Below are positions 1-44,913 of a stretch of DNA of 44,913 bases, one piece after another. The stretch lies in the IMG/VR virus record IMGVR_UViG_3300023223_000371, positions 1 to 44,913 of that record; one strand, given 5' to 3'. The notes under the pieces are model-generated. The model was not told where the DNA came from. It searched no databases and saw nothing but the letters and a program-made list of their open reading frames with translations. The translations under genes and the position numbers were made by a program. The DNA is from a virus. Position 1 is the stretch's first letter, and the number at the start of each line of letters is the position of its first letter.

Positions 1-144
1 TCAGTTCATCAGAAGCGCGATCACTTGAGATTGAAAACGTTTTTGGTGAATTTGACGCGGCTGACAATTTCGACTTAGTCCCTACCACAAAAACAGATGA
101 GTTTGAGCTGACTACGCGTTCTGACATAGCCGTAAGGGCCGGGA
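1..144. repeat. Terminal direct repeat, left copy
   Basis: These 144 bases are identical to the last 144 bases of the window. The repeat lies inside one open reading frame that reads through the join, so the unit genome is about 44,769 bp. It may be an assembly overlap of a circularly permuted genome or a real short terminal redundancy; the sequence alone cannot decide. Confidence 0.97.
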
Positions 145-905
145 CGTACTTTATACGAATATCTGGTGTAAATACTTTTGATACGAGTGATACTTTAGTT
201 TTAGAAATAGAGCTAACCGCCGACATAGTAGATCCCGACAATATAATTAACGGTTTACTTTTTGAGGGGTCTACCGAGATTTTCCCAACAAGTCATGCCA
301 CCTCAATAGGATTTCTTACATTAAGCTACTCTAACGGAATTGGTGAAACCGGCATAAACTACGCAACCGTTGCCGGAAAATACGATTCACATAATGGTAA
401 AGTTTCCGTAAATGCCACCACAGGAGAAATTACCCCCGTTGTTGCTCTTGTTGATGGAAATCATTTTATCAGAATAGAAGTAACCGACTCGACTGGTAAC
501 AGTTTTCAACGCCCTTTTGCGTTTCGCGTTGGAGTTATAAATGCCTTGAACATTATCGTCACAGGAACGACGTACAGCGACTCACCGGTGAACGGTGACG
601 TGGTGGCAATAATTTCACCTTCGGATAACACTTTATATCGTTATGAGATGGTGCCAAAGACAGGCCGTAATGCTGACGTAGCTTTTATAATCGACGCGGC
701 TGGTAACATAACGGTAAATGATGCCGGTTCTATTAACGGTGGGGATCAATATTGCTATACAGTAAGATTAAAAGATGACTGCGACGAATCTATTCAACAA
801 ATGTGTTTAGATGAAACAGGTGCTTTCGTCCCACAAACACCAGAGCCTAATGTGCCTTTCACCCCGGAAAACTCGTTTGAATACGAAGAATGTGACGGAA
901 CTTAA
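1..905 (+). CDS. Tail-associated adhesin with cadherin/Ig-like domains (C-terminal part)
   Basis: This is the 3' part of a gene that begins at 44721 and continues across the terminal repeat. Codons are in phase from base 3 and remain open to the TAA at 903-905. Joined across the repeat, the protein has 317 residues. An internal TTG at 546 is in the same frame and is not a separate gene start. The sequence is beta-rich with repeated patterns such as NGKVSVNATTGEI, typical of cadherin-like or Ig-like phage adhesion domains. It ends in a Cys/acidic segment (CYTVRLKDDCDES, EYEECDGT). It lies between two other fibre-like genes after the distal tail genes, so a tail-tip or receptor-binding role is inferred. 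No enzyme motif is visible. Confidence 0.85.
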   Translation, partial: SSSEARSLEIENVFGEFDAADNFDLVPTTKTDEFELTTRSDIAVRAGTYFIRISGVNTFDTSDTLVLEIELTADIVDPDNIINGLLFEGSTEIFPTSHATSIGFLTLSYSNGIGETGINYATVAGKYDSHNGKVSVNATTGEITPVVALVDGNHFIRIEVTDSTGNSFQRPFAFRVGVINALNIIVTGTTYSDSPVNGDVVAIISPSDNTLYRYEMVPKTGRNADVAFIIDAAGNITVNDAGSINGGDQYCYTVRLKDDCDESIQQMCLDETGAFVPQTPEPNVPFTPENSFEYEECDGT

Positions 906-908
906 CTT

Positions 909-2360
909 ATGTCTAATATTTTTACTACAGCCGACGAAGGCGATTTTATAACTTCAGATGATCCTACAACGTTAGCTTATGCTAAGGTAGGACCTGCGCC
1001 GAACACTCCTGACAACGTCGGACCTTTTACGGTTTTCGCGGACTGTACAGACGCTAACGTTGCATTCTGTGAGGTCTTACCGTCTACTGCCGCATGTCCG
1101 ATAATCAATATGAAAGTTACTCATAAGATAGCCGCGGGAATTAATATAGGAGGGACACTATTCCCTTTAGGCTGTCACTCCATAGATATGACGGGTGATA
1201 CGGTTATAGATAATGCGAACAATCTCAACATGCCCCAGCAAGTATGGGAGAAGCGTCATACTGACGGCTCAGTTTTTGCTAGATTTGAGACTCGTAACAT
1301 CCTACAAAATGGCGTTAGTATAGAAACGATAGAATCAGTTTTCATGACTTCCGGCAGGGGAGTAGAACAGGTAAGCCATATTCAATCTGATGTTTTCGGT
1401 CTAACCGTTGATGACATTACCGCAAATGACACTATAGGGACTCTCACTGGAATAGGTGAACTTTCGACCGCAGCACTTACCTCTACAGCTACATTCGATC
1501 CCGGAGGAACTGAAATTCTAATAGAATGGACAAAAGGAGATTTTTCATGTCTTGCACCTCTCTTGACAGTTCCCGTATTCTTCGGGGATTTTTCGCCTTC
1601 TATAGATGTGGGGGAGATTGATGCTTTTACCGCTACGGCTACAAACACGGACTTTTACTCAATAACGGGGGGCACAGACGCGGCACTTTTTGAGATAATA
1701 TCAAACACAGGGGTAGTTACTTTTATAGACCCTTCTAGTGAGGGTAGTTTTGACGTAGAGATAACGGCTAGTAATGCTATAGGTACGGATGTTCAAAGTT
1801 ACGCCGTATCCGTTTCCGTAGGGAGTTTTTCTGAAACAGAATGGACCGGTTGGATCTTTACAGAGTTTGCCAGCCTTAATGGTACAGTAGTATTCGACGG
1901 TAATACTCCCGGTAATCCGGCACCCGGATACACTATACGTAGAGATCAAACCAGCAATCCCGCTGATGTATTCGCAACGACGACAAAAGACTGGAATGTA
2001 TCTAGCTCTCCTACCTCGTTAGATATATCTGTAGATGTTAAGGCCGATGATAGAAACACAGCCGGTGGGTCTACTTTTGGATTTGATATTCTAATCGTTC
2101 AAGATAGTAAAAATTACGGCCTTGTTGACTCCTCTAATACCGATTGGACTACAAATACCTACATAGGAGTAACAGCAACATCATTTGGTGAGTTTACCGT
2201 AGCTTCAGAGGTTGTAACTTTCACCCCTGGTTCAAATCCAGATTTCTCACAACCTTTTCTACTTGGTCTAGCCGTTCACATCCTTGGATCGGGGTCAGGC
2301 AATAACGGGAAATTCCATAAAATATCATTTGACAACTTGACTATCACTTTAAATCCTTAA
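909..2360 (+). CDS. Putative tail fibre/adhesin with a cadherin-like domain
   Basis: This 483-aa protein starts three bases after the previous stop, in the distal tail cluster. Residues about 220-305 form a cadherin-like repeat recognisable from YSITGGTDAALFEI followed by NTGVVTF. Residues about 306-483 look like a jelly-roll or carbohydrate-binding module, with a WTGWIF start and alternating beta segments ending FDNLTITLNP. The N-terminal 200 residues resemble nothing I can name. Such proteins normally decorate the tail tip or side fibres and bind the host surface. The same cadherin motif recurs in the 847-aa protein two genes upstream, so the cluster shares a domain set. Fibre assignment is by context and domain type. 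Confidence 0.7.
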   Translation: MSNIFTTADEGDFITSDDPTTLAYAKVGPAPNTPDNVGPFTVFADCTDANVAFCEVLPSTAACPIINMKVTHKIAAGINIGGTLFPLGCHSIDMTGDTVIDNANNLNMPQQVWEKRHTDGSVFARFETRNILQNGVSIETIESVFMTSGRGVEQVSHIQSDVFGLTVDDITANDTIGTLTGIGELSTAALTSTATFDPGGTEILIEWTKGDFSCLAPLLTVPVFFGDFSPSIDVGEIDAFTATATNTDFYSITGGTDAALFEIISNTGVVTFIDPSSEGSFDVEITASNAIGTDVQSYAVSVSVGSFSETEWTGWIFTEFASLNGTVVFDGNTPGNPAPGYTIRRDQTSNPADVFATTTKDWNVSSSPTSLDISVDVKADDRNTAGGSTFGFDILIVQDSKNYGLVDSSNTDWTTNTYIGVTATSFGEFTVASEVVTFTPGSNPDFSQPFLLGLAVHILGSGSGNNGKFHKISFDNLTITLNP

Positions 2361-2384
2361 CAAAACACAAAAACAGGAAACCAA

Positions 2385-2489
2385 ATGGCCATAAAACGAA
2401 AAGGAAAACAAAACAGTTCGAGACGTAAAACAGGCCGGAGTTTGTCGGAAGTAATTTCAGATAAAAAGAAAGGTCTAAGTAAAGGTTGA
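2385..2489 (+). CDS. Small basic protein (34 aa)
   Basis: The ORF starts at an ATG preceded by ACAGGAAACC, the ribosome binding sequence used before many virion genes here (for example at 2537, 34284 and 37934). The peptide, beginning MAIKRKGKQNSSRRK, is Lys/Arg rich and resembles no family I recognise. It sits between the last fibre gene and the DUF1353-like gene. The repeated leader and clean start favour a real gene, but its length makes it uncertain. Confidence 0.55.
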   Translation: MAIKRKGKQNSSRRKTGRSLSEVISDKKKGLSKG

Positions 2490-2536
2490 CGAAGCTGTAA
2501 ATAAGCGTTCGTGAACGGTAATAGGAAACCAAAAAC

Positions 2537-3004
2537 ATGTTAGTACGAGACTTCGATTTTACAAAGTGCAAGAGACGGGTATACAAATACCAACTTGAAC
2601 GAGAAGTAAACACTCATCTAGGCGTATTCTACAGGGCTTTTACGTCTAAATACATTTCCCTTTCAAATGATGGTTTGTTAACTCAAAGTATAGATTACAG
2701 ATGGGACGGGTGCAGCGGTCCAACGTGGGACAACGAGACGGCTACTTGGTGGCATGGCTCGACCATGCAAGGTGGCTGTTGTCACGATGGAGGATATCAA
2801 GCCTTACGTGAGGGTTGGATGATTCCCGAAGGTCTTGACGAAAAAGAATACTACAAAGACTTTTGTATGCTGAGATTTGCTATTGACACCATGTTCCACA
2901 CTCAGTTACTCGCTGATGGATTCAGTAGTTTTCGTGCCGGATACTATTATTATGGTGTTCGGAAATTTGGAGAAAAACACGCATTACCGGAGAGATTGAA
3001 ATGA
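2537..3004 (+). CDS. DUF1353 / phospholipase A2-like protein
   Basis: This 155-aa protein has an ordered motif set: WDGCSGP near residue 57, CCHDGGYQALREG near 80, RFAIDTMFHTQLL near 114 and GYYYYGVRKFG near the C-terminus. The DGxSxP, HDxxY and D-x-x-F series is shared by DUF1353 phage proteins and by bacterial phospholipases A2, where the HD pair is catalytic; the GVRKFG end is typical of DUF1353. The ribosome binding site is AGGAAACC. The gene comes after the fibres and its stop overlaps the start of a lipoprotein gene in an ATGA tetranucleotide. A role in envelope modification or lysis is plausible but unproven. No classical endolysin was recognised in the window. Confidence 0.68.
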   Translation: MLVRDFDFTKCKRRVYKYQLEREVNTHLGVFYRAFTSKYISLSNDGLLTQSIDYRWDGCSGPTWDNETATWWHGSTMQGGCCHDGGYQALREGWMIPEGLDEKEYYKDFCMLRFAIDTMFHTQLLADGFSSFRAGYYYYGVRKFGEKHALPERLK

Positions 3005-3180
3005 AAAAACTTTTAGTACTCCTTACGTTTGTTTTCTGTTCCTCATGTCAAACGACAATAAAAAGCCCTGTGACTCAAATCGAGTACACAGGGGCTATCG
3101 ATTACCGAGGGATTAGTATAACTGCAAAACCTCCTTTTTGGGACTATGCATGTGATCTATGGGATTGGATGGTAAATTAA
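3001..3180 (+). CDS. Small lipoprotein, possible outer-membrane spanin-type subunit
   Basis: This 59-aa ORF overlaps the stop of the DUF1353-like gene (ATGA). It begins MKKLLVLLTFVFCSSC, a signal peptide ending in a lipobox-like CSSC with Cys16 as the likely lipidated residue. The mature part is about 43 residues and ends WDYACDLWDWMVN. Size and position at the end of the late operon fit an Rz1-type or unimolecular-spanin-like lysis protein, but it is not proline rich and has no C-terminal membrane segment. A general phage lipoprotein, such as a superinfection-exclusion protein, is the alternative. Confidence 0.62.
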   Translation: MKKLLVLLTFVFCSSCQTTIKSPVTQIEYTGAIDYRGISITAKPPFWDYACDLWDWMVN

Positions 3181-3185
3181 AGTTT

Positions 3186-3240
3186 CTCCCCTTGTCCTTT
3201 TGGTTTCCTATAACGTGTTTTAGGACAGGGGGAGTTTTAT
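3186..3240. terminator. Bidirectional terminator between converging operons
   Basis: Arms 3186-3198 and 3222-3234 pair over 13 bp (CTCCCCTTGTCCT with AGGACAGGGGGAG, one G-U), followed by TTTTATTTT on the plus strand. The hairpin sits exactly between the plus-strand virion operon and the end of the minus-strand operon. Confidence 0.88.
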
Positions 3241-3241
3241 T

Positions 3242-3421
3242 TTAGTCTTCATCTTCTGTGTACGATACGACAGCTTGACAATAGTAACTTACTCCTGCCT
3301 CACGTGATAGGGATACAGGGCCTAGAGGATGATACCCCTTATGTATTAGATCAAGAACCTGCACCATTATCATATTGCTGTCTGACCCTTCTATAATAAG
3401 ATAAGACTTTATTTTTTTCAC
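3242..3421 (-). CDS. DUF1737-like small protein (GTG start)
   Basis: Reading the minus strand gives a 59-aa frame starting with GTG whose first bases overlap the stop of the resolvase gene (GTGA). The protein has the pattern of DUF1737: an opening KSYLIIEGSD, a helix, HKGYHPLGPVSLS, then YYCQAVVSY. It compares with the family's EELxxxVNxxIxEGWxPxGGxSVxxxxxYxQAMV shape. DUF1737 proteins are short and of unknown function. The gene closes the minus-strand operon just before the terminator. The non-ATG start explains why it is easily missed. Confidence 0.75.
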   Translation of the reverse strand: MKKIKSYLIIEGSDSNMIMVQVLDLIHKGYHPLGPVSLSREAGVSYYCQAVVSYTEDED

Positions 3422-3969
3422 AATTCACACCCACTGTTGACCCACAACATGCACAGTGCATCAGCCGTCTGAGCCGTTGGTTTTGCTTTCACGAAAACAA
3501 CCTCACCTTTTTTATTACGTTTCATCCGTTGAACTTCAGGGAACTTTGAAGTTGCAAAGTCTCTTAAAATTTTCTTTCGTCTGTCATAATTGTGTTGTCC
3601 ACTCGGTAATTCAATTCCTAACTGAGACATCCAGTGAGCGGGGAGTTGTTTTTTGAGGGGGCAAGAGTACGCGAGAAAACACATTAGCCAACAATGGTAG
3701 TTTGCTGAAAATCTCCAAGCGGTTTTATCCGTGTCGCCGTTACGGTTTGATACTTGCTCAATCCAGCATTTCGGACTTATGTGTTCTGGAATATTTTCGT
3801 CTATATCGTTAAAAATTTGTGCGATACCTTCAACTTGTATTTCGCTAAACTCTTTAGCCTTACAGCCTACTGGCAGTTTCGGCATATTGGATACAAAGAC
3901 TTCACCTTCGATACACCAAGCGATTCCTCCGTGTACCCCAGCGTCGATGCATAAAGTGTCCCGCATCAT
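3418..3969 (-). CDS. RuvC-like Holliday junction resolvase/endonuclease
   Basis: This 183-aa protein has the RNase H-fold layout of phage RuvC-like nucleases. It shows a first beta strand with CIDAGVHGGIAW (Asp9), a second acidic strand CWIEQVS (Glu71), and a C-terminal helix with TAQTADALCML providing the last Asp. The family cleaves branched DNA at recombination or packaging intermediates using two metal ions. It is translationally coupled: its ATG overlaps the stop of the upstream gene, and its stop overlaps the GTG of the DUF1737-like gene. In this operon with a SNF2-type helicase, a role in processing replication and recombination intermediates is inferred. Confidence 0.78.
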   Translation of the reverse strand: MMRDTLCIDAGVHGGIAWCIEGEVFVSNMPKLPVGCKAKEFSEIQVEGIAQIFNDIDENIPEHISPKCWIEQVSNRNGDTDKTAWRFSANYHCWLMCFLAYSCPLKKQLPAHWMSQLGIELPSGQHNYDRRKKILRDFATSKFPEVQRMKRNKKGEVVFVKAKPTAQTADALCMLWVNSGCEL

Positions 3970-4295
3970 GACTTTACCTCTTTTCGTGCTACGAAGAAAT
4001 ACCCGATTAGGAATACTCCAAAAGCTATGTAATCACATATTGTTTCAGTTTGTGACTGCGGTCTCCAGTTCCAGCCAAAATACGCGGTTTCTAGAATCCA
4101 AAATATAATACCCAACTTCATTAGATTATTCATTCTTCCTCTCCTAAATCTCTTAGAGTTTTTTTTAGCCAAATTAATAACCTTAGTGTCAATATCAGTT
4201 ACACAGTTCCATTCTAGAGTACTTACAATATCTTTTAGGACTTTTTTTAGTAGGATGTTTTCCTCGTATATTCTATCAAAAGTAGATTTTTTCAT
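3966..4295 (-). CDS. Membrane protein with two C-terminal TM segments
   Basis: I chose the start giving MKKSTFDRIYEEN because it overlaps the upstream stop (ATGA) and is preceded by GGAGAG; an ATG 15 bases further upstream lacks this spacing. The 109-aa product has a charged, probably helical N-terminal half and two hydrophobic segments (LGIIFWILETAYFGW and YIAFGVFLIGYFFVA) near residues 58-75 and 86-105. The function is unknown. A small two-TM phage protein could act in superinfection exclusion or holin-like permeabilisation, but there is no specific evidence. Confidence 0.7.
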   Translation of the reverse strand: MKKSTFDRIYEENILLKKVLKDIVSTLEWNCVTDIDTKVINLAKKNSKRFRRGRMNNLMKLGIIFWILETAYFGWNWRPQSQTETICDYIAFGVFLIGYFFVARKEVKS

Positions 4296-4453
4296 TTTCT
4301 CTCCAACCATTTAAGATGCCCCGCATCCTCTTCACTTAATAGGAATCCGGTTAGGATATCGATCATCTCGCATACATCAACACTCCTCATAGATGCTAGT
4401 TCGTTTAGATGGTATAGGGCTAGTGGCCCCATTATCTTTATTTCGTTACTCAT
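4292..4453 (-). CDS. Small hypothetical protein (53 aa)
   Basis: This minus-strand frame begins MSNEIKIMGPLALYHLNELA and ends GHLKWLERK. Its ATG overlaps the upstream stop and its stop overlaps the start of the next gene, both as ATGA. Such precise coupling on both sides strongly supports a real gene, although the product is unrecognised. It is predicted mostly helical and is acidic in the C-terminal half. Confidence 0.72.
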   Translation of the reverse strand: MSNEIKIMGPLALYHLNELASMRSVDVCEMIDILTGFLLSEEDAGHLKWLERK

Positions 4454-4599
4454 CTCGCCACCCCAAGTTTCACTACGTTCTCACAAGCCCTTACCGCTTC
4501 ATTCCAAGCACGTTTAGCACCTTCTTTATGGGTATCACCTTCGTACAAACGACTTTCACCTTGTTTCTTCCAATATTCTTCAAAATTTCTATAGTTCAT
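4450..4599 (-). CDS. Small hypothetical protein (49 aa)
   Basis: This minus-strand frame begins MNYRNFEEYWKKQGESRLYE and ends ENVVKLGVAR. It overlaps the 3' end of the upstream winged-helix-like gene by 11 bases and its stop overlaps the next start (ATGA). The central GDTHKEGAKRAWNEAVRAC resembles a single amphipathic helix. No family is recognised; coupling and coding character support it. Confidence 0.7.
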   Translation of the reverse strand: MNYRNFEEYWKKQGESRLYEGDTHKEGAKRAWNEAVRACENVVKLGVAR

Positions 4600-4858
4600 C
4601 GTTTAACCAGCCTTTACGGGTTAGAAAATATCCACGGCCTGCAACCATCCCGTCTTGCCACAGAGAACACAGAGTAACAAATTCAAGCTCTTTTAGCTCC
4701 TTCATTACTATTTTCAGATCTGATACGTCTATAAATATTCTTCGTATGTTTAGCTCCGCTTGGAGTGCAGAGTATAGCCTCCAGACATCCTCCCAGCTTT
4801 TTAGGATAAATATTACCTGTTTTTGTACTCTTGTTAATATTATTTTCCGTGTGCTCAT
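4589..4858 (-). CDS. Possible winged-helix protein (89 aa)
   Basis: The protein has three helix-like stretches (EDVWRLYSALQAEL, SDLKIVMKELKELE) followed by a beta-hairpin VTLCSLWQDGMVAGRGYFLT. This is the order seen in small winged-helix DNA-binding domains, and the RGYFLTRKG end looks like a wing. Assignment is by pattern only. It is coupled to its upstream neighbour by an ATGA overlap and may be a regulator of the minus-strand operon or of early promoters. Confidence 0.6.
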   Translation of the reverse strand: MSTRKIILTRVQKQVIFILKSWEDVWRLYSALQAELNIRRIFIDVSDLKIVMKELKELEFVTLCSLWQDGMVAGRGYFLTRKGWLNDEL

Positions 4859-5067
4859 TTCATCACCTTTACTTTGTCGCTCACATAAGTTAGATATTCC
4901 TCATTTATTTTGAAAAAATAGGGATGCTCAACCGTGTAACGCCAACTCTGCTTCCCTCTCCACCACTGACGTGTTACCGCCATGCCCTCAACAATCGCAA
5001 CAACGTAAAATGTTCTGATGTTTGGATTACCTTCGCTGTAGGTCAGTCTATATTTTCCGATTTTCAT
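4855..5067 (-). CDS. Small hypothetical protein (70 aa)
   Basis: This beta-rich 70-aa protein has an aromatic, basic middle (RQWWRGKQSWRYTVEHPYFF). It starts within the stop of the SNF2-like helicase gene (ATGA) and its stop overlaps the next start. No family is recognised. It could be a helicase partner given the coupling, which is inference only. Confidence 0.65.
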   Translation of the reverse strand: MKIGKYRLTYSEGNPNIRTFYVVAIVEGMAVTRQWWRGKQSWRYTVEHPYFFKINEEYLTYVSDKVKVMK

Positions 5068-6578
5068 TTCATCACCACATCTATGTTACGTTGTTTTCTT
5101 AAACTTGTTTTAAGTATCTGTGCGTCCATCGAGCCATACCAGCAAAGGTAATACACGTTTACGGCATTCTCTTGCCCTATGCGGTGCGCACGGTCCTCAC
5201 ATTGTACGTTCTCACCTGGAACCCACGAGGATTCCACAAAGACAACATTAGTTGCTGCCGTTAACGTGATGCCTACACCTGCCGCCTGTATGTTTCCTAT
5301 GAAAACTCGTACTTCGTCCCGATCTTGGAAAGCATCAACCCTAGGTTGGCGGAACTCATTGGGCGTTCCTCCTGTGACAACTTGAGGCCAGTAAGGTCTT
5401 AACTCACTTTCAAGAGCGTCCACCACGTCCTTATGATGCGCAAAAACTATAACTTTCTCATCGTTATCTAAAATATCCTTAATGAATTCTACAGAAGGTT
5501 TAACTTTCTCCATAGCTAACTCTTTACGTGCCGATGACATACCTTCAAGAGGTGGCATGCGTTTGCCTGTCTCGATCGCTCTTATAACTTCGTCACGGTA
5601 TCCGTCCTCTCCTTTCAGAATACGCCGTACCTGTGCCGTAGTACTCAAATCCACTACTGAGATCGTCTTATCCGGTAACTGTGTTAGAACGTCCTTCTTT
5701 AGTCTCCTAATCATGAAACGTTCACGTAAGATTGAGTTAAGAATATTTAAGTTAGATGCACCTCGATAGTTCCATACTTTACGATTCGTTACACATTTCA
5801 ATTTATTATCAAATCTCCTTATATTCTCAAGGAATCCGGCACAGAAAAACTTACCGTACTTTTCCATAGTCCTAAAATCTTTCGGTAGATACTTGCGAAA
5901 CAAACCGTTTAACATCGGCCATAACTCTATGGGCCTGTTGCTCATTGGTGTACCTGACATTGCTACAACTCGTTCCGAACGTTCGCATATTTCAAGTACT
6001 GCCTGTGTCCTTTTAGCGTCTGGATTCTTTAAATAGTGTGCTTCGTCAATTGCAATCAAATCCCAATCTTGCGAAAGTCCTTTTTTGTTGTAATGGACGA
6101 TGTCGTAATTTATGATTGTTATTTGGTGGGATAACTCAGGATCTTTTTCGTTAAATTCATTTTTACGCCCTTCAATTATTGAAATATGTCTTGTTGATAT
6201 AATCCATTTCCTTAGCTCATTCGCCCAGTTTTGTTTAAGACTTGAAGGACAGATAATAAGAATCTTTTTAGGCTTAACGTTGTTGATCAAACCGCAAGTC
6301 TGTATAGTCTTCCCAAGTCCTTGATCATCAGCTAGTAAACACTTTTTGACTTTAGTCATATATGCGATACCGGCGTTTTGGTATGGTAAGTACTCAAGTC
6401 CTTTAGGTGCGGGGAATTTCTCTTCGTGATCTTTCGCACGTGAGGATAGAGCGCGTTGATGCAGATTATTTGCTATTGGATTATTATTCTGTTCCATACT
6501 TTGGAAGTTCATACATAAATCCGTGCCACTGTAAATACTGCAATAGCCATCAGTAAACTTTCCGTCAATCCATTTCAT
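5064..6578 (-). CDS. SNF2/SWI2-type superfamily 2 DNA helicase/translocase
   Basis: This 504-aa protein carries the full SNF2 motif series: Q-motif region LEYLPYQNAG near 61-70, Walker A DDQGLGKT at 84-91, DEAH box at 178-181, motif III MSGTPMSN, motif V AAGVGITLTAATNVVF and motif VI QCEDRAHRIGQ. The length fits the compact phage versions, which hydrolyse ATP to move on double-stranded DNA and are thought to remodel forks, branch-migrate junctions or displace proteins. It overlaps the zinc-site gene upstream by 14 bases and is coupled to the next gene. With the RuvC-like nuclease four genes downstream it probably forms the recombination and fork-processing part of the operon. Confidence 0.92.
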   Translation of the reverse strand: MKWIDGKFTDGYCSIYSGTDLCMNFQSMEQNNNPIANNLHQRALSSRAKDHEEKFPAPKGLEYLPYQNAGIAYMTKVKKCLLADDQGLGKTIQTCGLINNVKPKKILIICPSSLKQNWANELRKWIISTRHISIIEGRKNEFNEKDPELSHQITIINYDIVHYNKKGLSQDWDLIAIDEAHYLKNPDAKRTQAVLEICERSERVVAMSGTPMSNRPIELWPMLNGLFRKYLPKDFRTMEKYGKFFCAGFLENIRRFDNKLKCVTNRKVWNYRGASNLNILNSILRERFMIRRLKKDVLTQLPDKTISVVDLSTTAQVRRILKGEDGYRDEVIRAIETGKRMPPLEGMSSARKELAMEKVKPSVEFIKDILDNDEKVIVFAHHKDVVDALESELRPYWPQVVTGGTPNEFRQPRVDAFQDRDEVRVFIGNIQAAGVGITLTAATNVVFVESSWVPGENVQCEDRAHRIGQENAVNVYYLCWYGSMDAQILKTSLRKQRNIDVVMK

Positions 6579-6795
6579 TCATGGCCTCTCGTACATCTCC
6601 CTCAAAAATACCGTCCTCAAAATCCTCTCGATTACTTTGAATGAAATCATCGCATTTTTTACAGTAATATACTGAGTAGAATTCACCATCAAATTTACCC
6701 CAGCAATATCTTAGATAAGATGATATCCCAAACCCTTCGCAACAGCCAAAGCACCTGTGAGTTTTTCGGGTTGTTACCCATTTGGAGTTGTTCAT
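6565..6795 (-). CDS. Small zinc-binding-type protein (76 aa)
   Basis: The sequence contains RCFGCCEGFG near residue 14 and YYCKKCDD near residue 43, two CxxC pairs about 27 residues apart, as in treble-clef or zinc-ribbon domains. The C-terminal third is acidic (EDFEDGIFEGDV). It immediately precedes and overlaps the SNF2-like helicase gene. Metal binding is inferred from the Cys pairs; the function is unknown. Confidence 0.68.
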   Translation of the reverse strand: MNNSKWVTTRKTHRCFGCCEGFGISSYLRYCWGKFDGEFYSVYYCKKCDDFIQSNREDFEDGIFEGDVREAMNEMD

Positions 6796-6944
6796 TTCCG
6801 CATCCTAAAGAATCGTTGCATTTCTCGTTGATTATCCCAATAAGTTCTGAGACTAGGAGTATCTAAACCTCCTGCCTGTTTCTTTAAAAACTCCCGTCCG
6901 GTATCACTAAGGGACTCAAGATACTCTCTATACGCCCAGCTCAT
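6792..6944 (-). CDS. Small hypothetical protein (50 aa)
   Basis: This minus-strand frame begins MSWAYREYLESLSDTGREFL and ends MQRFFRMRK. Both ends are ATGA overlaps with neighbouring genes, so it fills what would otherwise be a gap in the operon. The product looks like two amphipathic helices with a basic C-terminus. No family is recognised. Confidence 0.7.
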   Translation of the reverse strand: MSWAYREYLESLSDTGREFLKKQAGGLDTPSLRTYWDNQREMQRFFRMRK

Positions 6945-7246
6945 TTTATTGTCCTTTTTTTGTAGTGGGAGTTTGCTATGGTATCTACACGTTCTACAGA
7001 GTAGTCATTATTTCCCCATATATCAGTCTCAAGAGGTTTCAGTCCTCTGGATTTCCTATCGCTTGCGATATACTCGGATACCACCTCCAAAACCGGTTTG
7101 TATCCAAAAATATCGGGAACAAAAACACATCTACAACCATTCGGGCCATAACTGAATTTTACACGTTTTTTTGATTTAAGCCACTCGTCGGTTCGATAGG
7201 TAATTCTTGCGGCTATTACAGCCTCATCTACTTCTGATTGAGTCAT
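6941..7246 (-). CDS. Hypothetical protein, first gene of the minus-strand operon
   Basis: This 101-aa protein opens the 11-gene operon that ends at 3242. Its N-terminus (MTQSEVDEAVIAARITYRTD) is helical and the middle is beta-rich (VKFSYGPNGCRCVFVP). No family is recognised. The leader holds the phage's CGTAACCATTAACAACGAGAG sequence and a promoter, so its expression should be coordinated with other genes that carry this leader. Confidence 0.68.
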   Translation of the reverse strand: MTQSEVDEAVIAARITYRTDEWLKSKKRVKFSYGPNGCRCVFVPDIFGYKPVLEVVSEYIASDRKSRGLKPLETDIWGNNDYSVERVDTIANSHYKKRTIK

Positions 7247-7258
7247 TCGTTCTCTCTC

Positions 7259-7308
7259 GTTGTTAATGGTTACGAAACTACCCTACACCGTGGTTGGCAG
7301 AAATACAA
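7259..7308 (-). promoter_or_regulatory. Promoter and leader of the minus-strand operon
   Basis: On the minus strand TTGTAT (7308-7303), a 17-base spacer and TAGGGT (7285-7280) are followed after 5 bases by CGTAACCATTAACAACG (7275-7259). The spacer contains TTTCTGCCAA, the reverse complement of the TTGGCAGAAA element of three other promoters. The same -10/leader spacing occurs at four plus-strand promoters (17653, 18313, 20118, 21573) and one base shorter at 10721. Confidence 0.65.
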
Positions 7309-7309
7309 A

Positions 7310-10300
7310 CTAGGAAAACAAAGATTGTTCATCAGTTTTCGCTAAATAATCGACACGTTGTTTTTTTACGACACGAAAATTATATCTAAACACCTCTCGT
7401 TTAATGAAATCCTTAAGGTCTTTATGATTTTGATTCTTGATATACTTTTCACTTGTTTCGCCTATGAGAGATTTATAAAAATCTTTTAGTGGTAACGAAT
7501 CAGTGAGTTTATCTAAACACTTCTTAAGAACCTCACTCAAAGTTTCATGTCGGATAATGACGTCTCTGACGTTCTTTCCGTCCAGTTTTTTCCACTTCTT
7601 ATACTCAAAATCTGCTAACATTGGGTCACGATCAGTTACTATCATGTTGAGGATAAGTTTCTTATTGAGATCTAACTTTTTTGCCATAGCCAAAACACCG
7701 GAGGCGTCTCCCGGTTCGATATTGTAAAGAGCTGCACGTATCTTTATAAGTTCGTCAATGCACTCTAAATACGGTTGAACCTGTGTAGGGATCTTTTTGC
7801 TTTTCATCGTCCACACATTGACTGTTTTTACTATAAGGTTCAAACTTTCGTACTGACAGGACTTAGGGAGTACTAAAATGTGTTCGTTGTTGTGAGGCGC
7901 TATTTTATCCCCGTGGGATATTCGATAGTTGTTGACAACATCGTGAGATCTGTAACCTACGTTACGACTGATAACTTGATTAATTAAGTTCTGAAAAATA
8001 AGTTTCTGTGCTCGTTCCGGTTTAATTCCGGTAGCATAAGATATTTCCGCTATCTGTTCGGGTGTCGGATTTGTTATGAGAGAGATAACTCGTGAATTCA
8101 AATAATCATTCGAACCGATAACACGTTTTAGATTGTTGAACTTCGTTAAAGATTTTCCGCTTACGTCACAACCGTTAGTCATTAACGTATAAATATTACT
8201 GTTGACCTGTCCGGCGTATATGGCCCGGGGAGAAATCTCCCGTGTATCTTCCTCATTTCGGAACGGTGCGAACCCTGCACCAAGGTCCGGTGACAATACT
8301 ACGTGAAGGTCATTATCAAGAATAGGTGACATTTTCTTACCATACGTCGTCACATCTTCAAACCCGTTATGTTTTAAAGTTCGTTCAAGGCCATGGTCAG
8401 CATTAATGAAGATTGCCACATGTGACTTTAGAAATTTTACAAAATCGGTCTGACGCTCACGGGAAGGCAAATACGGCGGCGGCATTTCTACTCCGTAAAC
8501 GGTAACGGTGGCTTGATCCAAAAACTTTTCCGGTTCGACAACGTCGATTGGTTCCGCTTCGTCAAAGATTATTTGATGAGTATTAACGATTCCTTGAACT
8601 CCCGGACGTGAACAGATAGTCAAAAACTTGGCATGAGTGATAACTGAAGTGTGTCCGGCCTCAAGTTTCTCTATACGTTTCTTATTCTCTTTAGTGAGTT
8701 GGGATGCTTGTACGGGATAAAATTCTTTTATGTACTCAGGGAACGACTTAATGTACCAGTACCTGCCCCTGCGAATATGTAATGGACCTTTAATTGCGTC
8801 GGGTAAATTCTCGTTAAGTTCAAAAAGTTGTATTTGTGCGACCTCGTACAGTGGATTATACTCGTTATCGTACTTAGTCCTAAGTATTGCAATCGCTTCT
8901 TTGTCACCGGAACAAATTATCGGTATGAGTTCACGATAGGATAAGACTTGATTGATCCTTTTACGGGAAATCTTTTTTAGCAGATCAAGTATTTGTTTGT
9001 TGGATGGTGCGAGATATATTCCTCCGTTCGTTTCTAACAGTTCAACGGCTGAAGTACTTTTACCTGCCCCGGGAGGCGGGTTAAGAAACGCCGCTCCTTT
9101 CGTCATGGAAAGTAGCTCTTTCGTTACTTTCTTTGACTCTCTTGCGGCGTATTCGAATGTTTCTGCCGTAGATTTAACTTTATCGAAGTCTCTTGCGGGA
9201 TAAAAGACTTCCCCACCGCTGTTACGCAAATGGGTTATATCGAGCTTTTTTCCGGCGGCTGTCTCCGCTTCGCTCCTTTGATACCAGTCTCTAGTTATCT
9301 TGTGCCATAGTTGAACACTCGGGGCGATCTTCGCCCCCGTGTTATCCATCTCTGAAATTATGGCGTCGTAGAAGTAAGCGTAATATTGTTCAGGTGTCAA
9401 GTTGTCCCTGTAATATCTTTTAGCTTTTGATACTTCTTGAAAAATTGCTAACTCTCGTTCTCCTGCTTTTGGTGGCCCGTCCGGCCAATGGAACCGATTG
9501 ATACCTTCCGGTAATTCTTCTATCGTATCCGGCAACGGTACAGGCAACTTGAGGTTAACCATTTCGTACCCTGAGATCTCACACTTTACTTTTTCATATT
9601 CTTCAAGTTTGCCGAAGTAATCCACAGGCAAGACGTTCTCCGCTAGTTCGTCCATACCCATGTCGAAAAAATACTTAGCCTCTGTGACAGGCGCACCGGA
9701 GCGATAGCCGTACGGTACGCGGGTGAGTGAGCCCGGATTTCGGGGATCAAGTACTAACGTGCGTCTATCGACCTCAAAAGTCATTTTGCCACGCTTACCG
9801 AAAACACCTTTAAAATCTTTAGCGATCTGTTTTACGGTTCGATCATATAGAGTTCGCCACTCAAGAGAATTAACGAATTTATCAAGCTTGAAAATTATGC
9901 GTATACCACCAGACGACGAACAAATTACGGAAGCATGAGAGCTAATAAACTCCGATTCATTCCACATAGAGTGTATGACATCTCTTGAGTCGGGGTAGTC
10001 TCTCCACTTCGTACGACCATCATGCCCGTACACGTCGATATCAATAGGTATTAGAAAAAACTTATATTCATCTTTGTGATCAAAGTCTGAGTCATTTACA
10101 CGGTAACGGTAAACTTTTGAGTCATGCATTCCGGGCATAAAGTAACAGTCATCTTTCCCTCTGTGCCTGTGCCCAAAAGTAGGTGAAAGGAATTCTTCAA
10201 GTGTTCGGGTAAACATCCCTGTAGCTCTATCGGGTGCGTCGGTGTGATCGTAGCCTGAGCGGTGCACACCGCGCGAGAGTAGTACAGGTGTTTTTTGGTT

Positions 10301-10321
10301 GACAGTCTGACGTTGGGGCAT
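7310..10321 (-). CDS. Primase-like (AEP fold) and SF2 helicase fusion replication protein
   Basis: This 1003-aa protein joins two recognisable parts. Residues about 85-205 resemble an archaeo-eukaryotic primase/polymerase core, with IDIDVYG (Asp94, Asp96), SSSGGIRIIF (135-144) and TLVLDPRNPGSLTRVPYG. The usual His of the sxH motif appears replaced (SGGIR). Residues about 410-820 carry NPPPGAGKST (Walker A), IIFDEAE (Walker B, 585-590) and NQVISRNVGYR, an arginine-finger motif VI, as in origin-binding SF2 helicases. The likely role is origin opening and priming. It is transcribed away from the control region at 10.4 kb by its own promoter, and its 3' end abuts the promoter of the next operon. 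A pure origin-binding helicase with a degenerate primase domain is the alternative. Confidence 0.78.
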   Translation of the reverse strand: MPQRQTVNQKTPVLLSRGVHRSGYDHTDAPDRATGMFTRTLEEFLSPTFGHRHRGKDDCYFMPGMHDSKVYRYRVNDSDFDHKDEYKFFLIPIDIDVYGHDGRTKWRDYPDSRDVIHSMWNESEFISSHASVICSSSGGIRIIFKLDKFVNSLEWRTLYDRTVKQIAKDFKGVFGKRGKMTFEVDRRTLVLDPRNPGSLTRVPYGYRSGAPVTEAKYFFDMGMDELAENVLPVDYFGKLEEYEKVKCEISGYEMVNLKLPVPLPDTIEELPEGINRFHWPDGPPKAGERELAIFQEVSKAKRYYRDNLTPEQYYAYFYDAIISEMDNTGAKIAPSVQLWHKITRDWYQRSEAETAAGKKLDITHLRNSGGEVFYPARDFDKVKSTAETFEYAARESKKVTKELLSMTKGAAFLNPPPGAGKSTSAVELLETNGGIYLAPSNKQILDLLKKISRKRINQVLSYRELIPIICSGDKEAIAILRTKYDNEYNPLYEVAQIQLFELNENLPDAIKGPLHIRRGRYWYIKSFPEYIKEFYPVQASQLTKENKKRIEKLEAGHTSVITHAKFLTICSRPGVQGIVNTHQIIFDEAEPIDVVEPEKFLDQATVTVYGVEMPPPYLPSRERQTDFVKFLKSHVAIFINADHGLERTLKHNGFEDVTTYGKKMSPILDNDLHVVLSPDLGAGFAPFRNEEDTREISPRAIYAGQVNSNIYTLMTNGCDVSGKSLTKFNNLKRVIGSNDYLNSRVISLITNPTPEQIAEISYATGIKPERAQKLIFQNLINQVISRNVGYRSHDVVNNYRISHGDKIAPHNNEHILVLPKSCQYESLNLIVKTVNVWTMKSKKIPTQVQPYLECIDELIKIRAALYNIEPGDASGVLAMAKKLDLNKKLILNMIVTDRDPMLADFEYKKWKKLDGKNVRDVIIRHETLSEVLKKCLDKLTDSLPLKDFYKSLIGETSEKYIKNQNHKDLKDFIKREVFRYNFRVVKKQRVDYLAKTDEQSLFS

Positions 10322-10350
10322 TATAATATTTCCAAGGTTTGATGATGTTG

Positions 10351-10381
10351 ACCCGGAAAGTTGGTGCTTTCCGGGTTTTTT
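10351..10381 (+). terminator. Strong intrinsic terminator in plus orientation, also a 5'-UTR hairpin of the minus gene
   Basis: The arms ACCCGGAAAG (10351-10360) and CTTTCCGGGT (10367-10376) pair perfectly and are followed by a T run to 10381 on the plus strand. In the minus direction it forms a stable hairpin in the leader of the primase-helicase mRNA, without a U run after it. It should stop plus-strand transcripts entering from the left. Confidence 0.8.
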
Positions 10382-10384
10382 ATG

Positions 10385-10424
10385 GTCACATTATTAGCAT
10401 AATTTGTGACACTGCATTTGTCAA
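10385..10424 (-). promoter_or_regulatory. Promoter of the primase-helicase gene with palindromic operator
   Basis: On the minus strand TTGACA (10424-10419), 17 bases, then TATGCT (10401-10396) make a near-consensus sigma70 promoter. The inverted repeat GTCACA-N14-TGTGAC (10385-10410) covers the -10 box, where a bound dimer would block RNA polymerase. The regulator is not identified. Confidence 0.75.
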
Positions 10425-10469
10425 TGTTAAACCTCTCCAAATATTAATAATACGTTTTTTCACCTGTTT

Positions 10470-10690
10470 GAAGCGTTACATCAGAACAAGTTACAGAATC
10501 ACGTGTATTTTTATCCCCTAAAAACCACAAAGTTACAATTTTGTGCATGAATTACAATTTCGTAAAGTGAATTACAAACGCTTGTATACCACAAAACGTA
10601 TTCTACGGAACCTATATATATAAAACGCGCCTATTTTATACTAAGTATGATTCTATAATTATACATTTTTAAAACCGGCGGATTTTGGCG
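10470..10690. other. Candidate replication origin / divergent control region
   Basis: The 459-base gap between the divergent primase-helicase and replication operons holds no credible gene. It contains TTACA elements at 10476, 10491, 10533, 10552 and 10572 (the last three are TTACAA spaced 19-20 bp), an AAAAACCACAAA motif at 10520, and an AT-rich block CTATATATATAAAA at 10611-10624 followed by GC-rich bases. Repeated short elements next to an AT-rich segment and beside an initiator-type gene is the usual origin layout. Origin function is inferred. Confidence 0.45.
10588..10680 (+). repeat. Noncoding module, copy A
   Basis: It aligns with 27297-27387: ACCACAAA, then TCTACG(G/T)AACCTATATATATAAAA, CGCG, an AT-rich stretch with TATACATTT, then AAAC and GGCG. 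The two copies lie about 160-190 bp upstream of the first genes of the replication operon and the virion operon respectively. Confidence 0.75.
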
Positions 10691-10708
10691 ACTTTCTCCA
10701 CTGTTTGT

Positions 10709-10771
10709 TTTCTGCCAACCTTGCATTAGAATAAAGATGAGTTCTATTATTTTTGTAACCATTAACAAAAA
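10709..10771 (+). promoter_or_regulatory. Promoter and leader of the replication operon
   Basis: TTGCAT (10721-10726), 18 bases, then TATTAT (10745-10750) are followed by TGTAACCATTAACAA at the usual distance. TTTCTGCCAA (10709-10718) lies just upstream of the -35. An alternative reading is TTGTTT (10705), 16 bases, TAGAAT (10727-10732). The gene start at 10781 is preceded by AAGGAAAAACC. Confidence 0.6.
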
Positions 10772-10780
10772 GGAAAAACC

Positions 10781-10996
10781 ATGACCGACGAAATAATTTT
10801 TATTAAAGATAAGACCATTGAGGCTTTCTCTTCACAGGCTAGCATGTTGATGTCATTTGTAGCAGATAACATCAAACACCTTCCCAAGGAGCAGCTGGTT
10901 AAGCTTTTAAAAAAGCTAGATTCCAGTAAGGATACAGTCCGACATTTGCAAGCTCGTGGGGATAAATTACTAAAAGAGCTCAATAATGAGGGGTAA
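10781..10996 (+). CDS. Small helical protein (71 aa), first gene of the replication operon
   Basis: The protein is almost entirely helical and charged (PKEQLVKLLKKLDSSKDTVRHL), with no family recognised. It has a good ribosome binding site (AAAGGAAAAACC). Leading position in the replication operon suggests an early role or a partner of the next, possibly DNA-binding, protein. That is inference from position only. Confidence 0.65.
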   Translation: MTDEIIFIKDKTIEAFSSQASMLMSFVADNIKHLPKEQLVKLLKKLDSSKDTVRHLQARGDKLLKELNNEG

Positions 10997-11000
10997 TATT

Positions 11001-11396
11001 ATGTCTAAATCCAAACGATACCAGAAAGAAAAAAACTATTACGACACTCAGACTTTTGAATGTTTGATCCCCCGAGAATTTAACAAAGAACAATTTGTAC
11101 GTGCTCTTGATGCCCTTAACGAGGCGTTTGACGCCTTATACGGAGAAAATCTAATTGACTCAAAAACTCAGTTCAGCGCTGCTCTGGCTAGTATGCGCGA
11201 TGTACCTATACCTATTTGTGATGCAGCCGCAATCTGCCAAACCACGAGACAGTGGTTTAGAAATCTCGAAAGCCAAGGACGAATCAAGCTCATACGAGCT
11301 AAAGACATCGGGGATATCTCAAAAAAATCCGGTCACGGTAGAAAATGTTTCGTTCATCCCACGTACATCACAAAAATACTTAACGGAGATATCTAA
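11001..11396 (+). CDS. Putative helix-turn-helix DNA-binding protein
   Basis: I chose the start giving MSKSKRYQKEKNYYD because GAGGGG lies 7 bases upstream; an in-frame ATG 15 bases earlier would overlap the previous gene and has no such site. The 131-aa product contains IPICDAAAICQTTRQWFRNL then ESQGRIKLIRA, which looks like a winged-helix or MerR/excisionase-type helix-turn-helix in which the second helix reads DNA. The C-terminus is basic with a GHGRKCFVHP segment. It could regulate the promoters in this region or assist replication initiation. Family identity is uncertain. Confidence 0.62.
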   Translation: MSKSKRYQKEKNYYDTQTFECLIPREFNKEQFVRALDALNEAFDALYGENLIDSKTQFSAALASMRDVPIPICDAAAICQTTRQWFRNLESQGRIKLIRAKDIGDISKKSGHGRKCFVHPTYITKILNGDI

Positions 11397-11397
11397 A

Positions 11398-12282
11398 ATG
11401 CCACAAAGACGAGCTTTAATTGATGGTGATATTCTGGTGTACAAAGCGGCATTTGCTGCTGAATTCAGTGTTTACCTTGATTGGGAAGAGGGCCAATATT
11501 ATAAAAAACGTGAGTATGCTCCCGAGAACGTCCGCAAGTCTCTTCAGTGGGTGTCAGTCGCCAATGATCCACAAATCGCTGTAGACGCGCTGAAAAGCAT
11601 GATCAGAGCAACGGTAGTAAACACTAATGCTACTCACATAACAATATTCTTATCACCGGACGAAACTTTCCGTGATAAAATAGCGGTGAGTCATCCTTAT
11701 AAAGGAAACCGTGAGGGCCGGAGTCGTCCGGCACATTACGACCTTGTACGAAATATTCTGATAAATGATTTCGGCGCGAGCATATGCGACAACATCGAAG
11801 CTGATGACGCATTAGGGATCATGCAAACAATGTGCAAGAGCAGAAATGAATCGTCGGTGATATGCTCAATTGATAAAGATTTACTAATGATTCCCGGAGA
11901 CCACTACAACCTTACCAGTCACAAGAATAGTATCGTCTCAAAAACTGCCGGCCAGCAACAATACGCCATGCAATTACTTATGGGAGACTCAACGGACAAC
12001 ATCGTCGGAATTAAAGGGATCGGACCGAAGACAGCCGAAAAACTGTTGAAAGGTTTAGAACCTAAAGACTTTTTGAGTTTGATTAAATCAAAGTACAAAG
12101 ATGAGTTCGGTGACGACTGGGAGAAAAGATTTAAAGAAAATGCAATACTCTTAAAGATTCTTACAAAGCCACTGAAAAGATACTCCAGTATGTACATGGA
12201 TATCACCATGACTGTTACCAGTATTGAGATCTTACTTGAGGGAACTGAGAGTGCTGGAAATGGATTTGAGGCGACACGATGA
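11398..12282 (+). CDS. 5'-3' exonuclease / flap nuclease (PIN/FEN fold)
   Basis: The start MPQRRALIDGDILVYK begins one base after the upstream stop. The frame is open further upstream, but that part overlaps the preceding gene. The 294-aa protein shows the FEN-type acid clusters LIDGDIL, NIEADDALG and SIDKDLLMI, then GDSTDNIVGIKGIGPKTAEK, the DNA-binding helix-hairpin-helix. This is the phage counterpart of the Pol I 5'-nuclease domain and of T7 gp6: it removes RNA primers and flaps and may degrade host DNA. The family A polymerase nearby lacks this domain, so the two genes probably share lagging-strand processing. Confidence 0.92.
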   Translation: MPQRRALIDGDILVYKAAFAAEFSVYLDWEEGQYYKKREYAPENVRKSLQWVSVANDPQIAVDALKSMIRATVVNTNATHITIFLSPDETFRDKIAVSHPYKGNREGRSRPAHYDLVRNILINDFGASICDNIEADDALGIMQTMCKSRNESSVICSIDKDLLMIPGDHYNLTSHKNSIVSKTAGQQQYAMQLLMGDSTDNIVGIKGIGPKTAEKLLKGLEPKDFLSLIKSKYKDEFGDDWEKRFKENAILLKILTKPLKRYSSMYMDITMTVTSIEILLEGTESAGNGFEATR

Positions 12283-12575
12283 GGGTAATATCTAGAATAA
12301 AAAAAGCAAAAAATATATGTAAGACATATGGGGATCACTATAAGTCCGGCAGATACGGAAATGATAAAATAGAAATATTAAATAACCTTCTTCGACTATC
12401 TGATGATGAAAGAACTCCCGATACCGTAGATAAAATTATAGGAAACAGTAGATGGACGGAGTGTATGTGTGATGAATGTGGTTCGCATACTGAAGCTGTC
12501 ATGGAGGTAGGAGAAGCTAACATGTGCTTAGGATGTTTATGTATGGCTTTAGAGACGCTAAAAAATGAAAACTAA
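12279..12575 (+). CDS. Small zinc-site protein (98 aa)
   Basis: The start overlaps the stop of the exonuclease gene (ATGA). The C-terminal half contains CMCDECGSHTE and MCLGCLCMA, two CxxC pairs about 22 residues apart, consistent with one bound zinc. The N-terminal half is basic (ISRIKKAKNICK). No family is recognised; a nucleic-acid-binding or adaptor role is plausible. Confidence 0.68.
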   Translation: MRVISRIKKAKNICKTYGDHYKSGRYGNDKIEILNNLLRLSDDERTPDTVDKIIGNSRWTECMCDECGSHTEAVMEVGEANMCLGCLCMALETLKNEN

Positions 12576-12714
12576 CACCACAATAATAGTCAGACCTGCA
12601 CCACGTCACGGATATTGTACGGAATGTGGTAAAGCAATTGTAACTGTCGATTATGAAACGGGGCACCCTTACGGGACTTGTGATAGTGGACATACGAGAA
12701 GGATAAAATTATGA
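12565..12714 (+). CDS. Very small zinc-ribbon-like protein (49 aa)
   Basis: This short frame overlaps the end of the previous gene by 11 bases and ends in an ATGA overlap with the next gene. The product contains GYCTECGKAI and GTCDSGHTRR, a CxxC followed by C-x3-H, the minimal set for a zinc ribbon. Coupling on both sides and the Cys pattern support it. Confidence 0.65.
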   Translation: MKTNTTIIVRPAPRHGYCTECGKAIVTVDYETGHPYGTCDSGHTRRIKL

Positions 12715-12914
12715 GTGGTCCTACGGATTTTCAACATATAGAAGAACTGGTACGAGTGTACAGCAAAATAAAATCTATAAGTGATCAAGTGTATATGGAT
12801 AATTCCCAATATCGGAGAGTTTTTGAAGAACTTTCAGCTCCTAAGAATAGAAAGGTAATAATAAATGCGGTGAATGAACTGGTAGCCATGCAGGAACTAT
12901 ATAAATCCTTATGA
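12711..12914 (+). CDS. Small hypothetical protein (67 aa)
   Basis: This helical, mildly charged protein (HIEELVRVYSKIKSISDQV) is coupled on both sides by ATGA overlaps. No family is recognised. It sits in a run of tiny genes between the exonuclease and the SSB-like gene. Confidence 0.65.
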   Translation: MSGPTDFQHIEELVRVYSKIKSISDQVYMDNSQYRRVFEELSAPKNRKVIINAVNELVAMQELYKSL

Positions 12915-13117
12915 CCTACTATGAAAAAATAAAAGAACATTTAGATTCAACACATCCTGTAAACCTGCGCATATGTAATGCGAGTTCGTGTGCATGTAAA
13001 GGTTGTTGCGGATCGGTGGACGGTAAACGAATAACTCAGCGGTATTTAGATATGTATTTGGCAGGAGAACTAGGAGAACCAAACAATCCTTGTAAAGTAT
13101 TTAGTAAATATAATTGA
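12911..13117 (+). CDS. Cys-rich small protein (68 aa)
   Basis: The middle carries ICNASSCACKGCCGSVDGKR, five Cys in 14 residues, with one more Cys near the C-terminus (NNPCKVF), which suggests a metal site. It is coupled to the previous gene by ATGA. Its last codons lie inside the first copy of a 28-bp duplication, so the duplication affects the gene end but not the frame. Confidence 0.65.
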   Translation: MTYYEKIKEHLDSTHPVNLRICNASSCACKGCCGSVDGKRITQRYLDMYLAGELGEPNNPCKVFSKYN

Positions 13118-13151
13118 CTAAAACATATTTAGTAAATATAATTGACTAAAA
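13098..13151 (+). repeat. 28-bp tandem duplication that creates a promoter
   Basis: A 26-base sequence (TATTTAGTAAATATAATTG and the following CTAAAA) occurs at 13098-13123 and 13126-13151, a period of 28. Each copy has TATAAT overlapping TTGACT. The duplication places TTGACT of copy 1 exactly 17 bases before TATAAT of copy 2. Confidence 0.92.
13114..13142 (+). promoter_or_regulatory. Near-consensus sigma70 promoter
   Basis: TTGACT (13114-13119), 17 bases, TATAAT (13137-13142). This is the closest match to consensus in the window and exists only because of the tandem duplication. It reads toward the DUF6948-like gene. Confidence 0.78.
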
Positions 13152-13164
13152 GTAAAATAGTAAC

Positions 13165-13192
13165 TTGAACATCTCTAAACGTGACTTATACT
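13165..13192 (+). promoter_or_regulatory. Second promoter upstream of the DUF6948-like gene
   Basis: TTGAAC (13165-13170), 16 bases, TATACT (13187-13192). A short hairpin CCGC-N6-GCGG (13200-13213) and the leader motif CGTAACC (13217-13223) follow before the ATG at 13244. Confidence 0.65.
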
Positions 13193-13243
13193 ATTATCAC
13201 CGCAACTAAGCGGAAACGTAACCAAAAACAATGGAAATAAAAA

Positions 13244-13591
13244 ATGTCCGAAACAAACGAAATCACCATAAACGGTGAAACCTACTTAAAGAAATCCTCA
13301 TTATCGGCGGAGACTGTCCTAACGAACCGCTGTGTTATTCGATGCAGAAACGCGGGGGTTCACGTCGGAGAGATAGTGGACAGAAACGAATTGGTGCTTA
13401 AAGTAAAAAACTCTAATAGAATTTGGAAATGGAGCGGCGCTTTTACATTGTCTGAGGTTGCCATGAACGGGGTAGATCGAAGTAACTCAAGAATTGCCGC
13501 CCTCTTACCAGCGATGGATCTGACAACCAATGATGTATGTGAGGTCATTCCTATTGCTGAAGGTGTTGATCTGTCTGAGACAAAAAAGTGA
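13244..13591 (+). CDS. DUF6948-like protein (115 aa), zero-frame product
   Basis: The middle has the DUF6948 pattern: VIRCRNAGVHVGEI, a strand with LVLKVKNSNRIWKWSGAFTL, SEVAMNGVDRSNSRIAALLP, then VCEVIPIAEG. In the family the corresponding stretch reads like RLWYW-GA-SL-LA-GV. The function is unknown, and the gene is common in phages and mobile elements. The last sense codons ACA AAA AAG before TGA form the heptamer A_AAA_AAG in the correct register for -1 frameshifting. Slippage would continue directly into the next frame, which encodes a (XG)30 tail. Two promoters lie upstream. Family assignment is from pattern recall. Confidence 0.7.
   Translation: MSETNEITINGETYLKKSSLSAETVLTNRCVIRCRNAGVHVGEIVDRNELVLKVKNSNRIWKWSGAFTLSEVAMNGVDRSNSRIAALLPAMDLTTNDVCEVIPIAEGVDLSETKK
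13582..13588 (+). promoter_or_regulatory. Candidate -1 ribosomal frameshift site A_AAA_AAG
   Basis: The zero frame reads ACA AAA AAG TGA. After -1 slippage the next codon is GTG at 13588, in frame with the glycine-rich tail. The same heptamer in the same register is found at 38359-38365 in the tail chaperone, where frameshifting is expected. Confidence 0.6.
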
Positions 13592-13779
13592 GTAACGGCA
13601 ACGGCGACGGCAACGGCTACGGCTACGGCAACGGCTACGGCGACGGCGACGGCGACGGCAACGGCTACGGCTACGGCAACGGCAACGGCAACGGCTACGG
13701 CAGCGGCTACGGCAGCGGCTACGGCAACGGCTACGGCAACGGCTACGGCGACGGCAACGGCAACGGCAACGGCAGTTAA
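13588..13779 (+). CDS. Glycine-rich (XG)30 repeat tail, probably a -1 frameshift extension
   Basis: The frame consists of 30 dipeptides in which every second residue is Gly and the other is Asn (13), Tyr (10), Asp (5) or Ser (2). All Gly codons are GGC and all others end in C, giving a 6-bp tandem repeat that is far more GC rich than the rest of the genome. It could start at GTG 13588, which overlaps the upstream TGA, or be added to the DUF6948-like protein by slippage at A_AAA_AAG. I recall Gly/Tyr/Asp/Ser-rich C-termini on some DUF6948 proteins, which would favour fusion, but this needs checking. The tail would be a flexible, possibly self-associating segment. Confidence 0.62.
   Translation: MSNGNGDGNGYGYGNGYGDGDGDGNGYGYGNGNGNGYGSGYGSGYGNGYGNGYGDGNGNGNGS
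13594..13776 (+). repeat. Hexanucleotide repeat (NNC GGC)n
   Basis: There are thirty uninterrupted units of GGC alternating with AAC, TAC, GAC or AGC. Length change in 6-bp steps preserves the frame, so this is a likely site of copy-number variation between isolates. Confidence 0.93.
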
Positions 13780-13814
13780 AACAAAACATTAGAAAATAAA
13801 ATTAGGAAATAAAA

Positions 13815-14657
13815 ATGATTAATTACACCGAAAAACACGAACACAACGCAAAATTCGCAGTAACAAAAAATGCTAACGTAGATGCTGCTGATCAATACTC
13901 TTTACTGATGACTGGTGAAGGTTTCGTATGTTTTAAACCTTTTCTCGATGAAATGAAAGAAAATCGTAAAGGACGTGACGCATATGAGATTTGTGTAGCT
14001 TTCCCCGAGAAGTGTGCAGCTCTTAGAGATATAATGGAAAAAGTTAAAGAGTTTAAAAACTCTGAGTTCCAAAAGAAACGAGGAGCTAACTTGCCTTTTA
14101 AGAAGGGCTCAGACTACATCGACAATAAGATAGAAAAGCTTGAGTTGGAAGGGGCTGACGCGGATGAGATAGCACAGGTTGAACAAAATTACGGAGCAAT
14201 GAGAGGACATATATTTTTCTCAGCAAAAACATATTTCAGCCTTTCACATGAAATGGATAAGAAAACACAACAGCCCATGGATAAACCTCTAGTAAAGCCT
14301 CAGTTGATTGATTGGAACCTCAGACCATGCAACGGCGACGCCGTAAACGGAAAATCTATAGTAAGAGTCCAAGTACATCCATACGCCTATACTAACCCGG
14401 AAAACTTCGGCGTTGCTCTTGGTCTTCGATCCGTTCAGCTTCTCGCCAAAGGGGAGGAATATGGGGGAGGCTCCAACGACTCAGCCGGTGCTTTCGAATC
14501 TACAGGAAACGAAAAGGAAGACGAAGAGGATGCTTCCGCAAGTTTCGCAGGTGATCCGGTAAAGACTGAAGGGAAACCTAAAGAGAAACCTAAAGAGGCC
14601 GAAAAGGCCGGTGAGGTTGAGTTTGATGAGGAAGAGATGTTCTCAGAGACGGACTAA
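13815..14657 (+). CDS. Single-stranded DNA-binding protein, T7 gp2.5-like (DUF2815)
   Basis: This 280-aa protein has the layout of DUF2815/gp2.5-like SSBs: a beta-barrel region with EGFVCFKPFLDEM, a middle strand series GHIFFSAKTYFSLSH, VNGKSIVRVQVHPYAY and FGVALGLRSVQLLAKG. After these comes a long acidic tail from about residue 225 ending VEFDEEEMFSETD. The acidic C-terminus of such proteins contacts polymerase and helicase and is displaced by DNA. It sits just before the family A polymerase gene, as in T7-type modules, and is followed by a hairpin terminator. Confidence 0.85.
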   Translation: MINYTEKHEHNAKFAVTKNANVDAADQYSLLMTGEGFVCFKPFLDEMKENRKGRDAYEICVAFPEKCAALRDIMEKVKEFKNSEFQKKRGANLPFKKGSDYIDNKIEKLELEGADADEIAQVEQNYGAMRGHIFFSAKTYFSLSHEMDKKTQQPMDKPLVKPQLIDWNLRPCNGDAVNGKSIVRVQVHPYAYTNPENFGVALGLRSVQLLAKGEEYGGGSNDSAGAFESTGNEKEDEEDASASFAGDPVKTEGKPKEKPKEAEKAGEVEFDEEEMFSETD

Positions 14658-14663
14658 ATAGAA

Positions 14664-14698
14664 AAACCCCGTAGACATTGCATCTACGGGGGTTTAAG
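14664..14698 (+). terminator. Hairpin terminator after the SSB-like gene
   Basis: AAACCCCGTAGA (14664-14675) pairs with TCTACGGGGGTTT (14683-14695) around a 7-base loop. The tail after the stem has few T residues, so termination may be partial, allowing read-through to the polymerase gene. Confidence 0.75.
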
Positions 14699-14751
14699 TT
14701 CTCACTGAGGTGAATTCGTAACCATTAACCTACTTAAAGAAGTACTTTAAT

Positions 14752-16899
14752 ATGGCACAGAAAACAAAAATGTCAACGAAGATGAGTATAGACATTGAAA
14801 CCCGCTCGGATATAGACTTAACGAAAGTAGGCGTAGCTGTCTACTCACAACATGAATCAACTGTAATTCTCTGCATCTCTTTTAAGCTTAATAACGAAAA
14901 AACTTACGTAATTAAGCCACGTGACAAACGTGAATATTTGACCCACGATGATTTTAATAAAATGATCCCGCTAAATGATCATTTTCTACAGAAACTTCAA
15001 GACCCCGAAGTAGAACTACACGCATTTAATGAATCGTTTGAGCGATTATTGTTCCGTCATTGCGGGTTCAGAACTTGTGGAATCCCTGACGTACACTACA
15101 CTCGCTGGCACTGTACCATGGTTAGAGCACTTTACTTCAATCTTCCCGCATCACTTAAGACCTGTGCTAAAGCTTTAGGACTTGATCAACAGAAAGACAT
15201 GTCTGGTAGTCGTAACATGCTCGACCTGTGCAAACCTAGGCAAAAGAATTGGGTAACGGAAGCAAAGCCCGAAAAGTACTATACGAGAGAACGCCCGGAG
15301 TGGGAGGAGAAGTACCAAAACCTTTATGAGTATTGCCGTCAAGACGTCGAAGTCGAAGCAGCTATCTCTGATTACCTTGCACCATTGCCGATGCACGAAC
15401 AGAACCTATTTAATCTTGACAAACGCATGAACGGAAACGGCGTATACATCGACGTTGAAGCCATTAAAGCAGCTCAAAAAGTGGAAAAGATCTATAAAGT
15501 TGATCTAGTAAAAAAGTTTAAAGAACGTACAGGCCTTAAACCTACGCAGGGGGTAAAAGTCCGCGAATATTTTAATAATAAGTATTCAGCCGGGCTTAAA
15601 GATATGAAAGCCACAACCATAGAAAAGCTGATGCGTAAGCCTCTAAATCCTGAGTTTGAAAAAGATCTTATAATAAGAAACGAAGCGGCTAAGACATCAC
15701 TGAGTAAACTAAAAAAATATATCATGTGTATGACGTCAGATAAGAAGATACACGGAGCTATACAATTTTATGGTGCGTCAGCTACAGGGAGATTTGCAGG
15801 GAGGCTATTCCAACCGCAAAATTTACCGTCGAGGAACATCTATAAAAACATCGATCAGCTTTTTAGGGATTTAAAGACTTTTTCACCAGAGGATTTTATA
15901 GAAATATACAGAGAAGAGGGTGTTATTAAGGTTTTATCCTCCTGTTTACGTGGTTTTATCATACCACCTCCCGGGGAGGATCTTTTTCAGTTTGACTACT
16001 CAGCTATTGAAGGGCGAGTTATAGCATGGCTAGGGGGTGTTGAAAACGACCTAAAAACGTTTAGAGCCGGATTGTGCGTTTACCGCGAGTTCGCAAAAGT
16101 AGTATTTGGTTTATCACATGAGGAAGCACATGCATTAGATAAAGGCAGTATTCAGAGAGCAATATGTAAAGAGGGGGTATTGAAACTCGGTTATTGTGTT
16201 GGACATGAATCATATGGTAATAAATTATATGAGGACACAAAAGAGATGATCGATGTGAGATGCAAATGTAAAAAAGACACCGAGTATGGGCGAATTCATC
16301 ACACTTGCGAAGCTCACAGAGTTGTCACGCTTTATAGGTCGAGTAGGCCAGGAGTTACTGAGTTATGGGATAAAATGGGACGTGCAGCCATAGCCGCAAT
16401 TAGTACACCTGACAAAGTTTTTAAGGCGGGGATATTCAAATTCATTAAGAAAGATATTTTTCTAATAATGAGATTGCCGAATGGTAGAACCCTAAAATAT
16501 CCCGGTGCGGCAGTAGAATATGTTGATAAATGGGGCAATGGTAATATGTCGCCACAGGTTCATTATTTCGGACATAGAAAAGATAAGAAAAGCACCGAAG
16601 AAATTAAAGATCCCGACTTCACTGTTAACTGGCGAAAGAAACGTATGTATGGGGGGAAATTCTTTCAGAATGCAGCTCAAGCTATTGCTCGTGATATCAT
16701 GTGTGAAGCTATGGAACGTTTAGAGGACACTGGGACGTATAAACTGTCTCTTACAGTACACGATGAGATCGTAGGAACGTTTAAAAAAGGTGACGGATCT
16801 GTTGAAGAAATAGAGAAACTTATGATAATTTCACCGGATTGGGCAAAAGATATACCCCTTGCAGTATCTGGTGGAATCGTAGAACGGTTCTGTAAGTGA
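14752..16899 (+). CDS. polA: Family A DNA polymerase with 3'-5' exonuclease domain
   Basis: This 715-aa protein lacks a 5'-nuclease domain. The N-terminus holds a DnaQ-type exonuclease: SIDIET (Asp14, Glu16), HAFNESFERLL, and YEYCRQDVEVEAA. Polymerase motif A is FDYSAIEGRV (Asp415), motif B is RAICKEGVLKLGY (Arg469, Lys473, Tyr481) and motif C is VHDEIVG (His670, Asp671, Glu672). The residue equivalent to E. coli Phe762 is Leu477, a type known from many environmental phages. A Cys/His cluster (CKCKKD, HHTCEAH) follows motif B and may be a metal-binding insertion in the fingers. It is the replicative polymerase, working with the SSB-like and exonuclease genes upstream. The leader contains CGTAACCATTAACC. 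Confidence 0.95.
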   Translation: MAQKTKMSTKMSIDIETRSDIDLTKVGVAVYSQHESTVILCISFKLNNEKTYVIKPRDKREYLTHDDFNKMIPLNDHFLQKLQDPEVELHAFNESFERLLFRHCGFRTCGIPDVHYTRWHCTMVRALYFNLPASLKTCAKALGLDQQKDMSGSRNMLDLCKPRQKNWVTEAKPEKYYTRERPEWEEKYQNLYEYCRQDVEVEAAISDYLAPLPMHEQNLFNLDKRMNGNGVYIDVEAIKAAQKVEKIYKVDLVKKFKERTGLKPTQGVKVREYFNNKYSAGLKDMKATTIEKLMRKPLNPEFEKDLIIRNEAAKTSLSKLKKYIMCMTSDKKIHGAIQFYGASATGRFAGRLFQPQNLPSRNIYKNIDQLFRDLKTFSPEDFIEIYREEGVIKVLSSCLRGFIIPPPGEDLFQFDYSAIEGRVIAWLGGVENDLKTFRAGLCVYREFAKVVFGLSHEEAHALDKGSIQRAICKEGVLKLGYCVGHESYGNKLYEDTKEMIDVRCKCKKDTEYGRIHHTCEAHRVVTLYRSSRPGVTELWDKMGRAAIAAISTPDKVFKAGIFKFIKKDIFLIMRLPNGRTLKYPGAAVEYVDKWGNGNMSPQVHYFGHRKDKKSTEEIKDPDFTVNWRKKRMYGGKFFQNAAQAIARDIMCEAMERLEDTGTYKLSLTVHDEIVGTFKKGDGSVEEIEKLMIISPDWAKDIPLAVSGGIVERFCK

Positions 16900-17063
16900 C
16901 CGAAACCGGCAACCCCTCGACCCCTAAGCATAAACAGGTTACAGAGAAAAACACCCAAAAACCGGCCACCCACCGGCACCCCTGCACATGCGGTGGACGG
17001 TGTCCTACCGGGGAGTTAATGGGGAAACCCTGTTTTCCGGTAGAGTTAGAAAAAGTTGATTAG
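16896..17063 (+). CDS. Small Cys-containing protein (55 aa, GTG start)
   Basis: The frame begins at GTG overlapping the polymerase stop (GTGA) and encodes a Thr/Pro/Lys-rich N-terminus followed by HPCTCGGRCPTGELMGKPCF. The CxC-x3-C-x9-C spacing suggests a small zinc or metal site. Without this frame the polymerase would be followed by a 190-base gap. The coupled start and the Cys cluster support it; base composition is unusually GC rich in the first two thirds. The -35 box of the next promoter lies over its last codons. Confidence 0.62.
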   Translation: MTETGNPSTPKHKQVTEKNTQKPATHRHPCTCGGRCPTGELMGKPCFPVELEKVD

Positions 17064-17083
17064 CAAGCTTGACATTGTATAAT
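17056..17083 (+). promoter_or_regulatory. Promoter for the 17119-17633 gene pair
   Basis: TTGATT (17056-17061), 16 bases, TATAAT (17078-17083). Transcription would begin near 17090, which rules out the in-frame ATG at 17089 as the gene start and supports 17119. Confidence 0.7.
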
Positions 17084-17118
17084 AGTATATGTCAAAAACA
17101 ATAGGAAAATCCCCAAAA

Positions 17119-17406
17119 ATGAATAAACACACTATAGCTATAATTTTGATTGCGTTGTTCAATATATTTTTCGTAGTGAAAATAACGACTAATGCCACTG
17201 ACAACGGGGAGGCTATCAGATCCGTTTCTCGCGTAGTCGATAAGCTGGAAACAAATATTGACAAAGCTGTGACCAGTCGAGATATTAAAAAGAGTCTTGC
17301 AGACCTTCATATCCAAGTTAAAGAAATGTTAGTACGTCGTGAAGCTGATGCACGTAGAGCTGTCGTTATGTTAATTAAAATCGAAAAACTTTTAGAGCGT
17401 AAATAA
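17119..17406 (+). CDS. Membrane-anchored coiled-coil protein (95 aa)
   Basis: The start MNKHTIAI is preceded by ATAGGAAAA; an in-frame ATG at 17089 is excluded by promoter position. Residues 6-22 (IAIILIALFNIFFVVKI) form one membrane segment, followed by a charged helical region (RVVDKLETNIDKAVTSRD, ending KIEKLLERK) likely to lie outside or in the cytoplasm as a coiled coil. This one-TM layout is seen in inner-membrane spanins and XhlA-like proteins, but the location among early genes fits an exclusion or host-modifying role equally well. Function unknown. Confidence 0.7.
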   Translation: MNKHTIAIILIALFNIFFVVKITTNATDNGEAIRSVSRVVDKLETNIDKAVTSRDIKKSLADLHIQVKEMLVRREADARRAVVMLIKIEKLLERK

Positions 17407-17633
17407 TGTATCAAGACACTAAGAGTCTTATAACCGGTGCAGTGTTCGATGTTTTGTACAAGGACGCAGAGCACGAGCAGGTACAGACCTATTACGACCA
17501 TGAGGTATTGCCGGAAGATTTGAGAAATCATCTATCGTTGTACGGTAAGTATCAACCTCTAAAAATTGAATATAACGTCGTGTGGGTAGGTGAGGGATAC
17601 TGTCACAGTTTTAGATTCTCAAAGAAAGTTTGA
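17406..17633 (+). CDS. Small hypothetical protein (75 aa)
   Basis: The ATG shares a base with the previous stop (TAATG). The protein contains an acidic, tyrosine-rich stretch (LYKDAEHEQVQTYYDHEV) and a beta-rich C-terminus (IEYNVVWVGEGYCHSFRF). No family is recognised. It forms a two-gene unit with the membrane protein upstream. Confidence 0.65.
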   Translation: MYQDTKSLITGAVFDVLYKDAEHEQVQTYYDHEVLPEDLRNHLSLYGKYQPLKIEYNVVWVGEGYCHSFRFSKKV

Positions 17634-17642
17634 TATTTTTTT

Positions 17643-17703
17643 ACCATTACAGTTGGCAGAAACGCAAACATGCACTATTGTAGACTCGTAACCAATTAAC
17701 AAT
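17643..17703 (+). promoter_or_regulatory. Repeated early-type promoter, copy 1
   Basis: TTGGCA (17653-17658), 17 bases, TATTGT (17676-17681), five bases, then CGTAACCAATTAACAA (17688-17703). It is nearly identical over about 60 bases to the promoters at 18313 and 20118, including the upstream ACCATTACAG shared with copy 2. Confidence 0.82.
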
Positions 17704-17717
17704 GAGAGAAAAACAAA

Positions 17718-18002
17718 ATGACAACCTTCGAACTCACCAACAAACAGGCATTCATTCTTGATACCCTTAACAACATGCATTTCAAAGTAGCCGGTAAGGT
17801 TGTTGCTAATATAGATGCTGATGTAAACGAATGCGGCGGAGTTTGGATGATGATTAGAGGTGCGGGGAATGACGAGCTGCTACATAGTGGGTCAAACGAG
17901 TTTGATATTGACCACGCACTCAAGAAACTCCCTTGTAAAGCCAAGGCTAATGCCAAGAATGTGGATCTCGCTAAAAGAATGTTTTTAGCTTTCTATAAAT
18001 AA
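17718..18002 (+). CDS. Small hypothetical protein (94 aa)
   Basis: First gene behind repeated promoter copy 1, with AGAGAAAAACAAA before the ATG. The sequence starts with a helix (TNKQAFILDTLNNMHFKVAG), has a DVNECGGVWMMIRG strand pair and a basic helical end (KAKANAKNVDLAKRMFLAFY). No family is recognised. Control by the shared promoter suggests early expression. Confidence 0.7.
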   Translation: MTTFELTNKQAFILDTLNNMHFKVAGKVVANIDADVNECGGVWMMIRGAGNDELLHSGSNEFDIDHALKKLPCKAKANAKNVDLAKRMFLAFYK

Positions 18003-18016
18003 AATCAGAGGTAAAT

Positions 18017-18280
18017 ATGTTTTACGTAGTAGAAACCCGTCTCGGACCATATCCATCAACTATCACGGCCAGTAACATGCAAAAACAAGAATACTTTAGT
18101 GACCCATATAAAGCTTCTATCCATTTTGAGAAAGTAGTTTCATCAATAGAGGAACATACGGGGGTAATTGGGGTTGAAAGAGAGCCTGTAGCAGAGAAAT
18201 ACCAACTGGCGCGATCCGTAACGAAAGGATTAGGGGACACAATACATATTTTATTAGGAGCAAGGTATTTTGAGGACTAA
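18017..18280 (+). CDS. Small hypothetical protein (87 aa)
   Basis: Follows the previous gene by 14 bases with an AGAGGTAA site. The protein begins MFYVVETRLGPYPSTI and is mixed alpha/beta with no known motif. It ends the short operon before promoter copy 2. Confidence 0.68.
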   Translation: MFYVVETRLGPYPSTITASNMQKQEYFSDPYKASIHFEKVVSSIEEHTGVIGVEREPVAEKYQLARSVTKGLGDTIHILLGARYFED

Positions 18281-18302
18281 AAATAAACTTTAATATTTTT
18301 TT

Positions 18303-18363
18303 ACCATTACAGTTGGCAGAAACGCAAACATGCACTACTGTAGACTTGTAACCAATTAACAAC
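18303..18363 (+). promoter_or_regulatory. Repeated early-type promoter, copy 2
   Basis: TTGGCA (18313-18318), 17 bases, TACTGT (18336-18341), then TGTAACCAATTAACAA after five bases. From TTTTTTACCATTACAG through the leader it matches copy 1 except for a few bases. Confidence 0.82.
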
Positions 18364-18373
18364 GAGAAAGGAA

Positions 18374-18601
18374 ATGACAAAATCAATCATCATGAAATCA
18401 GCAAATCAAAGATCTAATAAAGAAGGTCGCTCTGAAGCCCTCACAGCAAGCCACAAGGCCGCTAAAGGTACTTTCGTAAGTTCTGGTAAGGTTGTCCACA
18501 CTCTTAAGCAGCAGAGCCGCCTCCTGAGTGACTTCACAAGGAAAGATAAAGTTAAGTCTGAGATCGTTATGGATCTTGCAATTGATTTCGCAATGTTTTA
18601 A
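18374..18601 (+). CDS. Small basic protein (75 aa)
   Basis: The gene sits directly behind promoter copy 2 with a strong AAAGGAA site. The product is rich in Lys, Arg and Ser (MKSANQRSNKEGRSEALTAS) with a hydrophobic C-terminal helix (EIVMDLAIDFAMF). No family is recognised. A nucleic-acid-binding or host-protein-binding early protein is possible. Confidence 0.68.
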   Translation: MTKSIIMKSANQRSNKEGRSEALTASHKAAKGTFVSSGKVVHTLKQQSRLLSDFTRKDKVKSEIVMDLAIDFAMF

Positions 18602-18614
18602 GGGAGAATTTAAA

Positions 18615-18887
18615 ATGAAAATATATAAAGTTAAGAAAATTCCAGCAGTAAATAAAAGTGTCGTAGATAAGACTATTTGTGATATTTGTAAAAATGATGT
18701 TTATGATGTTGGGGAGTATAATAGTCAGTATTCTGAGATGTATATGAAGCAAGGTGATGTGTGGCCAGAAGGTGGCCAAATGAAGGGCTACGAAGTAGAT
18801 TTATGTGTATCTTGCTTCGAAAATAGATTAGTACCCTGGCTGAGATCTCAAGGGGCAGAGTTAGATGAAATTGTATACGATTATTGA
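18615..18887 (+). CDS. Zinc-ribbon-like small protein (90 aa)
   Basis: The start MKIYKVKKIPAVNK has GGGAGAATT upstream; the frame is open further left, but that part overlaps the preceding gene. The Cys pairs ICDICKN (near 22-25) and LCVSCFENRL (near 66-69) fit a zinc ribbon, and PWLRSQG resembles the end of small phage zinc proteins of unknown role. It is the second gene behind promoter copy 2. Confidence 0.72.
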   Translation: MKIYKVKKIPAVNKSVVDKTICDICKNDVYDVGEYNSQYSEMYMKQGDVWPEGGQMKGYEVDLCVSCFENRLVPWLRSQGAELDEIVYDY

Positions 18888-18934
18888 GGGCGGTTCGATC
18901 AATACAGAGCTAAATATAAAAAAGGTCAGCAAAA

Positions 18935-19090
18935 ATGTTTAGAGTACGAATAGAAACGGAAGAAGGTTTGATGTATCACCCTGTAGATTTTGAAACGTTC
19001 TTAGGAGCATTGCACAAGTCAGCATGGTTGAACGATATGTACGGTAACAAGAATATGAAACGTAAAGCTACGGCTTTTAAGGAGAATTAG
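18935..19090 (+). CDS. Small hypothetical protein (51 aa)
   Basis: An AAAGGTCAG site lies 5 bases upstream of the ATG. The peptide begins MFRVRIETEEGLMYHPVDFE and ends in a basic segment (NKNMKRKATAFKEN). The next gene follows after two bases with GGAG at the proper distance inside its last codons. No family is recognised. Confidence 0.62.
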   Translation: MFRVRIETEEGLMYHPVDFETFLGALHKSAWLNDMYGNKNMKRKATAFKEN

Positions 19091-19092
19091 AG

Positions 19093-19347
19093 ATGGATAT
19101 CTCATTTAGAACTAATTTGGATTTGCACCCCTGTGAAACATGGAGTGACGCCGAAAGATTTTGTACTACTCATAACTTCATTCCACGCAAAGGCGACTTA
19201 ATAGCATCAGATGAATTGCGAGGTAGAAACTGGCAATTACACTTAAAGGTTGTCAGTGTCACTATCCGAGACGGACGTGCAGAGATCGAACTTCATATAG
19301 CAAATAGCATGACAGTTTCAGAATTTCAAAAATGGTATAAGAACTAA
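19093..19347 (+). CDS. Small hypothetical protein (84 aa)
   Basis: The sequence DLHPCETWSDAERFCTTHNF followed by KGDLIASDELRGRNWQLHLKVVSVTI suggests a small beta-barrel of the kind used for RNA or protein binding, but no family is certain. It is coupled to the following gene by a TAATG overlap. Confidence 0.65.
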   Translation: MDISFRTNLDLHPCETWSDAERFCTTHNFIPRKGDLIASDELRGRNWQLHLKVVSVTIRDGRAEIELHIANSMTVSEFQKWYKN

Positions 19348-19481
19348 TGCTAAAAGAGATTAAACAATTCCTCTGCACACACAGAAAAGGACCGTTGAAA
19401 AGTTCTATATTAGCAGGGAGACACACAGTCTTGTTTCGTGAATGTGTAAAATGTGAAAAGAAATTTATATTAATAAAATGA
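19347..19481 (+). CDS. Very small Cys-containing protein (44 aa)
   Basis: The ATG shares a base with the previous stop. The sequence starts MLKEIKQFLCTHRKGP and ends FRECVKCEKKFILIK; one C-x-H pair and one CxxC pair could bind zinc. The layout matches minimal phage zinc-ribbon proteins. Coupling supports it. Confidence 0.6.
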   Translation: MLKEIKQFLCTHRKGPLKSSILAGRHTVLFRECVKCEKKFILIK

Positions 19482-19489
19482 ACATTTTT

Positions 19490-19532
19490 CCGGAGTCAGG
19501 ATTAAACGCTGTCGAACAGTGCCGGACTCCGG
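19490..19532 (+). terminator. Intergenic hairpin, weak terminator or processing site
   Basis: CCGGAGTC (19490-19497) pairs with GACTCCGG (19525-19532), with a smaller CTGT-CGA-ACAG hairpin inside. No T run follows, so it is more likely an RNA-processing or attenuation element than a full terminator. Confidence 0.55.
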
Positions 19533-19548
19533 GATCTTTGGAGAGAAC

Positions 19549-19710
19549 ATGAATAAAAAAGATGAAGCAATATTAAGATGTTTTGATGAGATCCATACTT
19601 CCTTAGAGTTTGCCGGACTTCCATGTAATGGACTGTGGAATGCTATTATGGAACTTGAGAAAGAAATTAAAAAAGAAGATAAGAAAACCATTAAGGATTT
19701 ACAAATATGA
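19549..19710 (+). CDS. Small helical protein (53 aa)
   Basis: The ATG with GGAGAG four bases upstream gives MNKKDEAILRCFDEIHTSLE; an in-frame GTG 30 bases earlier lies in the hairpin and is less likely. The product is helical and ends in a Lys-rich stretch (KEIKKEDKKTIKDLQI). It is coupled to the next gene (ATGA). Unknown function. Confidence 0.62.
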   Translation: MNKKDEAILRCFDEIHTSLEFAGLPCNGLWNAIMELEKEIKKEDKKTIKDLQI

Positions 19711-20018
19711 AGAAACCTAAGATCACACGAGACGGAACGTATTTTTTCACATCTAAGAAAAATCCGGTTAATATTATGAAAGAAAGTATTCATAAGATAA
19801 TTACAACTGACGGACAGAAAGGAGACGGGTTTCAAGTACTGACAATTGACTGTTCAGTATGTAACACAGAGATAGGTCGTATATGGAACGGTGAGATACG
19901 TCTGAGGTATTTGTATCGTCTGGCAACGCTAGATAAGTGTATGGAGTACATAGACGGTGTGGAGTTATTCAAAGTGTTCTCAACGTTCGTACATGATAGT
20001 CGGTGTATAGATGTCTAG
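19707..20018 (+). CDS. Hypothetical protein with CxxC (103 aa)
   Basis: The protein begins MKKPKITRDGTYFFTSKKNP and contains IDCSVCNTEIG, then a beta-rich region and a final Cys (DSRCIDV). It overlaps the preceding stop (ATGA) and its last bases overlap the start of a 28-residue membrane peptide. No family is recognised. Confidence 0.66.
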   Translation: MKKPKITRDGTYFFTSKKNPVNIMKESIHKIITTDGQKGDGFQVLTIDCSVCNTEIGRIWNGEIRLRYLYRLATLDKCMEYIDGVELFKVFSTFVHDSRCIDV

Positions 20019-20097
20019 GTGGTTTTATATCGTCCTTGGAGTTTTCACATTTACGTTGTGGATCTTCATGGCCTATGATTTTATTAAAAGAATTTAA
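20011..20097 (+). CDS. Single-TM micropeptide (28 aa)
   Basis: The frame starts inside the end of the previous gene and encodes MSRWFYIVLGVFTFTLWIFM plus a short charged tail ending IKRI. Almost the whole peptide is one membrane helix with basic residues at both ends. Such micropeptides are known in phages as membrane modulators. Its small size keeps confidence low. Confidence 0.45.
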   Translation: MSRWFYIVLGVFTFTLWIFMAYDFIKRI

Positions 20098-20112
20098 CAT
20101 TTATTTAGTTTA

Positions 20113-20169
20113 TAAGTTGGCAGAAACGCAAACATGCACTACTGTAGAGACGTAGCCAATTAACAATCG
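20113..20169 (+). promoter_or_regulatory. Repeated early-type promoter, copy 3
   Basis: TTGGCA (20118-20123), 17 bases, TACTGT (20141-20146), then CGTAGCCAATTAACAA after five bases. It is identical to copies 1 and 2 from GTTGGCAGAAACGCAAAC through the spacer. Confidence 0.82.
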
Positions 20170-20186
20170 ACAAAGAGGAACGAGAC

Positions 20187-20378
20187 ATGAAATTTTCAGT
20201 AAAACAACAATTCGGATATAAAAAATATGAGAGTGATTTAGGTTTTGAAATATACGAAACTGACGAGTCTTTTGAGCTAACCTACTATGACACGATGTTA
20301 GGATCTTTCAGTAATGCTGAAAGCGCTATGGAAGCGGCTGAAAATCACTATATGTTTGAAGTTAAGGGGATTAAATAA
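20187..20378 (+). CDS. Small acidic protein (63 aa)
   Basis: This gene has AGAGGAACGAG before its ATG and lies behind promoter copy 3. The protein is beta-rich at the start (VKQQFGYKKYESDLGFEIYE) and acidic overall, with an alanine-rich helix near the end (NAESAMEAAENHYMFEV). This could be a small nucleic-acid mimic, but nothing proves it. Confidence 0.66.
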   Translation: MKFSVKQQFGYKKYESDLGFEIYETDESFELTYYDTMLGSFSNAESAMEAAENHYMFEVKGIK

Positions 20379-20379
20379 A

Positions 20380-20589
20380 ATGTACTGTCAAGCATGTAAA
20401 GAAACTCACGAAAATTGTCTCTGTGAAGGTTATGCCGTTATTTGTAGTTATGACGGGTTCGATTTTGCAACTGGTTTCATGGGAGAGTACGCAAGCGATG
20501 GAAAGTTTGCGGTAAACATCGATGGAGACGTTAAATTCTATTATGGACATACAGTTACGATTCGTCGTGAAGATGGAACAGGACAGTAA
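20380..20589 (+). CDS. Small zinc-site protein (69 aa)
   Basis: The frame start MYCQACKETHENCLCEG lies one base after the previous stop. Four Cys within 13 residues (CxxC and CxC) suggest a zinc knuckle. The rest is a small beta domain (YAVICSYDGFDFATGFM). An earlier in-frame ATG overlaps the upstream gene and is rejected. Confidence 0.66.
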   Translation: MYCQACKETHENCLCEGYAVICSYDGFDFATGFMGEYASDGKFAVNIDGDVKFYYGHTVTIRREDGTGQ

Positions 20590-20735
20590 TGGAACCTCCA
20601 CTTATTACACAATATATGCTGCTATGGATTATTGTCCTACTGAGCGCCATTCTAATTTTGTTAGTTGTTGGGAAAGTTCAACAGGATAATAACAGAAAGG
20701 AAATTATAAAAGAACTAAGGTATTTACGAAAATGA
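20589..20735 (+). CDS. Single-TM membrane protein (48 aa)
   Basis: The ATG overlaps the previous stop (TAATG) and the stop overlaps the next start (ATGA). Residues 9-28 (YMLLWIIVLLSAILILLVVG) are a membrane helix, followed by a charged helical tail (KEIIKELRYLRK). The layout is that of small holin-like or exclusion proteins; the function is not known. Confidence 0.68.
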   Translation: MEPPLITQYMLLWIIVLLSAILILLVVGKVQQDNNRKEIIKELRYLRK

Positions 20736-21046
20736 GCATAGAAGGGAAAGACTTTGTAATCCTGTCAGGAGGACTTGAGATACCTCAATACTATCATGAG
20801 TCTTGTATGGGTACGGTTTCGATATTAATAGGATCTTCGACATTTTCACCTGAGATAAGAGCGGAACTTGAGGATAAATATCACGATCATATACTATTTG
20901 TCAAACCAATCGATAATCCCTTTGATAGTATGCGCATTGAAGAACACATATCTCCACCATTACTGAAAGAACTTATACCAATGAACCGACACGAAAGAAA
21001 AAAACAAGAATCTATAGAACGTAAAAACAGGAAACGGAAAAGATGA
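20732..21046 (+). CDS. Hypothetical protein with basic tail (104 aa)
   Basis: The first 80 residues are mixed alpha/beta (FVILSGGLEIPQYYHES). The C-terminus is strongly basic (RHERKKQESIERKNRKRKR), as in RNA- or DNA-binding tails. Both ends are translationally coupled. No family is recognised. Confidence 0.66.
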   Translation: MSIEGKDFVILSGGLEIPQYYHESCMGTVSILIGSSTFSPEIRAELEDKYHDHILFVKPIDNPFDSMRIEEHISPPLLKELIPMNRHERKKQESIERKNRKRKR

Positions 21047-21453
21047 CTACAAAAGAAAAGATAGAAGTGATGCAAGCGGAGGATGAGGGAAAACCCCTTC
21101 AGTTCAGAGATACACAAATTCAGGATCATAAGTGGGAAGACTTAAATCATAAGTGCGCACTATGGAACTGGGAGCGTAACGAATTCCGTATCAAGCCTAT
21201 CGAGCCCAACGATTATCAACACGGTGACGTGTGGAGTAATGACGGTGACTGTACAATTCTGATCGCCACATACGGAGAAACTATGTTTTACACGTCTGCT
21301 AGCTGTGTCCATGAATGGCGAAAAGTTGAGGGAAATCTTACGTTACACCCGGAAAGATTTAAACTTCTTTTTCGTGAAAATGGAATCTGTGATATGTGTG
21401 GGGGTGGATTGACCGAAGGATCATGTACTAATCTCGATTGCGTACCTTTCTAA
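21043..21453 (+). CDS. Hypothetical protein with C-terminal zinc ribbon (136 aa)
   Basis: The N-terminal 110 residues contain tryptophan-rich strands (KWEDLNHKCALWNWERNEFR) of the kind found in small phage proteins that fold as an open beta barrel. The C-terminus has GICDMCGGGLTEGSCTNLDC, four Cys that would bind one zinc. It ends the operon, just before a large hairpin. Confidence 0.7.
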   Translation: MTTKEKIEVMQAEDEGKPLQFRDTQIQDHKWEDLNHKCALWNWERNEFRIKPIEPNDYQHGDVWSNDGDCTILIATYGETMFYTSASCVHEWRKVEGNLTLHPERFKLLFRENGICDMCGGGLTEGSCTNLDCVPF

Positions 21454-21458
21454 TACTT

Positions 21459-21545
21459 TCCGACCCTCTCCACTACTAAACTATAACAAATGTTAATTGC
21501 CTAAATGTTTGTTGCCGAACTCTGAGAGGGTCGGATTTACCCTTT
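21459..21545 (+). terminator. Long hairpin terminator
   Basis: TCCGACCCTCTC (21459-21470) pairs perfectly with GAGAGGGTCGGA (21524-21535). An inner AACAAA/TTTGTT pairing shortens the loop, and a pyrimidine run CCCTTTTT follows. It separates the accessory genes from the packaging operon. Confidence 0.75.
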
Positions 21546-21548
21546 TTG

Positions 21549-21599
21549 TATTTAAATAATCTGAAAGTACTGTATAGTAAACGCGTAACCATTTAACGA
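21549..21599 (+). promoter_or_regulatory. Promoter and leader of the packaging region
   Basis: TATAGT (21573-21578) is followed after five bases by CGTAACCATTTAACGAG, the same arrangement as the other phage promoters. The -35 (TATTTA or TTTAAA near 21549-21556) is weak, so an activator may be needed. The TTGGCAGAAA element is absent here. Confidence 0.55.
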
Positions 21600-21611
21600 G
21601 GAAACCAAATA

Positions 21612-21860
21612 ATGAACAAACTACCGAAACTCACGAAAGGTCAGGAATTAACGTGTAACGGCCAACCATTGACTCAGATGTTAGGTAATACCAATGCAGA
21701 CAAAACAACCTGTCAGGTAGATGTGGGTGGAAAAGACATCGGTATTACTGCTGCTTATTTTTTATTGGACAATGGCGACGGCACTTTTACTTACATTGGT
21801 GATGAGCCTTATACTGGCACGATTACTTTGACTACTGGAAAGCATAATGCCAGCCGGTAG
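21612..21860 (+). CDS. Small hypothetical protein (82 aa)
   Basis: The ATG is preceded by GAGGAAACC. The protein is beta-rich (KGQELTCNGQPLTQML, AAYFLLDNGDGTFTYIGDEP) and overlaps the start of the small terminase gene by 14 bases. No family is recognised. Confidence 0.66.
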   Translation: MNKLPKLTKGQELTCNGQPLTQMLGNTNADKTTCQVDVGGKDIGITAAYFLLDNGDGTFTYIGDEPYTGTITLTTGKHNASR

Positions 21861-22266
21861 ACCTACAAAATATAAGAAAGAATATGCTGAGTTAGCATAC
21901 AAGTATTGTTTACTCGATGCATCAGACATTTTTCTTGCGGAAGTCTTTGAGGTTAATATAGATACGATATATGAGTGGAAGAATAAACATCCCTCATTTT
22001 CCGATGCCATAAAAAACGGAAAGCATTTGGCGGATGCACAAGTCTCTCAGGCTCTGATAAATAAGGCGAAACAGGGCGATACGGCCGCAATGATCTTTTG
22101 GTTGAAGAATCGTAACCCTACAAGGTGGCGTGACAAGCCCGCAGAACAGAGTATAAACATCACAAATAATGTGCAAAATAATGAGAATGTTGTGCGCATA
22201 GAAGCGAGTGATTTAACTACCGAACAGTTACAGAAACTGTTAGAAACTAAAAGGAGTGTGGAATGA
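21847..22266 (+). CDS. terS: Terminase small subunit
   Basis: This 139-aa protein begins MPAGRPTKYKKEYAELAYKY, and SDIFLAEVFEVNIDTIYEWK forms the helix-turn-helix that recognises packaging DNA. ALINKAKQGDTAAMIFWLKN followed by PTRWRDKP is typical of small terminases. It oligomerises and hands viral DNA to the large subunit. Five small genes lie between it and the large subunit here, which is more separation than usual. Confidence 0.88.
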   Translation: MPAGRPTKYKKEYAELAYKYCLLDASDIFLAEVFEVNIDTIYEWKNKHPSFSDAIKNGKHLADAQVSQALINKAKQGDTAAMIFWLKNRNPTRWRDKPAEQSINITNNVQNNENVVRIEASDLTTEQLQKLLETKRSVE

Positions 22267-22445
22267 ATGATTTATCGCAAGAAACCATAGAATATTGTAT
22301 CGAACTCTTGAGAGACTCTAAGAGCCGCATTACCTCTAGCCATGATGAGGAAGAAATCTTATTTACGAAGGTAGAATCGGCTATCTATGAGCTCGAACGT
22401 CACCGATACGAGATGTACGAAAACCCCGCCCCGAGAGGCGAATAA
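22263..22445 (+). CDS. Small hypothetical protein (60 aa)
   Basis: The start overlaps the small terminase stop (ATGA). The product is acidic and helical (SQETIEYCIELLRDSKSRIT) with no family recognised. The next gene begins directly after its stop. Confidence 0.64.
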   Translation: MNDLSQETIEYCIELLRDSKSRITSSHDEEEILFTKVESAIYELERHRYEMYENPAPRGE

Positions 22446-22649
22446 ATGATTGCCCCTGACAGCATAGAGCTATGCATGGTTGAAAGTCCTAAACTTAGCG
22501 GACAAATGGAGTATTATATATTACGTAAAGATACGGGAGAAGCTTGGTCAGATGAATTTGAAAGATTCACAAAAAATTACCCGACTATCTACAGTTCACA
22601 AGATGCACCCAATGTAATGCAAGAACTTAATGAATGGCTTAACAACTAG
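22446..22649 (+). CDS. Small acidic protein (67 aa)
   Basis: The ATG follows the previous stop with no spacer. The sequence contains YYILRKDTGEAWSDEFERF and a helical end (NVMQELNEWLNN). No family is recognised. Acidic small proteins next to terminase genes are common and mostly uncharacterised. Confidence 0.64.
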   Translation: MIAPDSIELCMVESPKLSGQMEYYILRKDTGEAWSDEFERFTKNYPTIYSSQDAPNVMQELNEWLNN

Positions 22650-22660
22650 GAAATAAAATA

Positions 22661-22687
22661 ATGAATAATTCACAGGGATGGAAATGA
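22661..22687 (+). CDS. Possible 8-codon leader peptide
   Basis: ATG preceded by AGGAAATAAAATA encodes MNNSQGWK and stops in an ATGA overlap with the next gene. It may be a translational coupling device rather than a functional peptide. Confidence 0.35.
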   Translation: MNNSQGWK

Positions 22688-23052
22688 GTAACGACGAGAA
22701 GATTTTAAACGGTGAAACGATCGACGCCGGGACAGTTAACTTTAATTGTGCTCTTACTGGTGCTAATATAATATTGAAAGTAACTGTGACGGGATCAACG
22801 TTGTCTATCGATACTGATCATAGTAACATAGGTAACATGTCACCCGTAGTGCATTTGTATCAGAAGTTGATGCAGAAACTAAAGAAAGCTGATGATAATC
22901 CAGAGTTAGCTGCAATGATGATAGATGACGCTAAGGAAGCTATCAAGAACAGGAAGGAGTTAGAGCAATTAGCTATCCGACAAGTTGATAAGTTAAAAAA
23001 GGCAGCTGAAGAAAGGGAAGCTATCAGGAATCGAAAGGAGGTCGCAAAGTGA
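22684..23052 (+). CDS. Hypothetical protein with coiled-coil end (122 aa)
   Basis: The ATG at 22684 has AGGGATGG at proper spacing, whereas the in-frame ATG at 22678 has none. The first half is beta-rich (NFNCALTGANIILKVTVTGS) and the second half is a long charged helix (KKADDNPELAAMMIDDAKEA, then DKLKKAAEEREAIRNRKE). No family is recognised. The gene ends in a GTGA overlap with the next. Confidence 0.66.
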   Translation: MSNDEKILNGETIDAGTVNFNCALTGANIILKVTVTGSTLSIDTDHSNIGNMSPVVHLYQKLMQKLKKADDNPELAAMMIDDAKEAIKNRKELEQLAIRQVDKLKKAAEEREAIRNRKEVAK

Positions 23053-23294
23053 CTAAAAAAGAAGAACGTACACAGCTCCGCAAGGACGCAATTAAAGAGG
23101 TAAACGCGGTGCTTCGCATCGTCGCGTATTCTGAGTTAGCGGATATTAAGCAACTTCAAGTTAGATCACACCTGACCAGGCTTGTGAACAGAATTCGTCA
23201 CTTAGACGGAGGTAAACATGGTAGTCCTTTTAGAGCTGTCGAAGTACCAGAAAAAAGGAGAATAGAGAATGTCAAAGCACCTAGCAAGACCTAA
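23049..23294 (+). CDS. Basic helical protein (81 aa, GTG start)
   Basis: GTG overlaps the preceding stop. The protein is Lys/Arg rich and helical (TKKEERTQLRKDAIKEVNAV, RSHLTRLVNRIRHLDGG). It overlaps the start of a very basic 34-residue gene. A nucleic-acid-binding role near packaging genes is possible; no family recognised. Confidence 0.63.
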   Translation: MTKKEERTQLRKDAIKEVNAVLRIVAYSELADIKQLQVRSHLTRLVNRIRHLDGGKHGSPFRAVEVPEKRRIENVKAPSKT

Positions 23295-23373
23295 AGCAAA
23301 GAGTGGTAAAGCTAAAAACAAGAAATGTAAGATTGTTGACGGTAAACGTAAATGTCCTAGGAAAAGTAAATGA
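23269..23373 (+). CDS. Very basic small protein (34 aa)
   Basis: AAAAGGAGAATAGAG precedes the ATG, one of the strongest ribosome binding sites in the window. The product has about half Lys/Arg (MSKHLARPKAKSGKAKNKKC, then GKRKCPRKSK) and two Cys. It overlaps the next gene through ATGA. It could neutralise DNA, or be a small nucleic-acid-binding protein. Confidence 0.6.
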   Translation: MSKHLARPKAKSGKAKNKKCKIVDGKRKCPRKSK

Positions 23374-23546
23374 CTCAAATACTCCAAGACCTCCAGGCAA
23401 AGGACAGGTGTTTCCGTGTTGAGTTCTCAGGACTTGATACAGGAAAAGTAATTTGTTGGCTGTGCTACAAAGACAAGAAAGAAATAATCCAAACTAAGGG
23501 AACCGGAGCAACTCACGAGGAAGCTCTAAAGGACGCCGTAAAATGA
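23370..23546 (+). CDS. Small hypothetical protein (58 aa)
   Basis: Both ends are ATGA overlaps. The peptide (MTQILQDLQAKDRCFRVEFS, then KVICWLCYKDKKEIIQTKGT) has a beta-beta-alpha look with the ending ATHEEALKDAVK that is common to small phage proteins with a double-stranded-RNA-binding-like shape. The assignment is weak. Confidence 0.63.
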   Translation: MTQILQDLQAKDRCFRVEFSGLDTGKVICWLCYKDKKEIIQTKGTGATHEEALKDAVK

Positions 23547-23902
23547 AACGTCTAATACTATTCATACTCGTACTACTCACCGTAAGTTTACAGGCAAAGT
23601 TAGGATACAGTAAAGCAAACATCAAGAAGGTGTACAAACGTAAGCCCGTGCTGGAACAAGCTAACCTCATTATGTTCAAACTGCACGGTACTGAGGTACG
23701 TGTGACGTTTACGTTCACTAAAGGTAAGTGTACGGCTATTGCATATACGGGACTTGACACACTTATCGATGGTCATGACTTTGTTTTGAAATACCTTAAG
23801 TTGAAGACACGACGGAAAGGTAAAGGATTGCAAAAGGTACGTGAAGGAAACTTGGTGATACTCATGAATGCTAAAACTATATTAGTGATGAAAACAAAGT
23901 GA
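23543..23902 (+). CDS. Exported or periplasmic protein (119 aa)
   Basis: The N-terminus MKRLILFILVLLTVSLQA is a clear Sec signal peptide with a probable cut after QA. The mature protein is small, basic and beta-rich (TEVRVTFTFTKGKCTAIAYT). It sits directly before the large terminase, which it overlaps by GTGA. A secreted phage protein could act on the envelope, in lysis control or in superinfection exclusion; no family is recognised. Confidence 0.7.
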   Translation: MKRLILFILVLLTVSLQAKLGYSKANIKKVYKRKPVLEQANLIMFKLHGTEVRVTFTFTKGKCTAIAYTGLDTLIDGHDFVLKYLKLKTRRKGKGLQKVREGNLVILMNAKTILVMKTK

Positions 23903-25434
23903 ATCCAACGTTTGAAATAAGTATACGTGACGTGCAGATAGAACTTGCGCGTCGCGTTTTTTATAATTACTTGAGATTGAAAGATCCGGAATTTTACGAT
24001 GACAACAAACCTCATCTCAAGGAACTGGCCGACCTTCTTCAGAAGTTCGCGGACAATAAACTTACCGCCCCATCCGGTAAAATTGCCAAGATACTTATTT
24101 TAAACCTCCCACCGCGTACCGGTAAATCTTACACTCTCACGAATCTCTGTGCATGGCTGTTAGGTCGCGGCAAACATGATCCGGATAGAAGACCAGAAAA
24201 GATAATCACAGTATCGTACAATGATGAGTTAGCGACGGACTTTTCAAGGTTCTGTCGTGACAATATAAATACCGAACGTGCTGACGCTGACGACATCATA
24301 TTTCAAGACGTATTCACAGGTGTAACACTTAAGAAAGGTGACAGTGCAGCTAAGAAGTGGGCATTAGAAGGCGAGTATTTCAGTTACCTAGGAACAGGTT
24401 TCAAAGGTCAACTAACGGGCAAGGGCGCCACGTATGGCATCATTGATGACCCTGTAAAGAATGCTGAGGAGGCATACAATGAGAAAACTTTAGATTACAT
24501 ATGGAACTTCTACCGTAATACCTTCCGCTCACGTGTAGAAAACAATGGTAAACAGATCATAAATCACACAAGGTGGCGTGACGAAGACTTGGCCGGCCGC
24601 ATAATGGATCTGTACGGTGACGATGTTTATGTGTATAAAAAATCTATCATGGAAAATGAGGTAACTGAGCGTCAAGCTATAAGAACACCCGACGGCACGG
24701 TAATACGTTATGATAATGTCACGGTAGGTGGTGATTTACTCTGTGAAGATATATGTAACATGGAAAACTTTCTTGACCTTCAAAAAACTATTGGCCCCGA
24801 GGTATTCCGGGCGAACTACTTTCAGGAACCACTTGACCTTACCGGAAAGATGTATCAGAACTTCATGACATATGAAGACTTACCGCTCAAGGAAGCTCCA
24901 ATCCATTGCTATGTTGATACGGCCGATACTGGCGATGACTATCTATGCGCGATAGTCTACGAGGTACATGGCAAACAGGCATATATACTGGACGTAATCT
25001 ATACTAAGGATGCAATGGAGCTCACTGAACCGGAACTGGCTGATATGTTAGATTTCAATTTGGTTAACTACTGCAAGATAGAAAGTAATAACGGCGGACG
25101 TGGTTTCGCGCGTGCAGTGGAAAAAATACTTTTGCAAGAGTATGATACTAATACTTGTGTTATGGATTGGTTTCATCAGTCTAAGAATAAAGACTCTAGA
25201 ATACTAACAGCATCGCATTGGGTACAGAAAAACATTTTCTTTCCTCACAATTGGAATCATCGATTCCCTGAGTATTTTAAAGCTATGACAAGATACACAA
25301 AAGAAGGTAAGAACTCGCACGACGACGGCCCGGACGCTACGACCGGAGTAGCGGAACAATTCGCGCCACAGGGTGGCATGCCAATGTTTAACATGACGAA
25401 ACAAAAACTAAGAGAGATTCAATGTCACACCTAA
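23899..25434 (+). CDS. terL: Terminase large subunit
   Basis: This 511-aa packaging motor starts at GTG overlapping the upstream stop. The ATPase half has LNLPPRTGKSYTL (Walker A, about 69-80), a coupling region GTGFKGQLTGKGATYG, and IIDDPVKNAEEAYN (Walker B). The nuclease half has CYVDTADTGDDYLCAIVY near 335, CKIESNNGGRGFARAVE and a C-terminal DGPDATTGVAEQF, the acidic residues expected of the RNase H-like headful or cos-cutting domain. It works with the small terminase and portal on either side. Confidence 0.95.
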   Translation: MNPTFEISIRDVQIELARRVFYNYLRLKDPEFYDDNKPHLKELADLLQKFADNKLTAPSGKIAKILILNLPPRTGKSYTLTNLCAWLLGRGKHDPDRRPEKIITVSYNDELATDFSRFCRDNINTERADADDIIFQDVFTGVTLKKGDSAAKKWALEGEYFSYLGTGFKGQLTGKGATYGIIDDPVKNAEEAYNEKTLDYIWNFYRNTFRSRVENNGKQIINHTRWRDEDLAGRIMDLYGDDVYVYKKSIMENEVTERQAIRTPDGTVIRYDNVTVGGDLLCEDICNMENFLDLQKTIGPEVFRANYFQEPLDLTGKMYQNFMTYEDLPLKEAPIHCYVDTADTGDDYLCAIVYEVHGKQAYILDVIYTKDAMELTEPELADMLDFNLVNYCKIESNNGGRGFARAVEKILLQEYDTNTCVMDWFHQSKNKDSRILTASHWVQKNIFFPHNWNHRFPEYFKAMTRYTKEGKNSHDDGPDATTGVAEQFAPQGGMPMFNMTKQKLREIQCHT

Positions 25435-26879
25435 ACTCAGTTCAAACACAGCACCCGGAATATACAGCTCGTGAACCTCAATGGCAGCGAATGCGGGACG
25501 TTATAGCCGGACAGGATGCCGTAAAGGATCAGAAACAACTATACTTACCTCCTATTAACTCAAGTGATGGTCCAGAGTCAGAAGACTATAAGTTGTATTT
25601 GGCTAATGCTGAATTTTATAATGCAACAGGTTTGACGTTTGAGGCGTTCATGGGGATGATCTTCAGAAAACCTACAGAGATAGGTGGAAATGAAGATGAC
25701 GAACTGTTAGCGAATATCGACTTTGAAGGTACTGATATTGAGACGTTTACTGAGGATATCACAAATGAAGTAGGTGTTGTTGGTCGTGTGGGTATCCTGT
25801 TCGATATGCCAACGGTTGAGGAAGTTAGAGAACTGAGCGTCAATGAGGCCCGGGCCGCGGGCGTTAGACCTTATCTAAAGATGTATACTGCTGAGAGTAT
25901 TATTAACTGGAAGTTTAAAAACATCAATGGTATTCGAAAAGTGGTGTCGATTGTACTACAGGAAGAAATTGAGAAATTACCCGACGATCCTTTCAGTCAT
26001 GACACTGAGGCACAGTTTAGAGTATTGATGATCGAAGACGGACTGTACGTACAGAAAGTATTTAATGAAGCTGGGCAGATTGTTGCAACAGTGGACGATA
26101 TCCTTATTGATGGTGAACGACCCGACACGATACCTTTCATTTGTATTAACTCTAACTCTATCGGACTGGACACAGAGAAACCCCCGTTACTGGACATGGC
26201 GGATACTAACTTAAGTCACTACAGAGCATCCGGGTCACTTGGTGCCTGTATTCATATGTTCGGACGTATCACTCCATTGTTTAAAGTTCCACATTCACAG
26301 TGGGAAAAATTCATCAATCAGCCTTTAGAATATGGAGTAACTAAAAGTATAATCATACCAACCACCGGAGACGGCGCGGATGCTGACGCAACATTCTTGG
26401 AACCCAAGACAGACTTCACTCCTATTGTGAATCAACAGGTGAGGCTTGAGGGGCGTATGGCTGCGCAAGGTGCCCGTATGTTGTCACCTGAGAAACGTGG
26501 TGTTGAATCTGCGGATACAGTAAGACTCGACATGATCGGTGAGTTATCTATTCTTGGTTCGTTGGCTAATATGGTATCACGCGGCGTCACAATAGCGACA
26601 ACGTGGGTAGTCGGGTCAGAGACTCAAGTAATGCTTAATACTGACTTTCTTACTACTCCTATTGACGCCGGCATGGTAAAGAGTCTGCTAGAATCGTTAA
26701 CGGCTGGGAAGATATCACAGAAACAATTTACTGACGCAATGATCACCGGGGAAGCGATTATAAGCGAGGCCGACATTGAAACTGACACTGATTTCACCGA
26801 ACCGGAACCGAAGGAAGAAGAGGAGGCGCCACAAGTGGGCATTGCAGCCGGTGGAGCAGATACGATTGGAGCTGGATAA
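25422..26879 (+). CDS. Portal protein, DUF4055 family
   Basis: This 485-aa protein overlaps the terminase end by 13 bases. It shows the DUF4055 pattern: EPQWQRMRDVIAGQDAVK, YLANAEFYNATGLTFEAFMG, MIFRKPTEI, EVGVVGRVGILFDMP and PYLKMYTAESIINWKF. The C-terminal part has an acidic stretch (EPEPKEEEEAPQ) and a glycine-rich end. DUF4055 proteins occupy the portal position in many siphoviruses and form the dodecameric DNA gate. The strong terminator after it separates packaging from capsid transcription. Confidence 0.88.
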   Translation: MSHLNSVQTQHPEYTAREPQWQRMRDVIAGQDAVKDQKQLYLPPINSSDGPESEDYKLYLANAEFYNATGLTFEAFMGMIFRKPTEIGGNEDDELLANIDFEGTDIETFTEDITNEVGVVGRVGILFDMPTVEEVRELSVNEARAAGVRPYLKMYTAESIINWKFKNINGIRKVVSIVLQEEIEKLPDDPFSHDTEAQFRVLMIEDGLYVQKVFNEAGQIVATVDDILIDGERPDTIPFICINSNSIGLDTEKPPLLDMADTNLSHYRASGSLGACIHMFGRITPLFKVPHSQWEKFINQPLEYGVTKSIIIPTTGDGADADATFLEPKTDFTPIVNQQVRLEGRMAAQGARMLSPEKRGVESADTVRLDMIGELSILGSLANMVSRGVTIATTWVVGSETQVMLNTDFLTTPIDAGMVKSLLESLTAGKISQKQFTDAMITGEAIISEADIETDTDFTEPEPKEEEEAPQVGIAAGGADTIGAG

Positions 26880-26926
26880 GCTCCTTCTGGCAGAGTTTTT
26901 TCTGTCGCTGGACTAAGTAACCAGCA

Positions 26927-26960
26927 CCCTCAAAATGCCCAACGTTTTGAGGGTTTTTTA
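26927..26960 (+). terminator. Strong intrinsic terminator after the portal gene
   Basis: CCCTCAAAA (26927-26935) pairs with TTTTGAGGG (26945-26953) and is followed by TTTTTTA. A smaller GCTGG/CCAGC hairpin lies just upstream. Confidence 0.9.
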
Positions 26961-27132
26961 TTGCAACAATCCACCTCTGTTGCATGCAACTAAAAGTGCC
27001 TTTTTAGAGGGTAAAACAAAAATAGCACGTTTTTTGGACGTTTTTATCGTTATAACCAGAAGGGTTTATAGAATCGGTATGAAAAACTGGGGGCAAAAAC
27101 CACAAACACCTAAAAAATCAAGATAAAACATC

Positions 27133-27173
27133 GACTTATGACTTTAGTTACATTTTCGTAACTATCGTAAGTC
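27133..27173. repeat. Imperfect palindrome
   Basis: GACTTA (27133-27138) and AGTTAC (27146-27151) are mirrored by GTAACT (27158-27163) and TAAGTC (27168-27173) around ATTTTC. It may be an operator or an RNA hairpin in the late control region. Confidence 0.65.
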
Positions 27174-27296
27174 ACTGCTAATCAACGAAAAGTTGCCTAA
27201 TAATTTGCCTAAAAACGGTATTCCGGTGTTTTTCGACTTTTAAGGTGTTGCGCTAGAACACTTTACTACATCGCATGTATTTTTTGGGGGTAAAAA

Positions 27297-27387
27297 CCAC
27301 AAACTATGTCTACGTAACCTATATATATAAAAACGCGTGTATTAATAATAGGTTGATCTTTTATATATATATACATTTCAAACGGGC
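27297..27387 (+). repeat. Noncoding module, copy B
   Basis: It corresponds to 10588-10680, with ACCACAAA, TCTACGTAACCTATATATA, AAAAACGCG, then TATACATTT, AAAC and GGGCG in the same order. The best-conserved core is 27309-27337. Confidence 0.75.
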
Positions 27388-27494
27388 GAAAATTCTTTTT
27401 TATTTTTTCAACTTTTATTTAAGTGTTTTTGAGGGTAGTTTAAAGTATCTCTCGGGATGGTCCCGACGAGTCAAAACGCAATAGGAAAAATATC

Positions 27495-28217
27495 ATGGCT
27501 GGAACTGAAGAAACTTCAACTACAGAAACGTCTACTCAAGAAACCTCAACCGATACCGCAACCAAATCTGAAACAACCACTCCAATTTTCTCGCCAGAGC
27601 AACAAACGCTCATTGATGGTATGCTAAAGAAAGCCGTTACGGATAATAACACTTTCCGGGATACGCAAGAGAAAGGTTTAAAAGAGAACCGTGACGATAT
27701 TCTATCCGATCTGAAGAAGTCCCAAGAGAAGACACGAGACCTTGAATTAAAAAAACGAATGATGGACGGAAACGTTGAGGAAGTGACTAAGGAAATCACC
27801 GCACGGGTGGAGGGTGAATACAAAGAGCGGCTAACTAATTCTAAAAATGAATTTGACAATTTGAAGAAACAAAACGATAATAATACTATAAACAGTGCAT
27901 TGGATGCACATCTCACCGACTTAGGGGTTAAGGACTCTTTAAAAGGTGCTCGAAGAAAAGAGCTTCTGTTAGATAGCAAAATCGAGCTGAGCGAAACCGG
28001 TACCGTCACGATTGACGGATTGTCCTTGGAGGACTTCGGAAAGCAGTGGCTTGAAAATGGCGCTAATGTGAATGACTGGATTAAAGCTGATACAATGTCT
28101 GGCGGTGGTGCGCAAGGTGGTAGAGGTAAAGTTATAACCAGTAACGCCGGAGTGCTCGCAGGTCTTAGTGGAAAACAGCGTTTTGAGGCTGCCGCTAAGA
28201 TGATGGGCAAAAAATAA
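27495..28217 (+). CDS. Capsid scaffolding protein
   Basis: The N-terminus is Thr/Ser/Glu-rich and disordered (AGTEETSTTETSTQETST). Residues about 45-130 form a long charged coiled coil (KGLKENRDDILSDLKKSQEK), and the C-terminus is Gly-rich then basic and helical (GKQRFEAAAKMMGKK), as in scaffolds that bind the capsid through a C-terminal helix. Its place just before the major capsid gene agrees. It starts the virion operon. Confidence 0.85.
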   Translation: MAGTEETSTTETSTQETSTDTATKSETTTPIFSPEQQTLIDGMLKKAVTDNNTFRDTQEKGLKENRDDILSDLKKSQEKTRDLELKKRMMDGNVEEVTKEITARVEGEYKERLTNSKNEFDNLKKQNDNNTINSALDAHLTDLGVKDSLKGARRKELLLDSKIELSETGTVTIDGLSLEDFGKQWLENGANVNDWIKADTMSGGGAQGGRGKVITSNAGVLAGLSGKQRFEAAAKMMGKK

Positions 28218-28240
28218 CTTAACCCGAAAGGATATTTAAA

Positions 28241-29200
28241 ATGAGTATTACCCTTTTCGAAGACGCGAAACTGAATTCCATTGACGCAAACTCAATGGCT
28301 ACTCAGTTCACGATAGCTGAAAGTTCCATGATTTTCGGCTTCCTTCCATTCGTCAATGTTGACGATTTCCAATTCACCGAAGAGTACGACACTGAAGAAA
28401 GCCGCAGCGCCTTCCGCGCGATCAACGAAGAACTTGCAGAAGGTAGCGGAGATATTGCCAAGCTGCAATTCACAGTTGCCCCTCTCGGACGTACCGTTCA
28501 AGTTGACCGTGTACTTATCAAAGCTAAAGGCATGGGTGCTTTCTCAAAGCGCATGAGCCAAGAAGCTTTTGGCATCGGAGCCACTTACAACGAAAACTTT
28601 ATCAAGGGCGATCAACAAAGCAACCCCCGTGAGTTTAACGGCCTACAGGTCATCGTTGAAGATCAACTCCCAGCCTCTCAGACAACCACCTCTGGCGTTG
28701 TAGACGGTTCCGCACTGTCTCTCCTTACATTGGATAAATTCCTTGCTTCCATTCGCGGTGGTGCACAGATTATTTTCTGTTCTGAGTCACTGTCTCTGCG
28801 CTTCACTGCCGCTGGACGTGACAGCACAGTTGCGGGTTTCGTTAACTACCTGCCAAATGATCCGGCAACCGGCCTCGGTACTGCGATTACTATGTACAAT
28901 GGTATTCCGATCGTCCCAGTAAAAGGCACGTTCAACAATGACGATATCTTGCCATTTGACGAGATTTCACCGTTTGCAGGCTCAACTGCTCCCAACTCTA
29001 CGTCGCTCTATGCGGCCCGTCTCGGTGCTGATGGTTTGTACGGTGCGCAAATGGGTGGAGTTGTTACCAATGACTTCGGTAACATTCCCGGTTCAGTATT
29101 CCATAAAGGTGATATCGAATGGGTCCCGGGCGTTGGCGTGGCACATCCTCTCACCGTTGCTCGATATGGCGGTATACTTGACGCAGCAATCACGGTTTAA
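28241..29200 (+). CDS. Major capsid protein (HK97-fold)
   Basis: This 319-aa protein, directly after the scaffold gene and with an AAAGGATATTT site, has the composition and spacing of HK97-type capsid proteins lacking a delta domain. It has a long N-arm, an E-loop-like stretch (QFTVAPLGRTVQVDRVLIK), an ASIRGGAQIIFCSESLSLRF helix-strand region, and A-domain strands (YNGIPIVPVKG). The C-terminal part includes PLTVARYGGI. It is clearly the main shell protein by position; family membership is by pattern. It is more GC-rich and uses more optimal codons than its neighbours, as expected of the most abundant protein. Confidence 0.87.
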   Translation: MSITLFEDAKLNSIDANSMATQFTIAESSMIFGFLPFVNVDDFQFTEEYDTEESRSAFRAINEELAEGSGDIAKLQFTVAPLGRTVQVDRVLIKAKGMGAFSKRMSQEAFGIGATYNENFIKGDQQSNPREFNGLQVIVEDQLPASQTTTSGVVDGSALSLLTLDKFLASIRGGAQIIFCSESLSLRFTAAGRDSTVAGFVNYLPNDPATGLGTAITMYNGIPIVPVKGTFNNDDILPFDEISPFAGSTAPNSTSLYAARLGADGLYGAQMGGVVTNDFGNIPGSVFHKGDIEWVPGVGVAHPLTVARYGGILDAAITV

Positions 29201-29212
29201 TAGGAGAATATC

Positions 29213-29620
29213 ATGAAAAAAAATATTAATGCAATGCCAATTGATGCTCTGCAAATCTTTGCTGAGAACACTAACATCACTGCCTCGGGAGTTTTCGGCG
29301 CAGTAGTTGATCTGAAAGGCCTCGGTTTCGGTAAAGCAACACTCGTTATGGATGTTGCCGTAGCTGATGCTGCTGATGCGGACGAAGTCTATTCTGTCGG
29401 AGTAGAGTTCTCTGAGGATCTGGCGTTCAGCACCCCGGTGCAAGATCAAGTGATTGATATCCCCCGCGGCGTACTCGGACGTAAACTACAGCCGATCAAT
29501 AACCAGATTGGTGACACTATGTACCGCTATGTTCGACTAAATCTCGTACTCGCCGGTACGACTCCAAGCCTCACAATGACGTCTTTCATCTCGGAAGATA
29601 TCAAAATGATGGTTAGATAA
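29213..29620 (+). CDS. Capsid cement protein, Bbp16-like
   Basis: This 135-aa protein follows the capsid gene at 12 bases. It has the Bbp16 pattern of an N-terminal helix, GAVVDLKGLGFGKATLVMDV, SVGVEFSEDLAFSTPV, PRGVLGRKLQPINNQ and MYRYVRLNLVLAG. In Bordetella phage BPP-1 the family sits on the capsid at inter-capsomer positions and stabilises it. Like the capsid gene it has high-expression codon use and is followed by a hairpin that could limit read-through. Confidence 0.82.
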   Translation: MKKNINAMPIDALQIFAENTNITASGVFGAVVDLKGLGFGKATLVMDVAVADAADADEVYSVGVEFSEDLAFSTPVQDQVIDIPRGVLGRKLQPINNQIGDTMYRYVRLNLVLAGTTPSLTMTSFISEDIKMMVR

Positions 29621-29621
29621 T

Positions 29622-29669
29622 TCTGCCGTAACGTCTCGGTTTCTCATCCTTTCCGGGGCGTTACTCAGA
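29622..29669 (+). terminator. Hairpin after the cement gene, partial terminator
   Basis: GTAACGTCTCGG (29628-29639) pairs with CCGGGGCGTTAC (29653-29664) with two G-U pairs, and TCTG/CAGA extends the base after bulges. There is no T run, so attenuation or mRNA 3' end protection is more likely than full termination. Confidence 0.6.
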
Positions 29670-29699
29670 ATATCTAAACACAAAACAGGAAACAAAACC

Positions 29700-30119
29700 A
29701 TGGCCAGAGTAACAGTACTGGATAGTGACGGAAAGCCCGTCAAAGCCCCCGGCGGACGTGACAAAGAAATGCACTCCGTAGACGCACGAACTCAAATCAG
29801 ACTCGGACTTATGAAAGGTGTCTACAACCGGTTGAAGGTTGGTGATGAAACCAAAAACCTCCTTGTGGCTGTACGTCCAGTCAGCGACGATGACCGTAAA
29901 AAAGAGCGTTCCGACGACGAGGCGAAACTAAAAGCCCTTCAAGAAAAACTTTCAGGATCACCAGAAACCTCACCAGAACCTAACAAACTTCAAGAAACGA
30001 CCATAGAGTCGGAAAATACTGAAAGTGCCGCTGACGAAGCGGAAAAGGTATCTGACGACGACGTAAAGAAAGAACCCGGACGTAAACCCCGCACAAGACA
30101 GCCAAGAAAGCAAAAATAA
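29700..30119 (+). CDS. Head-region hypothetical protein with charged tail (139 aa)
   Basis: The first 65 residues are a compact domain (VTVLDSDGKPVKAPGGRDKE, TQIRLGLMKGVYNRLKVGDE). Then comes a long, disordered, acidic stretch ending in a basic tail (KEPGRKPRTRQPRKQ). The leader is AAACAGGAAACAAAACC. It lies between cement and fibre genes, so a minor head or connector-associated role is likely; no family is recognised. Confidence 0.66.
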   Translation: MARVTVLDSDGKPVKAPGGRDKEMHSVDARTQIRLGLMKGVYNRLKVGDETKNLLVAVRPVSDDDRKKERSDDEAKLKALQEKLSGSPETSPEPNKLQETTIESENTESAADEAEKVSDDDVKKEPGRKPRTRQPRKQK

Positions 30120-30128
30120 GGTTATATT

Positions 30129-30326
30129 ATGGCCCATCTCCGCCCTAGACGAAGAGTTCTCAGAACACACAGACCTACATTGAAAGTTCAACGTAGAGCT
30201 GCCAGCGGGGCGGAAATGAATAACTTATTGCAACGCGGTAGCTCAAACTTAGTTACTGATATGGTGTTTACTGATGGTTTCAGAATTCTATTTACAGATG
30301 ATACTAACATTAACTTCACATCCTAA
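30129..30326 (+). CDS. Small arginine-rich virion-region protein (65 aa)
   Basis: Begins MAHLRPRRRVLRTHRPTLKV, strongly basic, then a beta-rich end (DMVFTDGFRILFTDDTNINF). The gene is nine bases after its neighbour. No family is recognised; a DNA-contacting minor head protein is possible. Confidence 0.62.
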   Translation: MAHLRPRRRVLRTHRPTLKVQRRAASGAEMNNLLQRGSSNLVTDMVFTDGFRILFTDDTNINFTS

Positions 30327-30338
30327 TAGGGAAACACC

Positions 30339-33300
30339 ATGGCCGAAGACAATATTTTCGACAGAGGCGCAAAAGCCTCACCAGCATCCACAGACATAGC
30401 TTACATCGCGGCCCCAGGCGGCGCAGGACAGCCGGACGGGTTTATTGCTATAAGTGATTTAGTAGATCTGGGCATAGCCTCATTGAACCTCACAGACGGC
30501 AGCGTAGTTTTTGCTGAAAGCGGACAGCTTTCCCAAGACAACGCCAATATATTTTGGAATAATACTCTAAAGAGATTAGGCCTAGGTACATCCTCCCCCC
30601 AAGTAACGCTGGATATCCGCACTGCCGACAAGAAAATTTTGGAGCTAAGAGGCTCACATGATGATGGAGTCTTCTTTACTTTGGAGCCAACAGCCATGGG
30701 TGGTGAGGATTGGGCCGTAGTCGCTACTGCTGATGCCTCCCCAATTGGAGGTGGCCATCTTAGATTACTCAATCTTATTACTGATCAAGATCTCACTATT
30801 TTAAACACAGGGGAAGTCATAGTTTCGGGTCTTCAAGTAAGAGGGCCGACTTCCACAGAATTCTTAGAGTTTCAACACAATGCCGCCGAATCGGTTTATG
30901 AGTTTACAACTCAACAAGCAGGTGGCGACCCGGGCGATAACATTGAGCTACACAATACTGGCCTAAGCACTAAACCTGGTGAGGCAGTATTCATAAGTCA
31001 GTTTGATGGGCCGGCTGGTGCACAAATGGATAACGTAGCTATCTCAGATAATGCCGCTTTTATTGCCTACTTTAATAGTGGTGAAATGGACGTTGTTGAC
31101 GTAACAGACCCCTCAGATATGGTTAAGATCTCTGACTTTCAAGGAGCAGAACTTCAACTTGTTTCAATAATTGGCTACTCTGCAAATCCTTTAAAACCAA
31201 CAGTTACCGTAGTTAGCTACGCTACTGGTGAAGAGGTTATGCCAGAAGGTGGGCAAATAGTAATCTCAAGTTCATCGCAAGCTGCATATAATGGTCCACA
31301 CATCGTTTCTAATTCAGATAGAACACAGAGTTTCTCTCTTGAAATTCCAGTGGCTTTTATAGATAATCCTGTTACGAAAGGAACCTCAACGCATCTTGGC
31401 CTTAACAACTGTGTTGACGTTGTGGCGATAGGAAAGATAGTTTATGTATTGAATGGAACTTCAGATGCTAGAGTACAGATTTATGATGCTACGGATAAAG
31501 GCAATGTAAAACTTATCGGTATGGTAGTTGATGACCGATTAACCACTGCAGTAAGTATGCGCATATCCGCAGGACTTCTATATGTTGCAAGTGAACAAGC
31601 ATCTGGCAGTATTGTTGCCATTGACATACGAGACAATACTAACCCTGTAGTTGTGGGTGAATCAACTCTATCTCGATCATATCGAGCTGTTACTGTAGAC
31701 TCAGATTTAGTTTACACTTGCAGTACAAGTGCCGATACATTGGAGATATGGGATACATCAGATCCCGCCGGCTTTCAACTACTGTCCTCTGTAGTAGATG
31801 CGTTACGTCTAGACAGAGTAAACGACTTGGAAGTTAGAGGAGGAATAGTTTTTACTGTTGATGCCGAAGGTAGATTTTCCACTTGGAATACGCAAACCAA
31901 TACATCACCACCGGCACTAATTACTTCAATTGCGCTTCCAACAGGTGGAGGTACTGGCCCATTCAAAATTACCCTTGCTGGGGATTTCGCATATATTGCC
32001 AATCGTGGTGCAAACACAATTGAAGTCTTTGACGTCTCAGATCCGGGAACTCTGACATCGGTAGACCAATTTAATATAGGTATTGTCTCCCCAACTCAAA
32101 TAGTTTTTCATGGTGACACTGCGTTCATAACGATGAACGACACTGCAAAATTGCAGGCATGGGACACCCGCGGTATTAATATGCACGCTGCCTGTATTGG
32201 ACAAGCCGACATTGATATCTTACAAGTCCACCGCCACTTGAATGTTGAACGTGCCGCTACATTTGGTGGAGACGTAAATATTGAAACACGCCTAAGCATA
32301 GGAAAGACTGCTGCTGTAGCCGGTCGTAGACTCTACGGCGATCCTGAAAACGTCGTTCATGTTGAGCAAAAATCTGACTTTCCTACTCCGTCCGGTGGTT
32401 TTATCGATCTTGCGCCAAATACAAAATATATTTTAACGAATCCAAAACCGCAGAACGGAATACATGTAGTAGACCTGGAAGGTGATGTAATTCGTCTTCC
32501 TGATGGACTTGGCTCGACCGGTATTACAAGTACTTCTCTTGGCGGCTGTATTTTATCCACAAATTCAACCGGTGCGCTAATCAACAGCACTATAAATTTC
32601 TCTGGATTCTTTCATTTTTTTGCACTGTTTGCACAGGCACCGAACGGCAATATTTTCAATATAACTGGTACTCTGCCTACTGATTTTGATTTCTTCCCAA
32701 GGGTATTTGTAACTGACGCAGGGTTTTTTAATTCTGTAGGTATTGGCTCAATCACAAACATTTCGTTTAACCAAGTAACGAGTGCCTATTTTGATTTTGT
32801 TGGTGGAGCGGGAAAAGGTTTAATATTCACCAACACACGTGAAGCCCTTATAGACGATACCCGTTTTACCGACTGGGATAACACCATAGATACCAATATT
32901 TTCACTTTCAATGGCAATAATGACCTTGTGAGGGTTACAGGTTGTACTTTCCGTTTCGGTGATTTAGTTGACGTTTTTGATATCTCCCCCACTGTGCCGA
33001 GAAACAATACACTGCTTATCACGGACAACACTTTTGAAGGTGGTAAAGAATCATTTAGAAAACGCAGTGAGTTCCCAATAACTACCATCGTTAATGCTTC
33101 CCAATCTGGAACAACAACTTCGGTTGTTCAAGGGCCTAATGGCGCATCATTCGCCATGACAGGTACTGTTGTTGACGGTCAGATAGTTTTCATGACGGGG
33201 CATACCGACACAGCATACAACGGGTTTTTCAGAGCCGTGTTTGAGAGTGGAAGTAACTTTGAAATGGTTAGCCCGATAACAGGTCTTTTTGTATCTTTCA

Positions 33301-34265
33301 CTGCTACAGATTCCGGAACGTGGGACACAGAAGCGATACAGATAAACACTCCTGATACCGGAACAATGCTCGATTTAACCCCCGTAAATATTCTAGGTAC
33401 AGTAGAATATGACGGCTCCTTTGGCAGCCCGATAGTAGAAGACGTTGACGGCATTATAAGTGGTGACACTTTTGATTCTCCAAGTGTTGCAGATTGGGCA
33501 GTGCTGGGAATAACTACGAATGATGTCGTTATATTTACCACAGATAGCAATAGAATCTTTAAAATTAAATCAATTGCCGCAGGTAATTTAACACTTGAAC
33601 AGTCTCCCGGTGATCAAACCGACGTTAGTTTTATCGTCATTCCTCTTTTAGTTTCGTCAGTCTATGACATCGTCCTAGACACGTCATTTAAAATAGCGCG
33701 TCGGTTCATAAGCAATGAGACCCCCTCTAATGCGGTGTGGCATGACAGTTCAGTTGATGAACGTGACGAACGTGTGATATCAAACACCAATAATGGTATT
33801 CCTAACTCCATACGGGAAGCCGCTATTTCTGCTCAGCTGGTAACCGACGAAACAGTTATAACCACCATAAACGTGGCAGTGTTTCTAAACCTTGAAGCGG
33901 CGACAGTAACTAAACCCAATAACATGGACGCTACTAGCGGGTGGACTCTCACCGGAGTAAGTAGTGGTGCGGTTCGTTACGATGTAACTGCCCCGTTTAA
34001 AGGTAATCTCATTGCTAATATGACGGCGGTGTCTTCCGGCGGCACACAGACATTTCTTTTCTTTGTCGTTAAGAACGGCTCACCTGTTCAGGATGCTAAT
34101 GGCGAAACGCTGACGCAGGCATTCTCTATCGGTTCTGCGGCAGCAAATGTCACTATTCAGGTGCCTATTACCGCGGTAATAGGTGATCAATTTGCGGTAA
34201 AGGTGCAGAACGAAGACGGTACCTCAAACATAACGATTAGTAGCTTTACAAAGTTTATTAAGTAA
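30339..34265 (+). CDS. Large fibre/spike protein with beta-propeller and beta-helix regions
   Basis: This 1308-aa protein begins with a fibre-type N-terminal region (SQDNANIFWNNTLKRLGLGT, then SPQVTLDIRTADKKILELRG), which anchors many tail or head fibres. Residues about 205-640 contain about seven repeats of the LVIVD/beta-propeller type (AFIAYFNSGEMDVVDVTDPS; LLYVASEQASGSIVAIDIRD; FAYIANRGANTIEVFDVSDP). Residues about 690-900 look like a right-handed beta-helix, as in tailspikes with glycan-degrading activity (SLGGCILSTNSTGALINSTI). The C-terminus is a beta-sandwich, perhaps a trimerisation or C1q-like tip. Position before the connector genes is unusual for a tail fibre and may indicate a head fibre. 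Confidence 0.78.
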   Translation: MAEDNIFDRGAKASPASTDIAYIAAPGGAGQPDGFIAISDLVDLGIASLNLTDGSVVFAESGQLSQDNANIFWNNTLKRLGLGTSSPQVTLDIRTADKKILELRGSHDDGVFFTLEPTAMGGEDWAVVATADASPIGGGHLRLLNLITDQDLTILNTGEVIVSGLQVRGPTSTEFLEFQHNAAESVYEFTTQQAGGDPGDNIELHNTGLSTKPGEAVFISQFDGPAGAQMDNVAISDNAAFIAYFNSGEMDVVDVTDPSDMVKISDFQGAELQLVSIIGYSANPLKPTVTVVSYATGEEVMPEGGQIVISSSSQAAYNGPHIVSNSDRTQSFSLEIPVAFIDNPVTKGTSTHLGLNNCVDVVAIGKIVYVLNGTSDARVQIYDATDKGNVKLIGMVVDDRLTTAVSMRISAGLLYVASEQASGSIVAIDIRDNTNPVVVGESTLSRSYRAVTVDSDLVYTCSTSADTLEIWDTSDPAGFQLLSSVVDALRLDRVNDLEVRGGIVFTVDAEGRFSTWNTQTNTSPPALITSIALPTGGGTGPFKITLAGDFAYIANRGANTIEVFDVSDPGTLTSVDQFNIGIVSPTQIVFHGDTAFITMNDTAKLQAWDTRGINMHAACIGQADIDILQVHRHLNVERAATFGGDVNIETRLSIGKTAAVAGRRLYGDPENVVHVEQKSDFPTPSGGFIDLAPNTKYILTNPKPQNGIHVVDLEGDVIRLPDGLGSTGITSTSLGGCILSTNSTGALINSTINFSGFFHFFALFAQAPNGNIFNITGTLPTDFDFFPRVFVTDAGFFNSVGIGSITNISFNQVTSAYFDFVGGAGKGLIFTNTREALIDDTRFTDWDNTIDTNIFTFNGNNDLVRVTGCTFRFGDLVDVFDISPTVPRNNTLLITDNTFEGGKESFRKRSEFPITTIVNASQSGTTTSVVQGPNGASFAMTGTVVDGQIVFMTGHTDTAYNGFFRAVFESGSNFEMVSPITGLFVSFTATDSGTWDTEAIQINTPDTGTMLDLTPVNILGTVEYDGSFGSPIVEDVDGIISGDTFDSPSVADWAVLGITTNDVVIFTTDSNRIFKIKSIAAGNLTLEQSPGDQTDVSFIVIPLLVSSVYDIVLDTSFKIARRFISNETPSNAVWHDSSVDERDERVISNTNNGIPNSIREAAISAQLVTDETVITTINVAVFLNLEAATVTKPNNMDATSGWTLTGVSSGAVRYDVTAPFKGNLIANMTAVSSGGTQTFLFFVVKNGSPVQDANGETLTQAFSIGSAAANVTIQVPITAVIGDQFAVKVQNEDGTSNITISSFTKFIK

Positions 34266-34283
34266 TTTTAAACAGGAAACCAC

Positions 34284-35039
34284 ATGGCACACTATTTAGA
34301 CACGGTAATTTTAAAAATGTTACCTCCGGGTTTCACCATATCATACGCGACAGTAAACGGCGTGGAGAAGGCGATACTAAAAGATGATCAAGATGCAGTA
34401 CAAGCTACGGGAAAAGGCATCAGCGACTCGGTTGCTTTGGAGCATCTTGCCAAAGTTATGAGTATCGATACTCACATACCGCACCTTGCACAGGATGAAA
34501 TTGATGAGGCAACGTTTGACGTGGTCACACAGGTTTATAATGATACGACAAGTCAAGTAGAATATCACAATGGTGTAGGAGGTATTAATTCAGTATCTAT
34601 CGCGATCTTTAAAGATAAAAAATCCTCAGGGTCATACGGAGGTAGTTGTATAGCAGGAACGCAGACTAGAGTCCTTAATACAGTTGCCTCAGACTTACAA
34701 AGCACTGTAGCGCTTAACACCGGTACATACGAGATGACTCCCGTTGCCGGAACGTATATCGTAAGAGGTCGTGCTCCGGCCTATAGATGTGATGAACATA
34801 AGCTTGCATTAAACGACGGAACGAGTGATGTTATTATAGGTGAATCGGCCTACGGTGCGGCGGGAAACCTTGACCAGACACTTTCACAATTTTGTGACGT
34901 TGTAGTTGCTGATGGTATCAAAAAATATACCCTAAAGCACTGGACAAAAACAGTATCTGCAACGTATGGTCTAGGAGTAGCTTGCAGTAAAGGTGACGAC
35001 GAGTACTACGCATACTGTGAATGGTTTAAAATAGGTTAA
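34284..35039 (+). CDS. Fibre-like protein with C1q/lectin-like C-terminal domain
   Basis: This 251-aa protein, after AACAGGAAACC, has an N-terminal helix-rich region (GKGISDSVALEHLAKVMSID). Its C-terminal domain, from about residue 120, has GTYEMTPVAGTYIVRGRAPA, YRCDEHKLALNDGTSDVIIG and a final YYAYCEWFKIG; the order matches C1q-like or H-type lectin jelly rolls at fibre tips. It probably assembles with or caps the large fibre upstream and contacts the host surface. Inferred from position and pattern. Confidence 0.65.
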   Translation: MAHYLDTVILKMLPPGFTISYATVNGVEKAILKDDQDAVQATGKGISDSVALEHLAKVMSIDTHIPHLAQDEIDEATFDVVTQVYNDTTSQVEYHNGVGGINSVSIAIFKDKKSSGSYGGSCIAGTQTRVLNTVASDLQSTVALNTGTYEMTPVAGTYIVRGRAPAYRCDEHKLALNDGTSDVIIGESAYGAAGNLDQTLSQFCDVVVADGIKKYTLKHWTKTVSATYGLGVACSKGDDEYYAYCEWFKIG

Positions 35040-35044
35040 TTAAA

Positions 35045-35266
35045 ATGGCGGCAAAAGAAACAACTGCACTAACAAACCTTATTGTTACTGTGCTCGTCCC
35101 ATTAATAATCTTTGTAGCGTCGGCGGGGATTCTTTACAGCAAAGTTGACGACATCGGAGACACACAGAAAGATCATACAGAGACTTTAAATGATATGAAG
35201 CATCGAATCACTAAGGTTGAAACTAAAGTAGAGTTTCTTTATGATGAACGAAAAGCGAGTAAATAA
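35045..35266 (+). CDS. XhlA-like membrane protein (73 aa)
   Basis: The N-terminal half holds one membrane segment (LIVTVLVPLIIFVASAGILY). The C-terminal half is a coiled coil with DMKHRITKVETKVEFLYDER, the leucine/arginine pattern of XhlA and hemolysin-XhlA-type phage proteins. In other phages these work with a holin in lysis. The location between fibre and head-tail connector genes is unexpected for lysis. The next ATG overlaps its stop (TAATG). Confidence 0.7.
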   Translation: MAAKETTALTNLIVTVLVPLIIFVASAGILYSKVDDIGDTQKDHTETLNDMKHRITKVETKVEFLYDERKASK

Positions 35267-35811
35267 TGGCTCTCATAGTTGAAGACGGAAGCGGACTCAT
35301 AAACGCTAATACTTACCAAGATGTGGCGACATTTGACGCGTATTTAGCTAGTATTGGCCGCACTACTACTGCAACAGTCGCACAAAAAGAAGCGGCGTTA
35401 ATCGTTACGGCTACTTGTATTCTAGAATATAATTATTCGTACAAAAGCTGTATCACCTTTCCCGATACACCCCAAGCTCTTTCTTTTCCCCGTGAAGAAC
35501 TCGTTACGAAAAATGGAGTGGTGATTCCTTCAAGCGGTGCCGGTTCGATTTTTACGGACCTACTGAAAGCACAAGCTGAGTTAACTTTCTCGCAGTTAAC
35601 CACTAGTTTGACCTATCAAGATGACCCGACTAATCAAGGCGCCGTTATTGAAAATACTCTTGATGTGATGACTCAAAAATACGCATCACCCGGAACAGCG
35701 GTGCTTGTCCCAATGAGTCAAACAGTTCTTAATTTCGTTACTCGTATTTTGACACCATATCTTTCAAGCGGCTCAAACCCCTTTCAAGGAACTAACGTAG
35801 CGGTAGTATAA
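35266..35811 (+). CDS. Head-tail connector, DnaT-like family adaptor
   Basis: This 181-aa protein starts MALIVEDGSGLINANTYQDV and has ALSFPREELVTKNGVVIPSS, the proline-arginine loop typical of DnaT_2-type phage adaptors. The C-terminal helix carries TAVLVPMSQTVLNFVTRILT. In gene order this position corresponds to the ring that binds the portal (SPP1 gp15/HK97 gp6-like). The stop overlaps the next start (TAATG). Confidence 0.78.
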   Translation: MALIVEDGSGLINANTYQDVATFDAYLASIGRTTTATVAQKEAALIVTATCILEYNYSYKSCITFPDTPQALSFPREELVTKNGVVIPSSGAGSIFTDLLKAQAELTFSQLTTSLTYQDDPTNQGAVIENTLDVMTQKYASPGTAVLVPMSQTVLNFVTRILTPYLSSGSNPFQGTNVAVV

Positions 35812-36215
35812 TGGTCACAGCATTCGACACAGTATTTAGAGACGTTGCAAAAAACCTAATAAGTTTGTTTGGCGTTACATCGACGGCGGGAGAATACACC
35901 TCTATCGCTTTCAGCGCTATTGATGTTGATACGAGTGCGCCGACAGGTAATGTATCGACCACTCTGCCCCTTAACATGTCACCGCCTTTAAAATTCGCTA
36001 TTGGAGATGTAGACGGTACGACCATCACAACAAAAGATATGCAAATTATTATTGCAGGTCCCGACTGGGACGCACAGTTCTCTGTACAGCCTACAGTAAA
36101 CGACATACTAAAAGTTAACGGTTTAGCTTTTCGCGTAATTAATCCCAACCCTATTTACTCCGGTAATCTTGTTGCTGCTTACAAGATGCAGGTAAGGGCG
36201 GGACATGCCGACTAA
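35811..36215 (+). CDS. Head closure/stopper-type protein
   Basis: This 134-aa protein is beta-rich (STTLPLNMSPPLKFAIGDVD, DMQIIIAGPDWDAQFSVQPT) and ends with a strand pair. Between a DnaT-like adaptor and a gp10-like tail completion gene, the conserved order predicts the stopper that seals the portal. Family recognition is weak; context is strong. Confidence 0.65.
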   Translation: MVTAFDTVFRDVAKNLISLFGVTSTAGEYTSIAFSAIDVDTSAPTGNVSTTLPLNMSPPLKFAIGDVDGTTITTKDMQIIIAGPDWDAQFSVQPTVNDILKVNGLAFRVINPNPIYSGNLVAAYKMQVRAGHAD

Positions 36216-36621
36216 TAACAAACGATTTCAAGCCCGATTTAAGAAACGAATTGTACAGAACGATGAGCAAAACGCCAAAATACAAAAGATCGCTGCCGAG
36301 TCATTCCTTAAGAATCTTGCGCGACTTACGCCTGTCCGGACGGGCCGTCTCGCGGGAGGATATGTTTTATTATCTAAAAAGGGCCAGCGAGCGCCACGCC
36401 GCCCCCTTAACAATACTACACGTCAAATAAGCGGCGCTAATCGGAGAGCGATTGACAACATCGATGGTAAGGGCTCTATTACCTTAGTAAACGCGGTTCC
36501 TTATCATGGTTTCGTAAATGATGGAACGAGAACGCAGAGGCCGCAACGATTTGTACAACGTGCAAGAATCGCAACTATAAACGATTTACTGCGCCGCGGT
36601 ATCCGGTCAAAGGTGGTTTAA
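36205..36621 (+). CDS. Tail completion / neck protein, HK97 gp10-like
   Basis: The sequence has LARLTPVRTGRLAGGYVLLS and SITLVNAVPYHGFVNDGTRT, the signature of gp10-like proteins: a TPVxTGxLxxG turn then a NxxPYxxxVxxG strand. It is strongly basic and overlaps the upstream gene by 11 bases. It joins the filled head to the tail. Confidence 0.85.
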   Translation: MPTNNKRFQARFKKRIVQNDEQNAKIQKIAAESFLKNLARLTPVRTGRLAGGYVLLSKKGQRAPRRPLNNTTRQISGANRRAIDNIDGKGSITLVNAVPYHGFVNDGTRTQRPQRFVQRARIATINDLLRRGIRSKVV

Positions 36622-37062
36622 ATGGCACAGATTAGTACAATAGTGATGGACAGCATCTTAGATGTTGAAACCGTCATAAACAAAAAATTTCTAACAGAAG
36701 TAACAACACCACTAGGCATACAGGTATTTTTGGACAATCAAGCCGGGGAACCCGACGAGATCACCACAACGTCTGAATATATCATATTTGTCTTGAACTA
36801 CCTACCTGCCGTTAAAGATTCCATCGGAGTCTACAACAGAGCAGGTATAGCAACCGCGCAAGTATTTACGCCTCTAGGAGAGGGGTTTGCACGAGCCGGA
36901 GAAATATTCAAAACTACGCGTCTTGCATTTCAAGATACCGGATGGTCTGGTCAAGTAATGACCGTCACCGGCGTAGATATTGAAAAAGTAGGAAAGAATG
37001 GTGGAATGTATCAAACGAACATTGACATATCTTTCCAATATTTTGAAGGTATTAACCCTTAA
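36622..37062 (+). CDS. Tail terminator protein
   Basis: This 146-aa protein contains IGVYNRAGIATAQVFTPLGE followed by GFARAGEIFKTTRLAFQDTG, matching the beta-strand and helix order of gpU/DUF4128-like tail terminators. These form the ring that ends tail tube growth. It starts directly after the gp10-like gene stop and precedes the tail tube gene, the normal order. Confidence 0.78.
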   Translation: MAQISTIVMDSILDVETVINKKFLTEVTTPLGIQVFLDNQAGEPDEITTTSEYIIFVLNYLPAVKDSIGVYNRAGIATAQVFTPLGEGFARAGEIFKTTRLAFQDTGWSGQVMTVTGVDIEKVGKNGGMYQTNIDISFQYFEGINP

Positions 37063-37080
37063 TTAAACGGAGTACTTACT

Positions 37081-37878
37081 ATGGGCTTAGCAGCTGATCA
37101 AGTGACCGGAACAGAAAAGCAAGGTTTAGGATACTGTCTTATTGAAGACGGTAAAATCTGGCCCGCTAAGATTAATGATCCGGGAACAATTACATTTACA
37201 CGAAACAAGTTGGATGCAACGCATTCAAAAACGCTTGTTTTCAAACAGGAGAAATTTGAAGAACTGGCTGAACCTCTTACACAAGAGCTGACGACTTTCT
37301 TTGATCCGACCTTAGACGACTCATTTGACGTCATGGGCGATGGCGCAACACGTAAACGCGAAGTTTATTTGTTTATCCCCCGCACAATTCTCGCACAAGG
37401 TGATGCTGTACGCGAAAATGGTTTCATCTTCCTTCCCGAAGGTTTAATTGCTGCCGATAGTATCACAATGCCGCTCGATAACTTTATGGCGCAGGCGATC
37501 TCAATTAATGGCGGTACAGCTAACCCTACGCTAAAAAAAGAACAGGAGCCTACAACCCTCCCCGCTACGGCCATTACGTTGACACCTACAACGGCTGTAG
37601 GTCCAATTGCAGCCGGTACGATTGTTGCCAAGATGACCACTGACATCCCTAATACGGTTGACGTGTCACTGTTCTTCGATCTTGCGGGTACAGACTCAGC
37701 TGACTTTATCCTTGACGGGTTTAATCTAGTAGCAGCAGTTGAGCTTACTAATACCGGTGCAGTAAGTGCAAACGGCGTTTTCTCAATCGACATCAGTACA
37801 AGTAACCTTGTAGGCTTCGACGATAGTATTGCATCGTTGACACTTGCGGGCGATACTGTTACGTTCACTGTAACGTAA
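37081..37878 (+). CDS. Major tail tube protein with C-terminal cadherin/Ig-like domain
   Basis: Residues 1-155 are a tail-tube domain: TGTEKQGLGYCLIEDGKIWP, TITFTRNKLDATHSKTLVFK, PLTQELTTFFDP and a final IPRTILAQGDAVRENG strand series. From about residue 165 a cadherin-like domain follows (VDVSLFFDLAGTDSADFILD), which probably decorates the tube surface, as added Ig-like domains do in other phages. High-expression codons and a GC-rich hairpin after the stop fit a major virion protein. Confidence 0.82.
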   Translation: MGLAADQVTGTEKQGLGYCLIEDGKIWPAKINDPGTITFTRNKLDATHSKTLVFKQEKFEELAEPLTQELTTFFDPTLDDSFDVMGDGATRKREVYLFIPRTILAQGDAVRENGFIFLPEGLIAADSITMPLDNFMAQAISINGGTANPTLKKEQEPTTLPATAITLTPTTAVGPIAAGTIVAKMTTDIPNTVDVSLFFDLAGTDSADFILDGFNLVAAVELTNTGAVSANGVFSIDISTSNLVGFDDSIASLTLAGDTVTFTVT

Positions 37879-37884
37879 TTCATA

Positions 37885-37902
37885 GGGGGCCGCAAGGCCC
37901 CC
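37885..37902 (+). terminator. GC-rich hairpin after the tail tube gene
   Basis: GGGGGCC-GCAA-GGCCCCC (37885-37902) is a perfect 7-bp stem with a stable GNRA loop. No T run follows, so it likely attenuates transcription or protects the mRNA end, setting the ratio of tube to later proteins. Confidence 0.7.
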
Positions 37903-37933
37903 AAAATCTAGGCAATCAAAACAGGAAACCGAT

Positions 37934-38374
37934 ATGCCCGTAAAGAAAAACAAATTCAAAGAATTTAGAAAACTTCTAAATTCTGGTAAAAAACATCTTG
38001 AAGAGTTACAAAACTCAAGCGGAAAAGAGACTGTAACTTTTAAAATCCCCGCTGCGGGAAAGATCCCCCGAGATTTTGAACTTGATATCTATATTCACCC
38101 CATGAAATGCTCCGATTATATCGAGTACAGCCGCATGCAGTACAAAGTCACTAAAGACGACGAAGAGTTAAGCGATGAGAAAGTGATGCCTCACTACGTC
38201 GCAGCCTGTATTATTGCTTGCCGCGATGATGAAGGAAACCCTATTTTCGATAAAGATGATGCAGAGTTTTTGGATTGCGTTCTAAATACTGCCGTAGTAT
38301 TAAGATTATCTAACACAATTCTAACCCTCTCTGGTCTGACTGAGGCGGCTCAAACTGTAAAAAAGCCCAGTTAG
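37934..38374 (+). CDS. Tail assembly chaperone, G-type (short product)
   Basis: This 146-aa protein, behind AACAGGAAACC, contains FELDIYIHPMKCSDYIEYSR and YVAACIIACRDDEGNPIF, the usual pattern of G-like chaperones. It ends GLTEAAQTVKKPS. The last codons GTA AAA AAG contain A_AAA_AAG in the register for -1 slippage, giving a longer GT-type product. Both forms bind the tape measure during tail assembly. Confidence 0.85.
   Translation: MPVKKNKFKEFRKLLNSGKKHLEELQNSSGKETVTFKIPAAGKIPRDFELDIYIHPMKCSDYIEYSRMQYKVTKDDEELSDEKVMPHYVAACIIACRDDEGNPIFDKDDAEFLDCVLNTAVVLRLSNTILTLSGLTEAAQTVKKPS
38359..38365 (+). promoter_or_regulatory. -1 ribosomal frameshift site A_AAA_AAG (G/GT)
   Basis: Zero-frame reading is GTA AAA AAG CCC AGT TAG. 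After slippage the frame continues AQLATDPDEMFYFRLASKLG into the next gene without a stop. A 9-bp hairpin (38384-38392 with 38401-38409) follows, rather far downstream (18 bases). Confidence 0.82.
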
Positions 38375-38391
38375 CTACCGACCCGGACGAA

Positions 38392-38775
38392 ATGTTTTAT
38401 TTTCGTCTGGCGTCCAAACTCGGAAAGTATGTAGGTGAAATTAAAAAAGACATGGACCGTACTGAGTTTGAAGACTGGAAAATTGTGTACGACTTGGAGC
38501 CTTGGGGGACGACTATCGATGATAGAAGACACGGCCAAGTGGTTAACATGATGTTCCGACTAACTAAACTTTGGGGGTCCACACAATCCGCCCCGGATAT
38601 CGATGCTTTAATGGTGACAAAAACGGGTAAGTTTGTTAAATCAATTGAAGATATGATGTATAGTAACGTAATAAAACCTTGGCTTGTAGCCGAAGAAAAA
38701 CAACAGGAGTTAGCTTTGCAAGGGCAAGCGATGCTTCAAAAATGGTCTGAACAAACAGGCGTAGCAATAACCTAG
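38392..38775 (+). CDS. Tail assembly chaperone, T-type extension (frameshift product)
   Basis: The frame is continuous with the G-type gene in the -1 frame from 38365, before the ATG at 38392, with DPDEMFYFRLASKLGKYVGE at the joint, typical of GT proteins. It includes RTEFEDWKIVYDLEPWGTTI and a helical C-terminus rich in Gln (QQELALQGQAMLQKW). The ATG lies at the foot of a hairpin and has no ribosome binding site, so expression as a G-T fusion is expected. Confidence 0.85.
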   Translation: MFYFRLASKLGKYVGEIKKDMDRTEFEDWKIVYDLEPWGTTIDDRRHGQVVNMMFRLTKLWGSTQSAPDIDALMVTKTGKFVKSIEDMMYSNVIKPWLVAEEKQQELALQGQAMLQKWSEQTGVAIT

Positions 38776-38785
38776 AGATTAGCCA

Positions 38786-41134
38786 ATGGCCGACGAACAA
38801 TTCAGAGTATCAATACCCGCCGTAGATGACGCCGCTTTTCAGCGCTCCACTCGCCGCATATTTCAAACGTTTGACCGCTTAGACCGTCGAGCTCGTGAGA
38901 CTGACCGCGTAATTCGCGGCATTGGTGCATTCGGTGGCGGCAGACGTGACGGAGCGACAGCCAGAGGGCGCGGAGCACGTCCCAGCGGCGGAGGTGGCCG
39001 TCGAGGTGGTGGTGGTTTCGGTGGTGCAGCATTAGGCCAGATCGCGGGATCAGCCGGAGTTACAGGAGGCGGAAGATCAGCACTTAGTGCCGGACTCGGA
39101 CTTGGATCTATACTTGCGTTTACGGCGGCGTTAAAATCTTCTATTACATTAGCCGCACAGTTTGAGGCCCAGTTAGGCGAAATCGGCCGAGTTGCAAATT
39201 TTTCAGCCGAAGAGTTAGGGGAGTTTGGCGAGGTAGTTGCAGATCTATCAGCAGAGTTCCCTGTCGGCACTGATCAAATAAATAAACTTGCATCTGCCGG
39301 AGCTAACGCGGGTTTACGCGCTAGAGATCTCGGAACGTTTACGCGTGAAATGACGAAACTAGCCGCTATTCTCCCATCTATATCGGATGAGGAGGTACGA
39401 GGAATACTTCGTATAGGCAACCTAACCGGATTTCCAATCGCCAGAATTGGAGAGCTTAACGGCGCACTCGTAAAACTTCAGCAAAACTCTAAAGCCACTC
39501 TGCCCCAACTCATTAAGATATCTCAAAGAGTTGCGCAGGACGCTGGTATCTTCGGATTGACTGCCGAAGAGGTTACAGGACTAGCCGCGACTATCGCTGA
39601 CTTAGGTTTACAGCCGGAAAGAGCCTCGACGGCTTTAGGTAAGCTTGTCGGCCAGCTTAAAAATATTAATAGTCTTGGCGCCGGTACAGTTGAGGAAATC
39701 GTAGGGACTTTCCGAACCCCTATAGACCCGGAATTTTTTCGTGAATTGGCTTCAGCAGACCCAATAAAAGCCCTTGAACTATTGGGAAAGGAATCTGTTG
39801 ACTTCCGTAAGAACTTAGCATCATTGCAAGTTACCGGGAAACAGGCCATTATATCTGAAAATGTTTTAAGAAATATTGACCGGTTCCAGCAACTTTTAGC
39901 TGTCGCAGACCCCGACAAGGGGATTATAAATCAGCAAGACGCCGAAAGAGCCAAAGAAGTATCCGCACAGATAAAGATTCTCACAAATCAAATCAAAAAT
40001 GATCTAAGAGATTTTGGAAAAATAATAAATTCTTCTATAACTCTACCCTTACTACAAGGTGTGTCGAGTTTTGCTGCTGAACTTAAACTGGCGGTCGGGG
40101 GGTTAGTAGCGGGCGACTTAGACGAGTCTGTTGACGTAGGCATTGACCGCTTACAGCAATTTGACTCTGATATAGCAAACTCCGCTGCTGTCGCCTTTGG
40201 TAATACGGCCAGAGCTGTAAGAGATTTACGCGCGGAAGGTTTAAAGCTTCAGGATCTTGACTTAGGTGCTACCATAATAGCGCCGGACATACAGGTATTG
40301 GACGAGAGACAAGCTAAACTGTTAGATGACCTCGATAAGAGATTGAGAAACTTAGGACTTACCGCGCCGGAAGTATCAAAAGAGCTTGCCAAACTCTCGG
40401 TAAATGTTTCTGACTTCTTGCGATTTGATGAGGCCCTTAAACGAAGTAATGACAGTGCCGCGAGACTAGCTGCTAGATTAGGTGATATAAACGACGCACT
40501 CGCTAAAACCACGGAAAAAACTTTAGAAGCTGAGATTGCTCTTGGCGAAGTTGATTTAACCAATTTTGAAAAGGCTATAGGCCGATCAGCACGAGAAGCT
40601 TTTAAAAGTGCTGGTGAAAATCTACTAACTGAAACTCAGATAAGTGACTTTAGGGATCGCATAGAGGGACTTGTCACTGACTTAAGTGTTGTTACTCCGA
40701 TTGAAGGGCTTGATCTTGGTTTAGGGCTAGAACCTTTCTTAAACAGTCTTGACGAGCTCCTAAAAGAGGACAGTCTGGCCAAAGGTATCCGCGACTCACT
40801 CGGAGAGGTTAGAACACTCGCAACTCTTCTCGATAGCAACAATAGAATATCAGACAATATTAACAGACGTCAGGACTTGCAGAACGAAAGAGCATTTAGA
40901 CTTGAAGCTAAAAATATAGCTGAAAGACAAAAACAAATTGCCGCTCAACAAGCTCCGGGCCTTGCTGCTATTACCGATACCGGATCGGCCATTGAACAAA
41001 TTAATCAATTACAGAATACTAATGACCTGGTACAAGAACAGTTGAAAGTAGGGCAAGATCAACTAAAAGTATTAGAACAACAATTAAAACAGCAGAAGAA
41101 ACGGGTTGTTAAAGTTGCCCCCGCTCCGACGTAA
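38786..41134 (+). CDS. Tail tape measure protein
   Basis: This 782-aa protein follows the chaperones. The N-terminal 90 residues are basic and Gly/Arg rich (GGGRRDGATARGRGARPSGG). Next come hydrophobic and helical segments (SALSAGLGLGSILAFTAALK), the phage tail measure-type core with AQFEAQLGEIGRVANFSAEE, ASAGANAGLRARDLGTFTRE, LRIGNLTGF and EEVTGLAATIADLGLQPERA. A long coiled-coil C-terminus is Gln-rich (QEQLKVGQDQLKVLEQQLKQ). By the usual 1.5 angstrom per residue it would set a tail of about 115 nm (inference). Confidence 0.9.
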   Translation: MADEQFRVSIPAVDDAAFQRSTRRIFQTFDRLDRRARETDRVIRGIGAFGGGRRDGATARGRGARPSGGGGRRGGGGFGGAALGQIAGSAGVTGGGRSALSAGLGLGSILAFTAALKSSITLAAQFEAQLGEIGRVANFSAEELGEFGEVVADLSAEFPVGTDQINKLASAGANAGLRARDLGTFTREMTKLAAILPSISDEEVRGILRIGNLTGFPIARIGELNGALVKLQQNSKATLPQLIKISQRVAQDAGIFGLTAEEVTGLAATIADLGLQPERASTALGKLVGQLKNINSLGAGTVEEIVGTFRTPIDPEFFRELASADPIKALELLGKESVDFRKNLASLQVTGKQAIISENVLRNIDRFQQLLAVADPDKGIINQQDAERAKEVSAQIKILTNQIKNDLRDFGKIINSSITLPLLQGVSSFAAELKLAVGGLVAGDLDESVDVGIDRLQQFDSDIANSAAVAFGNTARAVRDLRAEGLKLQDLDLGATIIAPDIQVLDERQAKLLDDLDKRLRNLGLTAPEVSKELAKLSVNVSDFLRFDEALKRSNDSAARLAARLGDINDALAKTTEKTLEAEIALGEVDLTNFEKAIGRSAREAFKSAGENLLTETQISDFRDRIEGLVTDLSVVTPIEGLDLGLGLEPFLNSLDELLKEDSLAKGIRDSLGEVRTLATLLDSNNRISDNINRRQDLQNERAFRLEAKNIAERQKQIAAQQAPGLAAITDTGSAIEQINQLQNTNDLVQEQLKVGQDQLKVLEQQLKQQKKRVVKVAPAPT

Positions 41135-41146
41135 GGATTTTAAGAT

Positions 41147-42178
41147 ATGGCCGTAACAGTCACCGAAGTAACGCAAATACGCGAAATAGATATCACACAA
41201 GAAGACTTTGTTCTTGACGGGACAGAGGTATATAACGTATTTGTCGATGGCACCGACAACGAGCTTGCAGATTTTGCAGCAGTGGTGCCATTTGTTTTAC
41301 TGGCTGTTGATCCCGTAACTTCATTAGCAGTGCCGCAATTGGGAAAGCAGTTAGGACTGCTGAACTCTTTTGCTACCGTCATAAATCCAGTAGTTCACGA
41401 GGAGCAGAACAAATGGTATCGCGTAACCGTAGATTACACTCAGCCCGAACAGGACTCAGTAGATATTGAAAGACTCCAAGACGATCCAGAAACTACGACA
41501 ATAATATATAACTGGTCAACTACAAATTATACTGAAAAAATTTGGCTAGATGCTGGCGGGATTCCAATAACCATGAGCTCTGGCGAATCTCCTACGGTAC
41601 TTCCTACAAAACAAAGAGCCGTCCTGACCTGCACCATATCGAGACGCACAACGTCATTTGATCCGCTCGTGGCATTACCTCTTATCGATGCGGTTAATGA
41701 CGCGGTATTAAATGTACAAGGCTTTCCTTTCCCTATCGGGCAAGCTAAATTAATAGCATGGCGCAGCACCCTTAAAGATGCTCGTGTACAAAAATCTGGC
41801 GTTCCCGAAGTTGAAGTGGAGTTTTCTGACGAAACAATAGTATTACATTTTAAGACAGATTGGGATCTAAGAGTATTTGATAGGGGGTTAAAAGAATTCG
41901 AAGACTCACCTGCCAATGCCTTCATTGCGATCAAGAAGAATGGGCAGATAATTAGAACTCCAGAACCTCTAAATGGCTCAGGTCGTAGAATATTTAAAGA
42001 TGACGGGACTTTAGACGCGGGAAATCCCGTCGTAGAAAAAGTGCTAGTTCCCGGAGTTAGTTTTGGAGTTGAAGGAAAGTTTCCTCTTATCCCCGGTGGA
42101 GTTGTAGACTTCAGAATTGCCATGTTAGTATTTCAAGGTTCGGAGAGTCTAGACTTCTCTGTAATAGGGATAGTGTAA
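41147..42178 (+). CDS. Distal tail/baseplate-like protein (343 aa)
   Basis: Directly after the tape measure, in the place of distal tail or minor tail proteins. It is beta-rich throughout (KWYRVTVDYTQPEQDSVDIE; RAVLTCTISRRTTSFDPLVA; GRRIFKDDGTLDAGNPVVEK) with no enzyme motif. In many marine siphovirus-like genomes a protein of this size, containing strands then a conserved Trp (SGVPEVEVEFSDETIVLHFK), occupies this slot. Coupled to the next gene (TAATG). Function by context. Confidence 0.68.
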   Translation: MAVTVTEVTQIREIDITQEDFVLDGTEVYNVFVDGTDNELADFAAVVPFVLLAVDPVTSLAVPQLGKQLGLLNSFATVINPVVHEEQNKWYRVTVDYTQPEQDSVDIERLQDDPETTTIIYNWSTTNYTEKIWLDAGGIPITMSSGESPTVLPTKQRAVLTCTISRRTTSFDPLVALPLIDAVNDAVLNVQGFPFPIGQAKLIAWRSTLKDARVQKSGVPEVEVEFSDETIVLHFKTDWDLRVFDRGLKEFEDSPANAFIAIKKNGQIIRTPEPLNGSGRRIFKDDGTLDAGNPVVEKVLVPGVSFGVEGKFPLIPGGVVDFRIAMLVFQGSESLDFSVIGIV

Positions 42179-44721
42179 TGGTTGACGGATTCGAACTATC
42201 TGGTGAGCTCGTAAATGATCTTTACGACGTTATCAGGCAATCAAGAGAACTTGCCGAAGACGTACCGGAGAATATCCCGAATGAAACCGCAGAGCTTATG
42301 TATGTCCGCCTCACTGAAGAGGGAGAACTGTTAGGTTCTGAAGATGGCATAACGCCCTTCCCCTACAAAGCCGAAGTAATCCAGCAAGACGGCGACACTC
42401 ACGGATGGATTCCCGTTACTCCCCCTTTCAATTTTCAAGGAATAGGGTTCACCCCTGTTGATAGTGAGAATATTGACTTGTACGTATATGAACTGAACGG
42501 ATTACAAGGTTTAGTTGGGGAAATTTACCCGATAAATTTAATGGGTTACAGTTCCGGGACTGCCGGTACTATTTACTGGGGTTTTAACGCCCGTACAAAG
42601 AAAAATAAAGTCCTGCCGACAAAAGACCTTAAAGACGGAAAGTACGAGGGTCACGATATGATCCAACGTCAAGACGGGACGTGGATCCAAGATCCGAACG
42701 GCAACGAGTACCGCGAAAACCCTACGTCAGTACAGAAACCAGTACTACAGGAAGTAAACCAACTTTTTGGTGGGCAAGGTCGGCTAGTTGACGTATGTGT
42801 AAATCTTTCGGAATCGACATCCCCCGGATCCAATGACGAAAAAACAATTTATAATATTGACTTTGGTGGTTCTCTCACTGGCCGTGCGATTCTTACCGGC
42901 AACGCAGGAGACGGAACATACCCGTCAACACAGGTAGACGGCGGTGGCATGGTTTGGCCTACGGGTGGCGCATTCATGCAAGAGGCGTCACTCCGTAAAG
43001 ATATACCCGACGTAGTGCACGGTGTAGAGCCTACACTGGCCCTTGAAGGTGTCAAGCATGTGGATTTTACTATATATTGGGACGAGAATACAAAGTCCGT
43101 TAAAACCGTGTTTACGTGGAGTAGACCTAATCTTGAGAACGCCGAGGTAGATAGCGAAACCGGACAAACTGCGGCTACAGTCTACCAGCCGTTAATTGAT
43201 GCAGGTCCGAGTGACACGGTAAACCATATTAACCGAAACAACAGTAAGTTTCGTTTTAATAACCTGCACCCTACTGACGGCGCCGACGAGATTCAATGCA
43301 AAGTAACATTCAACGAGATAGATGACGATAACACGGAAATAATAGTTAAAGCGCCAGACTCCGGCGAACCGGGAACAAACACAAAACCGGGAGACCCTAG
43401 CGGACCGGTAAATATTATCAACAATACGATTAACAATGTCGTTATTAACTTATGTCAAAAAATCGCAGACCTTGAGAAGAAACAAATTGACTGTTGCGAA
43501 ACGGAACGAGGCGAGGTTATTCTAACAGGGAGCTGTACCGGAAACATCGGTACAGTCACCGTAGACGGAGTAATTCTGTGTTTTGTCGTTGACCCGGGCC
43601 ACGCTTTGCCCGCGGGGGTGACGGTTAATCCAGGAACAGGGGTAATAACTTACGCCCCTGCCGCAGGGCAACGGCTGAACTCTATCACAATTTGGATAAT
43701 TTATTTTCCATGTGCCGAAGTTTCCGCAGATTTTGAGCCCGTACCAGAAACTATAAATTTAATTGAGCCATGTGAAGACGCTGACGAAACTAATGACGAT
43801 GACGGGGGGTACGATCAAGATCAAGATGAGGAAGAAGAGCCCCCCTTTAAGCCTGTTGAAAACATTATAATTAGGCCGGATGAAGCTTTTATAATTGACC
43901 CTACGGACGAAGAATGTCAAGAGACAGTTTCCCCCGATGATGACGGGACCGTTGGAGGTGGTGGATTAGAGTGCTGCTCCGTTCAATATCGAAACTGGAA
44001 CTTTACCGTTAACCTTAGAAACGCCCGTGTTCCTTTTGTGGATTCATCTCCAATAGTTAAATGTCAAGTTTGTTTCAAGGTATATTTAAAACGTCTTCGG
44101 ACAAACGAAACGGCTTTCCGTCCCGTAACATTTGACGTATTCTCTTGCTCTGGATGTGTTGATGCCGAAATGTCACCTGTAGGTTTCTTAGATCTTGGTG
44201 AGGGAGTCGGCAGTAGTACCACTATAGATTGTGGAGGAAAACCGATAAGATTAGACGTAAAAGGGTCCGGCAGCGAGTCTAATCCTTATGTAGCAAAAAT
44301 TTCTTTAACAGGTGCAAGTCAGATTTTTATAGGCGGAAATGTTACTTCGGGTGGTTCCCGTATTCCTATAGCGGGATTTGACGATGAGAGTAATATGTCT
44401 GTTGAGGTTGTGTGCGCTACCAGTTTTTTACCCGTGGGAGATTCATTGGTGATCGGTCAAGGGGATATCGTGGTAAACGGTGCTCCTCCCTGTAGTGGAA
44501 AAATAGTATTCACAATAACAGGTGGTGCGGACGCTGCGCTATTTGAAATCAATGACGAGGGCGAAGTAAGGATAAAAGACGGCATAGACACCTCTGGACA
44601 AGCTAGTTATACCATCGAATTAACGGGAACCGATGACTGCGGTACAACCCACCCGCAAACGGTAATACTCTCACGAGACTCAAAACCCGTAAAACCCGTA
44701 GCACAGAGTAAAAAATTATAA
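42178..44721 (+). CDS. Tail tip/hub-type protein with cadherin-like C-terminus (847 aa)
   Basis: The N-terminal 250 residues form a beta-rich domain (YVYELNGLQGLVGEIYPINL, QLFGGQGRLVDVCVNLSEST). Around 415-440 a coiled coil with INNTINNVVINLCQKIADLE precedes CC (residues about 439-440). An acidic linker rich in Asp/Glu (DDDGGYDQDQDEEEEPPF) lies near 540, followed by a Cys-rich region (LECCSVQYRNW, CQVCFKVY, CSGCVD). The end (about 770-830) is cadherin-like: FTITGGADAALFEINDEGEV. It probably forms the central tip or attaches the adhesins encoded by the next two genes, which share this domain. Confidence 0.72.
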   Translation: MVDGFELSGELVNDLYDVIRQSRELAEDVPENIPNETAELMYVRLTEEGELLGSEDGITPFPYKAEVIQQDGDTHGWIPVTPPFNFQGIGFTPVDSENIDLYVYELNGLQGLVGEIYPINLMGYSSGTAGTIYWGFNARTKKNKVLPTKDLKDGKYEGHDMIQRQDGTWIQDPNGNEYRENPTSVQKPVLQEVNQLFGGQGRLVDVCVNLSESTSPGSNDEKTIYNIDFGGSLTGRAILTGNAGDGTYPSTQVDGGGMVWPTGGAFMQEASLRKDIPDVVHGVEPTLALEGVKHVDFTIYWDENTKSVKTVFTWSRPNLENAEVDSETGQTAATVYQPLIDAGPSDTVNHINRNNSKFRFNNLHPTDGADEIQCKVTFNEIDDDNTEIIVKAPDSGEPGTNTKPGDPSGPVNIINNTINNVVINLCQKIADLEKKQIDCCETERGEVILTGSCTGNIGTVTVDGVILCFVVDPGHALPAGVTVNPGTGVITYAPAAGQRLNSITIWIIYFPCAEVSADFEPVPETINLIEPCEDADETNDDDGGYDQDQDEEEEPPFKPVENIIIRPDEAFIIDPTDEECQETVSPDDDGTVGGGGLECCSVQYRNWNFTVNLRNARVPFVDSSPIVKCQVCFKVYLKRLRTNETAFRPVTFDVFSCSGCVDAEMSPVGFLDLGEGVGSSTTIDCGGKPIRLDVKGSGSESNPYVAKISLTGASQIFIGGNVTSGGSRIPIAGFDDESNMSVEVVCATSFLPVGDSLVIGQGDIVVNGAPPCSGKIVFTITGGADAALFEINDEGEVRIKDGIDTSGQASYTIELTGTDDCGTTHPQTVILSRDSKPVKPVAQSKKL

Positions 44722-44913
44722 TGGCTGACTTTACTGTAAATAATCTTCCCGGCTCTTTCATAGCTTTTGTCAGTTCATCAGAAGCGCGATCACTTGAGAT
44801 TGAAAACGTTTTTGGTGAATTTGACGCGGCTGACAATTTCGACTTAGTCCCTACCACAAAAACAGATGAGTTTGAGCTGACTACGCGTTCTGACATAGCC
44901 GTAAGGGCCGGGA
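44721..44913 (+). CDS. Tail-associated adhesin (N-terminal part, continues at base 1)
   Basis: The ATG shares a base with the stop of the 847-aa gene (TAATG). The frame (MADFTVNNLPGSFIAFVSSS) runs to the window end and, through the exact 144-base repeat, continues in phase from base 3 to 905, giving 317 residues. The N-terminal region is a small beta domain. See the entry at the window start for the rest. Confidence 0.85.
   Translation, partial: MADFTVNNLPGSFIAFVSSSEARSLEIENVFGEFDAADNFDLVPTTKTDEFELTTRSDIAVRAG
44770..44913. repeat. Terminal direct repeat, right copy
   Basis: Identical to bases 1-144. It shows that the sequence closes on itself and that the window is one complete genome unit plus the overlap. 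Confidence 0.97.

Follow-up and report, generated by a model that had tools for sequence, protein, structure and literature searches.

Leader motif sites and the genes that follow them

The window, a stretch of viral DNA of 44,913 nucleotides analysed over its whole length (IMG/VR record IMGVR_UViG_3300023223_000371; genome G+C 42%), contains an early/replication region in which eight gene starts carry a common 15-letter sequence, [C/T]GTAACCA(N)TTAACAA or a close variant. The sequence-only reading had placed this leader motif at eight positions; all eight are borne out, with coordinates right to within one base. The sites are as follows.

7260–7274, minus strand: leader motif CGTAACCATTAACAA, 27 nt (G to ATG) before ORF 6941–7246(-)
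10754–10768, plus strand: leader motif TGTAACCATTAACAA, 26 nt before the ATG of ORF 10781
13217–13231, plus strand: leader motif CGTAACCAAAAACAA, 26 nt before the ATG of the DUF6948 ORF at 13244
14717–14731, plus strand: leader motif CGTAACCATTAACCT, 34 nt before the ATG of DNA polymerase A (14752)
17688–17702, plus strand: leader motif GTAACCAATTAACAA of cassette copy 1; ATG at 17718
18348–18362, plus strand: leader motif of cassette copy 2; ATG at 18374
20152–20166, plus strand: leader motif GTAGCCAATTAACAA of cassette copy 3; ATG at 20187
21584–21599, plus strand: leader motif CGTAACCATTTAACGA, 27 nt before the ATG of ORF 21612

ORF 6941–7246 heads a leftward operon with an SNF2 helicase, ORF 10781 heads an operon with a 5'-3' exonuclease, and the site at ORF 21612 lies upstream of the small terminase. 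The copies at 7260–7274 and 10754–10768 are exact or differ by one change, those at 13217 and 14717 by two, and those at 17688 and 18348 (GTAACCAATTAACAA), 20152 and 21585 (GTAACCATTTAACGA) contain a one-base insertion. The motif is non-palindromic, and its internal length varies by one base (CATTAAC, CAATTAAC, CATTTAAC).

In each leader the motif is followed by the Shine-Dalgarno sequence of the first gene. Its first G is positioned 26–35 nt from the start codon, and at five of the eight sites, four of them outside the duplicated cassette described below, the distance is 26–27 nt. At all eight sites, the gap upstream of the gene measures 60 nt or more. Eight of the ten gene starts with such a gap in the early/replication region carry the motif, and structural genes carry none, which supports the proposal of a shared leader element on a defined gene set. 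The expected enrichment within the phage is also found, as 8 of 73 gene leaders contain the motif, compared with 0.075 expected (at most 2 in 2000 shuffles); every copy runs in the sense direction, and antisense copies number zero. Seven of the eight exact GTAACCA heptamers of the genome belong to the motif. Scanned for without gaps over the whole window, the motif does not stand out (5 matches with up to three mismatches, 2.0 expected); the statistical signal is positional. In predicted transcripts the motif is mostly unpaired, with little or no local structure in most leaders. A search of Rfam gave no match at gathering score.

Promoters, a duplicated cassette and a companion box

The regions next to the motif sites contain the following elements.

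7280–7285, minus strand: -10-like TAGGGT, 5 nt before the motif, read from the sequence
7303–7308, minus strand: weak -35 TTGTAT, with a spacer of 17 to TAGGGT
7293–7303, plus strand: GTTGGCAGAAA box, inverted relative to the leader motif
10709–10719, minus strand: GTTGGCAGAAA box, inverted relative to the leader motif
10745–10750, plus strand: -10-like TATTAT, 3 nt before the motif
13114–13142, plus strand: stronger promoter-like TTGACT-17-TATAAT
13165–13192, plus strand: promoter-like TTGAAC-16-TATACT, 25 nt upstream of the G of the 13217 motif
13200–13213, plus strand: short hairpin CCGC-AACTAA-GCGG between TTGAAC-16-TATACT and the 13217 motif, as read from the letters
14667–14691, plus strand: terminator-like hairpin after the ssDNA-binding protein gene
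17621–17707, plus strand: cassette copy 1, with GTTGGCAGAAA box 17652–17662, -35 TTGGCA 17653–17658 and -10 TATTGT 17676–17681
18281–18367, plus strand: cassette copy 2, with box 18312–18322 and -10 TACTGT 18336–18341
20085–20171, plus strand: cassette copy 3, with box 20116–20126 and -10 TACTGT 20140–20145
21551–21556, plus strand: weak -35 TTTAAA, upstream of TATAGT
21573–21578, plus strand: -10-like TATAGT, 5 nt before the motif

The sites at 17688, 18348 and 20152 all lie in copies of a single 87-nt repeat (identities 93% and 76%) and therefore count once. Their TTGGCA-17-TATTGT/TACTGT elements are predicted promoters that match the consensus. The five remaining sites have only the 15-base core in common, and their flanks are unrelated.

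An exact five-base spacing from the -10 hexamer had been reported for five sites. Five are indeed present, with TAGGGT, TATTGT, TACTGT, TACTGT and TATAGT located 5 nt before the C/T of [CT]GTAACC and the motif G 6 nt after the hexamer, but three of them represent the one duplicated cassette. The offset test gives p=0.0004 with all eight sites, about 0.005–0.014 with one cassette copy, and 0.10 without the cassette. A sixth site was thought to lie within one base of this spacing; TATTAT at the 10754 site is two bases off, and an alternative hexamer, TAGAAT, lies 18 nt further upstream. No -10 stands 5 nt before the motif at 13217 or at 14717, and the latter site is located behind the hairpin with no evident promoter. 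Because the fixed -10 distance derives mostly from one duplicated cassette, and because two or three sites break it yet keep their position relative to the start codon, the claim that it defines the motif is not supported. The start-codon distance is at least as constant. At up to five sites, the motif would take up roughly positions +1 to +15 in a transcript of the sigma70 type, and the suggestion that it forms the first transcribed bases may hold there. A Bacteroidota-type -7 element (TANNTTTG) fits the 10754 site alone and was rejected by eye.

The second box, GTTGGCAGAAA, occurs five times (0.10 expected), in both orientations and always in motif-bearing promoters. It is single in each promoter, and its orientation varies among sites. 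The box is a likely candidate for a DNA operator, through which, in either orientation, the early promoters would be switched.

Interpretation of the leader motif

We propose with moderate confidence that early/replication operons carry the motif as a start-associated 5'-leader element, which acts at the mRNA level. Its frequency in leaders, the lack of antisense copies, its occupancy of the early-region gaps and its share of the GTAACCA heptamers argue for a leader element. Action on RNA is suggested by the two sites that keep the start-codon position with no -10 at the usual spacing, by the mostly unpaired state of the motif in predicted transcripts, by the recurrence of the 26–27 nt distance outside the cassette, and by the one-base length variation, which would be easier to accommodate in single-stranded RNA than in a rigid DNA site. 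Moreover, ACA placed 5' of the Shine-Dalgarno sequence is a proven enhancer of translation in Salmonella (PMC3879156). The sequence-only reading had offered an initial-transcribed-region signal or a 5'-UTR element, and the latter fits better. The antitermination variant of the former found no counterpart in boxA (core YGCUCUUUAACA), for which three matches with two mismatches occur, none of them at motif sites, and 8.3 are expected by chance.

According to the proposed mechanism, the conserved sense-strand GUAACCA(N)UUAACAA would mark eight early transcription units at their first gene, in an unstructured, A/C-rich leader just upstream of the Shine-Dalgarno sequence. The sigma70-like promoters of the three cassette copies have their predicted start at the first G of the motif. 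Once in the mRNA, the motif would raise or coordinate translation initiation of early genes, possibly via the 30S subunit and S1 (as an ACA/A-rich standby type) or via a phage or host RNA-binding factor. At sites where transcription starts with the motif, this sequence may be favoured by promoter escape as well.

Some observations stand against an RNA-level reading: the whole motif is conserved, beyond the needs of a generic A-rich/ACA enhancer; the 14717 copy ends in CCT and lacks ACA; and five sites do hold the fixed -10 spacing. The last of these would be expected if the motif, at +1 to +15, set promoter escape, pausing or abortive initiation of the host RNA polymerase at early promoters, and the spacing remains significant with one cassette copy. 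The initial transcribed sequence of the T5 N25 promoter is known to shift productive efficiency up to 25-fold (PMC12464699). We nevertheless consider such a signal unlikely, given the loss of significance without the cassette and the deviating sites at 10754, 13217 and 14717; escape effects would not obviously require 15 near-identical bases either. It is quite improbable that the motif is instead a start-site operator, bound as duplex by a phage regulator that represses or activates early promoters. The motif does adjoin promoters, the GTTGGCAGAAA box shows that these promoters have common DNA sites, and the early ORF 10986–11396 looks helix-turn-helix-like by eye. However, the motif keeps one orientation, lacks a palindrome, varies in internal length and is present at 14717 behind a hairpin, and the mixed-orientation GTTGGCAGAAA box is the better operator candidate. 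ORF 10986–11396 has neither a Pfam match nor a confident model (pLDDT 42, uninformative as to an HTH regulator).

A RegA-like translational repressor that binds the motif in mRNA and shuts early genes off later appears very unlikely. The motif adjoins the ribosome-binding site on many early mRNAs and holds two UAA triplets, T4 RegA and the ribosome compete for about 30 mRNAs (PMC3014915), and selection with RB69 RegA yields UAA triplets, according to the title of a paper cited in PMC3014915. By contrast, RegA sites overlap or adjoin the AUG, whereas the motif is 5' of the Shine-Dalgarno sequence, and the subset of ORFs scanned gave no RegA-family Pfam match. We regard as least probable that the sites reflect copying without function, that is, one promoter-leader segment spread by duplication whose likeness is only common ancestry. 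Duplication is plain for the three sites of the 87-nt cassette, and mobile regulatory cassettes are reported for T4-type phages in a title cited in PMC4177764. Yet the core is kept at the other five sites while the flanks have diverged, which suggests constraint, and every copy is in the sense direction at a gene start.

Two further candidates were rejected. Pairing of a putative short RNA at about 10334–10383 is no stronger with motif-bearing leaders than with the remaining ones (-8.3 vs -9.3 kcal/mol), and the 144-bp end repeat contains no motif copy that would point to a terminal-repeat or packaging signal.

A more far-reaching reading, which we consider distinctly doubtful, makes the 15-nt 5'-leader a phage-wide mRNA tag by which a phage or host factor would recognise early transcripts as a class and give them translational priority over host mRNA, alongside the separate promoter-switching DNA box. 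If true, a transferable promoter-leader cassette would define a two-layer early regulon.

Comparison with known systems

The leader motif is genuine and, as a putative control signal, is not unprecedented, since it resembles start-associated sequences of some mycobacterium phages. Its closest known kind is the SAS/ESAS of Cluster K mycobacteriophages (Pope et al. 2011, PMC3203893; PMC11373665), together with similar motifs in Microbacterium phages, including those of Cluster EF (PMC7302621); the function of SAS/ESAS is not established (PMC3203893; PMC11373665). Both SAS and the present motif are short, asymmetric repeats that keep one orientation and closely precede the start codon in part of the non-structural genes; SAS is confined to the non-structural half, and all eight copies here lie in the early/replication region. 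The ESAS holds SigA-like -35/-10 elements with 17–18 bp spacing and imperfect inverted repeats (PMC3203893; PMC11373665), and a predicted promoter module is likewise linked upstream to a subset of copies here (three sites, spacing 17). The sequences differ, however: SAS has the 13-bp consensus GGGATAGGAGCCC instead of GTAACCA(N)TTAACAA, and the window has no match to that consensus with up to two mismatches. SAS overlaps the Shine-Dalgarno sequence a few nt from the ATG, unlike the motif, and the ESAS pair of 15–17-bp imperfect inverted repeats contrasts with the single, unpaired GTTGGCAGAAA box. An 18-bp motif of the lytic Microbacterium phage Quhwah (Cluster EC) has almost the same placement, with 12 copies 22–30 bp upstream of the start codon (PMC7302621). 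The EC phages have a sigma factor gene of their own (PMC7302621), whereas none was recognised here. The Quhwah consensus, TAGaCTCTaGGTgTaAgC, is unrelated to the motif.

In the T7 gene 10 leader, an unstructured, A/C-rich segment that includes ACA directly precedes the Shine-Dalgarno sequence. The same arrangement is found in the ACA translation-enhancer module of yifK and dppA, but that module works without a strict position or a longer stretch of conserved sequence (PMC3879156), whereas a 15-mer is kept across eight operons here. At T5 N25, the sequence at +1 to +20 affects the output of a phage promoter (PMC12464699), as the motif might where it begins the transcript; the N25 sequence, however, is not a shared 15-mer and acts through RNA polymerase escape, and several sites here are off the predicted +1.

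Relatives and significance

A whole-window megablast against INPHARED gave no match, TerL, PolA and portal revealed no close relative when scanned against IMG/VR, and the GTDB genome contigs contained none; the phage thus has no close sequenced relative in these collections. The sole relative from alignment scans is a 6-kb fragment with 45–47% identity that covers structural genes only; no relative carrying the early region was found in INPHARED, IMG/VR or the GTDB genome contigs. The exact promoter-plus-leader pattern is absent from IMG/VR. Matches to the leader-plus-ATG pattern there are, among those listed, chance-like and mostly before tiny ORFs or mid-gene, although a few stand in front of both an AAGGAG and an ORF of greater length. 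In phages, the cassette gave only chance-level matches by blastn.

For start-associated repeats, the literature offers sequence descriptions from actinobacterial phages and no established function. The present element is a simple one, and among its eight natural variants a promoter at the usual spacing is present in some and missing in others, so that RNA-level and transcription-level readings are directly separable by experiment. The occurrence of an independent version, of unrelated sequence, in a genome of this G+C content suggests that giving early leaders a common sequence tag is a strategy to which phages resort repeatedly.

The leader motif at early operons

A 15-nt leader motif, [C/T]GTAACCA(N)TTAACAA, in which the mid-motif length varies by one base, is present at all eight places where the sequence-only reading had put it. 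The sites are listed with the distance from the motif G to the ATG.

7260 (-): leader motif, 27 nt
10754 (+): leader motif, 26 nt
13217 (+): leader motif, 26 nt
14717 (+): leader motif, 34 nt
17688 (+): leader motif in a repeated cassette, 30 nt
18348 (+): leader motif in the cassette, 26 nt
20152 (+): leader motif in the cassette, 35 nt
21584/21585 (+): leader motif, 27 nt

The significance of the motif rests on its placement and not on a plain ungapped scan of the window, which was not significant (5 matches versus 2.0 expected). The motif occurs in 8 of 73 gene leaders at up to 2 mismatches, against 0.075 expected and a maximum of 2 in 2000 dinucleotide shuffles, figures that are descriptive because the 73–74 genes were selected from the ORF list by visual inspection and the motif definition drew partly on the same eight sites. 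No antisense copies were found in gene leaders. Counting both strands, the genome contains eight copies of the heptamer GTAACCA, seven of them inside the motif; the remaining motif site reads GTAGCCA, and the stray heptamer lies at 26917. Every motif-bearing gene has an upstream gap of at least 60 nt, and 8 of the 10 such gaps in the early/replication region carry the motif, the two without it preceding a leftward 1003-aa ORF (10321) and ORF 19549. Marked operon heads precede, among others, the genes for the SNF2 helicase, exonuclease, ssDNA-binding protein, DNA polymerase and small terminase; no structural gene has the motif.

Position relative to promoters and start codons

At five sites a TANNNT hexamer ends exactly 5 nt before the motif C/T, as had been counted earlier, but three of them (17688, 18348 and 20152) amount to one event since they are copies of one 87-nt repeat (93% and 76% identical), which contains the predicted promoter TTGGCA-17-TATTGT/TACTGT plus the leader. 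The offset test gives p=0.0004 with all eight sites, p=0.005–0.014 with the cassette counted as one copy, and p=0.10 with the cassette left out. A sixth site was said to lie within one base of this spacing; for site 10754, however, the closest -10 misses it by two bases, and an alternative -10-like TAGAAT lies farther upstream. The 13217 site has its -10 (TATACT) 25 nt ahead of the motif G, with a small hairpin in between; the 14717 motif comes after a terminator-like hairpin and lacks a -10 at the common spacing. Spacing to the start codon varies no more than the -10 spacing does: the distance from the motif G to the ATG is 26–27 nt at four of the five non-cassette sites. Ahead of the 13217 site, a tandem 28-nt repeat (13098–13153, +) duplicates a promoter-like TTGACT/TATAAT unit.

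A second box, GTTGGCAGAAA, has five copies (TTGGCAGAAA, 0.10 expected), each located no more than 60 nt 5' of a leader motif. It is in forward orientation in the cassette, where it provides the -35, and inverted at 7294 and 10709. Its mixed orientation at promoters fits a DNA operator, while the leader motif is always sense; this contrast would favour two separate control layers.

Genome context and other elements

The record of 44,913 bases, which is the entire window, has a G+C content of 42%. It carries a 144-bp direct repeat at both ends, and the assembly is therefore probably complete, and circular or circularly permuted. The encoded proteins are as follows.

SNF2-type helicase, family-A DNA polymerase, 5'-3' exonuclease, Enc34-type ssDNA-binding protein
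Terminase large subunit, small terminase, portal, capsid, head-tail adaptor, tape measure

No tRNA genes or Rfam families were found in the window, and the scanned proteins included no recognisable integrase or repressor. INPHARED, IMG/VR and GTDB genomes contained no close relatives, and no relative carrying the early region was found; single proteins match distant phages at about 30–46% identity. The IMG/VR pattern scan covers the matches listed, and other motif carriers may exist.

The 1003-aa ORF (7310–10321, -) has a P-loop-like stretch by eye and no matches in Pfam, PHROGs, PDB sequences or tblastn of phages; it is perhaps an unrecognised primase-helicase. At 10299–10383 (+), a strong terminator hairpin (10350–10377) lies within about 25 nt downstream of a flawless match to the sigma70 consensus (TTGACA-17-TATAAT). 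A possible product is an RNA of about 50 nt running antisense to this ORF's leader; it shows no preference for pairing with the motif leaders. The early ORF 10986–11396 (+) shows a helix-turn-helix-like stretch by eye (DAAAICQTTRQWFRNLESQG) and is a candidate DNA-binding regulator, a role that drew no support from Pfam or a single-sequence structure model. A short ORF at 13588–13779 (+) is built of 6-bp repeat units with 12/18-bp periods and gives an NGNGDGYG-type peptide. The 24-nt repeat TCTACG[GT]AACCTATATATATAAAA lies at 10602–10625 and 27309–27332, in the two large AT-rich intergenic regions that precede the early and capsid gene blocks. A further class of start-associated leader, AACAGGAAAC(C), is found at the ribosome-binding site of mainly structural genes, in 6 of 74 leaders at up to 1 mismatch against 0.26 expected (leaders of 2386, 2537, 21043, 29700, 34284 and 37934).

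Proposed mode of action

The conserved leader motif lies on the sense strand at early operon heads, directly 5' of the Shine-Dalgarno, and is mostly unpaired in predicted transcripts. The most likely reading is that it acts on the mRNA and promotes or coordinates the initiation of translation, and transcription would often begin at its G. Both layers have precedent: in Salmonella, enhancement by ACA modules 5' of the Shine-Dalgarno is proven (PMC3879156), and initial transcribed sequences of phage affect promoter escape (PMC12464699). The motif could possibly be the target of a translational repressor, as in T4 RegA (PMC3014915), but no RegA-family protein was present among the ORFs scanned.

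Among known elements, the nearest in kind is the Start-Associated Sequence (SAS) of Cluster K mycobacteriophages, which also has an extended form. These repeats share one orientation and sit at the start codons of non-structural genes; roughly half have a promoter-like module upstream, and their function is not established (PMC3203893; PMC11373665). Similar motifs occur in Cluster EF Microbacterium phages, and an 18-bp motif lies 22–30 bp upstream of starts in the Cluster EC phage Quhwah (PMC7302621). The SAS sequence has no matches in the window, and it lies over the Shine-Dalgarno, whereas the present motif is upstream of it. Being unrelated in sequence and differently placed, the motif falls outside the strict SAS family and represents a separate instance of this type of element.

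Follow-up and report, generated by a model that had tools for sequence, protein, structure and literature searches.

A probable sigma70-type promoter spanning the junction of two tandem repeat copies in a phage genome

Promoters assembled where two DNA copies meet are known from insertion sequences, the minicircle or tandem-dimer junctions of IS2, IS30 and IS911 being strong promoters (PMC3219604, PMC9333248). In such junction promoters (Pjunc) a -35 element closing one copy and a -10 element opening the next are brought 17 bp apart only when two ends meet (IS2, PMC3219604, where the 17-bp spacer is mandatory; IS30, PMC9333248, where work on IS911 is cited as well). Sigma70 promoters are also known to emerge through a few mutations in random or motif-rich DNA and from overlapping boxes (PMC5906472, PMC11661796). 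Such promoter-emergence experiments have centred on point mutations, and the word "duplication" is absent from the main text of both papers. In the literature searched, the coverage of which was limited, we found no clear precedent for promoters created by small duplications.

The window analyzed here comprises the entire record of an uncultured virus, 44,913 bases long (42% G+C). Its ends carry a 144-base direct repeat, and thus the record is very likely a complete tailed-phage genome. Leftward genes, a 1003-residue ORF without a family match and a helicase, run from about 10.3 kb. Rightward genes begin at about 10.8 kb with a 5'-3' exonuclease and small genes, followed by a DUF6948 gene, an Enc34-type single-stranded DNA-binding protein (SSB), a family A DNA polymerase, terminase and structural genes. 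Between the SSB and polymerase genes there is a hairpin, CCCCGTAGACATTGCATCTACGGGG (14667-14691), with a T-run on the minus strand only. Neither an RNA polymerase nor a sigma factor was recognized among the proteins scanned (a subset of the ORFs), and no known RNA families or tRNAs were found within the 44,913-nt genome. The features of the locus are as follows.

12911-13117, plus strand: Cys-rich ORF of 68 aa, its stop within repeat copy 1
13098-13123, plus strand: direct repeat copy 1 (26 bp), which gives the -35 element
13100-13122, no strand: dyad TTTAGT-A-AAT-ATA-ATT-G-ACTAAA, 9/10 arm pairs, copy 1; possible operator
13114-13119, plus strand: candidate -35 element TTGACT (5/6), copy 1
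13126-13151, plus strand: direct repeat copy 2 (26 bp, identical), which gives the -10 element
13128-13150, no strand: identical dyad, copy 2; covers the -10 element and the expected start
13137-13142, plus strand: candidate -10 element TATAAT (6/6), copy 2, 17 bp after the -35 element
13165-13192, plus strand: secondary sigma70-like site TTGAAC-16-TATACT (9/12)
13244-13591, plus strand: DUF6948 gene, the first gene after the promoter
13588-13779, plus strand: ORF of a (NNNGGC)n hexanucleotide array encoding GXG repeats
13815-14657, plus strand: Enc34-type ssDNA-binding protein, the next gene downstream
14752-16899, plus strand: family A DNA polymerase, downstream of the SSB gene

The repeat unit, TATTTAGTAAATATAATTGACTAAAA, is present as two identical 26-bp copies with a period of 28. 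The preliminary description had called this a 28-bp duplication, which is correct for the period. The exact match run is 26 bp and the linker CA (13124-13125) is unrepeated, AG preceding copy 1 and GT following copy 2. Both copies were indeed found to hold TATAAT overlapping TTGACT, the two hexamers sharing one T. No further copy of the unit was found in the 44.9-kb genome at up to three mismatches, none would be expected by chance (0 in shuffles), and outside the hexanucleotide array the repeat is the only exact tandem duplication of the genome. Several other origins for the repeat were rejected. An older degenerate repeat array was discarded as alignment of the flanks to the unit scored no higher than for shuffles, and an iteron origin was discarded as there are only two copies. 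Cumulative GC skew reaches its minimum near 11-12 kb, where gene direction switches, and hence does not mark the repeat site as an origin. A mobile repeat was also rejected, the 23-bp core being unmatched in IMG/VR. In GTDB genomes this core was matched at a single place, orthologous between two Nostoc genomes and preceding an unrelated gene, which we estimate to be about chance level for so AT-rich a 23-mer.

The two copies together provide what neither provides alone. TTGACT of copy 1 and TATAAT of copy 2 form, at the optimal spacing, an 11/12 sigma70-like site, with a -35 element close to TTGACA and a complete -10 element within the usual 16-18 bp spacing. When one copy was deleted in silico the best local site was only 9/12, as expected from the earlier proposal that only the duplication places TTGACT 17 bases before TATAAT. 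The site therefore lies across the repeat junction, and one copy alone does not contain it; other -35/-10 pairings involving either copy gave nothing good. What remains after removal of a copy is the 9/12 site at 13165, some 50 bp past the main promoter. In a scan of both strands of the 44.9-kb genome, weighted by approximate hexamer frequencies, the spanning site ranked second among all sigma70-like sites. Rank 1 was a 12/12 site at 10299 (plus strand) and rank 3 a 10/12 site at 10424 (minus strand), both in the divergent early region, which suggests that the phage relies on consensus host promoters. The sites ranked 5 and 9 (35217 and 17056) directly precede ORF starts. Given this sequence evidence the spanning promoter is probably real, and its transcript would be expected to start near 13149 (an A), sigma70 starts lying 6-8 bp past the -10 element. 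A promoter of the phage type, read by a single-subunit RNA polymerase, was rejected, the motif occurring at one place only and no RNA polymerase having been recognized among the proteins scanned.

The arrangement resembles the insertion sequence junctions in that one copy contributes the -35 element and the next the -10 element, with the 17-bp spacing present only when the copies adjoin. Unlike those junctions, the phage unit is 26-28 bp long and is a fixed tandem repeat without transposase, ORF or inverted terminal ends. Hence, we rejected an insertion sequence junction promoter, as neither insertion sequence ends nor a transposase is present. As in de novo sigma70 promoters, sequences resembling -10 and -35 boxes that were already present, and that overlap here as TATAATTGACT, would be activated by a small change. 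The de novo studies concern point mutations, whereas here a tandem copy would fix the spacing in one step. The near-consensus hexamers, 17-bp spacer, AT-rich upstream sequence and replication genes that follow are those of an ordinary phage internal sigma70 promoter, which differs in that it does not span a direct-repeat junction.

The repeat lies at a 126-bp gap, with tightly overlapping genes before it and a new gene block after it. As the upstream genes (11155-13117) overlap each other and end at the repeat, an internal operon promoter is plausible at this position. The last of them is the Cys-rich ORF, which the promoter had been said to overlap at its end, and in fact its TGA stop (13115-13117) lies inside the copy 1 -35 hexamer. 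The first bases of copy 1 encode the last codons of the ORF (VFSKYN-stop). Two homologues are only 61-62 aa long and end about seven codons earlier, one from Vibrio phage douglas 12A4 (57%), the other from an IMG/VR contig (60%). Hence, the codons read from the repeat seem to be an addition, or at least not conserved.

We consider it likely that the two tandem copies, arising from a small duplication or slippage, form an internal sigma70-type promoter and were kept for that promoter. Host RNA polymerase with its housekeeping sigma factor would begin near 13149 a transcript having a leader of about 95 nt, predicted to be without marked structure, followed by DUF6948, the hexanucleotide-array ORF, SSB and DNA polymerase. 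This would add a second start for the replication genes within the rightward operon. The copies would have arisen where the Cys-rich gene ends in AT-rich DNA, and would have been retained because of the promoter. One point that counts against this reading is the length of the exact run: at 26 bp, it would oblige a plain 28-bp duplication to have changed at its edges or gained a 2-bp filler.

The gene said to follow the site is DUF6948-like, and the Pfam DUF6948 match is strong (E 1.8e-18). Two further points count against the promoter reading: in other phages most DUF6948 genes begin shortly after the ORF before them (median gap 6 bp), and promoters of at least 10/12 are only weakly enriched upstream of them (6/83 versus 25/962, p = 0.03). 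A conserved promoter before DUF6948 genes was therefore rejected. The association of DUF6948 with the array is more surprising than the spanning promoter. An array was found within 500 bp after DUF6948 in 82 of 85 genes (this genome plus relatives), counts that overstate the independent cases because some of the loci are near-duplicates; in control windows from other phage loci the figure was 1/800. Among the related loci alone (L003-L006 and L010-L089) it was 81/84, the array mostly lying within a few dozen bp and the phages being diverse. DUF6948 was not named in the literature searched. In one related locus (L005; MW202478, 1505-2077) the annotated DUF6948 N-terminus is a MAMAMALAM run, the array being upstream and fused to the domain.

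The array had been described as a frameshift tail of DUF6948, which now seems doubtful. Its frame relative to DUF6948 is -1 in 58 genes, +1 in 21 and 0 in 3, and its start codon is usually found overlapping or next to the stop codon of DUF6948 (ATG at -13, -8, -4 or +2). In this genome the start is a GTG at -4, overlapping the stop. Although A AAA AAG directly precedes the DUF6948 stop here, no slippery heptamer is conserved among the DUF6948 loci examined. Given start codons at the DUF6948 stop, the varied frame and the unconserved heptamer, the array is more likely a separate, translationally coupled ORF than the product of programmed frameshifting.

The identity of all 26 bp also counts against the promoter reading, as it exceeds what the promoter needs and could reflect a recent event or some other function of the whole unit. 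One such function would be that of a paired operator, the unit putatively being bound by a regulator from phage or host and the repeat serving regulation, with the promoter lying within. Each copy contains a 23-bp dyad, TTTAGTnAATATAATTnACTAAA, and the two sites, 28 bp apart, would bracket the -35 element and the -10 element plus start. A dyad of nine out of ten pairs was equaled in 37 of 2000 shuffles (p about 0.02) and in 0.2% of genome 26-mers, and the fold of the two-copy strand is more stable than those of shuffles (z -3). However, dyads form easily in AT-rich sequence, and a stricter contiguous score was not significant (184/2000 shuffles, p about 0.09). Moreover, no third site is present in the genome, no regulator was identified and a spacing of 28 bp does not correspond to an integral number of helical turns. 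We regard the paired operator as fairly unlikely.

A foldable dyad at an AT-rich gene end is also where a neutral slippage product might recently have formed, the 11/12 promoter being an accident that adds little. AT-rich DNA is often promoter-like. Shuffled genomes held 1.5 sites of at least 11/12 (spacer 16-18), and therefore such a site alone is not rare. The relevant question is how often a duplication creates one. When every 28-mer elsewhere in the genome was duplicated, an 11/12 plus-strand site appeared in 50 of 44,574 cases (0.11%), and for units of at least 75% A+T in 13 of 2,899 (0.45%), rates that were computed after the site was seen and hence are a guide rather than a formal test. 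In the local single-copy sequence almost only duplications of 27-29 bp yield 11/12. These base rates make a purely incidental promoter unlikely, and both the position before a gene block, which fits use, and the lack of any other such duplication in the genome also argue against passive slippage, which we judge to be improbable. An assembly artefact, in which the second copy would be a short-read error in a metagenome contig, must be weighed as this is an uncultured virus record and the repeat is unconfirmed by a second genome. However, the unit with its flanks (54 bp) fits within reads of the usual length, the linker and flanking bases are not the same for the two copies, which excludes a simple stutter, and a 144-bp terminal repeat at the contig ends is what a complete genome would show. 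This explanation seems very improbable.

How the promoter came about is a more tentative matter. One-step tandem duplication may have set existing -35 and -10 look-alikes 17 bp apart and selection may have kept the result for the higher expression it would give to the DUF6948/hexanucleotide cassette and the replication genes that follow, a sequence of events that we hold to be possible and somewhat short of even odds. The preliminary description had proposed alignment with relatives lacking the duplication. Searches of phage records and IMG/VR with DUF6948, Cys-rich, polymerase and terminase proteins or profiles gave no relative with the same gene neighborhood, only distant homologues in other contexts, although records very near this genome may be missing from these collections. 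No DUF6948 locus besides this genome's own copies had SSB, polymerase or Cys-rich neighbors. Vibrio phage douglas 12A4, which has the same gene family, lacks such a repeat or promoter and is too distant for polarizing. Without a syntenic relative the ancestry cannot be polarized, and thus we infer the single-copy ancestor. Moreover, the 9/12 site at 13165, which is retained in the single-copy version, may have served before, and so "upgrade" fits as well as "birth". Hence, of the earlier claim, which saw here a clear case of a promoter born through tandem duplication, the repeat-built promoter and its unlikelihood as a coincidence stand, whereas "clear example" does not: at present this is one well-formed example without a polarized ancestor. 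If true, it would be a natural single-step route in which a small duplication sets the spacing of two existing boxes and whose geometry is defined, the period less the box offset amounting to 17 bp plus a hexamer.

The divergent early region gave further observations. Within 10299-10382, the 12/12 promoter (TTGACA-17-TATAAT, plus strand) lies across the start codon of the 1003-aa leftward gene, which has its own promoter candidate at 10424 (minus strand). Imperfect 19-bp tandem repeats (TTACAATTTCGTAAAGTGAA-like) at 10533-10577 in the divergent intergenic region are possible operators. A strong intrinsic terminator, also within 10299-10382, lies about 20 nt past the expected start of the 10299 transcript (RNA fold -20.6 kcal/mol, z -5.5). 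The predicted product is an RNA of roughly 45-50 nt antisense to the leader of the 1003-aa gene, a candidate antisense RNA that resembles lambda OOP or plasmid copy-control RNAs.
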